Source: Gautieria morchelliformis (Eukaryota; Basidiomycota; Agaricomycetes; Gomphales; Gomphaceae). Taken from it: a stretch of DNA of 64,000 nt. The position numbers and the translations under genes are program-made. Shown here piece after piece: positions 1 through 64,000 of the stretch (position 1 is the stretch's first letter; each line of letters begins with the position of its first letter). Under the pieces are notes generated by a model that was given only the letters and a program-made list of their open reading frames with translations, ran no database searches and had not been told where the DNA came from. The DNA lies in the NCBI GenBank assembly GCA_015179125.1, contig WHVA01000033.1, positions 248,001 to 312,000 on the forward strand. The letters run 5' to 3'.

Positions 1-571
1 TGTGATCAGTTCGGAAATGAGTGGAATGGGGTACCGGTTCTTGATCGTGATCGCATTCAAGGCCCGGTAATCCTGCACGAGTCTGAGTGAGCTGTCCTTC
101 TTCTTGATGAAGAACACAGGAGATGCGATGGGTGACTTGGAGGGCAGATCCTCCCTGTATGGAGGTTTTCCACAAGGAATGCATCAAGCTCTACCTGCTC
201 CTTGGGTGACAGCGGGTAGACCTTGCAGTTGGTGGGCTTTGACCCAGGCTCCAACTCAATGGCATGGTCCCACAGCTTCCGTGGAGGCAGGGCATCAAAT
301 GACTCCTTGGCAAAGACGTCCTCGAACTCCCGCAGGTACCCCACCTCCACTTTATCATGCTTCCTGGAGGCTTCAGCGAGGTGTTGTGAAATATTTCCGG
401 TGGTGCGGATGTGTTCCGCTTCCGGTGGAAGGTTTACGTACAGCAAGCGCTCCCCCTCCGCCAGAGTGTCTTCCGGGCCAAGTGGGACGACATCGGAGTC
501 GGAATCGGAATCGGAAGTGGAAGCTGGTTTAAATTCCGCTTCTGAGTCTTCTTCTGCAAGCAGTGGATGGG
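1..571 (-). mobile_element. Ty3/gypsy pol fragment (start of reverse transcriptase)
   Basis: Read on the minus strand, this stretch encodes the region just before and at the start of a gypsy reverse transcriptase. It has an acidic Ser/Asp-rich linker, then FEDVFAKESFDALPP, then the HAIELEPGSKPTNCKVYPLS block that opens fungal gypsy RT domains. The element runs off the left edge, so its full extent cannot be judged. It looks broken. Family assignment rests on recognition of these motifs, which are common in Agaricomycetes. Confidence 0.8.
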
Positions 572-800
572 TGTAAAGATGTCTATCTTAAGCCTTGAGT
601 CACAAGAGCACGGCAGAACTTGACCAATGTGTGGTATTCTGATGCTACGTAGTGACAGTGTAAGGGTAAGATGCGATGGGAACCGCTGACCAGTTCCCAT
701 GCATAAACTATACAGTGGGTCCCTAAGGGGCCCACTGGGATTATGTAATAACTAGTATACATGTATTATATCTAGGTTATTTACACCCTCCCCCTCTACA
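572..800 (-). repeat. LTR-like sequence, 229 bp
   Basis: The stretch begins TGTAAAG and ends CTCTACA on the plus strand, giving the TG..CA ends of an LTR. It separates the gypsy pol fragment on the left from the gag-like region on the right. No matching target-site duplication is visible (atggg before, gacaa after), so it may be a terminal LTR of a neighbouring fossil and not a clean solo LTR. Confidence 0.4.
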
Positions 801-819
801 GACAACTATAGGGGCCCAA

Positions 820-2666
820 CTACGATTCATAGAGGGCATCCATGATGGAGTCCTCTAATGTTTCCGATACGATGACATCGTCATCGTACGGGGCTGATGG
901 AGCACGTGACTCCTCTGGGGGCACCTCCGCGTCCACGGGGTTGGTTGGGTGAGGCAGAACGGTGGTTTCTGCTTGGGTGATGGGGCCTGCATCCTCGCGG
1001 AGCATAGCCTCGACGGCTGGATCCTCAGTCTGGGGAGGGGGTCGGAAGCGCGCCAGCTCTTGATCAAGCTGAGCGTGGGTGAGCGGTCGTGGCACCGCGG
1101 CCCTCACATGGCTGGTCTCGAGGACCTTTTGTTGGCCCTCTCAAGCGGTGGCACTAAATGCCGCGCTGGTGAGGCTGCGCTGAACATATTGTTCAATGCG
1201 TGTTGCTCGCTCGCGAGTGACTCCGGCGTAGCGGGCCAGCCATTGCACGATCTCGGCGAGCGGGATGTCGGGGCCAGCTTGGCCCCCCATGGGGTATGGG
1301 CCCGTGATGGAGAGCCGCAGGCTGGTGCTCTGCGGTGTCAGGCATTCCCTGGCATCGACGAAGCTCGACCATTGGTCGGTTGAGCCGAACAAGTTGAGAA
1401 GTCTCGACTTGAGAGGTGATGCGACCCCTTTAACACGGGGCGCAAGGGCCTTCAACCACATCCAGACGTCCATGTTGTCTAGGTTGAAGGTTCCATCCGC
1501 GTTATCACGGATGGCAGACGGGATTCCTTCGGGATTGTGTAACCAACCCCTTAGGATGGCGGCGATGTCGTGTGGGGTACCGCTCGCTATCACGAGACAA
1601 TCCCTTTTGGGATTGCGAGTGCGTTGTTCGCACTCGATGCATTTGAACACGCTGATCATCTCGTGTGTGCGCGTGAGTTGCGGCGTTTCTTTTGCCCACG
1701 CTATAAGCTCAATGAAGCAGGGGTCGTCGAGCGGGCAGACGTTGTACCATTGAGTACAACGCTGCTGGGCCTTTCCTACTGGTCATGGTAGGAGGCCTGT
1801 CTCGGAGATCGGTGGGTCTCCGAGTGGTATGATCATCCCCTCCCCTGGGTAGGGAGGGTGAACTGTCCCCGCCGGTGGTGGCAGGACCACGTGAGGCCCG
1901 ATGTACTGGGCCTCAACCAATGCTACCTGCCGTTGTAGGGCAGGGTCATTGATCGTGTGTGATGGTGACGCCGCCAGGTATATGCCAATCGCACTTTCCC
2001 TCGCAATGGCTAACCCATTGACAGTGTTGGGGTGCCGCGCAATTTCTTACGCTTCTTTTTTGGCTGCTCTGCCAGCCGCTGTGCCCTCTCCGGGTCGTAC
2101 GTCTTCCAGACGGAGGGGTCGGACTCCCATCCATCTGGGATGCCGTACGCAGCATTGGAAGGCGCACTCTGCCCCTCTGTCATCATCGTCGTCAGGGTTG
2201 GAGCTGATAACCGGGACACTAGCCCCGACGTTGCGCATGCCGGCAAGGGTGCCGTCGCGTGAGGTGATGATGGCCCGGCCACTGGGTCCATGGCTGGGTC
2301 ATGGCCTGGCCTTTTTGAGGCTGCGTGGGCGAACTTGAACTGGAGCTGGGCTGCGCTCAGCTGCTCCTCAAGTTCTTTTATTTTGGTGCGCTCGGCTTCG
2401 AGCGCATCGTCGTGGTCTTCGACCGTGCGTTCCAAATCCTTGACCTCCTTTTTGAGGTCATGGATGTCACGGAGGGGCTCCTCCCATGCGTCACATGTGA
2501 TGCCCCTCTGGAGCCATCCCCAGGCTGCGTCGACGGCATCGCCGATGTCTTCGTCCTGAAATTTGACCTTGTGGGTGCCTGTCGTGGCCCTTAGGTGGGT
2601 GGCGTAGTCCGCGCACATGGCACAATCATCGGGGTGAACAATCGCCAGAGCGTTTTCCCAAGGCAC
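820..2666 (-). mobile_element. Retroelement-associated gag-like region, unknown family
   Basis: Three minus-strand open stretches lie in a row (2666-2010, 1659-1141 and 1107-820). The first has a Trp-rich start (AWGWLQRG) followed by a strong coiled coil of about 60 residues (heptads around KKEVKDLERTVEDHDDALEA), then a Pro/Ala linker. No zinc knuckle, protease or RT is seen. Its position beside an LTR-like repeat and a gypsy fragment, and the resemblance of the coiled-coil protein to retroelement-linked fungal proteins, suggest an old gag-type or accessory region. It looks broken. A host gene with introns cannot be excluded. Confidence 0.35.
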
Positions 2667-3530
2667 AAAAGGTTATCATAAGGGCCTGTGCACCAATGGG
2701 GAAGTAGAGATGAAGGTGACAGACCACAGCAAGTCGAAGGAGAGGGGGATAAGCGGGACACTAGCAAGATAGGCTTTCACTGAAGAGATACATGATGGAG
2801 ACAGACAGCAAGGCACAGCATGGCAAGGCACAAAACAAGAACAGGGCAAGCGATAGAATATGTCAGCAAAGGACTATAGTCACAAGAACATGGAAAATAC
2901 ACACCTGACAGAACTGACCTAATGAAAGGAAACATGGTACAAGAGGTCAGGGAATAAGGACAGGAACAAAAAGGGTGTGGACAAACACATACCTGGATGA
3001 AAAGGAGAGAACGGAACGGGGGACAAGCTTGAATTAAAGAGCTCATTTAAGAAGAGGTCGGCCAAGGAAAAAAGAAACAGCGGAGGCTAATGATGGCAAT
3101 ATATAACACACTATCTATCAATAATATTGGAAGAAACAGATCAGGATAATAACTAAGAAGACAGGAAAAAGCAAAACAGGGGAAATATTATTATATAAGA
3201 CACCAAGATAGTGTCAGGGAAACACGGATGCACAAAGATACAACATTATTATGGGTACATGTGACAGGATTTGGAAGAGATAACATGCAGGGAAAAGAAA
3301 AAAAGGACAAAGTGGATTAAAAACATGAACATGGCAAGGAACACCCAATATCCCCAAGCACACCCTTGTCGACAGAACCCTCCCCTCCTTTCAGTCGGAG
3401 TTGGGGAATCCTCAATTTCAGCCCGAACATGTGATATAAGGTCAAACATGTGTTCCCCAGAGGAATCATTGCCGGAAATCCCATCAACATGGAGTCTTTC
3501 CTATTACCTGGACTCCAGCATGTGAGTGCA
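2667..3530. other. No gene seen; purine-rich plus strand
   Basis: This is A-rich on the plus strand, with only short chance reading frames. It may be the leader or LTR of the minus-strand gag-like region to its left, but no TG..CA repeat pair is visible. Confidence 0.5.
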
Positions 3531-3840
3531 TGAAGCCGCCTAATTCTTGGGGTAAAACATCCAAGTCAAACCGAAAGCGAACACAAAAAGGCAACATGCC
3601 TGCATGCTATGGCATCTCCTACATTGTGGATGGTGCCGCCTAGATCAATTGCCTCAGCAGCATCCAGCTCTGTCCACTGTGAATGCACGGAACAAGAAAG
3701 TCAATAATATCTGTTTTACTGCTACTGAGGATTAGAGCTGGTTGTTTAATGTTCAACAATGACATGATCTGACTTTGTGGACGTCTTGTTCAATTCTTTG
3801 AAGTTGTCGGAATCCCAATCCAGTCTGGGCCCCAGAGGGG
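3531..3840 (-). repeat. Inverted copy of the 6.84-7.32 kb segment
   Basis: Reverse-complementing this stretch gives the same sequence as about 6840-7323 and about 39485-39940, including the aattaggcggcttca end and the gcggcaccatccacaaca block. It lacks about 110-130 bp present in the other copies between two repeats of ttccgacaa. It is one of several shuffled pieces of the HD-locus surroundings. Confidence 0.75.
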
Positions 3841-4788
3841 CCATGCCATAAGTGCTGCTCAATTTGTAGTTCGGTTCATTTGGTTCGTTTCTTTCATTTC
3901 GTCACGTGTCGAAATTTTCAACTCCAACTGTAAGCGAGCTGAAACAGCATGTTTTGCTGCGGAAGCAAAATGACACCCTCAGCTGCCAAGCCACGTGAAC
4001 CACTTAATAAAATAAACAAATAATTATTGACGCTCGACTCGATGACTGCGCGCGCATGAGGAGCAAGAAGGATTCCAGGACATCCTCCTGGCTGCAGGGA
4101 CAAAAACACCTGGGTGATTATGCCATCAACTACAATGAGGAATGTCTATACGTGCTCGCCAAAGAATATCACCCCACCAGCACTGGGCATGCGCGCAAAC
4201 CTTTCTGACGCATTGTCGGGCCTATGAGAACCTCCAGGCACCTCTTTAATGTTTTGGACACTCTGGGTTACGTTCTTTTCTCCCATCCTTGTCACGAGGA
4301 CTCGACACCCATGCCTCAAACACTGGCGTTTTGTACCTTGCACATCGACCTCTCCTCTTACATGATGTTTCCTTAACCTTGTATCTCACCCATCACCTGT
4401 ATTTGAAAAGCTCAACTGAAGATTCTTGGTATGCAGGAGAGCTTAGAGAATGAAGGAGATCTGGATAATGATGAAATGGATGACAATCATGAAGGAGCTG
4501 TACTTGAGAGCATCAGCGCAGGACTAATTGGTATCGCTCACACCTCAGGCAATGGTTCACAAGGGGGAGAGGGGGCTTATGAGGTTATACCCAAATCAAA
4601 GGACTTTTTTTCATCAATTCCTTGCGTTACCGGCAAACATAAGAGCATGGTCGGTAGGACCCAACTTCGCGTGCAGTGGTAATTATGCACATTTTACATA
4701 AGCAAACTTGTCAATCTAGGCTCCGCCAATTTCCAAAGTCCGCACAGCAGTTCGAACCGAACCGAACTGAACTGAGTGCCTCAGTTCT
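3841..4788. other. No recognisable gene
   Basis: An 83-codon plus-strand frame (4431-4682), acidic with DNDEMDDNHEG, has no family I recognise and no supporting neighbours. A second open stretch around 4060-4200 is likewise unrecognised. Repeats of gaaccgaac-type sequence flank the region. Confidence 0.4.
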
Positions 4789-5028
4789 TGTTGGGATCTG
4801 GAGATCCCGGGCGGCACTTCGGCCGTCGATGACGCGTCACACTCGCGTATATAGACAAAGGAGGAACGGGTAGGAGGAACAAGGGAAAAAGAGAACAAGG
4901 TAGAATAGACAAAGGAACGACTTATAATTAGTACCGGCTTCTATGTATTTAAGGCAGCGACTGAAGGTCGCTGCTAGACATTGAATCTACCCCGGACTAT
5001 TATTCTACTTCGACCTACAGTTCTTACA
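4789..5028 (+). repeat. Solo LTR, about 240 bp
   Basis: It starts TGTTGGGATCTGGAG and ends TTCTTACA. The five bases before (gttct) and after (gttcg) match at four positions, as expected for an aged target-site duplication. It contains a tatttaaggc TATA-like box. No internal retroelement genes accompany it. Solo LTRs arise by recombination between the two LTRs of an element. Confidence 0.6.
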
Positions 5029-5195
5029 GTTCGGATCGTTGCAAAAAAACCCCGAACGACCTTTTGCAGAAACGAATCGAACGAACCGAACTAAGAATTG
5101 AGCAGCACTATACGCGTGCGGGACTAAAAACCTCACGCGTCGCACTTTTCCGCTCTCCTTGCCGGCACCAAGGGCAAGTTCAACCTTGTTCTACT

Positions 5196-6161
5196 ATGCC
5201 CTTCGTGCCGGCAAAATTCACTCCCCCTGGAGATACCGAAACTGACAAAATTCTTCCAAAAAAAAAAACGAGGTCCAGCAAGCAGTACTTTAAACCGATA
5301 AGATCTCAGAATGGTTTCTCGCTTCACGCTGACATGTCCGGCAGGAGGACGTACCCTTGCTTGAGTTCGTATTCGAGAAGACTCGCTTCCCAAGCCCCGA
5401 AGACAGAGAGCACCTTGCCCACATCTCCGGGATGTCTCTTCACCAAATCACCGTTTGGGTGCGTCTCTCCACAATAATCTCTCTTACTCGCTAAAATCCT
5501 TGCGCACAGTTCCAAAACCGCCGCTGCCGACGGGTCTCCCGCGCCAGATCAAAGCGCGTCAGGCCCGCTCCCAAGACTTTCGAAGAGATGAAGGACTCGG
5601 TGACGCTGCGCGGGAGGCGCTGTCGAAGGCACACCCACTCGTGAAGAAGCTGAATCCGGACCCTACTGAACACCACGGTACATATGAACTGCCTATCCTG
5701 ATGCAAGGTCCTCCAAGACGCTCGGCTGTGCCAGAGATCATTGTCTTGGATGATGACACGCCACCTGAGCCGAGCACGCACGCTGTATCTCCGGGCGCGC
5801 CATTGCCTTGGTCGTGTTCTGACGAGCGCGTTGAGTTGTCAGACTACGGACTTTTGGTGCGAGTTTCCTTATTTTATAGTTTTGCAACATTCCTAATCAC
5901 GCCACGCGATAGGGGACTGCAGTACACAAACTTCCCACCTCGGTCGAGGAGCATACACCCGTACCACACAGCGACAACCCCCTCAACCCTCCCAAAACGT
6001 TGGTTCACGCCTACCCGGCTGTCTACGAGCCGTCCCAGCTCACATCCGACCCTTTCGCCGTCGCGCCGCACGCGTGGCTCCGGGACCGTCGGGCAAACAC
6101 CAGGCAATTTATTGACACCACGGCGGAAGCGGTGGCGGATATACTGAATGGATTTGACCGC
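5196..6161 (+). pseudogene. HD2 mating-type homeodomain pseudogene (psi-1)
   Basis: A degraded copy of the HD2 gene. A short first exon (5196-5297, starting MPFVPAKF) lacks the long N-terminal specificity region. The exon carrying the first part of the homeodomain (5345-5458, 114 nt, PSPEDREHLAHISGMS) ends in TGG, and after an intron the next exon starts FQNRRCRR (5510), rebuilding the WFQNRR recognition helix. The exon length is exactly that of intact HD2c. Compared with HD2c there is a 4-nt loss in exon 3 near the FEEM motif that shifts the frame, and the first intron's donor reads AT where GT is expected. The C-terminal part (to about 6161) remains recognisable, then meets an inverted HD2 tail. 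Confidence 0.85.
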
Positions 6162-6164
6162 ATG

Positions 6165-6830
6165 GTCTTCAGTCTCGCAGCAGACGGACCGGCCGTCGTG
6201 CTATCGTCCCCAGGCGAATCGCACGCGGTCTTGGCCTCCATTTATCTCGACAGTACACCCGCTCTGTGAATAGAGGTGAGCCTCGAGAGCACTCTCGCTT
6301 GACATCCGGAGCTCGGCCTCGGAGGATAGCGGAGACGATCCAGCACTCGACGAACATGGTGATGCGATAGTCGATTCGCTCGAGTACCATATCCCATACA
6401 ACTCCGAGGAGACGTTGCGCGGGACCCGTCCACCATTCATCGTTTCTGATGGCTCGTCGACGTCCATGCGGTCAAATCCATTCAATATATCCGCCACCGC
6501 TTCCGCCGTGGTGTCAATGGATTCCCTCGTGTTTGCCCGACGGTCCCGGAGCCACGCGTGCGGCGGGACGACGAAAGGGTCGGATGTGAGCTGGGACGGC
6601 TCGTAGACAGCCGGGTAGGCGTGAACCGACGTTTTGGGAGGGTTGAGGGGTTGTCGCTGTGTGGCACGGGTGTATGCTCCTCGACCGATGTGGGAAGTTT
6701 ATGGAAGAGTTTTGTCAGTTTCGGTATCTCGAGGGGGAGTGAATTTTGCCGGCACCAAGGGCATAGTAGAACAAGGCTGAAGGAGAGCTGAAAAGCGCGA
6801 AGCGTGAAGTTTTTATAGTCCCGCACGCGT
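6165..6830 (-). pseudogene. HD2 C-terminal remnant without homeodomain (psi-2)
   Basis: Minus-strand HD2 tail sequence (WLRDRRANTR, AVADILNGFDRM, ELYGIWYSSE in HD2c numbering) is joined directly to the promoter-like and MPLVPAKF start segment seen in psi-1. The join skips both homeodomain exons, so the reading frame ends soon after KTLP. It lies tail-to-tail with psi-1. The part from 6507 on belongs to a segment repeated at 39144. Confidence 0.8.
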
Positions 6831-7559
6831 GTGGCACGGCCGGGCCGGGCCCAGACTGGATTGGGATTCCGACAAGGAAACATAAATAATGTATCATCCA
6901 ACTGCATTTTTGTCTCCGACAACCAGCCTGATGTCACGATGCGTCAGGGAGCATTGTCTCAATGAGACATTATTATGCCTTGCTTCCGACAACTTCAAAG
7001 AAAATTCCGACACGAGTTTAGAGAAAGTACAAAGAATTGAACGAGATGACCGCGAAGTCAGATCATGTCATTGTTGAACGTTGAACGTTGAACAACCAGC
7101 TCTAATCCTCAGTAGCAGTAAAACAGATATTATCTTTAGTGGCTTTCTCGTTCCGTGCATTCACAGTGGACAGAGCTGGATGCCGCCGAGGCAATTGATC
7201 TAGGCGGCACCATCCACAACATAGGAGATGCCGTAGCACGCCGGGCAGGTTGCCCTTTTGTGTTCGCTTTCGGTCAGAATTGTTGACTCGGATGTTTTAA
7301 TTACCCCGAAAATTAGGCGGCTTCAGCCAGCAATATTGCTACACATGAGTACATGTACAATATTACTGTAATCAAAGAAAAAGCGAACGACGTGAGACGT
7401 GACACACGCCATAAAAATATACTGACGAGGAATCGAGACTGCACTGGTCAATACTTATCCGCGGCAGACGCACTTCGAAGTGCGGCTTGATACATGCACC
7501 AGACCATCCGCGCTCCTAAGACGTGGATCCTGTGGCGCTACGACACAACGGACGCTGCA

Positions 7560-7995
7560 GCGAGCCCAATTTCAAAGTGGGAGACAGCTGTTCGGTCTGC
7601 GACTCCAATGCGTCAACACCCATGCTGCATGCATGCAGGCATGGCTCCTCAGACTCGTAGCAGACGGACCGGCCGTCGTGCTGTCGTCCCCGGACGAATC
7701 GCATGCACGCGGTATCTGCCTCAATTTCTGCCTAATGCCTTGGGGTCCGGAGAGGTTATAGTCCCACCGGAGACGCAGCATACGCCGGTATCTCGTGAGT
7801 ACACGAGCTCGGTGCATCGCGATCAGCATCGAGATCGGAGTATCGCCTTGACGAATACGATGATGCGCGGGATGCGGCCATCGAGGAGACGTTGCGCCGC
7901 ATCGACGGACGAGAAACCTGTCCACCCGTCATCTTTGCGGTCGAATCCACCATTTTATCTCGCGGGTACACAGGGTTTCCTACAAGTATCGCGGA
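7560..7995 (-). pseudogene. Diverged HD2 C-terminal exon
   Basis: On the minus strand the sequence follows the C-terminal exon of HD2c with many changes: TGGQVSRPSMRRNVSS against KGGRLPRNVSS, EIPAYAASPVG against EIPEYAVSPASG, and the same final block around the cagacggaccggccgtcgtg stretch. It is preceded by a TTGTAG acceptor like the last intron of HD2c. It lies downstream of the HD2-like N-terminal frame at 8324-8782, so the two probably come from one gene whose homeodomain exons are gone. The frame is interrupted. Confidence 0.6.
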
Positions 7996-8323
7996 GAGTG
8001 ATTAGGAAAATGGAATGACAATAAAAATAGATAGACGCAGGGCTCGTGAGCTCACGTACGGGAACATATAGCATTTTCTTGCAAATACAGAAACGAGAAG
8101 ACATCGCCGTACAACGGGAAGAGACCAGCAGAAGAGAACACACATATGTAGAAACATGGCCAGCAACAGCAAGGAACTCGATCCTACGAAATAAAGACAC
8201 GGGAATCCAACGCCCGTGAATATAATCCCCAAGCCCGGTATGTCCTTCAACCAAGGACGAAAAGGACAGAGCCAAGATAACCTCGAGTGGCGGAGGCCAC
8301 CTATCGTTGCCTGCGAGGTTATA

Positions 8324-8782
8324 CTACTTGGACTGAGTCCTGTTCGCCTGAGCAGCTAGATGGGAACGCGCGAGATCCATCGACTCTCTAGCCCAACCAT
8401 CCGCAGTGTCTTTGTATAATGTGTGGAGCGTGTCGAAGAACTCGGCCACAAGGTCTTCCACCGGCGTCATGCCTGGAGCTTGAGACATGTTGGCCACCTT
8501 CTCTACCGTAGTACGAAACGTGCCCTCAAATTTCAGTCGAAGATAGTGCGTGTTTTGTTGATAGATGTCCGACAGCCTCTTTGCCACCTCTGTGGTCACG
8601 CCAATATCGACAAGTTGGGAATCCAACGGTCCTGCAGAAGAAAAGTGGAAATGGGAAATGTCGATTGGTGTGGTGGTCGATGAAGTGGGATGGCTTGAGG
8701 CGGACATCGCCTCGAGTATTTTGGTTGCAGCGGCATCCATCTCGCGAAGAACTTGGATGGTTGACGTGAAAGACCCCGACAT
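8324..8782 (-). CDS. HD2-like N-terminal (specificity) domain only, no homeodomain
   Basis: An open frame of 152 codons starts MSGSFTSTI (an upstream in-frame ATG exists at 8821). Residues around 50-75 (QLVDIGVTTEVAKRLSDIY) match the N-terminal dimerisation and specificity region of the HD2 proteins in this window (HD2b QLVDIGLPYNTIEKLSEVY). HD2 N-termini pair with HD1 partners in other mushrooms. The frame ends where HD2b and HD2c splice into homeodomain exons, and no homeodomain is found in the 300 bp downstream. A second copy at 40970-41428 encodes the same protein. It is either a pseudogene or a short protein able to bind HD1 but not DNA; the sequence cannot decide. Confidence 0.6.
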   Translation of the reverse strand: MSGSFTSTIQVLREMDAAATKILEAMSASSHPTSSTTTPIDISHFHFSSAGPLDSQLVDIGVTTEVAKRLSDIYQQNTHYLRLKFEGTFRTTVEKVANMSQAPGMTPVEDLVAEFFDTLHTLYKDTADGWARESMDLARSHLAAQANRTQSK

Positions 8783-9547
8783 GGTAGAGCGAGAGCTAGG
8801 CTGAAGGAAAACCTGTGGCACGAGCAGCTTTTATTGCAAAGAGTCACCCCTCGTGTTTCACGACTACCGCGGATCGAGCCGAATCGTAATCGAATCGATC
8901 TCAGTTGCGCTCCAAGGGCTTGAGTTCTGCCTGACATCCTTGACAGCCAGATATCGTGGTGAACTCGTGGGGGACTTGGGCCGTGAATGCCGGCAAAGAC
9001 TAAGAGAATTCGTGAACGCGTCATTGGCAGAAGCAGAGAGAAGCCCCTCCTTTCAAGTTGGGGCTGAATTTGAACGCCACGAACACGAGGCACCAGATTA
9101 TATACCTTGCAGCGATTTACATAAGCACGAGCTTTCAACGTCGATAGCCCCAGTCGTCTTAATGATACCGATCGTTGATCCCCACAATGTTGGCGCTTTC
9201 GGGTGTGCATGAAGCTTTAGTGGCTCTCGCAGAGATAAGTGGACAAAGGGGTGGAGCAGCTGAGTCAGCCGATCTCAGACTGTATCAAACATGTCCAATC
9301 CTTCTCGCCCATTACTACCCACCAGTCGCAAGGCTCAGAAGTAGTGACTGGAAGGGCGAGCGGTAGGGGTAGCGGTATCCCCCTGATGAGAGCTTTCGTC
9401 GGCTCGAAACCGCTGCAAATCTGTGACTCTGTCTCCCCCAGCAACCGTCTTCCCTAGCCAAGCAGAGCCCAATCTTCGGAGATGGCTGGTGCAAGGTTGT
9501 GGTCTGGCGAGCGGCGCTCTGCTGGACGCGGCTGCCTGCTCACAGGC
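8783..9547. other. Noncoding flank of the HD2-like frame
   Basis: The upstream side of the HD2-like frame holds no gene I recognise. Scattered plus-strand frames are short and are not conserved in the second copy. It is part of the 6507-9547 duplication. Confidence 0.5.
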
Positions 9548-9766
9548 TGACTAATGGAGTCCGTAGTCTCTGAGTGCTATTGCAAAACTGATCCGCCGGT
9601 GGGCTTCTCAGTTTTGCGGGGGAAGGGGGAGGAGCTGGCAGGCTTAGGAGGGCGCTTAACCGGACCCAGCCGGGGGGGCACGTGATGCGAGGTCACGTGA
9701 CCGCAGGTGGCGCCATCCTGAGCGTGTCAGTTCTCATGCGTGAGGATTCGGAGGAAAACTCCAACA

Positions 9767-10025
9767 TGTTGGAGTCAGGGTCGGTAAGCAGAGAACGCAG
9801 GGCCAAGTAGGTTAGGGGGAAGGATTTATCATCGTATAGTAAAATAGTATTACTGGCCTCGGTCAAGTATGACCGAGGCCCTATATCTACTCGCTCCACA
9901 ATCGCTAACCCCTCAGTGAACTGGCCGTTCACTGAGGTACGTGCCCCCATCCGATTATGTATCCTAATGGTATACTTACTGTCATGTAGGCTTCATACTA
10001 TTAGATACTGCGCATAACCGCTACA
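9767..10025 (+). repeat. 5' LTR of copia A
   Basis: 259 bp, TGTTGGAGTC..CCGCTACA, followed at once by the element's primer-binding region and, at 10030, the gag start. Confidence 0.9.
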
Positions 10026-10029
10026 GGTT

Positions 10030-11203
10030 ATGGGCCCCGCAGAGCCCACAACGTCTACCCCCACCTCCAAGTCGTTCGTCGTCCCGAAGCTGGCCAGGGA
10101 CAGCACGAACTGGGTCACCTGGAAAAGCCAGACGTTAGCTACGCTGGCGGCGACCCGTGGTGCCAAGCGCCACCTAGAAGGGACTGCTCGGATCCCTCGC
10201 ACGCTCCCGACGTACCCTAACGGCTACACGCTCACAGACAAGGAGGAAGAGGACCTAGAGGATCTCGAGAAACGCTGGGATGACTACAATCAGCGCGAGG
10301 CAGCGATAATGGCACAAATATTTACCACTGTCCCCGATAGCGTCCTCATCGAAGTCCGCAACCTAGCGACAGCAAAGGAGGTCTGGGAGGCCGTATGTGC
10401 AAAGCACGAGACAAGGGCACTCACGGTCAAGGTTGACATGCGACGACGCATGTACGAGCTGAAATGCGAGGACGAATCGAACGTCCGCACGCACCTGGAA
10501 TCCCTCATGAGAATGCAGGAGCAACTCGCAGGGATGAACGCGGGACTCACCGATGACGACCTTGTCACCGTCATCCTCGGCTCGCTCCCGAAGTCGTATC
10601 GGCCGCTCATCAATGCGATAACGATGTCGGCGACTCACGCAAAGGCAAGACTTGAACCGGACCAGGTAGTCAGCACTCTAATCGACGAGTTTGAGCGATT
10701 AGCAATCGAAGAACGACAATTGAAGGCAAGTGAGAACGCACTCGCGGTGGTCAAGAGTCGTGGAAAGCACCAGCCACGCAGCAGTGGTTCCAATACCACG
10801 CGGACAGATGTGGAATGTTGGAAGTGCGGCAAAAAGGGGCACCTCAAAGCAGACTGTCGTTCTAAAGGCAAGAAAAAAGAAAAAAAGGATGAGGACAAGA
10901 AAGGAGGCGACTCGGCGAACGCAGCAGTAGAAGGCGAGGATTTCGCTTTTACCGCGACGCTCGCTGGGACCGCGCTTGCGCGGGGAACGAGTCGGTCAAC
11001 GGGGCGAGAAGTCGACGTGTACGACTCGGGTGCATCAGGCCACATGTCGCCGAGTAGGCATCGCTTCACCACTTTCCGTGAGATCGCGCCGCGGACGGTC
11101 ACTGCCGCGGACAAGACAGTCTTCAAGGCTACCAGGATAGGTAGCATGAAGATCGGAATACCTAACGGTAGAACGACAACGTACGTTACCTTGAAGGACG
11201 TAC
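10030..11203 (+). mobile_element. Copia A gag and protease start
   Basis: An open frame starts MGPAEPTTSTP. A gag core with WVTWKSQTLATL leads to a CCHC zinc knuckle (CWKCGKKGHLKADC, about residue 258), a Lys-rich stretch and the aspartic protease motif VYDSGASGHMSP near residue 333. The domain order is typical for copia. The solo LTR at 11204 follows. Confidence 0.9.
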
Positions 11204-11700
11204 TGTAGAGGACAGGAATTATAGGCAGTAGGTATGGACTTGTTATTCAAAAGAATAGACTAGAAATCAATTCACTCTCTCAGTGAATTTAGTGGTCACT
11301 CTAAATATATTATACACTACCTAGAAATCAATTCACTACAGAGGATTTCTAGGTCAATAAATGTAAAGACTACTAGACTAATTTACTTGCCTCTCTCAGT
11401 GAATTTAGTGGTCACTGAGAGAGGGGGAAATGTGTTCCACTGCGCATGTACTACTACCCGGCCCTTTAGCGCCCAAGAGCTCGCGCGTCGAAGTCATTTC
11501 AGACTCCGCTGGGTGCAGCCGCTTGTAAAAGTAGGAATAACAAGATGAAATAGAGAGATAAGGAATGAGTGGAAAATTTCGAAAATAACCAGAGAAATGG
11601 ATACATAATACAAGAACAATGTGAGAAGAAATTGGAAGGCCACACAACAAATTGGATATATTATGCTTGATTTTGGTGCAGGAGCATAAAGCACCCAACA
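11204..11700 (-). repeat. Solo LTR of the element-B family inside copia A
   Basis: 497 bp, TGTAGAGGACAGG..GCACCCAACA, flanked by the 5-bp duplication cgtac (11199-11203 and 11701-11705). It is the same family and orientation as the LTRs of element B. It is an insertion into the coding part of element A. Confidence 0.92.
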
Positions 11701-11705
11701 CGTAC

Positions 11706-13094
11706 TGTACTGTCCCGATCTCGCGTTTACACTCATCTCCCTAACGCGATGCGACGCGGCTGGCTACACGGTTCTACTCAAGAATCAGAAATGTTTAATT
11801 CGAGACAAGAAAGGAACGTTACTTGGTCAAATCCCGCTCTCAAATGGCCTGTATAAAGTAGAACATCAGTCTACTGCAGCAGCAGCGAGTACTACACGAA
11901 AAGTACTCACATTGGACGAGTTACACCGCCGGATGGGACACATATCGCCCCAGGCCGCTCGCAAGCTCATCCGAGACCGAATCGTCACTGGACTAGATCT
12001 CGACATGGCGAGTCAGCCAGGCTTTTGCATGGAGTGTGCACAAGCCAAACCTACCCGAAAATCCGTGCCACAGAAATGGGAGGGGCCGCGAGCCACCAAA
12101 TTCGGCGAAAAAGTGCACTCGGACGTCTGGGGGCCTGCAAACCCCCAGAGCTACGACGGAAAGGACTATTTCGTCAGTTTCACCGACGACTATAACCGGT
12201 GGACTTACCTGGTACCAATGGCTAGGAAAAGCGACGCGTTCAACTGCTATAAGCAGTACGAGGCGTGGGTCGAGACGCAATATAACGCAAAAATAAAACG
12301 CTTACAGACTGACCGCGGGGGAGAATACCTCTCCGACGCCTTCACGGCCCACCTAAAGTCAAAGGGGACGACCCGGAGCCTCACGGTGCACGATACCCCT
12401 GAAGAAAACGGCGTGTCAGAACGTTTGAACAGGACGCTGCTAGAACACGCACGTGCAATGCTCCTGGCAGCTGGATTACCGAAGTTTTTGTGGACTGAAG
12501 CGGTACAGCACGCGGTCTGGCTGAAAAACCGGACTTCAACGCGTGCACTCAACGGCAGGACGCCGTATGAGATTGTGCACGGCGTGAAGCCGGATCTCAC
12601 GGACCTACCAGAATGGGGAACTAGAGTCTATGTTCTAAAAGAAAGCAGCAGTAAGCTAGACTCGAAGGCGGATGAAGGAAAATGGGTGGGGTATAGCGAT
12701 GAGAGCAAAGGGCACAGGGTCTACTGGCCCGGGAAACGCCGCGTCACAGTCGAAAGGAACATCACGTTTGACGCCTTTGTCCATGTGACCCCCAACGACG
12801 GTCTGACTGAGGGGGAGTCGTCCGCTCCAGACACTCAGGACGTTGTCGGCGGCGTTCCCGCTCCTCGCACACCCCACCAGCACCCGCCACTACAACCCCC
12901 GGACCCGGAAGCAGGCCCCGCAGACACCGGGCGAATCGACCCCCTCGAGGAATTCGAGGCCGCGGATCTCCCGGCAGACCCGCCCCAAGGAAGGGGCCAC
13001 CGCACGCGGAAACCGTCCGCGTACGTGCGGGGGATCGCGGACGGCGTGGGCAGCAGCACAGGTCATCCACATGCACCCGCGTACCCCCGAGGTC
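11706..13094 (+). mobile_element. Copia A integrase
   Basis: The GAG-pre-integrase region (ELHRRMGHISPQAARKL) is followed by integrase core motifs: HSDVWGP, FTDDYNRWTYLVPM, LQTDRGGEY and ENGVSERLNRTLLEHARAML, giving the D, D and E of a retroviral-type integrase. A Pro-rich tail leads to the RT part, which resumes after element B. Confidence 0.9.
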
Positions 13095-15432
13095 TGTAGA
13101 GGACAGGAATTATAGGCAGTAGGAATGGACTTCTTGCTCAAAAGAATAGACTAGAAATTAATTCACTCTCTCAGTGAATTTAGTTGTCACTGTAAATATA
13201 TTATACACTACCTAGAAATTAATTCACTACAGAGGATTTCTAGGTCAATAAATCGAAAGAATGCTAGACTAATTTACTTGCTTCTCTCAGTGAATTTAGT
13301 TGTCACTGAGAGAGGGGGAAACTGTTTCACTGCGCATGTACTACTACCCGGCCCTTTAGCACCCAAGAGCTCGCGCGTCGAAGTCATTTCAGACTCCGCT
13401 GGGTGCAGCCGCTTGTGAAAGTAGGAATAACAAAATGAAATAGAGAGACAGGAAGTGAGTGGAAAATTTCGAAAATAACCAAAGAAATGGATGCATAATA
13501 CAAGAACAAAATAAGAAGAAATTGAGAAAGCACACAACAAATTGGATATATTATGCTTGATTTTGGTGCAGGAGCATCAATGCACCCAACACGCCCCCTC
13601 AAGCTTAATATATTCCGATTTGCTCGTTGAGGATCTTCACTCTAGGACTAGGAAGTCCTTTGGTGAGGATATCTGCCAACATTTGTTCGGTTGGCAAATA
13701 AACGAGCTTGGCTTGTTGATTTTTGATTATATCTCGGAGGAAATATAATCTGATGTCGAAATGTTTGGTTCTCGTGTGTTGTTGAGTGCCATATGTGATG
13801 GCAATGGCTGATAGATTGTCTGAATAAATTTTGATGGGTCTGTTCAGTGGTTGGAATATTTCAGAAATAAAATGGCGCATCCAAAGAGCCTCTTTGCCCG
13901 CATGGGTCAGGGCGACGAATTCGGCTTCAGTTGATGAGAGGGCTACTATCGACTGTTTCTGGCAACTCCATGAAACAGTGCCTCCATCAATCTGAAATAA
14001 GTATGCCGAATACGAACACCTATGACTCTGTGAACCCCAATCCGCATCTGAATACCCCATCAAGCCGTCTCGATTTCTTCCAAGTGTGAGCTTGTAATGC
14101 TTCGTGCCTTTCAGATATTTGAAGACACGTTTGACTGCATTCCAATGTGTGCCACCTGGATTTTCGATGGAATGTCCAGGCTTTTTGCAGTTGGTGCATA
14201 CATGCGCCTTCTGCCCCTTCTGGTCCTTCTTAGTAGATGAACCAATAAACACCTGCTCTTCTTGCGGGAGCGTTTTCTTCCTGTCATACTGAGCCTTTAG
14301 TACCCTAATAATATTATCAGGGACCAATGGCATCCCGCATTCTTCAAGCGAAGTGGTAAGGGCGTTCATGACTGCCTCATAGGATGGTGGAAGCGACGCA
14401 AGGATGATGTCCATAAATTCTTCTTCGGAAACTCTGGCTCCCATCTCATTAAGACGAGCATATAGGTCTTGGGCCTTGTCCAAATGATCTCTCAAGTCTC
14501 CATCCTCAGGACATCTCATACTGCGGAGTTGTCTCTGCAGGCTGGTGAGGACCATCTTGGGCTTTTTGGTCATTTCATTGACCAATGCATCCCAAGTCTC
14601 TTTTGCTGTCTTTTGCTTCTGTAGCATCAGGGCTAATGACTCTGACACTGAGACGATGATTTGGGTCTTGGCTTGTCCTTCTCTAGCAAGGTATCTCTCC
14701 AGCTTCTCCTCAGCCTTATCCATCTGAGTTTCCTCAGCTTCTGTAAGAATATGGCCTGGGGGCATAACTGGAGGATCAGGAGGTCGAGTGACTCTCCCTT
14801 CTACATGCTTGAGTAGATTTTTGGACTCGAAATAGCTGATGAGAGTGGCTCGCCACAATGGCCAATTACTTCCATCAGTAGCAAGCTTCTCAACACCCAA
14901 TAGCTTCTCAGAAGTGTCTCCGGGGCCCATAACCCTGTAGAGGACAGGAATTATAGGCAGTAGGAATGGACTTCTTGCTCAAAAGAATAGACTAGAAATT
15001 AATTCACTCTCTCAGTGAATTTAGTTGTCACTGTAAATATATTATACACTACCTAGAAATTAATTCACTACAGAGGATTTCTAGGTCAATAAATCGAAAG
15101 AATGCTAGACTAATTTACTTGCCTCTCTCAGTGAATTTAGTTGTCACTGAGAGAGGGGGAAACTGTTTCACTGCGCATGTACTACTACCCGGCCCTTTAG
15201 CGCCCAAGAGCTTGCGCGTCGAAGTCATTTCAGACTCCGCTGGGTGCAGCCGCTTGTGAAAGTAGGAATAACAAAATGAAATAGAGAGACAGGAAGTGAG
15301 TGGAAAATTTCGAAAATAACCAAAGAAATGGATGCATAATACAAGAACAAAATAAGAAGAAATTGAGAAACCACACAACAAATTGGATATATTATGCTTG
15401 ATTTTGGTGCAGGAGCATCAATGCACCCAACA
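13095..15432 (-). mobile_element. Short copia element B (LTR-gag/RNase H-LTR) nested in copia A
   Basis: Two 497-bp LTRs (13095-13591 and 14936-15432) differ at about four positions. They are flanked by the exact target duplication aggtc (13090-13094 and 15433-15437). The 1.34-kb interior, read on the minus strand, has a gag beginning MGPGDTSEKLLGV, a partial zinc-knuckle motif (CTNCKKPGH) and an RNase H part (GYSDADWGSQ, SSTEAEFVAL). It is a compact non-autonomous derivative of the family also seen at 26177-28329, broken relative to a full copia element, and young by LTR similarity. Confidence 0.92.
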
Positions 15433-15437
15433 AGGTC

Positions 15438-17125
15438 TGCCGATGCCCACAAACGACTCAGCCCTAGTCGCGCTGACAGGGGGCGGAGGGGAGATCGCCA
15501 GAGCTGAGGGGGAGCCTCGTCACCCTGCTAGGCACACGACCGCTGCCACAGCGCACAGCCCAGGGCCCGACCCGACTAACCTCGATGACGCCTGTTCCCG
15601 CGCTGACTGGCCGCAGTGGGATGCGTCGATCAGGCGGGAGTTGGACCAACACGCGGCGCTGCGCACCTGGGACCTCGTCGAAGCCCCGGATGGCGCGAAC
15701 ATCGTGGGGAGCAGGCTCGTGTTTCATTACAAGCATGACGCGGAGGGAAAGGTTGTAGATCGAAAAACGAGGCTCGTCGCGCAAGGATTCTCACAGACAC
15801 ATGGAATTGACTACAATGAGACCTTCTCCCCCACAGCAAAGCTCTCTGCTATCCGAATAATTGCAGCCATTGCAGTCCGGAACGACTGGGAACTCGAACA
15901 AACGGATATAGATGGCGCGTACTTGAACGCACCAATCACGGAGACCATATACATGCGACAGGCCAGGGGATATGAAGCCCCTGGAAATGAGCACAAGGTC
16001 TGCCGGCTCAACCGTGCGATATACGGGCTGAAGCAATCCGGTAGGGAATGGTACGACACGCTGCGCGGGTTCATGAACCAATTTGGGTTCACGCGCTGCG
16101 AGACGGAACACGCAGTCTTTCACAGGTATGCCGGACAGGACGCGCTTATCGTCGCGGTCGACGTAGACGACCTGACCATGGCCGGAAGCTCGAAGAGCGC
16201 GATCCTTGAATTCAAGAATGAGCTACGTACGGTCCTCAAAATCAAGGACTTGGGCGACCTGCATTGGCTATTGGGTATAGAGGTGAAACGGGTGCGCGAG
16301 ACGCGCACAATATCGTTCTCACAACGTGCTTACATCGAGAGAATTCTCGAAAGATTTGGTCTGCAAGATGCGAATGCCCTGAGCACGCCGCTCGACCCGC
16401 ATCACAGGCTATCCCTATCCCAATCGCCCACCACTCCTTGCGAACGCCAAGAAATGCACGCCGTACCGTACAGGGAAGCTATCGGCTCACTCATGTACGC
16501 GGCTCTGGGCACACGCCCTGACATTGCGTTCGCGGTGTCCTTCTTAGCTCAGTTCATGCAAGACCCCGGGAGGCCGCATTGGGAGGCGGTCAAACGCGTG
16601 TTTCGATACTTGAAGGGCACGAAGGACGTGGCCCTAACTATCGGCGGATCTCACAGGGGACTGGAAGCATTTTCTGACGCTGACTGGGCATCACAAGAAC
16701 ACCGACACTCGATTTCGGGGTACGTATTCACGATCGACGGAGGCGCTGTGTCTTGGAGTTCCAAGAAGCAGCCGATCGTCGCGTTGTCAACAACGGAGGC
16801 GGAATACGTTGCAGCGACTCATGCCGCGAAGGAGGCTTTGTGGATACGCGCCTTCCTGGCAGAGATCGCCCGACCACTCAGCCAGCCCATCACCATCCAC
16901 CTCGACAATCTCTCCGCGATATCTATCACAAAGAACGACGAGTATCACCCGAGGACCAAGCATATCGATATACGGTATCATTTCATACGCCACGCGGTAC
17001 AAAGACAGCTACTGTACATCGACTACGTACCGACAGATGATATGGCAGCCGACATATTCACTAAAGCCCTCCCCCGACACAAGGTTTTACACCTGACCGC
17101 CCTACTTGGTCTACGTTCGGCTTAA
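15438..17125 (+). mobile_element. Copia A reverse transcriptase and RNase H
   Basis: It shows copia RT motifs in order: LVAQGFSQTHGIDYNETFSP, DIDGAYLNAPI, GLKQSGREWY, VDVDDLTMAG, then LHWLLGIEVKR, ATRPDIAFAV-type text and RNase H motifs DADWASQ, STTEAEYVA and MAADIFTKALP. It ends just before the purine tract and 3' LTR. Confidence 0.93.
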
Positions 17126-17132
17126 GGGGGAG

Positions 17133-17449
17133 TGTTGGAGTCAGGGTCGGTAAGCGGAGAACGCAGGGCCAAGTAGGTTAGGGGGAAGGATTTATCATCG
17201 TATAGTAAAATAGTATTACTGGCCTCGGTCAAGTATGACCGAGGCCCTATATCTACTCGCTCCACAATCGCTAACCCCTCAGTGAACTGGCCGTTCACTG
17301 AGGTACGTGCCCCCATCCGATTATGTATCCTAATGGTATACTTACTGTCATGTAGGCTTCATACTATTAGGTAGAGTACTTATATACACTTAGTGAACTG
17401 GCCGTTCACTGAGGCTTCATACTATTAGATACTGTGCATAACCGCTACA
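17133..17449 (+). repeat. 3' LTR of copia A with internal 58-bp gain
   Basis: 317 bp against 259 bp for the 5' LTR. The extra stretch repeats the gtgaactggccgttcactga and gcttcatactattag blocks already present upstream, so it looks like a local tandem gain. Confidence 0.88.
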
Positions 17450-17564
17450 CAACACCCACTAATCCGTTGCTTGCAACGGACCGTGAGTTGCTCCGGAACC
17501 TCACCCCCTAACCCGGCGTATCCGTATGAAGGAGAGAGAAGGCAAGGAGTGCTAAGGCATGCTA

Positions 17565-18600
17565 TTATCTAAGGTTTTGCGACAGTCTGGACATTCGAGC
17601 GGTAAGCGACATAACGCTATCAAATGCATCGCTAATGAAGTTAGGTAAAATTTCTTCGATCTTGCGCCAGTACAGCAGGAAGGCGTTAGAAGTCCATCGC
17701 CCTATGACCATAACGATCCAGGGGTCTACGCCCAGTAGCAGTAGGTGGGTCGTGCCCCCTATGCGGAAGCTGTGTCCGTCTACCCTGCTAAGTGCCGTCC
17801 CCTTCCAGATGTCTTGGCAGCGGCTTAGGAACCAGTCCTTTGTCATGGGTGCCCAGCTGCCGTCGCCTGTTTCGAACGCGAACAAGGGTGTGGGTCCCGA
17901 TGGTGGGGGGCCGAAGTGACATTGAAGGTGATGGTTGAGTGCAGCGATAGGGTTTGTGATCCCGTCAACCTCGATGAGATGGATGTCCTCGCCTGTTGAC
18001 CCTTTTGTTTTTGAGAAAGGGATGTGGAACGTTGTGAAGTGGCGGCCATGCTTCGCGACACCGTGTGATAATGGAGAGGTGTGGGATACGTGGAAGGCAG
18101 GGTCAAAGGTGTTCTTTGACGGGGTTACCAGCTCCCCTAGACGGCAGCACCCCCAGAACGCCGTGCATGCGGCGGCGTAGACTGCCGCATCGAAGGAATT
18201 GGACAGGTCCAGCTTCTCATGCAGTTTGCTTAAGTGAGCTATGGTCACGGGAGCGCGCTGTGGTCATTTTGACTCAGGGGGCGCAATGTTCGCCGCTCCC
18301 TTCTTCGTGAGGGCCAGGGCTTGGCCACCATGCCAAGGGCCCCATGGATTTGGTGGTATCTATGTATTCCTGCTAGCCATGTTGCAATGCATGACTCACT
18401 CACTTTTCCGGCCCCGCAGTTAGCGACGAACATGGACAAGAGAGTTTCAGAGGCAGGGCAACGATCTGATTCAGCGATAGCAATAGAGTCACAGTATTGA
18501 TTAAAGTGCAATAGGCCCACACCCCAGCCTTCTCTGGTCTTCTTGACCGCTGCGCTGGTGCGGACTTCTTCAAGGTGAGAAACGTGGGAAGCAGGGAAAG
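17565..18600 (-). mobile_element. Element C tyrosine recombinase
   Basis: The catalytic half has CCRLGELVTPS (first arginine), a central beta region with HIPFSKTKG, then GHSFRIGGTTHLLL (H-x-x-R) and MVIGRWTSNAFLLYWR (H/W and Tyr). The N-terminal half lies upstream around 18600-18250. Parts are in more than one frame, so the copy looks broken. Confidence 0.75.
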
Positions 18601-19079
18601 ACTCTGAGAGCGTGAGGCGGTTTTGGATTGAGTGCGGAGATTGCCATGCGCGGATTCTTTCAGAGGCAAGGACTTTAGGGCACAGAACAGAAGGGGCAAT
18701 GAAATTCTTCGGGTTTTTCGAAGTGCGTGGCTTGCGATGTCGGTCGGGTTGCGGCTGGGGCGGAGGTGCCAAGTCCTCCCCACCCGATGACAAAGGGCCG
18801 GCTTCAGAGTGCGCGGCTAGTTCGAAGCGACGTCTAAGCATAGGATAGGAAAGGGGTGAGCTCCCGTGGAAGGGAGAATTCAACAGGAAACCGCATTTCG
18901 ACAGGACCGAACTCGCCGTGAGAGACGGAATCTGCCACATTGGAGGCTGAAGTGACGTAGCAAGGGTCAAGCGTGATGTTGAGAGGGGCGAGAAGGAACC
19001 TGATGCGTTTGATACATTCATTACGTTCGTGGTTGCGGGACCTGCCCGAGTACCTCATCCCCTTCCACCGCGTCCGATC

Positions 19080-20236
19080 CCACTCAAATCAGCGCGGATT
19101 GCCTCCGAATCGTCGAGCGTAGGCGTGCAGGCGAAATTTTGACTGCCGACGCCTCTTTGCTTTTCTTCAAACTCCTTCCCAACGGAGAAGCAGGAGAATC
19201 GGCTTACAAATGATACGTCGACCTTTGTGCAGAGATCGACAGGGAGTGCGCCACCGCCGCTACCAGAGGGGAGGGAGTTGTATCTGAGTCAATCCGTCGG
19301 TCATCAAAACTTCCCCATCAGAGAAAGCGGCCAACCGAAGCTTCCTCAGGGGAGAGCTCGTCGGATGCGGACTCGACCCATTCCATTGCGCCTAAAAGAG
19401 CTAGACACCGACATCATGACTCTGAAGAAGGAGATCAGGGAGCTAGAGCTCACAAAAAACCCGATGAATCAGAGTTTGCTTGGAACCGCGTCCCCGAATC
19501 GATGCTGCTCGTCGACCCATGCATTGCGAAAACCCTGGCGCTTAAAGCCAATCATCTCATTGACCTTAAAGCCGCAAAAAGCAACCTTCTCTCCTGAGTC
19601 GACTGCCCCAACCTTCCAGAAGCGTTGTGGGCCGACATCTTGGCAGACCGATTCATCGACCTGGACAAAATATATTCCGGATTCTATGCCCTCGAATCGG
19701 ACCATCAGTTCACAGAATCCGTCGGAAGCGTTGACATCACCATGTCATCAGGTAGCGGCAGCTCCAAAGCCACCAGGAGAGTTGAGTCTCATGGCGAGTG
19801 GACCATCGCCTTCGCTGTCGCAAAAAAGGCTATGCTATATGTCTACCCTCATCGAGCCAGGGAAATCGATCGATACGAGGAATACATCCTCGGGCAATTC
19901 GCCGCCATGCATCATCCCGGGGAGCAGCGCAAAGTGCTCGATCTCGACAAAGCCATCCGAGTGCGAGTTGCCCGCGACAACACGCTCTCGCTCGCTTCAT
20001 TCGACCACTTTGCCGATCTCTCCACACGACACTTCATCTCTCAGCAAAGCTTCGTCCCTCGCGATTTTAAGCGAGTCCGGCCCTCCAAAGGAGGGCAACA
20101 ACCCGTGTGCCGTCGGTTCAACGGAGGGCATTGTGTCAGCGAGTCCTGTAAATATCGGCACGTCTGCTTGTTGTGTTCAGGAAGGCACGCCGCCAAAGAC
20201 TGCGGCATTTTCAAAAAAGGTGAACCTCCCAAATGA
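19080..20236 (+). mobile_element. Element D gag-like region
   Basis: The core reads LADRFIDLDKIYSGFYALES and ends in a Cys/His cluster (CRRFNGGHCVSESCKYRHVC, then CSGRHAAKDC), the usual gag of Agaricomycete tyrosine-recombinase retroelements. The upstream Ser/Arg/His-rich linker is recognisable from about 19080. Confidence 0.7.
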
Positions 20237-20389
20237 GCCGATCGCGCGCCGCGAGGAGCGACCAAAATGGGCCCGAGGTTTCCTGTGGTCCAAATGTCCT
20301 GTATCCGACACGCCCTCTGCCACTTTCACTGAGACAGCTGACCCACTGCCTTCGGTTCCTGATTCAGTCTCGAGCGACTCTGCGGCCCA

Positions 20390-22045
20390 ACTAACCATTC
20401 TCCAAAACCCGCACCTTTTCCGAGTCGTCACCCCCATCGACGTGAACCGGTTTGAACTCCTTTTAGCCACCCATCCAAACCGGCCGCTCGTGCTTTCAGT
20501 TTGCCGAAGCCTACGTGAAGGAGTGTGGCCATTCGCTTTTCCCGGAGAATCCGAGCCGGTTACCTTCGACTTCTCTCAACGAGATATCAGCGAAGCCGGT
20601 CTTGATTTTTTGCGTGAACAAAGAGACATCGAGGTACTCGCTGGCCGATGCTCCCCTTCATTTGGGACCGACCTCTTACCGGGCATGTACAGCACGCCAG
20701 TTGGAGTGGTCCCGAAGCCCCATTCTGACAAATTCCGACTTGTTAATGATCTGAGCGCGGGACCGCACGCCCCCAACTCATGGATCGCCAGAGATGACTC
20801 CTCCGTACGCTTTGATAATTTGCAGGATTTCGGATCTATCTTGCGTGATTTCTTTGCTCATCACCACAAGCCGCCACCTTGGCTCTTCAAGGACGACGTC
20901 TCTGGTGCATATCGGTCCCATTGTGGCAAATCAAACAAATCGTCACGATAGACGGCCAGCGCCACGTCAACCGCTGCATGGAGTTCGGCACCCACAGCGC
21001 AGCCCGCATCTGGTGCCTCTTCATGGGCCTTGTTACGTGGATCGCCATCCACGTGAAAGGCATCGAAGCCCTCCTCCATTATATGGACGACGCCTGGTCC
21101 CTTGACCCAAACCCTGCTCTCTACCTCTACAGACCCTACGGCAAAGCTTACCCAGCGAAACAAGTGCTCCTCCTGCTTTTGTGGGACGAGATAGGACTCC
21201 CACACGAAGTATCTAAGCAGACCTTCGGCCAATGTCTTTGCATCATAGGTCTGGACGTTGACCCTCGCAACATGTCCATATCGTTCCCGACCGACGGCAA
21301 AGCCGCTCTAGTCTCTGCCATTCGCGCGTTCACTGACGTCTCTGTTTCGCACCGTCACCCCCTTGTTCAATGGCAACGCATTTTGGGTTGGATCAACTGG
21401 TCCCTTAACGTCTTTCCATTATTGCGCCCTGCTCTCCAATCCTCTTACGCCAAAATTGCCGGTAAATCCATTCCTAAAGCCACCCTCCATCTCAATCGCG
21501 CAGTCATTTCCGACCTCAATTGGCTCGCAGACACCATTGAAGAAGCGCCTGGCCTCTGCCTCCTCGATTCCATCGCTTGGAGTCCTGCTGACGCCGATTT
21601 GACCATCTTCTGTGATGTGTCTCTCTCCGCAATGGGATTCTACATTCCTCAGCTCAGCTTAGCTTTCTTTTCGCCCATTCCTGAACCGCCTCCATCATTT
21701 CACATCTTTTTCTATGAGGAGCTTTGCGTAGTGTCAGCGCTCGCCTTCGTGGTCTCGCAACGCCCAGCGCCGCGTCGACTCCTCGTGTACACTGATTCTA
21801 TGAACACAGTCGATATTTTCCATTCCTTAAAAGCGCACGACGAGTACAACCACCTCCTTATGTGTGCTGTTCGCCTTCTCCTTCCCCAAACGACATCTCT
21901 CAGAGTTTTTCATGTCTCCGGTGCTAACAACACCATCGCCGACGCTCTCTCCCATGGGCTCTTCCATGTTGCCGCCGCTATCCACTCGAACTTGACTGTT
22001 CGAACATTCAAACCCCCTCGGGATGTGATGGGGGCTGCTAAGTGA
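20390..22045 (+). mobile_element. Element D reverse transcriptase and RNase H
   Basis: RT motifs include FRLVNDLSAGPHAPNSWI, WLFKDDVSGAYR and the catalytic LLHYMDDAWS. RNase H follows with FCDVSLSAMGFY, LVYTDSMNTVDIF and HVSGANNTIADALSHG. These match DIRS-type pol and not the LTR-element type. Confidence 0.85.
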
Positions 22046-23037
22046 TGCTCCAGCCAATAGCACGGGACCGGCAACCCGTCCGCGTTGCCTGGTCCCGAGA
22101 AAAGCTCTTTCATGAGCGTGCCATTGCTCTAGGACACACCATAGAGCTTTCTACCCTTCACAATTATAGCTCGCATCTTCAATCTTATCTCAATTTTTGC
22201 AAACTCCATCACTTTCCCATCGATCCCACACCCAACACCCTTAGCTACTACGTAACCTTTTTGTCCCACCACATCAAACCTTCCTCTGTCGCTGCCTACC
22301 TCTCTGGTATCTGCAACTGCCTTCTCCCGCATTACCCTGAAGCCGGTGCCTCTCGCAATTCCCCATTTGTCATCCGTTGCCTCGCCGGCTTAAAAAAGCG
22401 TCGCGGTTGCGCCGCTCCACACCAAAAACGTGCCCTCTCCTCCGACGACCTTTCCACCCTCATTCGTGTTCATCATTCCAGCTCGCACGACGATCTCCTC
22501 TGTCTAACCATGCTCCTTACCGGTTTCTCCGCTCTGCTTCACCTTGGAGAAATGACTATCTCCAATTCACTTGCCAAGCGCTCCTCGAAGAAAATCACGG
22601 CGCGCCACACCCTCACCCTCCAACCCGACCAGTTTTCCTTTCTGCTTCCCTTCCACAAAGCCGATAGATTCTACCAAGGCAACACAATCGTCGTACTCGC
22701 TAAACCCGCCTCTCCCTTCGACCCTCTTCCCCTTATGTACCGCTATCTTGCCTCCCGTGACTCCCTGTTTCCCTTCCACCCTGAGCTTTGGCTCACTTCT
22801 GCCGGTTTCATCCCCACCTCCTCATGGTTCACCAACCACCTCCGCGCCGCTCTTGGCCCTGAGTTCGGTGGGCACTCTATCCGATCCGGTGCCGCCACCT
22901 CCCTCGCCTTAGACGGTGTCCCTGACAACGTCATACAGGGAATGGGTCGTTGGTCCTCTGACGCGTTTAAGGTCTATATTTGCAAACATCCTATTGTTCT
23001 TCATGCCCTCATTCGCGGCCCCACAAATCCTTCCTAA
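22042..23037 (+). mobile_element. Element D tyrosine recombinase
   Basis: An open frame of about 331 codons, overlapping the RNase H end by 4 bp. An N-terminal core-binding domain (YSSHLQSYLNFCKLHHFP) precedes the catalytic domain with GFSALLHLGEMTIS, GGHSIRSGAATSLALDGV and GRWSSDAFKVYI, giving the R..HxxR..W..Y set of tyrosine recombinases. Confidence 0.88.
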
Positions 23038-23070
23038 CAATTTTCATCATCATCTTTTCTCTACCTCAAT

Positions 23071-23783
23071 ACGTCTCAATCTAGCTCTGTTTCTTGCGGT
23101 GCCACGCTAGGCATCGGTGCCCCTTACGCTACCTAGAGCCTCCTTGCGGGGCTCACCGGAATTCATCAGCGTTTAAGTAGCGGAGCGTTCTTACACGCGG
23201 CAAATTCCGCCCCCGCCTGCAGGCTCTTTTGCCGCAGCATGCTGAGTCTTATCTCCTATTTTCTTCCTTCACTTCTGTACTTTTAACTGGCTGTAAGCAG
23301 TTCTCTCTCTCTCTTTTTCTCTTGAAGTTCGGCTGAACTTCACCACGCGAGTAGTCTCGAGTCCCGCTGAACATGTCAGCATCCACGTCATTGGACCGTC
23401 ATCCAGCGGACGGACCACCCCTGCCTACTCAGCGACTCCGCGAGTCGCCCCTGTGCTTCGCTTGCCCGCAGCGCTCCCACATCGCACAGGTGTTTTTGAT
23501 TTTTGCTCGCCAGCTGCACTCGCACTAACCCGCATTCAGTTTCCACGCTCACGTTGCTTTCCCCACCCTCCCTCTTCCTTTGTTTCCTGAATGTGCATGT
23601 AGGCTTTTTCCCACCGGGTTTTTTACCGCCGCATGTCATTTTCAGCTATTTTCTTTACGTACCCTGCCCCCTTTCTTCTCGCCTCAATGTACTTAGTAAC
23701 GTCTCAATCCAGCTCTGTTTCTTGCGGTGCCACGCTAGGCATCGGTGCCCCTTACGCTACCTAGAGCCTCCTTGTGGGGCTCA
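23071..23783 (+). repeat. 85-bp direct repeats bracketing the element D terminal segment
   Basis: Copies at about 23071-23155 and 23699-23783 share gctctgtttcttgcggtgcc and onward to cctagagcctccttg with very few differences. They are 628 bp apart. The segment between holds the sequence that reappears inverted at 35633-36008. Confidence 0.85.
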
Positions 23784-23815
23784 CAAGGAGCCAAATATAG
23801 CAGACAATGGGGGCT

Positions 23816-23957
23816 GAGTTTGAATTCGGTGCCACAAGACCTTTCGTGCGTCTCACATTATGCGTCCTATGGCTATCCCTCCAATGATCCAACATGTGGT
23901 CGATGATGTGGGTTGTATCAAGTAAGCCAAGGATAACATTATGCTACTCGCAATGTG
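23816..23957. other. HD2b upstream remnant
   Basis: About 140 bp between the end of element D and the HD2b start codon. No clear TATA box. The native HD2b promoter is probably cut by the retroelement. Confidence 0.4.
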
Positions 23958-24835
23958 ATGGTTGACCTTGCCAGCAGTGAACCTGATTTAAGTGCTATTC
24001 GAGAGATGATTGACATAGCAGAGTCGATCTGTCAGAGGATCGGCATTACGCGTTCAACACCCAGTGTGGCTGCTCAAGACCCACCATTCACCCTTGCCAA
24101 CGACTTTCTCCACTTCCCTCTTGCGGCGCCAATTAAGCCGCAGCTGGTTGATATTGGTCTACCGTATAACACAATTGAAAAGCTATCGGAGGTCTACATG
24201 CGCCAAGTAGAAGCGCTTAAAGTCACGTCTGAACAGATTGCGCGTGCCACATGCTTACAGCTGGCGTCACTTCCCCAGGTCAATGATACCATGCCACTGG
24301 AAACCATTCAGAGAAGAGTCTGTGAAGCCCATTGTCAAAGGTACAGAGCGACGCTGGACAAATTGGTGCAGGAGGCGATTGCTCTTGCTCATAATCACGT
24401 CACTGTTTGTCACAACACTTTGGCCCAAGACTTGGCCCCCGAAACTGTGAAGAACTCTCAAAAGAAGCCTAGGCGACCATTCAAAACGGTGGGCTCTTAG
24501 TCATGGAGATATCGTGTTTCCTGACATTGTATACCTAAGGAATATCTTCCTCTCTTTGAATTCGCATTCCAACGAGACCACTTTCCAAGCCGCGAAGACA
24601 AAAACCACCTTGCGCGCATCTCCGGGATGTCCTTTCACCAAGTCACCAACTGGGTGCGTCTCTCCACAATAATCTCCCTTACTCGCTATTTAATCCTTGT
24701 GCACAGTTCCAAAATCGTCGCTGTCGACAAGCCTCCCGCGCCCAATCAACCCGCACCACGGCCTCTCCCAGGACTTTCGAGGAGATGAGGGAACATCTCG
24801 GCGACTCTGTGCGGGAGGCGCAGCTTCGACGACTA
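23958..24835 (+). pseudogene. HD2b mating-type homeodomain gene, 5' part (interrupted)
   Basis: Exon 1 (23958-24488, 177 codons) holds a specificity region unlike HD2c at the start (MVDLASSEPDLSAIREMIDI) but sharing LVDIGLPYNTIEKLSEVYMRQ with it. Exon 2 (24540-24653, 114 nt) has FPSREDKNHLARISGMS and ends in TGG. Exon 3 starts at 24707 with FQNRRCRQ. All introns have GT..AG ends and the same positions as HD2c. The homeodomain (about residues 172-235) is in frame. After REAQ at about 24835 the gene stops matching and LINE sequence begins; the match resumes at 28960. HD2 proteins dimerise with HD1 partners to control dikaryon genes; this copy is split by about 4.1 kb. Confidence 0.88.
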
Positions 24836-24839
24836 TACT

Positions 24840-25740
24840 ACAGAGCCAAGACAGATAGTCCGAGGAATGGACCAAGGATGCCCTCTATCTGCTGGCACGG
24901 GACCATGACTGCATGTTCGCGGTGGAGAAGTTCGGTCTGATGGGACTCACCAGGCGAAGAGAAAAAGACCCTACAAGACCCAGAAAAAACAGACCAATAA
25001 CGAGACCCTCCATCAGAATAGGCTGGCATGTCATCAAGCCCACAGAAAGACACAAGTTCCTCGGCGTCATCATGGACCAAGAGCTGCGATTCAGACAACA
25101 GGTACACCATGCCCTCATGAAAGGTGACGCATACATCAATCAGTACAAGAGATTGACAAAGCAGACGAAAGGGACTACAGCTAAGCACATGCGAAAATAC
25201 TATCTGGCGGTGGCAATCCCTCGTATGCTTTACGCTGCTGACATCTTCCTCATCCCAGAATATGAACATACCAAGGGGACCCAGGGACACATCAACAAGT
25301 TAGCGCAAGTTCAACGACAGGCGGCACTCACCATAACAGGGGCTATGAGAACGACAGCTACTGATACGCTCGATGCACATGCCAACCTGCTACTGTTCCC
25401 ACTGCTGGTTACAAAGGTGATACACAGAGCGGTGACATGACTGGCCTGCCTACCCAATACCCACCCACTCATGACGAAAATCCGAAGAGCGGCCGAACGA
25501 TACATCAAAAGGCACCGAACACCCCTCCATGAAATCCTATAGGCCTCTGGAATTCAACCATGCAGAATGGAGAAGATACACACTGTTGTCCACGGTCCCA
25601 AATGGTCCCCATCGTTCAGAACTCGGATAGCCAGCAACAAGGATCAAGCTATCGAAGAGATACGCTCCGCGAACATACTTTGGCCATACGAAAACCCAAA
25701 GGGGTTGGATTCAAGAAGATGATGGGGTTAATGATGAACC
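24840..25740 (+). mobile_element. LINE fragment (end of reverse transcriptase)
   Basis: It encodes the C-terminal half of a non-LTR RT of the type common in Agaricomycetes: HKFLGVIMDQELRF, YYLAVAIPRMLYAADIFLIP, QRQAALTITGAMRTTATD. An in-frame TGA at 25438 and another stop near 25541 show it is dead. It starts abruptly inside HD2b exon 3 and is 5'-truncated, as LINE insertions usually are. The expected RNase H follows not here but inverted at 28330-28969. Confidence 0.8.
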
Positions 25741-26176
25741 ATTATGCCGGGTGAATGGTATCGATCGTTTTTGATGGTGTGCCTGCTGGCGAATGATGTG
25801 AGCAGCAAATAGCCGCTCGGCGAAATGCAAGGAAGGGCGAACAGAGGTGACATAAGGGAGGAGAGGTCGAGGTGGAGGGCGAAGCCGAGCGAACACTGAG
25901 GGGGAGTAGCGAAAGGGAAAATGGGGATACCAAGGTGCAGGAAATGCACAGGTCATGACAACCCAACTATTAGAACACCATCGGAAGAGGGTCGAGCAGA
26001 GGAGGTGGTAGGCCCAGTGATGACTGCCGAGTCAGCCCCAGGACATCAATCGTGTGTTTGACGGCGCGGCTATGGTAATTCGCGTGAACAGCGAGAGTTG
26101 GTTGCCGAACATAACAATGGTGATCGGAACGAATACAAAGGTGGGGTGAGAAAATAGGAAAATCGAGCTTCTGAGT
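25741..26176. other. No gene recognised
   Basis: Purine-rich plus strand between the LINE fragment and the copia RT. Only short minus-strand frames of Ser/Pro/Leu-rich, low-complexity character. Confidence 0.4.
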
Positions 26177-28329
26177 ATGGGAGATAAACGCGTCATGACA
26201 ATCAGTAGCTATGAGTTTGCCATCAGTGCGTTTCCAACCGACGGTCAAAACAATAAAAAGGCACCGGATTTGAGTCAAATTGAACCTAGCAATGCAGACG
26301 AAGCTCTGAATAATCCTATGTGGAAGAAATCAATGGACAAAGAATATGAGGCCCTAATCGACAAGGGAGTGTGGGAACGAGCTAAACCACCTCCTGGAGC
26401 AAATATTGTCGGTAATAAATGGGTCTATCTTTGGAAGCGTAATCCAGAAGGGAAACCAATAATGCCTAAATCGGGAATGGTCGCCCAAGGCTTCACGCAG
26501 AAGTTTGGAGTCAACTATGATGAGACATATTCACCTGTTGCTCGGTTATCCTCCCTACGGATCATATGCGCCATTGCTGCTAGGAATGACTGGCCTATTC
26601 ATCAAATGGACGTGGACTATGCATACCTCAATGCTATGTTGCCTGAACCTATTTACATGAAGCAGCTGTATGGATATGAGTCCGAAGACAAGAACGAAGT
26701 GCTACTTTTGAAGAAAGCACTCTACGGCCTCAAACAATCTGGAAGGGAATGGTACAAACGTCTAAGTGGTGAATTCCACAAGTTAGGATTCACTACGTCA
26801 GCCACAGATGGGGCTGTATTTTATAGACATGGCGGAAAGGGGCATGTGATCATTGCAACAGCTGTGGACGACCTTACCATCACAGCTGAGAATCAGTCAG
26901 TCCTGGACGAAGTCAAGCAGGATCTTGCTCAGGTCTTCAGTATGAAAGATCTAGGCGAGATTCATTGGCTATTGAACCTTAAAATCGAAAGAGACCACCA
27001 GAAGAAAACCATTGCAATTTCACAATCCGCATACATCGAGAAGATCATTAAAAAATTCAATCTCAAAGATGCGAAGACTTATGCTACACCTCTTGATCCA
27101 GCCGTAAAATTATCTAAAGACCAATGTCCTTCTACAGAGAGAGGCAAGAAAGCCATGTCGAAGTTTCCATACAGGCAAGCCATAGGATCACTGATGTGGG
27201 CAGCTGTAGCCACTCGACCTGACATTGCATTTGCGGTGTCATTGCTCTCACAATTCCTCGAAAATCCAGGTGGCACACATTGGAATGCAGTAAAACGTGT
27301 CTTCAAATATTTGAAAGGCACGAAGCATTACAAGCTCACACTTGGAAGAAATCGAGATGGCTTGATGGGGTATTCAGATGCGGATTGGGGTTCACAGAGT
27401 CATAGGTGTTCGTATTCGGCATACTTATTTCAGATTGATGGAGGCACTGTTTCATGGAGTTGCCAGAAACAGTCAATAGTATCCCTCTCATCAACTGAAG
27501 CTGAATTCGTCGCCCTGACCCATGCGGGCAAAGAGGCTCTCTGGATGCGCCATTTTATTTCTGAGATATTCCAACCACTGAACAGACCCATCCAAGTTTA
27601 TTCAGACAATCAATCAGCCATTACAATCACGTATGGCACTCAACAACACACGAGAACCAAGCATTTCGACATCAGATTATTTTTCCTTCGAGATATAATC
27701 AAAAATCAAGAAGCCAAGCCGTTTATTTGCCAACCGAACAAATGTTGGCAGATATCCTCACTAAAGGACTTCCTAGTCCTAGAGTGAAGATCCTCAATGA
27801 GAGAATTGGAATATATTAAGCTTGAGGGGGCGTGTTGGCTGCATTTATGCTCCTGCACCAAAATCAAGCATAATATATTCGATTTGCTGTATGGTGTTCA
27901 ATCTCTTCTCACATTGTTCTTGTACCATGCACCCATTTCTCTGATTATTTTCGAAATTTTCCTGTCACTCCCTACCTCTCCATTTCATCTTGTTATTTCT
28001 ATTTTCACAAGCGGCTGCACCCAGCGGAGTCTGAAATGACGTCGATGCGCGAGCTCTTGGGCGCTAAAGGGCCGGGTAGTAGTACATGCACAGTGAGACA
28101 GATTTCCCCCTCTCTCAGTGACAACTAAATTCACTGAGAGAGGCGAGTAAATTAGTCTAGTGTTCTTTCGATTTATTGACCTAGAAATTCTCTGTAGTGA
28201 ATTAATTTCTAGGTAGTGTATAATATATTTACAGTGACAACTAAATTCACTGAAAGAGTGAATTAATTTCTAGTCTATTCTTTTGAGCAACAAGTCCAAA
28301 CCTACTGCCTATAATTCCTGTCTACTACA
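26177..28329 (+). mobile_element. Copia fragment of the element-B family (RT, RNase H, 3' LTR)
   Basis: RT motifs (GMVAQGFTQKFGVNYDETYS, MDVDYAYLNAM, TAVDDLTIT) and RNase H motifs (GYSDADWGSQSHRC, SSTEAEFVALTH) are followed by a 497-bp LTR at 27833-28329. RNase H is almost the same protein as in element B. Only the 3' half of an element is recognised. It looks broken. It sits between two LINE fragments inside HD2b. Confidence 0.88.
27833..28329 (+). repeat. 3' LTR of the copia fragment
   Basis: TGTTGGCTGCATT..TCTACTACA. It is the reverse complement family of the LTRs at 11204, 13095 and 14936, with more differences than those show among themselves, so it is an older copy. Confidence 0.85.
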
Positions 28330-28969
28330 CTAGCAGGCTGGCTTGCCGTTGAGGCATGCCCTCAGTGAGTTTGGCAAATGCTATAGATGGCATGGATGGA
28401 TCAATCTCATGTGAGGTTCGAGCACGTGGGGACTTAGCAAAGATCGCCCTGGCTCTCTGTTTAATCTCCTTCTGGTGTCGCTGGATCTCAGCTGCTTTGC
28501 TGACGGGCAGCTCCCCTCTGCACTCGATCGGAATAAACCTCTCCTCACTAGATTCCCCTCTTGTGGCCTTCTTCGCTTCCTCGTCTGCTTGCTCGTTGCC
28601 TGCCACTCCCTTGTGTCCCAGTACCCATCTCATCAGTATTGTAGCTCTCGGTTGCTGCTGTGCGACTCCTTCGACTTGTCTGTGGAGGGCGTTAACTAGA
28701 TACTGTCCAGAAAATGATTTCTCCTTTCTCGTGGTGAGAATTGCAGCTTGGTTATCAGTAGCGATGACGTATCTTCGTCCCCTCTCCGTGTTGAGCAACC
28801 TGGCACCCATTGCGGCTCCTGCTAGTTCGGCCTCGAAGACCGAGTGCTCTTGGTCTGTGCCCAAGTACAGTCGGACAGCTAGGATTTCCCTCCCCCCTCT
28901 GACCAGGATGTTATCCACAGCGACATAGTGCGCTGCCGATACCGGATGAAGCTCAATACACCCACTCAC
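28330..28969 (-). mobile_element. LINE fragment (RNase H domain), inverted
   Basis: The minus-strand open frame contains RNase H text: VFEAELAGAAMGARLLN, YVIATDNQAAILTTRKE and MRWVLGHKGVAGNEQADEEA (the Asp, Glu, Asp set and the HxGxxGNExAD motif). It is the domain that normally follows a LINE RT like the one at 24840, but it lies on the opposite strand and across the copia fragment. Confidence 0.85.
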
Positions 28970-29774
28970 GAAGAAGCTGAATCCGAACCATACTGAACAC
29001 TACGGTACATATGAACTGCATATCCTGATGCAAGGTCCTCCAAGACGCTCGGCTGTTCCAGAGATCATTGTCTTGGATGATGACACGCCACCTGAGCCGA
29101 GTACGCGGGCTGTATCGCCGGGCGCGCCATCGCCTTGGTCGTGTTCTGACGAGCGCGTTGAGTTGACAGGCTGTGGGCTTTTGGTGCGAGTTTCAGCTTA
29201 TTTTATAGTTTTGCAACATTCCTAATCACGCCACGCGATAGGAGACTGCGGTATATGAACTTCCCATATCGGTCGAGGAGCATACACCCGTGCCACCCAG
29301 CGACAACCCCTCAACCCTCCCAAAACGTCGGTTCACGCCTACCCGGCTGTCTACGAGCCGTCCCAGCGGACGTCAGACCCTTTCGTCGTCGCGCCGCACG
29401 CGTGGCTCCGGGACCGTCGGGCAAACACCAGGCAGTTTATTGACACCACTGCGGAAGCGGTGGCGGACGTACTGAGTGGATTTGACCGCATGGACGTCGA
29501 TGAGCAGTCCGAAAGGATGACGGGCGGACGGCTCCCGCGCAACGTTTCCTCGGAGTCGGAGTTGTATGGGATGTGGTACTCGAGCGAATCGACTATCGCA
29601 TCACCGTTTTCGTCGAGTGCGGGATCGTCTCCGCTATGCTCCGAGACCGAGCTCCCGACGTCAAGCGAGAGTGCTGTCGAGGCTCACCTCGATGCACCGA
29701 GCGGGTGTGCTGTCGAGATACCGGAGAATGTTGTGTCTCTCGCCAGTGGAGCCTCCCTGGATCCCGAGGCCTAA
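28960..29774 (+). pseudogene. HD2b, 3' part
   Basis: It resumes the HD2 C-terminal region: HPLTKKLNPN, GTYELHILMQGPPRRSAVPE, IIVLDDDTPPEPST, then after an intron VADVLSGFDRMDVDEQ to the end LASGASLDPEA. Compared with HD2c, one C is missing in a run near 29307, which shifts the frame of the last exon. Together with 23958-24835 it forms one interrupted HD2 gene. Confidence 0.85.
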
Positions 29775-30640
29775 ATGGAGGTCGAGACCGCGTGCGATTC
29801 GCCTGGGGACGATAGCACGACGGCCGGTCCCTCTGCTGCGAGTCTGGTCGCTGTGAGCTGTATGGACCCACGCAGCATGCACTGCACCATGATCTATATG
29901 CCTTATGGTCTATATGCCTTATTGTCTATATGTCCTATGCCCATCAATATGTCTTATGGTCTTGTATGTGTAGTATGTAGCAAGCAATCATTACTTTCCA
30001 GTGTCGTGCCAGCGGAAGTTAAAAGCATCATCGCCGAGTCCGGCCTCGCGCGCCACCCGGGGCGCATCTGCCCTTTGATGGATAAGACGGGCAAACCACA
30101 ATGACGTACCGCGCCTAGCGCTCAGTCACGCACTCGCGTGGCGAACTGCGCGCATCCGCCGAATCCGCCGATCATCGATATCGATCAGCAACAAACGGTC
30201 TATGCTTACTCGGTCGTGACAGAGGCTCGGAGGCTGAGCGCTGGCGCTGAGCGTTGGGGACGGCCCAATGGAGGCGCGCGGAGAGGGAGAGCAACTGGTC
30301 CATGTTGGGATGTAGGTGTCGCCGCGCCATCGATCCAGTTGCAGCAGCAGCCGCCGATGAGTGAAAAGAAGAAGCTCCAAGTGCGAGATATGTGGGAAAA
30401 ACGCGAGGAGAGGTAGGCTATGGAATGTGGAGATTATATACTTAGCATTGGAACAATAGAAATGATTGTGGCGTGGAGAAAGGAGTCACGTGGCTCGTGT
30501 CATAGATCTGTCCAATCCCTCGGCTGTGACGCGCCTAACAATCAGTGACAGTCGATCGATCGTTACGACTCGGCATGGACGGCAATTATGTAACCCTAGC
30601 GGGACTGTGGTCGACAGGACAGAGGCGTTAGCCACGCTGC
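29775..30640 (-). repeat. Inverted partner of the 42033-42720 flank
   Basis: The reverse complement of this stretch follows the sequence downstream of HD2c: the agttaaaagcatcatcgccg block, the tgacgtacc and atcgatatcgat-type blocks, the gtcacgtggctcgtgtc block, ending at gccacgctgc, which equals 42033 onward. There are several indels, one of which adds a run of tatatgcctta-type repeats near 29900. No gene is recognised in it. Confidence 0.82.
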
Positions 30641-30850
30641 TGGATAATTGTAGTGCCCGAATGAGCTCGCGAGTATGGGCGCTACAAGAGGGCTGACTAA
30701 GAGTCCCCACTCCCAAAATGTATAAAGGTCGAGCCATCGCGAGACGATGGCTCCCCAGTTCCTTTTCCCCCACTACTCCTTCGTCGTAGAACCTAGATAC
30801 AACTTCCTCGCTCATCGTTTCAGACGTTCCACTCGCTAAAAAAGCCAACG

Positions 30851-32076
30851 ATGACCTCTGCCCCTCCCGGGTCCGCAGGCCACAGCACTAACGGCGTCAC
30901 CAACGTCGGCGGCACCTCCAGCACCTGCGGCACCAGCACCGGGGGAACCACCGGCACCGTTCCTCCCGGCAGCGCGCCCGCTGGCCCCGCCAACACCAAC
31001 AGTGCCGCTACTGCCACGACAGACGCTAGGAGAAGGGTGCGCGAGAGGGCCTTAGACGACATCAACAGGCTTCGCGCAAGCAGGAGCAGCAGCAGGGCCC
31101 TCTTGCGGGCAAACGGCGACCCCAACGTCTCCGACGACGAGGAAATCCTCACTGAGGACGGCTTCACTGCACTACAGCCAGCTCCCACTCAACCGTCACA
31201 CGCACTGCCCTCGACGACCACCCTGGCAACCCCCGTCCCCACCACCCTCAGCTCGCCGGACACCCAATGGGCCTACCCCGATGCCATGGCCGCGCAGAAT
31301 ACACAGCAACCGTCGATCCACTCTATCCCCGCACAATTGATAACGATGGTCAAAAATAGAGTCTACGTTCCCCTTTCCTTCTTCCTTGTGGAAAGCATGG
31401 ATCGGATCAGGCTAGAGCGTGACCTAAAGTCTTACAAATCTCTAACAAAACCTATCCGAATCATCGATGCGTCTAATTTTATCGACGAACGCCTTCTCGA
31501 TTTCCCGCAGTTCACGCAGGCTTATCATAACTTTCTTAGGTGCATGCAGATATGCATGGAACTCGGCTCCACCCTCCCGCTTGCTTGGGAGGACCACTTC
31601 ACGTGCTCTGTCCAAAACCCGCAGATGAAAGTCGAGTTCAAGGTCTACCTCTATATGGACATCACCATGAGGCAACAGCTCGTCGACACTCCCTTCGCCC
31701 CCGTAGTCGATAGTCCCCAGTACCTTGAAGCCTATGCTACAGCACATAGAAAAGTCAACGAGGAACGAGTAGCGGAAATGGTGACAGCGGCAATCAGAAC
31801 GGAGATGTCCCGGGGAGGCTGCATGCTCACTAATCGAGAAAATCGATACCACCCGTACTCGGGCAACACGCCAGCAGCACACCACAACACAGGGAACGCC
31901 AACAACTTCGCAGGCGGCCCCTTTCCAAGCAAGAGCAACTTCAGCACCCTGGGGAGAGATTCCTTTCGGGGCAAACCGAGCTTCCCAAAAATCTGCCTCC
32001 GCTGCGGTGCCGACACCCATGTCTCCTCAGACTGCACAGCTACCCATCTGCACAAACACCCCGACAGAAAGACCGG
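30851..32076 (+). mobile_element. Element E gag
   Basis: An open frame starting MTSAPPGSAGH has a Gly/Thr-rich low-complexity start, an Arg/Ser-rich helix, a capsid-like core (FIDERLLDFPQFTQAYHNFL) and a CCHC-like knuckle near residue 387. The same type of gag precedes pol in many Agaricomycete retroelements. Confidence 0.7.
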
Positions 32077-33643
32077 AGTCTCTGTTTTGGAACCCTTCAA
32101 GACTTTGGTGTCAGAGCTAACACTTTGGTCTATCAGAACGTGTCGTATACGAAACTCAAAGAATATTAAACAATGCTGCAGCACAACTCCGGAAATAATT
32201 TAATATTTGTACCTTGGTTGCAATCCGCGTAAAAACTAGTCCAAGTTAATACGGATGGAAGGCAATACGTTTCTTAGCAGCACTGAACAATAAACTAAAA
32301 GTCTGTAGGTTCGAGGACGACTATCGGGGTCCAAGTATTCCAAAAAGATAGGAATGGCTTCACAGGAGAGTTTGTAAGTGGACTGACCCGATTAACGTCA
32401 ATGCACTGCAATAAACGAGCGACTAGGGTTTAAGAAGTGACTTGTGAAAGTCACTGAACAGGAAAGTCACTGATCAGTTCGTCTCGGGTATTGGAGAGCT
32501 AATTGACAAGGAAATTGATTGTCAGACTCACTCTGCAGAATTTCACCTGGAGTGTTAGTCCGGGTGGCTAAGTAGAAACGCAACTACTTAACTGAGAATT
32601 AATACACTAAGTAAGTGTAATAACCCTAGCTGGGGTTAGCAGCTTAGTAAGCTGTGCAAGCTTGGCAAGTCACACGAGGTACGTGGATAGTAGATGATGA
32701 TGTATTGGCTGATGAAAGGTGGGCAGTAAGGCCTCCTTTTATATTGTATCTACCATCTATTAATAGACTAGAATGAGTCACGAAAAAATAGGGTAGTGAG
32801 TCATTGAGAAAAAGGGTAGTGAGTCAGAGCATGTGTTGGCCAATCGCAGTTCACGATTTGGGTGTGAGTCATGCACTGAGTCACAAAGAAATGGGGTAGT
32901 GAGTCAGAGAGAAATAGGGTAGTGAGTCAGAGCATGTGTTGGCCAATCGCACCCCACGATTAGGGGGTGAGTCATGCAGAAATGGGGTAGTGAGTCAGGC
33001 ATGAGTCACGTCTAAGAATAAGATACACCCTTATTCTTAAAGAGGATTAGCTCAACACAGCCTTTCATTGGTAAGCGGCCTCTCAGCCAATGATACACCA
33101 GAGTTCAAGCATGAGTCATGTGCCGAGCCAGGCTCTGAGTCATGCAGGAGTCATTTCCCAAGTCACAAGACTTTGGACCAATAATACTCCAGCTTGGCAG
33201 TGAGTCATGACCCTAATTCTATTTTAGGAGTGTAGTCATGGCACAGCACAGCCTAGCATAGCCTTGTTGCTATGGTAGCATAGGTTGGGCTGAGTTTGTA
33301 TTGCACAAACTGTGTTGTGGAGGCTTGGGAATAAATTGCTATTTCCAGAGTGCTGAGTCTGAACCGGTAGGTTGGCCAGAGTTTGTGGGTGCGTAAGTGT
33401 CCACAGGCTCGAGTTCGGGTTCGCGCGCGTCGGAGTTTGAATAAGCAGAGTTGTGGATACATGTGGATTCATAACTCTGCTGCAACAGAATAGAAGTGTT
33501 TTGAGCCAAAGACTTCGTTAAAAATGGCGAAAAAATGGTAGGAAATTAGAGGAAGTTTAAATAGTTCATCCCCAATGATAGCAATACCTGTATGCTATAT
33601 TTTAAGGTCACTATATCGAAAATACATGGAATTTCTCCTAATT
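32077..33643. mobile_element. Unclassified 1.57-kb insertion with a TGAGTCA array
   Basis: It interrupts the gag of element E: the codons for DRKTG before and TGKAGSH after join across it, and the bases gaccgg occur on both sides (32071-32076 and 33644-33649), consistent with a 5-6 bp target duplication. It has no long open frame and no TG..CA ends or obvious terminal inverted repeats. A central part (32770-33210) repeats gggtagtgagtca-like units. Confidence 0.6.
32774..33207 (+). promoter_or_regulatory. Array of 13 TGAGTCA (Gcn4/AP-1-type) sites
   Basis: Exact TGAGTCA begins at 32774, 32797, 32820, 32865, 32877, 32900, 32923, 32968, 32991, 33002, 33112, 33136 and 33201. TGAGTCA is the consensus of bZIP activators such as Gcn4. 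Many lie in imperfect 23-bp spaced units with agggtagtgagtca, and one longer unit (gcatgtgttggccaatcgca) occurs twice. Whether they bind a factor is unknown; they may simply be the repeat unit of the inserted element. Confidence 0.5.
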
Positions 33644-35632
33644 GACCGGCAAAGCAGGATCCCATACAGTCTCCGTCAGGGACAAAAAACTCGTATACGA
33701 CTCTGATAACGCCACCGTCTGTTTCAAATTTAACCTCCATGGAAACTGTACCGCTGACCACCCCAGACACCCCCCGCATCCATGCTCCCTGTGCCTCGAT
33801 GGCTTCCACGGAGCGGCACAATGCCCTCGTCTCTGAACTATACAAACTCCCCACACCGTATATAGCCGATGGTTTCGATCGCTTACTGACAGTCACCGGC
33901 CTCCAGGACTGGTACCCAAATCTTGTCCACGACATAAGACATGGCTCCCCGATAGGATGCCCACCACCGCTCCTTGAGACATTTACACCACAAAACATGA
34001 AATCGGCTCTTGATCGCCCTCACATTGTCGACGAACACATCCTCGAAGAAACAAAGGGCGGCCGCATGTCGGGCCCGTACTCGCTGGACGAGGCACGTGT
34101 TATCTTCGGTGGTCACTTCAGAACCACCCCTCTTGGTCTCGTCGAGAAGGAGCCAGGCTCCAGAAAATTCAGGCTGGTGAAGAATGCCTCTAAGAAGGAT
34201 TCTCACGGCATCGCAGTAAACGACATGGTCAATTCAGACCACTTTCCAACCCGCTGGGGATCGGCCTGGCTAGTCGAGCAATATGTGAGTGCCGCGAACA
34301 ACCCCCCCCCCCCCCACTCCTTCTTCATTTCCCTGCTTGAGATGTCACACACTTGACGTGCCTCTTCTTCCTGGCACGTCCCGGTGCGCGTTTTTGTTCC
34401 TTGATAACGCGCGCCTCACTGTTGGTGATAATTAGTCTCCTTTTCACCAACATCACGACCTCTCATCATTCCGAGCCTCTCTTAGCCATGCACACACTCG
34501 TCGCACACGCGCGGTGTCCTCAGAGTCACGCGCTCCCAATGGGCAGCGGTCCCAACGCCCCCCGCCCCCCCGCCTCTATGCCTATCTCTGCGTTCTTGTC
34601 GCCGTTGGGCTGACCGCTCCTCCCTCTGACAGCTGTTGACCGCGCCCCCGGGCACACAAGCAGCTTGCATGGATATACAGCGCGCGTTCCGCAACTCTCC
34701 CGTTTTACCCGCACACAAGCGCTACATCCCCCTCTTTTGGAGAGGAGCAGTTTACGTTGACCACGTCCTGCCCTTTGGGCTGACAACCGCACCAGGTATC
34801 CAGGGCAAAGTCGCTGACGCTATCGTTGACATCCTCGAGTACTTTGGTGTCAAACCCACAATCAAGTGGGTGGACGACTTCATCTTCATGCGTGAACCGC
34901 TTAGAACACTCCTCGGCGCTGACAGAACAAATCCTTATGAATACCCCTATAACCTCTCGCTCATACTCTACATCACCGCTATTCTGGGCATCCCTTGGCA
35001 CGACATCCTCACTAAAGGACATGATTTCGCATTCTTGCTAAAATATGTCGGTTTCATATGGGACTTGCTGCTCCGCACCGTCTCGATCCCTGAAGAGAAG
35101 AGACTGCACTATCTGGCGCGGGTCACTGCCTTTCTATCACAGACGAAGGTCACACTTGACTCTGCTATGAAGCTCCTGGGTTCCCTCCAGCACGTCACTT
35201 TCGTCTACACTAGGCCGCGCTCACCTCGCCTCTCTGTCGCGATACATCGCCTCCTTTGAGGGTGACAAGTTCAAAACGCGCTTCGTAGACAGAAACGTTA
35301 GAAGGGACCTCCTCTGGTGGAAATCAGTCCTTTCCCAACCAGGCATCAGCTGAAGCCTGAAGCCTCGCACCGAGACCAACCGGGACCTGTGGGTCGATGC
35401 CTCCACCTCTTGGGGCATTGGCTTGACGGTGGGCAGCAAATGGGCGGCCTGGCGACTTACGGACGGATGGGCCAGCGAAGGAAGAGACATCGGATGGGCA
35501 GAACTAGTCGCGATAGAACTCGCAGCCCTCTGGATCGCCGCATCCAATATACACGACTCACACGTCCATATCTACAGCGACAACACTGGCGTCATTGGCG
35601 CGGGCATTGAGAAGCAAGATGTTCTTCAAAAA
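33644..35632 (+). mobile_element. Element E reverse transcriptase and RNase H
   Basis: The N-terminal RT region (GRMSGPYSLDEARVIFGGHF, TTPLGLVEKEPGSRKFRLVK) is followed by AACMDIQRAFRNSPV, the palm motif IKWVDDFIF and an RNase H domain around 35380-35632 (WGIGLTVGSKWAAW, ELVAIELAALWIA, IYSDNTGV). The parts occupy more than one frame. Confidence 0.75.
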
Positions 35633-36008
35633 GAGAAAGCAACGCGAGCGTGGAAACTGAATGCGGGTTAGTGCGAGTGCGGCTGGCGAGCAAAAATCAA
35701 AAACACCTGTGCGATGTGGGTGCGATGTGGGAGCGCTGCGGGCGAGCGAAGCACAGGGGCGACTCGCGGAGTCGCTGAGTAGGCAGGGGTGGTCCGTCCG
35801 CTGGACGGTCCAATGACGTGGACGCTGACATGTTCAGCGGGACTCGAGACTACTCGCGTGGTGAAGTTCAGCCGAACTTCAAGAGAAAAAGAGAGAGAGA
35901 GAACTGCTTACAGCCAGTTAAAAGTACAGAAGTGAAGGAAGAAAATAGGAGATAAGACTGAGCAGAATTCGCCGCGTGGAAGAACGCTCCGCTACTTAAA
36001 CGCTGATG
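35633..36008 (-). repeat. Inverted terminal-repeat piece of the element D family
   Basis: The reverse complement matches about 23164-23558 of element D, from catcagcgtttaagt to the gagcgtggaaac block, with few differences. It ends 31 bp before the start codon of HD1-1, so it takes the place of most of that gene's upstream region. Confidence 0.88.
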
Positions 36009-36039
36009 TACTTTCAACCACTACCACTCATACCCGTAT

Positions 36040-38473
36040 ATGTCTGCTATATCGATGCGTAACAAAACGAATATGAGACTCAGAAGCTCCATACACACCA
36101 TTAGACAGAAGTTCTTCGACGCTATCAGCGGTGACCCCCAATACCTCACTTTCTTCTTGGACGAATTCACATCATTGCAGCAAGAAATCACTAAAGAAAA
36201 GCTGTCGTCGTCTTTGGATGAAGAAACATTGGCTCTAGCGCATACTATGCAGCATGACATGGCTGTCATGGTCCGGTGTTTTCTTGATATCGAAACGACG
36301 ACCTCATCTCTACATTCCCAGCTAACGGAGGAAACGGAGGCGATTGTCGATGCATACAAGGAAGGCTCTTCCTGGAGTCAGACCTTACCATCCGCAGAAT
36401 CCAAGAGAGTACCCAAACCGTTACTTCAATCTCCCCCCCATCCAACCACCACACCCATCGCATCCGCCCTTGCTACCACACTCCCCTCTCGTAACCCTTC
36501 TAGCACCGCATCATCCCGCTCTGCCTCTGACCGAAATCCCCTCCCAGAGTTCATCGAACACGCCTACAAATTCTTCGTCTCCCACATCTTCAACCCATAC
36601 CCCACCCGCGAGGAAAAACAAGCCATTGCTGATGAAACGAACAATAGCCGTGTCACACGCTCCACCGTCTCGAATTGGTTCGCCAACGCCCGTCGACGGT
36701 GTGGATGGATAGATATCCTCAAGCAGCGGTGTAACGGCAATCGCGACCAGATGGTTGATCTTGCGAAACGGGTCTTCGTCAAGCCCGATCCACGCCATCC
36801 AGTTGACCCTCAGATTGTCGCCGAGTTGATGGATATGAAAGAGAGCGCAGAGTCAATGTACGAAGACAACACTCGGACCAGCGCGTGGATCGACGAACTA
36901 GAGGAGATGGAGGAGCTCATCAACCCGATACCCGAGGTGGAGCGGCTGGCGGCGAAGAAGCGCGAGGCTGAGGCAGAACGTGAATTGCGCAAACGACAAA
37001 AGGAGATGCTCAAGGAGCAGCGCGACTTTGAACGGCGGAAGCGCAAGATGCAAGCAGAGGCATTGCGCAAGGCTGATAGGGTGGCGAAGGATGTGCAACA
37101 GGCGAAAGAAAAGACAGGAAAGAACAATGAGCAGCGTTCCCCCTTGCTCGTGGTGTCGTATCCCCCTACTGAACAGGATGGCAACGAATCCGTCATGGAG
37201 CCAAGCCCTGTCGCAGGCGGCAAGCGTAAACTCGACAGTGGTGACGATGGTTCTAACGACTTCTGTGAACCTCGCCACGTATCTCCTGCATACTCGCTCT
37301 CCTCGTCTGTCGATTCCGACCTATCATCGGATGGTAGAGTCCCCTCTCTGTCGTGGTCTGATAGTGGTGACGAACGACCATATAAGCGAAGCAGGTACGT
37401 TCTGTTTTAATTTATTTAGTGGATATTTCCTCATGTAATTTCCCAGAGCATCTGCCTCGACACCTTACGAATCTTCTTCCGTGACTCCCGCGCTCGAAAT
37501 CCCTACATCATTTGATTACTCCTTTACTTTCGAACCACCCACTGGCTTAACCAATGACCCCGCTGTGTTCAATTCAATGTTTAGCCTCTCCGCCAACGCA
37601 GGCGAAAGTCATGTGGCCACGCCTCAGCCACCGCCACGTGGACAAAAACGGCTAGTTGACCTAGAGGAGGAGGATGAATCTACTCTTCGGGCAAAACGGG
37701 CAAAACACATCGTGGCGTCAAGTGGCCCCGAGTTGCCGCCGGCGCCCTCCACGCCGTTATTCACGCCGCCACCTTCAATCAATGGAATGCCGACAGTGAG
37801 TGCAGGTCGAAGGTCAAGCTTCGAACCTGTTGATGTCGACGCCGTCTGGGGTTTGGACCAAACAAGCCCTCCACCGATGCACAATTCTCAGCAGGACGCC
37901 TCTTTGCCTCTTGAGATTGGCGTTTTTTACTGGTTTAGTTGCGCAAATTATGCCTTGGACCAGCTCGGTAGCTCAGTGGCCGGAGATTCTGATTATGCAC
38001 AGCTTTTCCAGCTGTTCACGGAGGTGCCACCCTCTCACTTTGGAGCGCCAAAACCGATTGAACAAGATTTAGATACGCAGCTTGGGCTGCCGTCGTTCGA
38101 CGTGCCAACCTCTGATATCTTGGTTCAGCTCCCCGCGCCCGCCACCACCAACTCCCAATCCCGTGTCAATAAAGAACTCAGTCTTGACCTCAGCGGCTTA
38201 ATGTCCGGTTTCATGTCCGAGGAAGCTTATAACGACCTTGGTCTGACCTTCCCGGAATCCACCGCTTCCACTTCGCCTGGTCTCTCGCGTCCTTCTTCTT
38301 CCGTATCTCTGGCATGGAAATCTGCGCCAGAGACAATTCCAACGCCGGCAGAGCTAGCAGCGAAATTACAGAGCAAGGAGCGTAAGCGAAAGGAGATCGA
38401 AGAGAGGAAAGCTGCATTAGAGAAGGAGCGGGCGAGAGTTGCCGAGTTGGAGCGCGAGCTTGAAGATGAATGA
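36040..38473 (+). CDS. HD1 mating-type homeodomain protein (HD1-1)
   Basis: Two exons (36040-37394 and 37447-38473; 52-bp GT..AG intron) encode 793 residues. HD1 proteins are homeodomain transcription factors that dimerise with HD2 proteins from a compatible mate to switch on dikaryon development in the nucleus. Residues 1-120 form the variable specificity region (RLRSSIHTIRQKFFDAI). The homeodomain spans about 168-230 with FNPYPTREEKQAIADE and the recognition helix VSNWFANARRRCGW. A charged coiled coil follows (KREAEAERELRKRQKEM), then Lys/Arg-rich KRKLD and RPYKRSR possible nuclear signals, a Ser/Pro-rich activation-like region, and a final coil (ERARVAELERELEDE). From about residue 125 on it is nearly identical to HD1-2, but the N-terminus is different. 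A retroelement repeat ends 31 bp upstream, so expression is doubtful. Confidence 0.95.
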
Positions 38474-38999
38474 GATTTGGTTGTTAATGCTCGTAAGTCA
38501 TTTACACGTAGTGAGGCCCAAGAAGCTTTGCTGATTTTGATTCCAGTGGTTATTATAGTTTATCTTTGACCCGCTGATCACCCACATACCACAGCCCATA
38601 TAAATACCCATCCCGTCTACAGTGCACTTGTTTTGCGTCATCAGCCTTGCTTTCCTGTTTTCGTTGCTCTCACGTTCAGCGTAACTGGGTTTTGTTATTC
38701 TCTGTCGTGTTCTGTATTCTCTGTCGTGTTCTGTATCAAAATTTGGCTGCGCATTAGTAAAGAATAGCAGGCATTCTCGTTATCCACTAATCGAGTGAAA
38801 GACATGCATGCGAACCGGACAAATTTAATGATCCATGCTCGCGCCAACCTTCAAGTCCGAACATAAGGGCGCGGGGCATCCTAAAACCCAGCGGGATGGC
38901 CATGAATGACACTAAGAGCTTGTGGAGGGTAAGTTGAAAGTGACTAGCAGAAAAGATAGCGCATGCTCCTACTACCTTCAGAGATACTTGCTATCGTAC
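38474..38999. other. HD1-1 downstream region
   Basis: Noncoding, shared with 47050-47575 downstream of HD1-2. It includes a tataaatacc TATA-like box near 38597 without a following gene that I recognise. Confidence 0.5.
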
Positions 39000-39143
39000 T
39001 TAGAACGTAGACTCGTCATCGCCAGTTAAGCTGTCCAATAGCTGAGGATCAATTGGCCCTGGTTCATGGTGTCAGAATGTATTCACATGCAATGACGATA
39101 CTTACGACCGGTCCGAACCGTATGTCGACCCATATAGGCCGCT
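39000..39143 (-). pseudogene. 3' end of the POM34-like membrane-protein gene, duplicated
   Basis: It matches 47576-47722: last exon with PIDPQLLDSLTGDDESTF and stop, the 47-bp intron, and the end of exon 2 (GRHTVRTG). It breaks off at 39143, where the HD2-tail segment begins. It marks the junction between the two HD units. Confidence 0.85.
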
Positions 39144-39508
39144 CGTGGTGTCAATGGATTCCCTCGTGTTTGCCCGACGGTCCCGGAGCCACGCGTGCGG
39201 CGGGACGACGAAAGGGTCGGATGTGAGCTGGGACGGCTCGTAGACAGCCGGGTAGGCGTGAACCGACGTTTTGGGAGGGTTGAGGGGTTGTCGCTGTGTG
39301 GCACGGGTGTATGCTCCTCGACCGATGTGGGAAGTTTATGGAAGAGTTTTGTCAGTTTCGGTATCTCGAGGGGGAATGAATTTTGCCGGCACCAAGGGCA
39401 TAGTAGAACAAGGCTGAAGGAGAGCTGAAAAGCGCGAAGCGTGAAGTTTTTATAGTCCCGCACGCGTGTGGCACGGGCCGGGCCCAGACTGGATTGGGAT
39501 TCCGACAA
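39144..39508 (-). pseudogene. HD2 remnant without homeodomain (copy of psi-2)
   Basis: Minus-strand promoter-like segment (ctataaaaac), short start (MPLVPAKF-like) and part of the HD2 C-terminal exon (HAWLRDRRANTR region), cut at the unit junction. It is almost the same as 6507-6830. Confidence 0.75.
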
Positions 39509-40199
39509 GGAAATACAAATAATGTCTCACCCAACTGCATTTTTGTCTCCGACAACCAGCCTGATGTCACGATGTGTCAGGGGGCATTGTCTCAATGAGA
39601 CATTATTATGCCTTGCTTCCGACAACTTCAAAGAATTCCGACACGAGTTTAGAGAAAGTACAAAGAATGGAACGAGATGACCGCGAAATCAGATCATGTC
39701 ATTGTTGAACGTTAAACAACCAGCTCTAATCCTCAGTAGCAGTAAAACAGATATTATTGACTTTCTTGTTCCGTGCATTCACAGTGGACAGAGCTGGATG
39801 CCGCCGAGGCAATTGATCTAGGCGGCACCATCCACAACATAGGAGATGCCGTAGCACGCCGGGCAGGTTGCCCTTTTGTGTTCGCTTTCGGTGCCAGAAT
39901 TGTTGACTCGGATGTTTTAATTACCCCGAAAATTAGGCGGCTTCAGCCAGCAATATTGCTACACATGAGTACATGTACAATATTACTGTAATCAAAGAAA
40001 AAGCGAACGACGTGAGACGTGACACACGCCATAAAAATATACTGACGAGGAATCGAGACTGCACTGGTCAATACTTATCCGCGGCAGACGCACTTCGAAG
40101 TGCGGCTTGATACATGCACCAGACCATCCGCGCTCCTAAGACGTGGATCCTGTGGCGCTACGACACAACGGACGCTGCAGCGAGCCCAATTTCAAAGTG

Positions 40200-40640
40200 G
40201 GAGACAGCTGTTCGGTCTGCGACTCCAATGCGTCAACACCCATGCTGCATGCATGCAGGCCTGGCTCCTCAGACTCGTAGCAGACGGATCGGCCGTCGTG
40301 CTGTCGTCCCCGGACGCATCGCATGCATGTGGTATCTGCCTCCATTTCTGCCTAATGCCTTGGGGTCCGGAGAGTTATAGTCCCACCGACGGGAGACGCA
40401 GCATACGTGGTATCTCGAGAGTACACGAGCTCGGTGCATCGAGACCAGCCTCGAGAGAACTCTCGGTAGCTCGGTATCGGAGTATCGCCTTGACAACGAT
40501 GATGCGCGGGATGTGGCCATCGAGGAGATGTTGCGCCGCATCGACGGACGAGGAGCCTGTCCACCTGTCATCTTTGCGGTCGAATCCACCATTTTATCTT
40601 GCGGGTACACAGAGTTTCCTACACGTATCGCGGAGAGTGG
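40200..40640 (-). pseudogene. Diverged HD2 C-terminal exon (copy 2)
   Basis: The second copy of 7560-7995, with the MTGGQAPRPSMRRNISSMA block on the minus strand. It differs from copy 1 by several indels, unlike the HD2-like N-terminal frame upstream, which is unchanged. Confidence 0.6.
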
Positions 40641-40969
40641 TTAGGAAAATGGAATGACAATAAAAATAGATAGACGCAAGGCTTGTGAGCCGCTCACGTA
40701 CGGGAACATATAGCATATTCTTGCAAATACAGAAACAGGAAGACATCGCCGTACAACAGGAAGAAACCAGTTGATCAGAAGAGATCACACATATGTAGAA
40801 ACATGGCCAGCAACAGCAAGGAACTCGATCCTACGAAATAAAGACACGGGAATCCAACGCCCGTGAATATAACCCCAAGCCCGGTATGTCCTTCAACCAA
40901 GGACGAAAAGGACAGAGCCAAGATAACCTCGAGTGGCGGAGGCCACCTATCGTTGCCTGCGAGATTATA

Positions 40970-41428
40970 CTACTTGGACTGAGTCCTGTTCGCCTGAGCA
41001 GCTAGATGGGAACGCGCGAGATCCATCGACTCTCTAGCCCAACCATCCGCAGTGTCTTTGTATAATGTGTGGAGCGTGTCGAAGAACTCGGCCACAAGGT
41101 CTTCCACCGGCGTCATGCCTGGAGCTTGAGACATGTTGGCCACCTTCTCTACCGTAGTACGAAACGTGCCCTCAAATTTCAGTCGAAGATAGTGCGTGTT
41201 TTGTTGATAGATGTCCGACAGCCTCTTTGCCACCTCTGTGGTCACGCCAATATCGACAAGTTGGGAATCCAACGGTCCTGCAGAAGAAAAGTGGAAATGG
41301 GAAATGTCGATTGGTGTGGTGGTCGATGAAGTGGGATGGCTTGAGGCGGACATCGCCTCGAGTATTTTGGTTGCAGCGGCATCCATCTCGCGAAGAACTT
41401 GGATGGTTGACGTGAAAGACCCCGACAT
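40970..41428 (-). CDS. HD2-like N-terminal domain only, second copy
   Basis: It encodes the same 152 residues as 8324-8782, including QLVDIGVTTEVAKRLSDIY, with no homeodomain exons between it and the diverged C-terminal exon at 40200-40640. Identity of the two copies points to recent duplication. In known A loci the HD2 N-terminus mediates partner choice, so a product could in principle occupy HD1. It may equally be a silent remnant. Confidence 0.6.
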   Translation of the reverse strand: MSGSFTSTIQVLREMDAAATKILEAMSASSHPTSSTTTPIDISHFHFSSAGPLDSQLVDIGVTTEVAKRLSDIYQQNTHYLRLKFEGTFRTTVEKVANMSQAPGMTPVEDLVAEFFDTLHTLYKDTADGWARESMDLARSHLAAQANRTQSK

Positions 41429-42034
41429 GGTAGAGCGAGAGCTAGGCTGAAGGAAAACCTGTGGCACGAGCAGCTTTTATTGCAAAGAGTCACCCCTCGT
41501 GTTTCACGACTACCGCGGATCGAGCCGAATCGTAATCGAATCGATCTCAGTTGCGCTCCAAGGGCTAGAGTTCTGCCTGACATTCTTGACAGCCAGATAT
41601 CGTGGTGAACTCGTGGGGACTTGGGCCGTGAATGCCGGCAAAGACTAAGAGCCCCTCCTTTCAAGTTGGGGCTGAATTTGAACGCCACGAACACGAGGCA
41701 CCAGATTATATACCTTGCAGCGATTTACATAAGCACGAGCTTTCAACGTCGATAGCCCCAGTCGTCTTAATGATACCGATCGTTGATCCCCACAATGTTG
41801 GCGCTTTCGGGTGTGCATGAAGCTTTAGTGGCTCTCGCAGAGATAAGTGGAGCAGCTGAGTCAGCCGATCTCAGACTGTATCAAACATGTCCAATCCTTC
41901 TCGCCCATTACTACCCACCAGTCGCAAGGCTCAGAAGTAGTGACTGGAAGGGCGAGCGGTAGGGGTAGCGGTATCCCCCTGCTCGAAACCGTGGCGAGCG
42001 GCGCTCTGCTGGACGCGGCTGCCTGCTCACAGGC

Positions 42035-42703
42035 AGCGTGGCTAACGCCTCTGTCCTGTCGACCACAGTCCCGCTAGGGTTAATTGCTGTCCATGCCGAG
42101 TCGTAACGATCGATCGACTGGTCGCTGATCGTTAGGCGTGTTGCCAGTATCCGAGCACGTGTCCCCATATCAGAGATCCATGACACGAGCCACGTGACTC
42201 CTTTCTCCACACCACAATCATTTCTATTGTTCCAATGCTAAGTATATAATCTCCACATCATAGCCTACCTCTCATCGCGTCCTCGATATCGATGATCGGC
42301 GGATTCGGCGATGCGCCGTTCGCCACGCGAGACGTGAGGGTACGTCATTGTGGTTTGCCCGTCTCATCCATCAAAAGGCAGATGTGGCACGCGAGGCCGA
42401 ACTCGGCGATGATGCTTTTAACTTCCGACTGCAAGGTAAGATTGTATGCTACACGTACAACAAACGAGGAGAAGACGAACAACTAGTGATACGAGAGTGG
42501 GATAGACTATAAGACATTGATGATGAGATCGAGCCTGGCTAAATACTTATCCTGGAACGCCGCGACAGATGAACGCGGGTCAATACAGAGTGAGTGAGTG
42601 GGTGAATGTCCTGCTAATACGTATGTCGTGTCAAATCCTGCCCCGCTACGACACAACGGACGCAGCAGCGAGCAAGTTCTCCCTCACGACTAGAGACGCC
42701 GGC
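42035..42703. other. HD2c downstream region, inverted partner of 29775-30640
   Basis: No gene is recognised. It contains the intact site where elements C and E are inserted in the other unit, and blocks matching 29990-30640 in inverse orientation. Its coding potential is weak. Confidence 0.5.
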
Positions 42704-44494
42704 TCATTTTGTAGACTCGGCGACCCTGGCTTGATTCTTCAGTCGCACCAGACGGACCGGCCGTCGTGCTATCGTCCCCAGGCGAATCGCACGCGGTCTC
42801 GGCCTCGTTTTGGCCTCAGGGTCCAGGGAGGCTCCACTGGCGGGAGACACAGCATACTCCGGTATCTCGACAGTACACGCGCTCTGTGAATCGAGGTGAG
42901 CCTCGAGAGCATTCTCGCTTGACGTCGGGAGCTCGGCCTCGGAGGATAGCGGAGACGAGCCAGCACTCGACGAACACGGTGATGCGATAGTCGATTCGCT
43001 CGAGTACCATATCCCATACAACTCCGACTCTGAGGAGACGTTGCGCGGGAGCCGTCCGCCCTTCATCTTTTCGGACGGCTCATCGACGTCCATGGTGTCA
43101 AATCCACTCAGTATATCCGCCACCGCTTCCGCGGTGGTGTCAATGGATTCCCTCGTATTTGCCCGACGGTCCCGGAGCCACGCATGCGGCGCGACGACGA
43201 AAGGGTCGGATGTAAGTTGGGACGGCTCGTAGACAGCCGGGTAAGCGTGAACCGACGTTTTGGGAGGGTTGAGGGGGTTGTCGCTGGGTGGCATGGGTGT
43301 ATGCTCCTCGATCGATGTGGGAAGTTGGTATACCGCAGTCCCCTATCGCTTGGCGTGATTAGGAATGTTGCAAAACTATAAATAAATAAGCTGAAACTCG
43401 CACCAAAAGTCCGTAGTCTGTCAACCCAACGCGCTCGTCAGAACACGACCAAGGCGATGGCGCGTCCTCTGTAACTCCTGGCGATACAGCGAGCGTACTC
43501 GGCTCAGGTGGCGTGTCATCATCCAAGACAATGATCTCTGGCACAGCCGAGCGTCTTGGAGGACCTTGCATCAGGATAGGCAGTTCATATGTACCGTAGT
43601 GTTCAGTAGGGTCCGGATTCAGCTTCTTCGTGAGTGGGTGTGACTTCGACAGCGCCTCCCGCGCAGAGTCGCCGAGACGTTCCCTCATCTCTTCGAAAGT
43701 CCTGGGAGCGGTCGTGGCGCGGCTTGATTGGGCGCGGGCGGGTGGTCGGCAGCGGCGGTTTTGGAACTGTGCACAAGGATTAAATGGCGAGTAAGGGAGA
43801 TTATTGCGGAGAGACGCACCCAGGTGGTGACCTGGCGAAGGGACATCCCGGAGATGCGTGCGAGATGCTTTTTGTCTTCGCGGCTTGGGAAGCGGTCTTT
43901 TTCGAATGCGAACTCGAAGAGTGGGAGATATTCCTTTAGGATACGTTGGAAGCCTACTAAAGGATGGATAAATCCAGTACACACCGACTTAAACCGTCGT
44001 TTAGATTTCCTGTCGGGTGAGATTGGCATATTGACGGGGGCTACCGGAGGCGAAAGCTCTGGGCTGAATGACAGACGCGATTTCACGAGGTCTATGGCCT
44101 GATTCGCCCACTCGAGTAGTGAGGACTGGTACATGTGGTGATACACATTGCATAACTGCGTTTGAAACTTCTTCTGGTGGTCGACAGCTGCTACCAGTCG
44201 CACAGAACTAAGTTGGGCCCAAGTATTGTGAAGTTTTTCTTCCAATGAGCGTTTCAACTCTTCTGCTTGGCGCATATAAGCATTTGACATGGCATCAGCT
44301 ACATCGTGCGGCAGTCCCAGAGCCACCAGTGTTGGAGTCAAAGGGGTTGGTAGGAAGAATGTGGGAACTTGTATGAGGACGGAGGATGTGATGGGACCGT
44401 TGTCGGTGCTCTCTGGGACGCCTTTGCTTACAGCTTCACGGATGCGATGGGATATCTCGAGAGCCTCGCGAAGTGCAGCCATTGTGTTAGACAT
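42704..44494 (-). CDS. HD2 mating-type homeodomain protein (HD2c), intact
   Basis: Four exons on the minus strand (44494-43985, 43933-43820, 43766-43404, 43342-42704), with introns of 51, 53 and 61 bp and GT..AG ends, encode 541 residues. It is the DNA-binding partner of HD1 in the A mating pathway. Residues 1-165 are the specificity region (start MSNTMAALREALEISHRI). The homeodomain spans about 172-235: FEKDRFPSREDKKHLARISG, then VTTW spliced to FQNRRCR. The C-terminal part has an acidic IIVLDDDTPPEPST stretch and Ser/Glu-rich tail. I chose the ATG at 44494 over the in-frame one at 44578 because 44494 gives the usual HD2 start and leaves a promoter. It is divergent from HD1-2, 129 bp away. 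All splice sites and the homeodomain are intact. Confidence 0.93.
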
Positions 44495-44623
44495 TATGAG
44501 AGAGGAGGGAGGGAAAGAAGTCAAACCATATGTGGCGCTTAAGCCACATTGTGGAGTTATTATTTGAAACACCGACATCCATTGTTCTAATTATATAAAC
44601 TATCTCTTCGTTTTGCGTATGCC
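44495..44623. promoter_or_regulatory. Bidirectional HD2c/HD1-2 promoter
   Basis: 129 bp separate the two start codons. A TATA box on the plus strand (ttatataaac, 44591-44600) is 24 bp before the HD1-2 ATG, itself in a good context (gccATGG). A near-palindrome tgtggcgcttaagccaca lies around 44531-44548. HD pairs in mushrooms are normally divergent with a short shared promoter. Confidence 0.7.
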
Positions 44624-46963
44624 ATGGCGGTCTCTCTGAACGTGGAACTCCGCGACTCCCTCCATTCTATCCAACTGGATTTTATTGACGCTCTGAACGA
44701 TGGATCCAAATCTCTCTCTAGATTTTACTCGTCGTGGATTGCCTTGCGCCAGAGGATTGTGCAAGCAGTAACTCAATCAGCTCTCGACCAGAGCACGATT
44801 GCCCTGGCGCGAACAGTCGCGCAGAATGTCGCTGTAATTGGCCAAAGCTTTCTCGACGTCGAAGCCGCGACGTCTGTATTTCACTCCAGCCTTGTATCGG
44901 AGGCGCAGGCTGCGATTGACACTGAAACTGGCGGGCAACAACTTTCTACTTCCTCTTCTGTACCACCCCAAACCCTCCGTTCACCAAAACCTTCCCTTCA
45001 GCCGCGCCACCCAACAACCACTCCCGTCGCATCTACCTTCGCCACCATCATCCCCTCCCGTAACCCTTCTGGCACCGCATCCGTCACCGCGTCTTCCCGC
45101 TCTGCCTCTCACCCAAATCACCTCCCAGAGTACATCGAACACGCCTACAAATTCTTCGTCTCCCACATCTTCAACCCATACCCCACCCGCGAGGAAAAAC
45201 AGGCCATAGCTGATGAAACGAACAATAGCCGTGTCACACACTCCACCGTCTCGAATTGGTTCGCCAACGCCCGTCGACGGTGTGGATGGATAGATATCCT
45301 CAAGCAGCGATGTAACGGCAATCGCGACCAGATGGTTGATCTTGCGAAGCGGGTCTTCGTCAAGCCCGATCCACGCCATCCAGTTGACCCTCAGATTGTC
45401 GCCGAGTTGATGGATATGAAAGAGAGCGCAGAGTCAATGTACGAAGACAACACTCGGACCAGCGCGTGGATCGACGAACTAGAGGAGATGGAGGAGCTCA
45501 TCAACCCGATACCCGAGGTGGAGCGGCTGGCGGCGAGGAAGCGCGAGGCTGAGGCAGAACGTGAATTGCGCAAACGACAAAAGGAGATGCTCAAGGAGCA
45601 GCGCGACTTTGAACGGCGGAAGCGCAAGATGCAAGCAGAGGCATTGCGGAAGGCTGATAGGGTGGCGAAGGATGTGCAACAGGCGAAAGAAAAGACAGGA
45701 AAGAACAATGAGCAGAGTTCCACCTCGCTCGTGGTGTCGTATCCCCCTACTGAACAGGATGGCAACGAATCCGTCGTGGAGCCAAGCCCTGTCGCAGGCG
45801 GCAAGCGTAAACTCGACAGTGGTGACGATGGTTCTAACGACTTCTGTGAACCTCGCCACGTATCTCCTGCATACTCGCTCTCCTCGTCTGTCGATTCCGA
45901 CCTATCATCAGTTGGTAGAGTCCCCTCTCTGTCGTGGTCTGATAGTGGTGACGAACGACCATACAAGCGAAGCAGGTACGTTTGTTTTAATTTATTTAGT
46001 GGATATTTCCTCATGTAATTTCCCAGAGCATCTGCCTCGACACCTTACGAATCTTCTTCCGTGACTCCCGCGCTCGAAGTCCCTACATCGTTTGATTACT
46101 CCTTTACTTTCGAACCACCCACTGGCTTAACCAATGACCCCGCTGTGTTCAATTCAATGTTTAGCCTCTCTGCCAACACAGGCGAAAGTCATGTGGCCAC
46201 GCCTCAGCCACCGCCACGTGGACAAAAACGGCTAGTTGACCTAGAGGAGGAGGATGAATCTACTCTTCGGGCCAAACGGGCAAAACACATCGAGGCGTCA
46301 AGTGGCCCCGAGCTGCCGCCGGCGCCCTCCACGCCGTTATTCACGCCGCCACCTTCAATCAACGGAACGCCGACAGTGAGTGCAGGTCGAAGGTCAAGCT
46401 TCGAACCTGCTGATGTCAACGCCGTCTGGGGTTTGGACCAAACAAGCCCTCCACCGATGCACAATTCTCAGAAGGACGCCTCTTTGCCTTTTGAGATTGG
46501 CGTTTTTGACTGGTCTAGTTGCGCAAATTCTGCCTTGGACCAGCTCGGTAGCTCAGTGGCCGGAGATTCTGATTATGCACAGCTTTTCCAGCTGTTCACG
46601 GAGGTGCCGCCCTCTCACTTTGGAGCGCCAAAACCGATTGAACAAGATTTAGATACGCAGCTCGGGCTGCCGTCGTTCGACGTGCCAACCTCTGATTTCT
46701 TGGTTCAGCTCCCCGCGCCCGCCACCACCAACTCCCAATCCCGTGTCAATAAAGAACTCGGTCTTGACCTCAGCGGCTTAATGTCCGGTTTCATGTCCGA
46801 GGAGGCTTATAACGACCTTGGTCTGACCTTCCCGGAATCCACCGCTTCCACTTCGCCTGGTCTCTCGCGTCCTTCTTCTCCCGTATCTCTGGCATGGAAA
46901 TCTGCGCCAGAGACAATTCCAGCCGGCAGAGCTAGCAGCGAAATTACAGAGCAAGGAGCGTAA
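44624..46963 (+). CDS. HD1 mating-type homeodomain protein (HD1-2)
   Basis: Two exons (44624-45975 and 46027-46963, 51-bp intron) encode 762 residues. The N-terminus (MAVSLNVELRDSLHSIQLDF) is clearly different from HD1-1, while homeodomain (NPYPTREEKQAIADE, VSNWFANARRRCGW at about 165-228), coiled coil and C-terminal region are nearly the same. A 2-nt loss near 46920 relative to HD1-1 changes the last residues to AGRASSEITEQGA and removes the final coiled coil (about 44 residues, ending ERELEDE in HD1-1). The nearby bases of the old tail remain to about 47051. Whether the tail matters is not known. It pairs head-to-head with HD2c. Confidence 0.95.
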
Positions 46964-47575
46964 GCGAAAGGAGCTCGAAGAGAGGAAGGTTGCATTAGAG
47001 AAGGAGCAGGCGAGAGTTGCCGAGTTGGAGCGCGAGCTTGAAGATGAATGAGATTTGGTTGTTAATGCTCGTAAGTCATTTACACGTAGTGAGGCCCAAG
47101 AAGCTTTGCTGATTTTGATTCCAGTGGTTATTATAGTTTATCTTTGACCCGCTGATCACCCACACCCACATCATACCACATCATACCACAGCCCATATAA
47201 ATACCCATCCCGTCCGCAGTGCACTTGTTTTGCGTCATCAGCCTTGCTTTCCAGTTTTCGTTGCTCTCACGTTCAGCGTAACTGGGTTTTGTTATTCTCT
47301 TTCGTGTTCTGTATCAAAATTTGGCTGCGCATTAGTAAAGAATAGCAGGCATTCTCGTTATCCACTAATTGAGTGAAAGACATGCATGCGAACAGGACAA
47401 ATTTAGTGATCCATGCTCGCGCCAACCTTCAAGTCCGAACATAAGGGCGCGGGGCATCCTAAAGCCCCAGCGAGATGGCCATGAATGACGCTAAGGGCTT
47501 GTGGAGGGTAAGTTGAAAGTGACCAGCAGAAAAGATAGCGCACGCTCCTACCTTCAGAGATACTTGCTATCGTAC
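46964..47575. other. HD1-2 downstream region
   Basis: It contains the former HD1 C-terminal codons (to 47051), a tandem accacatcat repeat near 47165 and noncoding sequence shared with the other unit. No further gene. Confidence 0.5.
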
Positions 47576-48413
47576 TTAGAACGTAGACTCGTCATCGCCA
47601 GTTAAGCTGTCCAATAGCTGAGGATCAATTGGCCCTGGTTCGTGGTGTCAGAATGTATTCACATGCAATGACGATACTTACGACCGGTCCGAACCGTATG
47701 TCGACCCATATAGGCCGCTAGGGGCGAATTGTTGTAAGAGGATGACGTGGAGAGGGACGAGGTGCCCGACTGGTTGAGTGGCGACCCTGCCGAGGACGGT
47801 ATGCTGTAGTTGAACAAGCGTGAAGGTGTCGAAAGTGGGGTGGATGCATAGCCTGAACTTGTGTATGACTTTGGGGAAGGTCGTGCCACCTGAAGCAGGA
47901 ATGTATATTAGCGGCGAATTAACAGGGTAAAGTGTAACATACCGGCGATGTGCCTAGGCCCTTGACGGGCCGCCGCACTGGTGTAACGTTCACAACGGGT
48001 TTGGAGGGTATTCGTAAAGGTGGGTATGACGCTCGTGGGTATCGAAGGGACACTACAGACACCAGGATGTTGGTTCCAAACGTCATTGTAAGGACACCTA
48101 GCTCTGTCGCCTTCATGAGCTGCCAGGTACTTATATTGAGGACAAGCACAGCCGTAAGCACACCTATTTTTGAGAATGTTTCTGTCCACGACGTCGGCAA
48201 GACGAGTGCTTTTAATCCAGAATATATTGGGAAGAACCAGTTGAACAATAAGAGCCCGGCCAAGCTGAGGATATTGTTACGTAGCATCACTAACGCAGCA
48301 TCTCGCGGCACGCGAAGACTCCATCTGGTTGTTGGCTTGCGTGTTGGAGTAGCTGGTGGTGGTAGCATGAGAGGCAAAGCGCCGCCGAGCTTGGCGGGTG
48401 AGTGACGCGTCAT
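47576..48413 (-). CDS. Two-helix membrane protein, POM34-like nucleoporin candidate
   Basis: Three exons (48413-47943, 47889-47682, 47634-47576) with GT..AG introns of 53 and 47 bp encode 245 residues. Two hydrophobic segments (about residues 46-75, LSLAGLLLFNWFFPIYSGL, and 82-102, IGVLTAVLVLNISTWQL) are followed by a Ser/Pro/Thr-rich tail (TPSRLFNYSIPSSAGSP) ending DSLTGDDESTF. Two helices followed by a Ser-rich tail fit the fungal nuclear-pore component family of Pom34, which anchors the pore in the nuclear envelope. This is a judgement from layout and feel of the sequence, not a firm match. Its 3' end is duplicated at 39000-39143, so it was the edge of the duplicated HD unit. Confidence 0.55.
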
Positions 48414-48830
48414 TTGTGACAGACGCGTCTGCGGCCGCCCACACTACCAGGACGAAAACGCGTCCCTGTGTTCAAGTATCTGCGAAACCGCCCAAATACA
48501 TTATGGTCACCGGTAGAATTCAGTATACCCGTCTGGCTATCCTTCAGATAGGCGCGCCACAGCGGGATCTTGTGCAGTATATACCAGTCCCATTGTCTCA
48601 CTCTCTGTCGCTGAGACCATCTCAGCGACAGAGAGAGCATCCATCATTAGACTTTCCCTGTAGGCTCTCCTATGAATAAAATAGCGGTAAGCGGAGACTA
48701 TGTAGATGGATGAAAAGCCCAGTTTCTGGCTCAATTTGCTGCGTACTTACTGTAATTCGGAATCAACCCGAGCTATTTATTCCAGCGGTGGACTTTAAAG
48801 GTTAAGCCCCTCTCTTGGTAGACAACCTCC
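48414..48830. promoter_or_regulatory. Divergent intergenic region with a perfect hairpin
   Basis: It lies between the POM34-like gene (minus) and the oxygenase gene (plus). It contains a 16-bp perfect inverted repeat (48601-48616 and 48620-48635, ctctctgtcgctgaga and its complement) with a 3-base loop. Probably holds both promoters. No open frame worth calling. Confidence 0.5.
48601..48635. repeat. Perfect 16-bp inverted repeat, 3-base spacer
   Basis: Arms 48601-48616 and 48620-48635 are exact complements around cca. It could form a strong hairpin or be a paired binding site; no U-run follows as in a bacterial terminator, and the organism is a eukaryote. Confidence 0.85.
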
Positions 48831-51800
48831 ATGGTCCAGCCATTAATTACCAAGAGATCCACCGTCGCGCTGCCGTTGCCAGACCCACGCGATCCACGCG
48901 CGACCAACTCGCTGCTGTCACGTCAACCCAAGCTTGAATCTTCCGAAGCTGTGCCCCTCGGGAAGAACACTGCACGCGTTTATTCAAAACCACCTGCCAT
49001 AAAGCATGATCCCGACGCGTATTATGAAGAAGACGCCAACGGCTTCGGCAGTGGCGACGACGGCAACACAGTGCTCGTTCCCAATCCATCGGTTAACATA
49101 AAAGTGCGTACCTCTGTCGCATTGATGCCAAGGGTATCCAAACACGAATCCGATGTCCATGTAGAAAGATCTTGAAGCTGCTCTCTCCCCTGAATTTTAC
49201 GGCACATTTGCTTGCTTGTATTCAATCGTATCCGGAAGCTCCAAACCCGTGTCTCAGCATCGATGGGATTGGTGCCCTTGGTCTCCCTCTGAACGAACGA
49301 GAGGCCAAAACTCTTATCTCCGTCTGCGAACAAGCCCCTTTTGGTAAAGGTGAACGCAATGTGATTGACGAGGATGTACGCGATATATGGGAGTTATCTG
49401 CAGACAAGGTCTTCCATATAAAGCACTTCCATTGACCCAGTACTCATTGTTCTTAATCGATAGGTTCACTTCCAAAATCCCCATTGGAAGCAGTTCCTTA
49501 CTGCCAAAGTCGTACCAAATGTTTGCACAAACCTTGGTGTGAATTACGGATCAGCGTCCCCCAGGTGTGATTTGTACAAGCTGTTGGTATACGAGCAAGG
49601 CTCTCAGTGAGTGGACTCTGTCAAATATTTGAAATATTGGTTGATTGTAGCTCGTATGCATAGTTTCCTGCCTCACCAAGAGTACGTCCATCTTACAGAT
49701 TGATTATGTCTCTCATGTACCATGCATACTTATTTATACAGTACGGAGAAAACCGATGGCACGTTCGCTACTATCATTATAGTACTGCCTTCGAAGTACT
49801 CCGGAGCTGCATTGCACCTTTCGCATAAGTGTGCAATCTATATGCGATGACAAATGATTTCCTCATTTAATGTTTCTACAGTGGGTGCTACCAAAGTCAA
49901 GTGTGCAATCTATATGCGATGACAAATGATTTCCTCATTTAATGTTTCTACAGTGGGTGCTACCAAAGTCTTTGACCTCTCGGAGAACAGCGGTACCGTG
50001 ATATCCGCATTGGCCTGGTATACAGACGTGCTTCACGAAGTCAAACCTCTCACGGACGGATACCGTCTAGCACTTGCCTATAATCTCGTTCATACGCCCA
50101 ATGCTTTGCGCCGATCGCTCCCCACCGCGGACGACGCCATGGATAAGCTCCGTCATGTCCTTCTGTCTTGGAAACAGAGTGCCGTCGATAAGGCGCCTGA
50201 AAAATTTGCGTATCTCCTTGATCATCAATATTCCCATGCGGACCTGCGGGCAGATGCCCTGAAGGGTGCAGATGCTAACCTCTTGGCACATCTTGAGCCA
50301 GTTGCACGCCAACTGCGCTTCAGGCTCTATTTGGCCGATTTGGTGTTACATGTCTCTGGAGAGGCTGATGATGAGAGTGCATACGACGGATACGATTGCT
50401 TTTATGACCAGTTCGACAATGAGAACGCTGACAATGTCTCCATGGCGGAGATCTACGAAAAGCGCATTAGGGTGGAAAATCTAGTGGATCTGGATGGGAT
50501 GCCATGCCAGCTTGAAGTTGAATTTGATGAGACGGAAGTGATCCGCGGACCTATGGATGCTGGAGACCCAGATGACAAAGACTATCTGGGATATCAAGGT
50601 AATGTGGGTACTTCCATACTAACTTCCTGGCGCAGGATGTGACTGAGGTAACTAATTTCAGGAGCCTGGAGAGCTCGACTATTGTAAGTGTTCTTACATG
50701 CTTCTTCGACTGTACTAATATGAGAATGTCAGGGTATCGGCGAACAGTGTTGCTCATTTGGCCAAAGAACCGTGATCTGGAGGTGACCGTGGGTGACGTC
50801 GTCAACTACGCCATCGGCCAACTCGGGAAATCCACGACGGCCTCCGCAAGCAAGAAAGAAGGAATACTGGTCGGTCATTTCCTGGAGTCGTGTAAGGCAC
50901 GCAGGTGGTGGGGTGATCCTGAACTTCCCCGTGCGGCTAAAGCGTTATGTGCGACCGCAGAGAGATGGAAGGACCCTTCTTTGTGGATGCGAGGGGCTCG
51001 AGCATGCGGGGTTGATGAAAAGATTAATGTGCTTGGTGTCGAGGCGTTTATAAGCGCCATAAAGACGTTCGGGTTTGAACCCCTCCGGGGACTGTAAGCC
51101 ATCCGTCCTGTTGACCTGTTCTTACTGATCACAATATTTGAGTAGATTGACCGATGCTGTAAAAAATGGTGTTTCAAACGCAAGTCGATCTGAGCTGGTT
51201 GATGGTATATTTCTATCTGTGCAAGATCATGTGGCCCGTGAATGGAGCATCGAGCAGAGAACTTATATCATGGGTTCTCTGGCGTGTCCGACGGAAGAAG
51301 ACGTGCTGTTTTTAATCAACATTGCAAAGACAAATGGCATCCCTCTTGTACGCTCTTTGTGAGCATTCGTGTACAAGCTTTGTGGCACCCGCGGCTCTGA
51401 CTCTAATTTTCTGCAGGCTGGTGCCTCAAATCCAACGCTTAGAACCATCCACAAAGTTCTGGATGGCATTTTTGCCTCAGCTTTACGACGCCAAGGATGT
51501 CATACCCCCGAAAGCAGAGGATGTCAACATTCTAATTTCCGAACTCCTGGTAGCAGCCTTGGACAAAGCTAACCCTTTAAAGAAGGTAACAAGCCTCCTG
51601 TATGTTTGTGAGGTCTACAGCCACAACCGAGCAGTAGCCCTAGTCCGTCTGTGTGTTGCCACAGGCAACATTGGCTCTTGTTCCATCATCTTCAATAAGA
51701 TAATCACCGCAACCGCAGCCAGCACGGCCGATATACAAAAGTCTTTGGCTACTCAGTTTTATCTCCCCATGGTTCCACCATTGGACCAGTATTTGCTTTC

Positions 51801-53130
51801 GGTTCCGTCAATCTCTTTAGGCTCTGAACCATTCTCGACGCTTTTCCGCGCAGCTGCAGACAGTATCCTTTCCAAGGTTGTTGGGACTCGTCACTTTTCT
51901 GCTGCCCAGATGCAAACTTTGTTGACTGCAGTCAAGTGGGGTGGTAGCATTGCCTGGTTGGGGGGAAGGTAAGTAATCGTAAAACTATTGGATGGATATG
52001 GCTTACACTTCGACAGGCTGATACCACTGCTTCGAGGACACACATACACCCTTTCCAGAGACTTTGCTGCTGCTATCTATGCCCAGCGGAAAACTATTTC
52101 TGCCAGCACTGAAGTTACTGACGACTTGATTAAAGAATTGACTCGCACAGCCATCGACCGCGCTGATTTGAAATCCACGGCTGTACGTTATAGTGGTGAA
52201 CTGCCTTCATGTGCAAGAGTGGCCTTGGACTTGATCAAGCTTTGCCACGGCACGCAAAATGCTGCCTTTTGCAAACATGTGGCTCTTGTCGGGGCCAAGG
52301 AACAGTCGTCTACTCGTGTCAAAAGTGTTCTGGTACCTTTCATCCCTGTTCTCCGCCAGTATCTTGCGACCCAAGGCTTGGATTTGACAGCTGAACCCTA
52401 TCTGCAGTTCTTCAAAGGAACTGTCCTGGATTTTGTAGCCGCTGTAGTTGGGTCGAAGCCCCCGAATGGTGGGGTCGGTCGGCAAGAGCTACAAACATTT
52501 GGATGCGGTTGTCTCGACTGCAATACCGTCAAAAAATTCTTTGCCAGTTCCGAACGAACGACCACCATTTGGAAGGCACAGGTTTATCGAACACATGTAG
52601 AGCAGGAGCTTACCAAGAAGCGCAAATCTGGAGCCACGTGGACCACCATCAGCCGGCGGCATGGGTATTCGCTCCACGGATTACAAGTAAGTCCTAGTCA
52701 CTTTCATGGCATCACAGGGCGACATCCTGAGCTGGGTCTCTGCGCAGATTACTAAATCTGAGAGTATGACTGCGCTCAGCGACTGGATGGAGGGGAGGAA
52801 AACTGGCATCCCCTTAAAAGTATCGGGGACGAGTCAATTCGGCGGCGGATTTTGGGAGATAGGTATGAAGTGGTGGTCAACATATTGCAAGGGAAGGCTG
52901 GCAAGAGTCGCACATCCCGCCCGGCCGTAAATCCTTCCTGAGTGACTAATACTACGCGGTCCGGGTCTCGGATGGCCTTGGCGAATGTCCCAGCCGCATC
53001 GACCTCCAACGCAGCGTCGTCAAAACGACCTCGACCAGACGCTACCTCATCAGGATCAGCTAGTCGTGCACAACCGGCAAAGAAAGCAAAACGCAACCCT
53101 GAACCTTTCGCCATCGTTGACTTGACATAG
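48831..53130 (+). CDS. Large Fe(II)/2-oxoglutarate-dependent oxygenase (prolyl 4-hydroxylase-like)
   Basis: A long gene in many exons. The catalytic core is visible: LPLNEREAKTLISVCEQAPF, VHFQNPHWKQF, then HFLPHQDTEKTDGTFATIII (the H-x-D iron ligands), WYTDVLHEVKPLTDGYRLAL (distal His and the 2-oxoglutarate Arg). After the core come LDYWYRRTVLLIWP, helical repeats over about 500 residues, a CGCLDCNTVKKF motif and a Lys/Arg-rich, Ser-rich tail ending IVDLT. This architecture is a large Agaricomycete family of unknown substrate. The start at 48831 is uncertain. Near 49205 the sister fragment at 53.7 kb suggests the GTFA motif is in a different frame, so a small shift may exist. A 72-bp tandem duplication (49827-49970) spans an intron and exon start. 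Confidence 0.85.
49827..49970 (+). repeat. Perfect 72-bp tandem duplication across a splice acceptor
   Basis: Copies at 49827-49898 and 49899-49970 are identical. Each has a donor (aagt|gtgcaatc), a 51-bp intron ending in ctacag and 21 nt of exon. Because 72 and 21 are multiples of three, splicing either as one longer intron or with a 21-nt microexon keeps the frame. Confidence 0.9.
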
Positions 53131-53710
53131 GACGGAAAGTCTGTTTGTACATGACCGTAGGTCCGTTGATGGCTAGCTCAAGGTACTGTAGTGTAATTAA
53201 ATAATCTTAGCACAAATTATCGTTCGCGTTACCTATGTGAGAGGTGGGGACGTATCAGGTCACGACTCATCTAGTGTGTGTCTGTGACAGGCGCGTAAGT
53301 ATGATCGACCACATATACTACTAGTGTCGGCCAGGTTGAACCCCCAGAGGATTTTACTGAAGTACTCCCAGGCTGTGTCACCGATCGAGGAGTCTTCTAA
53401 TAGCCTGGTAGATGTTACACGCGTTGATACGGGTCTCACTTCACTTGTGACTTGAAACTGTCCAATGCTACAGCCAAACAGTGGCGGAAGGGGAGCAGCC
53501 CACAATTCACCTGGGCTGACGTCTTGAATGAAGAATATCCGGAGGAAGCAGATATATGACCTCTGCAGTGGTCAGGGTGACGCTATGTGAAAGGAGAGCC
53601 CTAGCAGCAGTTACGAAGGCAACGAAATGTCAGTTTCAGTAAACATAAAGGTGTGTAACATTATCGTGCCTAGGATAACACGAATGATCATGAATAAAAT
53701 GAACTGAAAA
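53131..53710. other. No gene recognised
   Basis: Intergenic sequence downstream of the oxygenase gene. Only short chance frames on either strand. Confidence 0.5.
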
Positions 53711-54188
53711 TGGTTCTAACAGAATATTTTGAGTTCGAGGGCACGTTTGCCTCTGCTCAATCGTACGCGGAGGCTCCATGTCTCAACATCGATGGAATTG
53801 GTGCTTGGTCTCCGTCTGAATGACGAGAGGCCATCTCCGTCTCTGAACTGGCCCCTTTTGGTAAGGGTGAGGGCAGTGTGATTGACAAGGATGTACGCGA
53901 TACATGATAGTTACACCGCCGTTCGAGTTCAGACTCGTCGATTCGAAAGGTAGGAGTAGTTACCTTTGCGACAGAGTTTACACGATACGTAGTACTAGAA
54001 GTGGCCAGGTGTGGTCGGACAGGATTGAACACCTTGTCATGATCTTGGTAAGACCTGGCGCGCACGGAAAGCTTGCGCACATCTCGGTGGCACATGCTCA
54101 CGGCCTTACTACATTAAAGTCATTCGCAAGCTGGCTTTCCCATGGTACGTCTTCCCACGAGTATTCGAAGCGCGAAAGGCGTTTGTGA
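53711..54188 (+). pseudogene. Fragment of the Fe(II)/2OG oxygenase N-terminal region
   Basis: It matches the oxygenase gene near 49190-49400: GTFASAQSYAEAPCLNIDGIGA, then APFGKGEGSVIDKDVRDT with an in-frame break before it and stops after it. It ends without the iron-binding motifs. It is a broken partial copy of the neighbour, about 4 kb away and in the same direction. Confidence 0.75.
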
Positions 54189-54535
54189 TCCAATCGGCCG
54201 CCTAGTAGCACTGAGAATGCCTGGGCTCAACCGCCCATCAACGTATGTATGTCATCGATATCGATGAATACGAAGCTCCTACCCAAAAGAAGCCCTGCCT
54301 AAAGCAGCAGATCCCGGATGCATGTCTCCAAGATGCCAGAAAACAAGACGAGCAGTATAACCTTGAGCGCAGCGAGTAACATAGCCAAAAGAATTTGAGA
54401 CGATGAACCCTCCAGGCTACTGATCGCTCGGAGGTACATGACCAGCGGGAAGAGCCAAATCTCGGGGTTGATGTCACCTGCTATACTTAAGCCTCTCAAG
54501 GGGCACAGCCGCACACCCCAAATTCTTTCTTTACT
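54189..54535. promoter_or_regulatory. Upstream region of the beta-flanking gene
   Basis: About 350 bp before the beta-flanking start codon. It contains a catcgatatcgatg palindrome near 54250. No gene is seen on either strand. Confidence 0.4.
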
Positions 54536-55457
54536 ATGGTGAGCATGCAACTTTCCAACTATACAGCTAAATTCTAAGCATTCCATCTTCTAGGATAAAT
54601 TCATCAACTTGGCCCAGCAAGGGTTGAAAGCCTACGAGGGGTCCCAAAGTCACAACCAGAGTGGAGATGGAGGCAACGTGCAGGACCGGCGCCATCACGA
54701 CCCCCAGGAGGCTCCCCAGTGTGAGATGTTTGCTTGTGCATTCGGTTCTAACCACTGACCTCTAGCACAGTCGACCACAATGAAGTTATTAACCAAGCTA
54801 ACCAACATGCTGGAGATTCTGGCAATCATTCGTTCTTTGCTTCGGCTATGAGCCACCTGTCTGGTCACGGCGTGCGTCGTGTCTTCTTGCTGTCATTCTG
54901 TACCTTATCGGAAGATGCAGGCGAGCGAACATCATCAACCTATTGACGAAGAACACGTCACGAACTCCCATAAGCAGGCATATGAACAAGGCAATGCCCG
55001 CAGTCTCGACGCCAACGGCATGGGCGCTGCAGCAGCAATGCAGGTGCGTGTAACTGCTAGCCTTGTTTCTGTTAGATCATAATAAGCTGTTTGCAGGCTA
55101 TGAAGATGTTCACTTCAGGAAGCGGTGGTGGAGGCGGTGGTTCCTCTCAGCTCGTCTCCCTCGCGATGGGGGAAGCTTCTAAACTCTTTGACGCCAGTGG
55201 AGGATCTTCTTCAGGCGGAAAGCAAGATGTCATCAACGGCGCTGCGATGACCATGATGAAGCTGGTTGTTCAGGTACGATTGAATTTGAAATATCCGCGA
55301 CATGTTTATTTATGCTATCATGTGCACAGTCCAAGTTCAGCAGTGGAGGCGGAGGCGGATTGGGCGGTATCATGAGCATGGTACGTCTTGTTCGCGAATG
55401 GACCCCCGTTTCAAGTCCGTTGACGTATTTTGTACATAGGCCAACAAATTGATGTAA
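54536..55457 (+). CDS. Beta-flanking protein
   Basis: Seven exons (54536-54538, 54594-54720, 54771-54871, 54921-55043, 55097-55273, 55330-55380, 55440-55457) with GT..AG introns give 199 residues. The first exon is only the ATG. The protein reads MDKFINLAQQGLKAYEGSQ, then FDHNEVINQANQHAGDSG, FFASAMSHL, PIDEEHVTNSHKQAYEQGNA, LDANGMGAAAAMQAMKMFTSG, a Gly/Ser-rich stretch, SLAMGEASKLFDASGG, NGAAMTMMKLVVQ, and ends ANKLM. These blocks are those I know from the conserved fungal beta-flanking protein, a marker next to A mating-type loci in many mushrooms. Its biochemical role is unknown. Here it lies about 7.6 kb from HD1-2 with two genes between. Confidence 0.92.
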
Positions 55458-55850
55458 GCTAGAAGTAGAAATCCAACGCTATCCTCGCGTTTGTACTTGG
55501 AAATTCAATCGCTTGATGTACGGACGCAGTTTGCGACTTGAGGACTCGGCGTGTTTTACACTGGATTGCAATGATCTGTCTCTGCGAGGTACTTCGTGCA
55601 CCGCGTGATACACACTCTTTAGTTCGATCCAGCGCATCGGTCTTCAATGAGCTATTTGAGCCTTGCATACTTATAATCAATTCCGGTTGCTCTGCAGCAC
55701 GCTCGTGTTGGAGGAGTACAGCTTGGCGCCACAGATCAAATAAGTACAACTGGTTTCCTGATTAGTGTATGTGTATTTCTATGTTTAGAACGCATGAGCT
55801 CACTTAGTAATCACCTTTGCTGGCTTGATCGTTGAGCGTGCTCCCATACA
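55458..55850. other. Intergenic, no gene recognised
   Basis: Holds the 3' region of the beta-flanking gene and the promoter of the ENGase gene. Only short frames. Confidence 0.5.
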
Positions 55851-58800
55851 ATGCCTCTGCGTCCGTTAGGGCATGACCTGTTGAGAGCACAGGTGTCTAC
55901 GAAACTCTCAGCTAACCCCCAAACAGCATCGCGGCCAGATTCTTGTTTGCTGCCAGAGGTGCGGTCGGCCGCTAGCGCTCCTTGTCCCTGTAACAACCAA
56001 CTCGCTGGTACTAGCCAGATTACTTTGAAAGCATTGATCAGCTTCTTGCCTGGGAAGGCTGCCAAGGAACCTCTCAGGAGGGCCATGGCATTACCCAACC
56101 ATCAGTAGATGACATGGCAGGTCAGTCTAGCAAGCTTGCCGACGACTCCTCGCCAAGAGCCGCGTCGAAGCTCCTCATATGCCACGACTTCAAGGGAGGA
56201 TATACTGAAGATCCTTTCGAACGCGGATACTCCTTCGAATTTTGGTGAGACTGTTGATCTTGGTATGCATCTCACCTAACCACGCTTTCTAATAGGCACT
56301 TGGCAGATACTTTTATATAGTCCGTATTATTTGCAACTACATTTACAGCTCGGCTGAGTTAATGCTACGCATGACTTATTAGCTTCTCCCACAAACGAAT
56401 AACCCTTCCTCCACGGGGATGGGTGGACGCCGGGCACAGACATGGGTCTAAAGTTCTAGGTACAGTGTACGTCTCGTCACCTGACCATTCCAGTACAGGC
56501 GTTGAGAGGGTTTATTGCACACCTCGGTGTTTTCCCCCCTCCCCCTCTCCCCGTCTAGCATATTCGAATGGGTAGAATCAAAGCCTGATCTCGAGAAGTG
56601 TTTATATGGCCAATTCCCTGAAACCGCCACTTCCAGTGTATACCCTGCGGCCGAAACGTTACCCTTTTCTACGGTTTGCGCCTCTCGGCTCATTAGGCTA
56701 GCCAAAGATCGCAACTTTGATGGATATCTGATCAATATTGAGACGGATCTCAACTTTCTTCCTCCAGCACCCTATTATCCTTATGTCTCCCAAAATGATC
56801 GCGACGGAGACGCAGCACTCATGGAACGCGAAAAGAATCTGGCACGTCTTGACGCCTTGCTCAGCTCCAGGGTTCGGCACGGACGTGAGCAAAGGATGAC
56901 GCAGAATGCCACTGTGCTTTCAAGTTGGGTCGGATGGCTCAGAGAGGAAGGAAGAAGAGTTGTCGGTCCCCATTGGGAGGTTATTTGGTGAGTATAATCT
57001 TATACTCCACAACTCAGAAATACCCACTATCACTTAGGTATGATTCTGTGACAGCAGCCGGACAACTTCAGTGGCAAGACGCTCTTACGGAGGCTAATGC
57101 CCCTTTCTTCAAAAACTCAGATGCAATTTTTACTAACTACACCTGGGCTCACCCTCCAGGCCCGACCCCTCCTGGTGGGCTACCAGAATCACCTCGACCT
57201 TCATTCGAACATCATCCCTCGCTTCTTACAAGTGCACGTATGGCCATTTCTATGGGTAGGTCTAGTGCTGACGTTTACATGGGAATCGACGTTTTCGGAC
57301 GCAATTGCTATGGCGGGTATGAAGTAGGACGGTCCCTTGACTTCATTTTCCCAACTCGTAACAGACATGACAAGGCGTTGGATTTGTCTAGTCCAGGCAT
57401 GAATGACCCCGATGTCCAGGGGGATTTGGGGCTCTCTGTAGCGCTCTTCGCGCCTGGGTGGACATGGGAACGTGAGAAAGAGGACGGTGGTGAGCGCAGT
57501 TGGAGTGAGTGGTGGAAGGATGAACTACGATTCTGGTTTGGCAAAACTACCACAGCGGAGGGTGTCTACCCGATCAGTAGGTACTTCGGACCTCGAGAAC
57601 GACACCTTTGGTCGTTGCCTTCCCCCTCTGACCCTCACCTGAATTTCTTATCGGAATCAATGGGACGTAGCATCCCTGTCGACGGTTTGCTGTCTAAAGA
57701 GGGATCTACTCAAAGAGAAGGGATCGTTCCACCTATATTTTATACTAATTTTAATCGCGGCTCCGGGCATTCCTGGTGGGTGTATGGCCGAAAGGTATAT
57801 GATGCCTCGTCATCTGCCCCCGATCCTCTTGAGAAATGTGGCTGGACAGACATTGGTTCTTGTTTTCCCAAACCCGATAGGATTTGGCCCCGACTGTCGC
57901 CCTCGTACCTTGATGCTCAAGGTACCGCGAAGAGCACCAAGTCTGTACGTAGGCTCGACAAGACGTCGCGGGGAAAGTGGATTGTTGATACCGCCAGACT
58001 TGTTGACCACGACGCCTGGCAAGGTGGATCGTCACTCGAAGTCGTGTTTGGTCTTCAGCAGAACACAGGCCCTGACGAGCCTACCAATGCCGCCTTGGCC
58101 TTCTTACCGCTGTGCACACTGAACGCCTGTCACATTGCATTCTACCCACTAACAGTGTCGCTCGAAATCATTGTCAAACCTTCCGCAACTTCTGCGGGGT
58201 CTGTGGACTTAGATGGTTTACAAATTCGACCTTATCTTATCTGGGCCAGTGACGATTTGAGCGAGGAATGCTCATATCATATTCCTTTGCCCTCATCAAA
58301 CATTTCAACGTTCAGTGAGCTGACTGACGGATGGTATAGCTCCAAATCTACATTGCATCTAAGCGACATGGATGCTATGCAGCTAGCCTCCTCTGGGGCC
58401 GTGGTACCCGTCGTGGCTCTAGGTGTTTATTTGCCGCAGTCACTACCACTTCATGACGTACGAATCCTCGTAGGGGAGGTTTTGCTGTCGGCCCGCCCTC
58501 CCAGTCAGCCTGCCCCAGTGCCTATGGTGACTCAAGTGACTCCTACAACCGTCACGAGACCACTGACGGGGACACTGCGTTGGGAACGAGTCCCTGCACC
58601 CAGTGGAGCTTCCCCGACGTCGTTATGGGGCATTCTCACCTGGGGCACTGAGGGTGATCTACGAATAGGAAATGCGAATGACAACCTGTCTTCGTCAGGC
58701 TATTTCAACATCTTCGCTTCTGCACGGAATGGCGAGAAAGAATCAGAAAGCCATCGATATCCTGATGCGTCCCGCATGTGGCTAGGCACATCAACGTATG

Positions 58801-59066
58801 GACTTAAATTCAACTCTTTCGTGGTTGCAGGCCTTGAGCCATCGGACCTTATCTTGGGGGTGACTACAACGAAGGTGAGCGGATATATTTCCAACCGTAC
58901 TTATTGGCATCCAGGTCAAACCGTGAATCTCCTTCAACAGCTAACCTCGATTACCTTTGGCGTCCATCAAGTTGGTGTTCCTGAGCACGCAACGTATGGG
59001 AATACAGAAGCGGGGGTGACTTGGGTGAAAGGAATGCAAGAGTTAAAGGTGCCATTGTCTCTCTAG
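55851..59066 (+). CDS. Endo-beta-N-acetylglucosaminidase, GH85 family (cytosolic type)
   Basis: Six exons (55851-55892, 56015-56244, 56296-56319, 56383-56466, 56559-56987, 57038-59066) give 945 residues. GH85 enzymes cut the chitobiose core of N-glycans, releasing free oligosaccharides. N-terminal MPLRPLGHDLLRAQ splices to PDYFESIDQLLAWEG. Then KLLICHDFKGGYTEDPFERG, FSHKRITLPPRGWVDAGHRH, and the catalytic FDGYLINIETDL (Asn and Glu of the substrate-assisted mechanism) near residue 190. EVIWYDSVTAAGQLQWQ, IFTNYTW, DVYMGIDVFGRNCYGGYE and SVALFAPGWTWE complete the barrel. A beta-rich C-terminal region follows. No signal peptide is visible, fitting the cytosolic type. The first exon is the least certain part. 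Confidence 0.9.
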
Positions 59067-59330
59067 ACCCGTGGTGAATTTTTTTTCGCTAGGCTGCAGT
59101 CTAGAGCTCAATGTCACTATATATGTAAAGAACCATGTGTCAGCTAATGTACATTTATTGCTTATACCGCAGCTTTGACGGCATAACTGTCCATACATGC
59201 ACCAGAGAGGAGCTATTTAATCTTATGAGTTAGGGGGAAACTCGACGACTACGTGTGTTTTGTAAACAAACAACCGACTCGGTGATACACATCTAAACGC
59301 CATGACTACGAGCCACTTTGGCTACTTCCC
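59067..59330. other. Intergenic, no gene recognised
   Basis: The 3' side of the ENGase gene and of the minus-strand copia-like frame. No LTR seen. Confidence 0.5.
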
Positions 59331-61622
59331 TCAGGCAGAAGCAGACGTGCGTGGACGTTGTAAGCCCATCTTCTGAATCAGGTCGGAAAATGCAGGTCGT
59401 GGTAGTGGTCGGGTAAGCACATCGGCCGGATTTTCCAGGGCCATGATATGGGAGAAGGAAATCTGGTTGAACTGGATACGTTCACGGACAAAGTGGTGTT
59501 GAACACTTATGTGTTTAGTTCGACCATGGAAAGAGAGACCTCTGGTGAGTGCAATGGCACTATACTTGTCGCATCCGATGTTTGTTGCTGGTTGTTGTTC
59601 AAATCCAAGTAACATTAGGAGGTTTCTAAGCCAGAGAGCTTCGCTTGCAGCGCGGCTGTTGGCCATGCACTCGGCTTCCGTGGTAGAGGTCAGAAGTGAA
59701 GTTTGCTTCTTTGAGCTCCAAGAAATGACCCCGCCTCCGAGAGTGAAAAGGTAGCTGGATACTGATCGTCGGTCGTTTCGGTCTGACCCCCAGTCGCAAT
59801 CGACCCAGCCAGACAAGCATACCTTGTTCTTGCCACCAAGAACCAGTGACGCATGACGCGTCGCGTACAGGTATTTTATCACTCGTTGTGCTTGGGTCCA
59901 GTGAGCTTGCCCGGGATTGGCGTTGAACTGACTGAGATGTGAAACGGCAAACGCGATGTCGGGTCTTGTACACAGGGCAGCGTACATCACGGAACCGATA
60001 GCCGTGCGGTAAGGTACTCCTTTCATCTTTTCTTTCTCCTTGACCGTCTGTGGGCACATGTCCTGGGACAAGGTGACATGGGAGTCGAGCGGGCTATACA
60101 CCGGATTGGCGTTAGACAGCTTCAAGCGTTTGGCGATCTCTTCGATGTATGCAGTCTGAGAAAGCGAAACAGCCCTGTTGACGCGGTCTCTTTCGATAGT
60201 GATGCCCAAATATTCATGTACTTCGCCATGATCGACCAGGTCAAAGATTGAACGGAGGTCGGACTTGAGCTTGGTCATCTCGGCCATACTGCTGGCGGCC
60301 ACGCAGAGGCTGTCCACATGGACGACCACAATCGAGGTTCCCTCCTTGGCAGTTCTCACATAGACGCAATCATCCACTAAAACCCTCGTATACCCTTTTT
60401 CTTTCACCAACGCCTCGTTCAGCCTCTGATTCCACATCCTCGGTGCCTGTACGAGACCGTGTATTGTCTTCTTCAATTGACAAACCCTGTCTTGTTTCCC
60501 CCTCGCTTTACAACCGTCTGGCTGCTCCATGTACACTTCATGTGTGAGTTTGCCGTGCAAAAAGGCTGACTCGATGTCCACCCGATGTATCTCCCAGTCT
60601 AGGGTGGCGCCAATGTGAAGAACGGCCCTCACTGACTCCATGCGTGAAACAGGAGCGTAGGTGTCTGTATAATCAACACCTTGCTGCTGGAAAGATCCAT
60701 TGGCCACAACACGAGATATGTGTCGTATGGAATTCTTGTTTTCTTCTCTTCGGACCGTAAATACCACCTTTGAAGGAATAATACGACGCCCTTCAGGCAC
60801 CTGATCTCTTGGCACTAGTGTCCAAACACCGTGTTTCTTAAGGGACTTCAGCTCCTCGGTTAGGCTCCTTCTCCATTGAAAAGCATCATCTCTCGCCATG
60901 GCTTCCCTATACGTCTGAGGGTCGTCGCTAGCTGGGCTGGCATGTGCTGAGATGTAATAAGGGCTGGCACCCTCGCGCTTGCCCTCAGCTATGATCCTCC
61001 CATATTGGGTTGTGACGATACAGGCGCCGCCTTCAAATGACACGCTCAGATTGCCATCAGTGAGACTCCCGATTGAAATGACTCGTAAAGGGGCTTCAGG
61101 TACGTAGAGGGCGTTCTTTAGGATGAGTTTTTGGTCTCGCGCGCTGCGCAGGATGATGGTCCCCATGCCAGTGGCCGACATCTCGTTTCCATCTATACCC
61201 CTAACCTTGTGCTGCACCGGAATGAGGTCGGTGAAGTCGGCACGAGAAGGGGATATATGCATAGAGGTCCCGGAGGCTGCACACCAGGGAATGTCCCTTG
61301 TAGTAGCTGTGAAGCACGAGTCATGTGTGAGGGTGTTCGTCGTTGAATCATCCCAAAGGTCCGACCATCTTGCATCAACAGCATCGAAGTCAATTTCTGG
61401 ACAGGACATATAGCTGTACGCGAGACGTCTAACGTCGGAGAGGTGCTCGTCCATGTCCGAGCCACTATCACCGGTGTCAGAGTCCGCTTCGATGGCATTG
61501 GTGCAATATTCATTGGCGACCGAGTCACTATCACTAGTGTCGGAATAAATCTCTTGGGCGTATCCAGTCCATAATTCTTCGGGAAACGCCCTCTTGACGT
61601 CCGCATAACTCGCGTGAGCCAT
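59331..61622 (-). mobile_element. Ty1/copia pol remnant, single long frame
   Basis: A minus-strand frame of 763 codons. An acidic start (TSDSDSVANEYC) leads to a protease-like and pre-integrase-like region (ASGTSMHISPSRADFTDLIP) and then directly to copia RT (GVDYTDTYAPVSRMESVRAV, DIESAFLHGKLTHEVYM, GLVQAPRMWNQRL) and RNase H (WVDCDWGSDRNDRRSVSSYL, TSTTEAECMANSRAASEALW, PADVLTRPLP). No LTRs or target duplication are seen around it. It is a fossil with unusually long open frame; age cannot be set without LTRs. Confidence 0.85.
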
Positions 61623-61760
61623 AGTGGGAGGTACGATTGGGGTTCGTGAATGTGGCGGAAAATTGAATATATGTGTGAGGAGTGTTAGCTTAGATCGTAT
61701 TGAAGTCTATAAGTAACATTTAATAAGATAGCGGCCATCCAAACTCAGCTACCTTTAAGC
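61623..61760. other. Short spacer, no gene
   Basis: AT-rich spacer between the copia remnant and the end of the transposase remnant. Confidence 0.4.
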
Positions 61761-62386
61761 GCCCGTTCTACATAAGCGACCAAAATCGAGTATTTAATTG
61801 TAATTATAATTGTTCTTGTGCTGGCATTGTGGGCTTGTCCCAGTGATTTGAGAATACTCTCTGGGATGACCCGATGCCCTCTGTACTTTTTATTCACCCA
61901 GGCGGCCTTCTCACCATCCAGTCCCTTTCAGTAGACATCCATAAAACGTGCAGAACGATTGGCAAACCTGTGGTTCTTAAAATAAGTACAGAGAAAGTAG
62001 TAAATGTATATCTCACCTGCGTATCTGGAGCAGGGTCACTGAATCAAGGCATTCTTTAACATTATGCTCCATCTCCTCAATATTTTTTGTTGGTGGTAGC
62101 ATACGGTAGTGGTACTTAGCCCGGCCCCAGCATTGTTCAATAAAATTCAGTTCACAGTGGAACTTTGGATAAAAAAATGCAATGTGGCCATGAGCTTCCA
62201 CAAGCTCAAACAGTGCTGGTTTCTGGTTCTGGAAATCTGGCTGATTGAAAAGAATCTGACGGCAGCAATAGGCCCCCTTTGGATTAGCACATTTAAAACC
62301 TTTACATTTGGCATGAAGGTTGGCCTCTTCTTTGAAACCACGCTCTGAAAGAATAACACTCATACCCTTGAACCATCCAGGCATTA

Positions 62387-62483
62387 GAGTGCTTTTGCTA
62401 CCAATATATAGTAGCTCAACTGAATTGTGTGCCTAATATTTTCAACTTAGTTGAGCTACTATCTATTGGTAGCAAAAACACTC
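62387..62483. mobile_element. 97-bp foldback MITE with TA target duplication
   Basis: Two 35-bp terminal inverted repeats (62387-62421 and 62449-62483, starting gagtgcttttgctaccaata) match at 33 of 35 positions around a 27-bp loop. TA occurs on both sides (62385-62386, 62484-62485), the Tc1/mariner-type target. It is inserted in the transposase coding sequence between PEDHL and GWFKGM. Confidence 0.9.
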
Positions 62484-62619
62484 TAATAGTCAGATGGTCC
62501 TCTGGATAATAAAAAACTTGCTGTTTGCCATTGGGAAGCTTTCCAGGTCGCATTTTACACTTTCCATGCCTCCCATTCCAGATCTTGGCATTCTTTGGTG
62601 ACGTGCCGAATTTTGGATT

Positions 62620-63667
62620 AAGATGTTAATTGGTACCTTTTAACAAATAGAATCTATTGCTCAGTGACTGGAACCACTGTGTTCGCCTCTCTTCTGTGTG
62701 CTGACTAAGCCTTTCGAGGTGCGTCCGGCACTGATGGATGAGAGTCACGTGACCGTGTCGACAGAAGGATGGTGTCGATCCAAGGGATAACCAAATCAAA
62801 AGCGTTCGCTTTTAAGGTAGTATAGAGTAAACAGTGATAGTGAACCCTCAACGAAGATTTGGAATAAACTATCAAGATTTGGACTCTGTAGCTATCAAAC
62901 AAGACTACAGTAATTTCAGGGGGTAAAACAATCGATTCTGGATGATTTTGTTCGTACATTTGTACTAGCTATTTATACTATGTTAATAGTAACTGCTAGT
63001 GTTCAAGATATTGGACAGATGGGTCGAAAAGCTACTTGTAACTAAGGGGTGACTAATTTATAGTCATAAAGTCATGGGGTGATGGAGATAGTATCAGGAT
63101 TATTTAGGCTTTGGAATAGAGATCTGTACTTAGCATACAAAGCCCCTGTCCACATGATGTTAGGATAATAGTCAGCCAGTCGTGTCATGGAGTTAAAATA
63201 GAAAAATGGAGTTAAACCTGCCCTGCCTAGCATAAATGCTAGGCTTGGTGATGGGGCCGCTGTCTCTGTGCTTTTTCTGTGGGGCAGCTAATTGAGTGTG
63301 TGTACTGTGGATGATATTCTCAAATCACTCCACAGTACCCTGTGCTCCTGCGCAGTCTATTACTCTCTGCGGCGTTTGGTGCCCGCACCCTCTCGGTGCC
63401 TGTGGCCTGGCGCCTATCGACGTCATGGCCGATACCATCACTCGATAGGCGCGCTATCCCTGATCGACCGCACGTGGTTGATGCCCGAACCTCTGTACCT
63501 TACCTGATCTGTGGGTAAGATAGCAAGACGTAAATTCATGTGTTCGTCGTCTGCGCCGACGTCTGTTGTGAGTGTCATTTCTATTTCTTTTTGATCTTTT
63601 TCTTGTTTTTCTTTCTTTATTAGTTTCTTTTGTATATAAATGATTTAAAATAGAATAATTGCGTTTA
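62620..63667. other. About 1.05-kb insertion in the transposase, unclassified
   Basis: It separates DALS from NPKFGTS of the transposase. No long open frame, no clear target duplication or terminal repeats; the borders are approximate. It contains an 11-bp perfect inverted repeat (63410-63420 and 63442-63452, gcgcctatcga) beside other short complementary stretches, and a T-rich tract (63570-63640). It could be a noncoding element or a large intron-like insertion. Confidence 0.4.
63410..63452. repeat. 11-bp perfect inverted repeat, 21-base loop
   Basis: Arms gcgcctatcga (63410-63420) and its complement (63442-63452). It lies in a GC-rich block unlike its AT-rich surroundings, within the insertion in the transposase. 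Confidence 0.7.
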
Positions 63668-64000
63668 TCACAACACCGAAAGGGCATCATCTGCTTGTTT
63701 TTGATGGCCTGGTGCATTGTCAAATCCAAATGCAGCAATTGCAGTGCCACCAAAGTTGTTGTCATGAAGTTCGATGGCAAGTTCAGTTTGTATGCAGAGA
63801 TCCGCACAATCAAAATAGCCATCTTGTCCCTTGCCAGCCTTGAAATAGATCCGGGCCTCTTTTATCCTTCCAAAGCTTATGAGTGACCATCTACCAACCA
63901 TAAGAGAAACACACTCACTTATCCTTTGATTTGAGCCAGCCTAGATCAGGTGAACAGAAATCCGAGACCATTATAGAGACACCCTCCCCCTTCTTGACCG

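What the first reader, a model, noticed from the sequence alone, without database searches (positions are those of the whole stretch)
6507..47722. Two tandem HD units carrying different specificities: possible heteroallelic fusion of two A haplotypes
Unit 2 (39144-47722) reads HD2-like remnant, HD2c, HD1-2, POM34-like gene. Unit 1 has the same parts: 6507-9547, HD2b, HD1-1, and the POM34-like 3' end that stops at 39143. The junction at 39143/39144 joins the POM34-like exon 2 to the HD2-tail remnant. The flanking copies are near identical, yet the HD1 and HD2 N-termini of the two units differ strongly. Identical flanks with different specificity regions are hard to get from a plain tandem duplication and easy from unequal exchange between two different haplotypes. 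The result would be two specificities in cis, which could make the strain partly self-compatible unless one partner is silenced.
Basis: partly seen in the sequence, partly recalled or inferred. Interest (0 to 1): 0.88.

Follow-up and report, generated by a model that had tools for sequence, protein, structure and literature searches.

The report
Two mating-type specificities side by side
In a truffle-like fungus, the DNA block that sets mating type occurs twice in a row with nearly identical edges but anciently different recognition regions, as if two mating types had been joined on one chromosome, which could let the fungus partly switch on its own mating programme.

Summary
The window is Gautieria morchelliformis contig C371 (422,768 bp), and the tandem duplication is there at the stated coordinates. 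Left flanks (6507-9385 / 39144-41981) differ at 1.6% of aligned sites, right flanks (36600-39143 / 45181-47719) at 2.1%; they meet at a sharp, N-free junction, 39143|39144. Between the flanks the units differ anciently: HD1 N-termini are 35-36% identical with saturated dS, against dS 0.037 beyond; HD2 N-termini are 27% identical, dS saturated. dS falls on both sides, as between A-locus alleles. So two allele-like specificity cores sit in cis. Exchange between two A haplotypes is the best reading; rivals are an old two-unit locus homogenised at its edges, or an assembly join.

Corrections: HD2b lies on the + strand between inverted repeats and is broken by a 4.1-kb insertion after its homeodomain; HD1-2 has a 2-bp deletion removing a conserved C-terminal tail. 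Only HD1-1 (unit 1) and HD2c (unit 2), a between-unit pair, keep full open frames. The contig also holds an MIP-linked third HD1. Ramaria and Hysterangium also list two HD1 genes on one contig; Hysterangium shows the same pattern. Self-compatibility is untested.

The parts
6507..9385 (+). Left flank, copy 1 (unit 1): HD2-tail fragment plus HD2-like N-terminus-only ORF
   Evidence: blastn to 39144-41981, 1.6% substitutions, clustered
8324..8821 (-). HD2x copy 1: ORF resembling an HD2 N-terminal domain; no homeodomain seen behind it in the three minus-strand frames
   Evidence: tblastn between HD2x and HD2b/HD2c N-termini, frames, 8 places genome-wide
23164..23561 (-). Inverted-repeat arm beside HD2b, copy of the sequence upstream of HD1-1
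   Evidence: 356 of 363 ungapped positions equal to the 35635-36008 arm, 46 gap positions besides
23957..24821 (+). HD2b, 5' part: N-terminal domain and complete homeodomain (51-nt intron before the homeodomain)
   Evidence: gene model; public model P0020 has a Pfam homeodomain, E 1.5e-10
24822..28957 (.). 4.1-kb insertion that interrupts HD2b; contains a copia-type reverse transcriptase frame
   Evidence: HD2c is continuous across the site; PF07727 at 26177-27787
28958..29841 (+). HD2b, 3' part, separated from its homeodomain
   Evidence: 91% to HD2c; last-exon stretch stops after 153 codons against 188 in HD2c
35635..36008 (+). Inverted-repeat arm directly upstream of HD1-1
36040..38473 (+). 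HD1-1, 793 aa, exons 36040-37394 and 37447-38473, open to the conserved C-terminal tail
   Evidence: spliced model; Homeobox_KN and Mating_N; 54% to Ramaria rubella P0002 over 99%
38474..39143 (+).
   Evidence: homology to unit 2 stops at 39143 / 47719
39143..39144 (.). Junction of unit 1 and unit 2
   Evidence: right-flank homology ends and left-flank homology begins here; at most a short CCGC resemblance
39144..41981 (+). Left flank, copy 2 (unit 2)
40970..41467 (-). HD2x copy 2, identical ORF
   Evidence: 100%
42704..44494 (-). HD2c, intact HD2 gene
   Evidence: 99% to P0012 (Gautieria morchelliformis, contig 422768) over 100% of the query; Pfam homeodomain E 1.6e-10
44624..46963 (+). HD1-2, 762 aa, exons 44624-45974 and 46026-46963; 2-bp deletion at about 46921 removes the C-terminal tail
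   Evidence: (model printed before that script stopped), against (sequence; tail present in 7 of 7 relatives compared)
46964..47719 (+). Right flank, copy 2, continuous with the complete neighbouring gene

Best explanation
This is the homeodomain mating-type (A / HD) locus of Gautieria morchelliformis, in which one HD1/HD2 unit has been tandemly duplicated so that the two copies carry two different A specificities. Shown: recently shared flanks (about 2% divergence), a sharp junction, and between them HD2 and HD1 N-terminal cores whose synonymous divergence is saturated. Inferred: in a diploid nucleus with two different A haplotypes, a break inside the right-hand neighbour gene of one homologue was joined to an HD2-tail repeat on the left side of the other, placing the two specificities in cis. 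Afterwards HD2b was flipped, copying its upstream region into inverted repeats, and was cut by mobile elements, and HD1-2 lost its tail. What would still act is HD1-1 (unit 1) with HD2c (unit 2). If their N-termini dimerise, as HD proteins from different haplotypes do, the nucleus would switch on the A pathway without a mate. That last step is untested.
For: Flank identity and junction. dS saturated in HD1 codons 1-120, 0.69 in 120-156, 0.19 in 156-170, 0.037 and 0.036 beyond. HD2: dS saturated in the N-terminus, 0.55 in the homeodomain exon, 0.10-0.17 in the rest. So divergence peaks at the specificity domains and falls on both sides. Mismatches in the right flank are evenly spread up to the junction (variance/mean 0.84, p 0.64), as expected of one event. 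HD1-2's N-terminus is as close or closer to several other sequences (43%, 38%, 37%, 36%) than to HD1-1 (35%), while the two are 97% alike over homeodomain plus C-terminus and sisters there at 100/100. The search with unit 2's HD1 and right flank found only these two places in the assembly.
Against: The N-terminal tree cannot reject HD1-1 + HD1-2 as a clade (AU p 0.396), most of its forks are open, and HD1-1's closest N-terminus in the set is HD1-2 (35%, next 33%). Two HD1 genes on one contig are also listed for Ramaria rubella and Hysterangium stoloniferum, the latter with the same pattern (N 17%, homeodomain+C 96%), which fits an older two-unit locus. Left-flank mismatches are clustered (variance/mean 3.06, longest identical run 602 bases, p 0.0006), so later exchange or conversion has acted there. 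No single-unit parental haplotype was available.
Confidence: 0.5

Rival explanations
1. The two units are old paralogs, a standing two-unit HD locus of this lineage; gene conversion between units has kept flanks and HD1 C-termini alike while the N-terminal cores stayed apart.
For: Two HD1 genes listed on one contig in Ramaria rubella (P0002, P0008) and Hysterangium stoloniferum (P0004, P0026); clustered identity in the left flank; N-terminal sisterhood not rejected and HD1-1's closest N-terminus is HD1-2. Divergence with homogenisation of an HD gene is the title claim of Badrane & May 1999 (seen only in the reference list of PMC4915694).
Against: The right flank is uniformly 2.1% diverged up to the exact break, including a truncated gene end with no evident function to preserve, and the last 59 aligned bases are identical; conversion should fade towards an edge of homology (inference). 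In Ramaria the two N-termini are 79-81% alike, unlike here.
Confidence: 0.27
2. A single haplotype was duplicated in tandem; later one core was replaced by ordinary exchange with a different haplotype. The product is the same as in the best explanation.
For: Gives the same final structure; mosaic left flank. Ramaria rubella's two units have similar N-termini (HD1 79-81%, HD2 68%), as a same-haplotype duplication would.
Against: Needs two events where one suffices (inference); none of the compared HD1 or HD2 N-terminal sequence is recently shared between the units.
Confidence: 0.13
3. Assembly artefact: two A haplotypes of a dikaryon were joined head to tail.
For: The source material (culture or fruit body, one or two kinds of nuclei) could not be established: the strain table is in a supplement that was not readable. 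The survey used PacBio with Falcon or Celera, or Illumina (PMC7550596). No second A haplotype was found in the assembly.
Against: The junction shows no sequence overlap that an assembler could join on and no N, so reads should cross it (inference). Three genes on the contig are found at one place only, apart from a 71-base neighbouring repeat piece at one of them, so the assembly behaves as haploid or collapsed. In another heterokaryotic assembly, Piriformospora indica, the two HD haplotypes came out as separate contigs (PMC3192844, passages).
Confidence: 0.1

Closest known systems
Multi-pair A (MAT-A / HD) loci of Agaricomycetes, e.g. the matA subloci of Flammulina velutipes and Coprinopsis cinerea (PMC3140503, passages)
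   Same: More than one HD gene set in cis, MIP on the same contig, inversions at the locus.
   Different: Here two units share about 98% identical flanks and HD1 C-termini and differ only in the specificity core. That the known subloci are diverged along their whole length is recalled, not tested.
xHD2 genes of Trichaptum (PMC8970355, passages and section 10)
   Same: An extra HD2 of one allelic class sits beside an HD2 of another class in some natural strains, read there as recent duplication and transfer.
   Different: Here a whole HD2+HD1 unit with flanks is doubled in tandem, with a defined junction.
Pleurotus ostreatus PC15 matA with hd1.1 and hd1.2 (PMC10739230, passages)
   Same: Extra HD1 copy in one haplotype and not in the other.
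   Different: Single extra gene; no duplicated flanks in the passages seen.
[quoted passage not shown]
   Same: Parts of two mating types in one haploid genome.
   Different: There the doubled parts are pheromone/receptor genes with one HD pair; here it is the HD locus, and self-fertility is not known.

Membership tests
Agaricomycete A (HD) mating-type locus | HD1 gene with TALE-type homeobox and mating-type N-terminal domain | tested here: met
   Homeobox_KN E 1.1e-12 and 1.8e-12, Mating_N E 9.3e-8 and 2.9e-10 for HD1-1 and HD1-2
Agaricomycete A (HD) mating-type locus | HD2 gene with classical homeodomain | tested here: met
   P0012 (HD2c) E 1.6e-10, P0020 (HD2b) E 1.5e-10
Agaricomycete A (HD) mating-type locus | HD1 and HD2 divergently transcribed as a pair | tested here: inconclusive
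   Met in unit 2 (HD2c -, HD1-2 +, 129 bp between start codons). Not met in unit 1, where HD2b now lies on the + strand between inverted repeats
Agaricomycete A (HD) mating-type locus | Variable N-terminus, conserved homeodomain and C-terminus between alleles | tested here: met
   HD1 36% against 97%; dS saturated against 0.037, here between cis copies
Agaricomycete A (HD) mating-type locus | Linkage to mitochondrial intermediate peptidase (MIP) | tested here: met
   Peptidase_M3 frame, E 1.3e-79, at C371:171122-172507, about 82 kb left of unit 1; that it is MIP rather than another M3 peptidase is inferred from its place beside an HD1
Fusion of two mating-type haplotypes by unequal exchange | Tandem units with shared flanks and different specificity cores | tested here: met
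Fusion of two mating-type haplotypes by unequal exchange | Each core exists as a separate single-unit allele in the species | not testable with these tools
   No other strain's HD1 appeared; those searches did not list this assembly's own HD1 proteins from a public source either, so their silence means little
Homothallic (self-compatible) HD locus | HD1 and HD2 from one nucleus dimerise and activate development | not testable with these tools
   HD1-1 and HD2c keep open frames; no interaction or mating data
Homothallic (self-compatible) HD locus | At least one cross-unit HD1/HD2 pair structurally intact | tested here: met
   HD1-1 with HD2c intact; HD2b interrupted and HD1-2 lacks the conserved tail

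The most novel reading that the evidence does not exclude
The locus is a natural fusion of two A haplotypes that made the fungus self-compatible for the A pathway. After the fusion only one between-unit pair, HD1-1 with HD2c, was needed, so the other cross pair (HD2b, HD1-2) decayed. Comparable two-unit loci arose again in related lineages: Hysterangium (two allele-like HD1 genes on one contig) and Ramaria rubella (one full-length and one shortened HD1, one full-length and one shortened HD2 on one contig).
Probability: 0.18. Interest if true: 0.8.

Novelty: new variant of a known kind. Interest (0 to 1): 0.6.

Why it matters
Multi-pair HD loci are common in mushrooms, but how a second pair can be gained without self-activation is hard to observe. 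Here a young duplication with both breakpoints visible carries two old specificity cores, with the first decay of individual genes under way. It makes the haplotype-fusion route to new A subloci, and a possible route to selfing in hypogeous fungi, directly testable in one locus.

Tried and rejected
Rejected: nonsense codon in HD2b before the homeodomain. The TAG/TGA codons lie in a 51-nt stretch that has a counterpart of equal length in HD2c, and the public model P0020 splices it out. Rejected: plain duplication with fast selection on the N-termini; synonymous sites are saturated too. Rejected: C468 as the other A haplotype. In the 30 kb fetched of that 103-kb contig, around its TALE hit, there was no tblastn match (E<=1e-3) to HD1-1, HD1-2, HD2b, HD2c, HD2x, P0002 or P0004. 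Uninformative: pheromone receptor search PF02076, 0 matches here and in all 14 controls. RNA polymerase family PF00562 gave four main places (C148, C198, C471, C479) plus one degenerate match on C371; I did not compare them with each other, so they are only weak support for a haploid-like assembly. POM34 identity not confirmed. N-terminal clade tests did not reject sisterhood for Gautieria (p 0.396) or Hysterangium (p 0.326).

Dropped rows: of 16 relatives listed, P0010 and P0011 (weak match; C-terminal piece) were not used in the HD1 matrices and trees. In the homeodomain+C tree and matrix, P0008 and P0006 were also left out (shortened C-termini), so 14 of 16 rows were used. The tail comparison used 7 relatives; P0027, also long, was not in it. 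An earlier count said that 9 of 11 dispersed copies share an end; recounted it is 8 of 12.
Full report
WHERE IT IS. The window is G000:C371:248001-312000 of a 122-Mb, 1113-contig assembly. The HD2 protein of unit 2 matches a Gautieria morchelliformis protein (P0012, JB92DRAFT_2872146) at 99% over 100% of the query, on a contig of 422,768 bases, the length of C371. The species appears in the mycorrhizal genome survey PMC7550596 (passages and section 17 seen). That survey used PacBio with Falcon or Celera, or Illumina; the strain table is in a supplement that I could not read, so whether the DNA came from one or two kinds of nuclei is unknown.

THE DUPLICATION. Self-comparison finds two pairs of direct repeats: 6503-9385 with 39139-41981, and 36411-39143 with 44983-47719. 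On aligned columns the left flanks differ at 44 of 2804 sites and the right flanks (from 36600/45181) at 54 of 2519. The right homology ends at 39143 and the left begins at 39144. There is no N in 64 kb and only a short CCGC resemblance between the two broken ends. Right-flank mismatches are evenly spread (variance/mean 0.84, p 0.64). Left-flank ones are clustered (3.06, reached in 0 of 5000 shuffles; longest identical run 602 bases, p 0.0006). The left flank therefore also carries a trace of later exchange or conversion.

THE CORES. HD1-1 (36040-38473) and HD1-2 (44624-46963) are 97% alike over the homeodomain plus the following ~250 residues but 36% over the first 110 residues. Nei-Gojobori dS is saturated over codons 1-120, 0.69 over 120-156, 0.19 over 156-170, and 0.037 and 0.036 beyond. 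For HD2b and HD2c dS is saturated in the N-terminus, 0.55 in the homeodomain exon and 0.10-0.17 in the pieces behind it. Selection on protein sequence after a recent duplication would not saturate synonymous sites, so the cores are far older than the flanks' common origin. The fall of divergence on both sides of the specificity domains is what alleles under long balancing selection show. That HD2 alleles differ most in the N-terminal dimerisation domain is stated in PMC4915694 (passage).

RELATIVES. The two HD1 searches listed 16 different relatives; 14 of them and the two genes here make the 16 rows. Neither search listed a public HD1 protein of Gautieria itself, so they are not exhaustive. 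In the homeodomain+C tree (14 of 16 rows) HD1-1 and HD1-2 are sisters at 100/100. In the N-terminal tree (16 rows, 10 of 13 inner branches open) they are not; HD1-2 pairs with an unnamed ENA sequence (P0001) at 86/79. HD1-2's N-terminus is 43% like P0025 and 35% like HD1-1, but HD1-1's own closest is HD1-2 (35%, next 33%). A constrained test does not reject the two as sisters (p 0.396), so tree shape alone does not prove trans-species alleles. Hysterangium stoloniferum has two HD1 genes listed on a contig of the same length (469,570) with N-termini 17% and homeodomain+C 96% alike. Ramaria rubella has two HD1 and two HD2 genes listed on a contig of 228,787 bases, with similar N-termini (HD1 79-81%, HD2 68%); one of each is shortened in its public model. 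Two-unit HD loci may therefore be frequent in this subclass. Clathrus columnatus gave one HD1.

DECAY. In unit 1, HD2b lies on the + strand inside a segment flanked by inverted copies of the HD1-1 upstream region (356 of 363 ungapped positions equal). This suggests an inversion that left an upstream copy with each gene (inference). HD2b keeps its N-terminus and whole homeodomain, but a 4.1-kb insertion (24822-28957, with a copia-type reverse transcriptase frame) separates its tail, and its last-exon stretch also stops after 153 codons against 188 in HD2c. The public model P0020 runs from HD2b into the insertion. HD1-2 has a 2-bp deletion near 46921 that replaces a C-terminal tail present in 7 of 7 relatives compared. 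Before that point each HD1 copy carries a similar number of changes away from its relatives (7 in HD1-1, 9 in HD1-2, 6 undecided; counted from the rows). Full-length frames remain only for HD1-1 and HD2c, one from each unit. In Coprinopsis the HD1 protein carries the activation domain and nuclear signal, while the HD2 homeodomain is essential (PMC4915694, passage). A truncated HD2b might therefore still act and a tail-less HD1-2 might be weak; neither is known.

SURROUNDINGS. A third, divergent HD1 (31-32% to the others over its matched part) and a Peptidase_M3 frame taken as MIP (E 1.3e-79) lie at C371:171-180 kb, about 75-83 kb left of unit 1. That is the usual MIP-linked HD arrangement, so units 1 and 2 look like a second sublocus beside the POM34-like gene. 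Between them lie many HD2 fragments. The M3 gene, a GH85 gene and another right-hand neighbour are each found at one place in the assembly, apart from a 71-base neighbouring piece, and the HD1 unit at these two places only. The assembly is haploid or collapsed, with no second A haplotype found.

MECHANISM. The most economical account is exchange between two A haplotypes in a heterozygous diploid nucleus, which would put two specificities in cis at once. A same-haplotype duplication with later core replacement gives the same product. Old paralogs homogenised at their edges fit Hysterangium but explain the even 2.1% right flank, unchanged in level up to the break, less well. An assembly join needs reads that cross a junction without overlap. 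Whether HD1-1 and HD2c pair, making the strain self-compatible for the A pathway, is the key open test.

KNOWN AND NEW. Extra HD genes in cis are known (PMC3140503; PMC10739230; PMC8686365; passages of each). In Trichaptum an extra HD2 of another allelic class has been found beside the resident one (PMC8970355 section 10). Phaffia shows fusion-like joining of other mating-type genes (PMC8545103 passages). For the Gomphales, PMC9498453 reports identifying HD1 and HD2 genes in Gomphus purpuraceus; the passages seen do not describe their arrangement. I saw no description of a tandem whole-unit, two-specificity HD locus or of this Gautieria locus in the listings of searches of the held open-access library, which lacks most subscription papers. 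The case is a new variant of a known kind.

Noticed in passing
G000 outside the window: e.g. L053:458-3196, L054:660-3226, L052:1818 onward; L013-L024: The HD2 homeodomain exon, often with HD2 tail, is part of a dispersed repeat; 8 of 12 copies inspected share a sharp end (GTGTACCTAA...) about 146 bp upstream of the exon, with unrelated outer flanks. One 2.6-kb copy used as query gave 62 matched pieces genome-wide (40 of 133 candidates scored, a lower bound); 23 of the 62 cover the homeodomain exon (my count), on 18 contigs, most of them 93% or more alike. It looks like a mating-type gene fragment multiplied by a non-autonomous mobile element. A paper search for such capture (listing only) showed nothing that looked like it.
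   Followed up: partly
window 8324-8821 (-), 40970-41467 (-); C371 left of the window; C168:188705-189209: HD2x: an HD2-like N-terminal domain without homeodomain, 8 places (7 on C371, 1 on C168; 3 of the 8 partial), 90-100% alike in DNA.
   Followed up: partly
C371:177687-180007 (-), L004: Third, divergent HD1 (two long frames, 398 and 340 codons) next to a Peptidase_M3 (MIP-like) gene: probably the canonical A sublocus; its HD2 partner was not worked out.
   Followed up: partly
window 9767-17373: Copia-type LTR element in unit 1 with 241-base end repeats 99.2% alike and further repeated pieces inside; a young insertion.
   Followed up: no
window 5327-6165 (+): HD2a remnant: HD2 homeodomain (one in-frame TGA in the hit) and tail without a recognisable HD2 N-terminus, head to head with another HD2 tail at 6166-6702.
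   Followed up: no
Ramaria rubella proteins P0002, P0008, P0018, P0021: Two HD1 and two HD2 on one contig, one full-length and one shortened of each, like the state in Gautieria but with similar N-termini; rests on public gene models only.
   Followed up: partly
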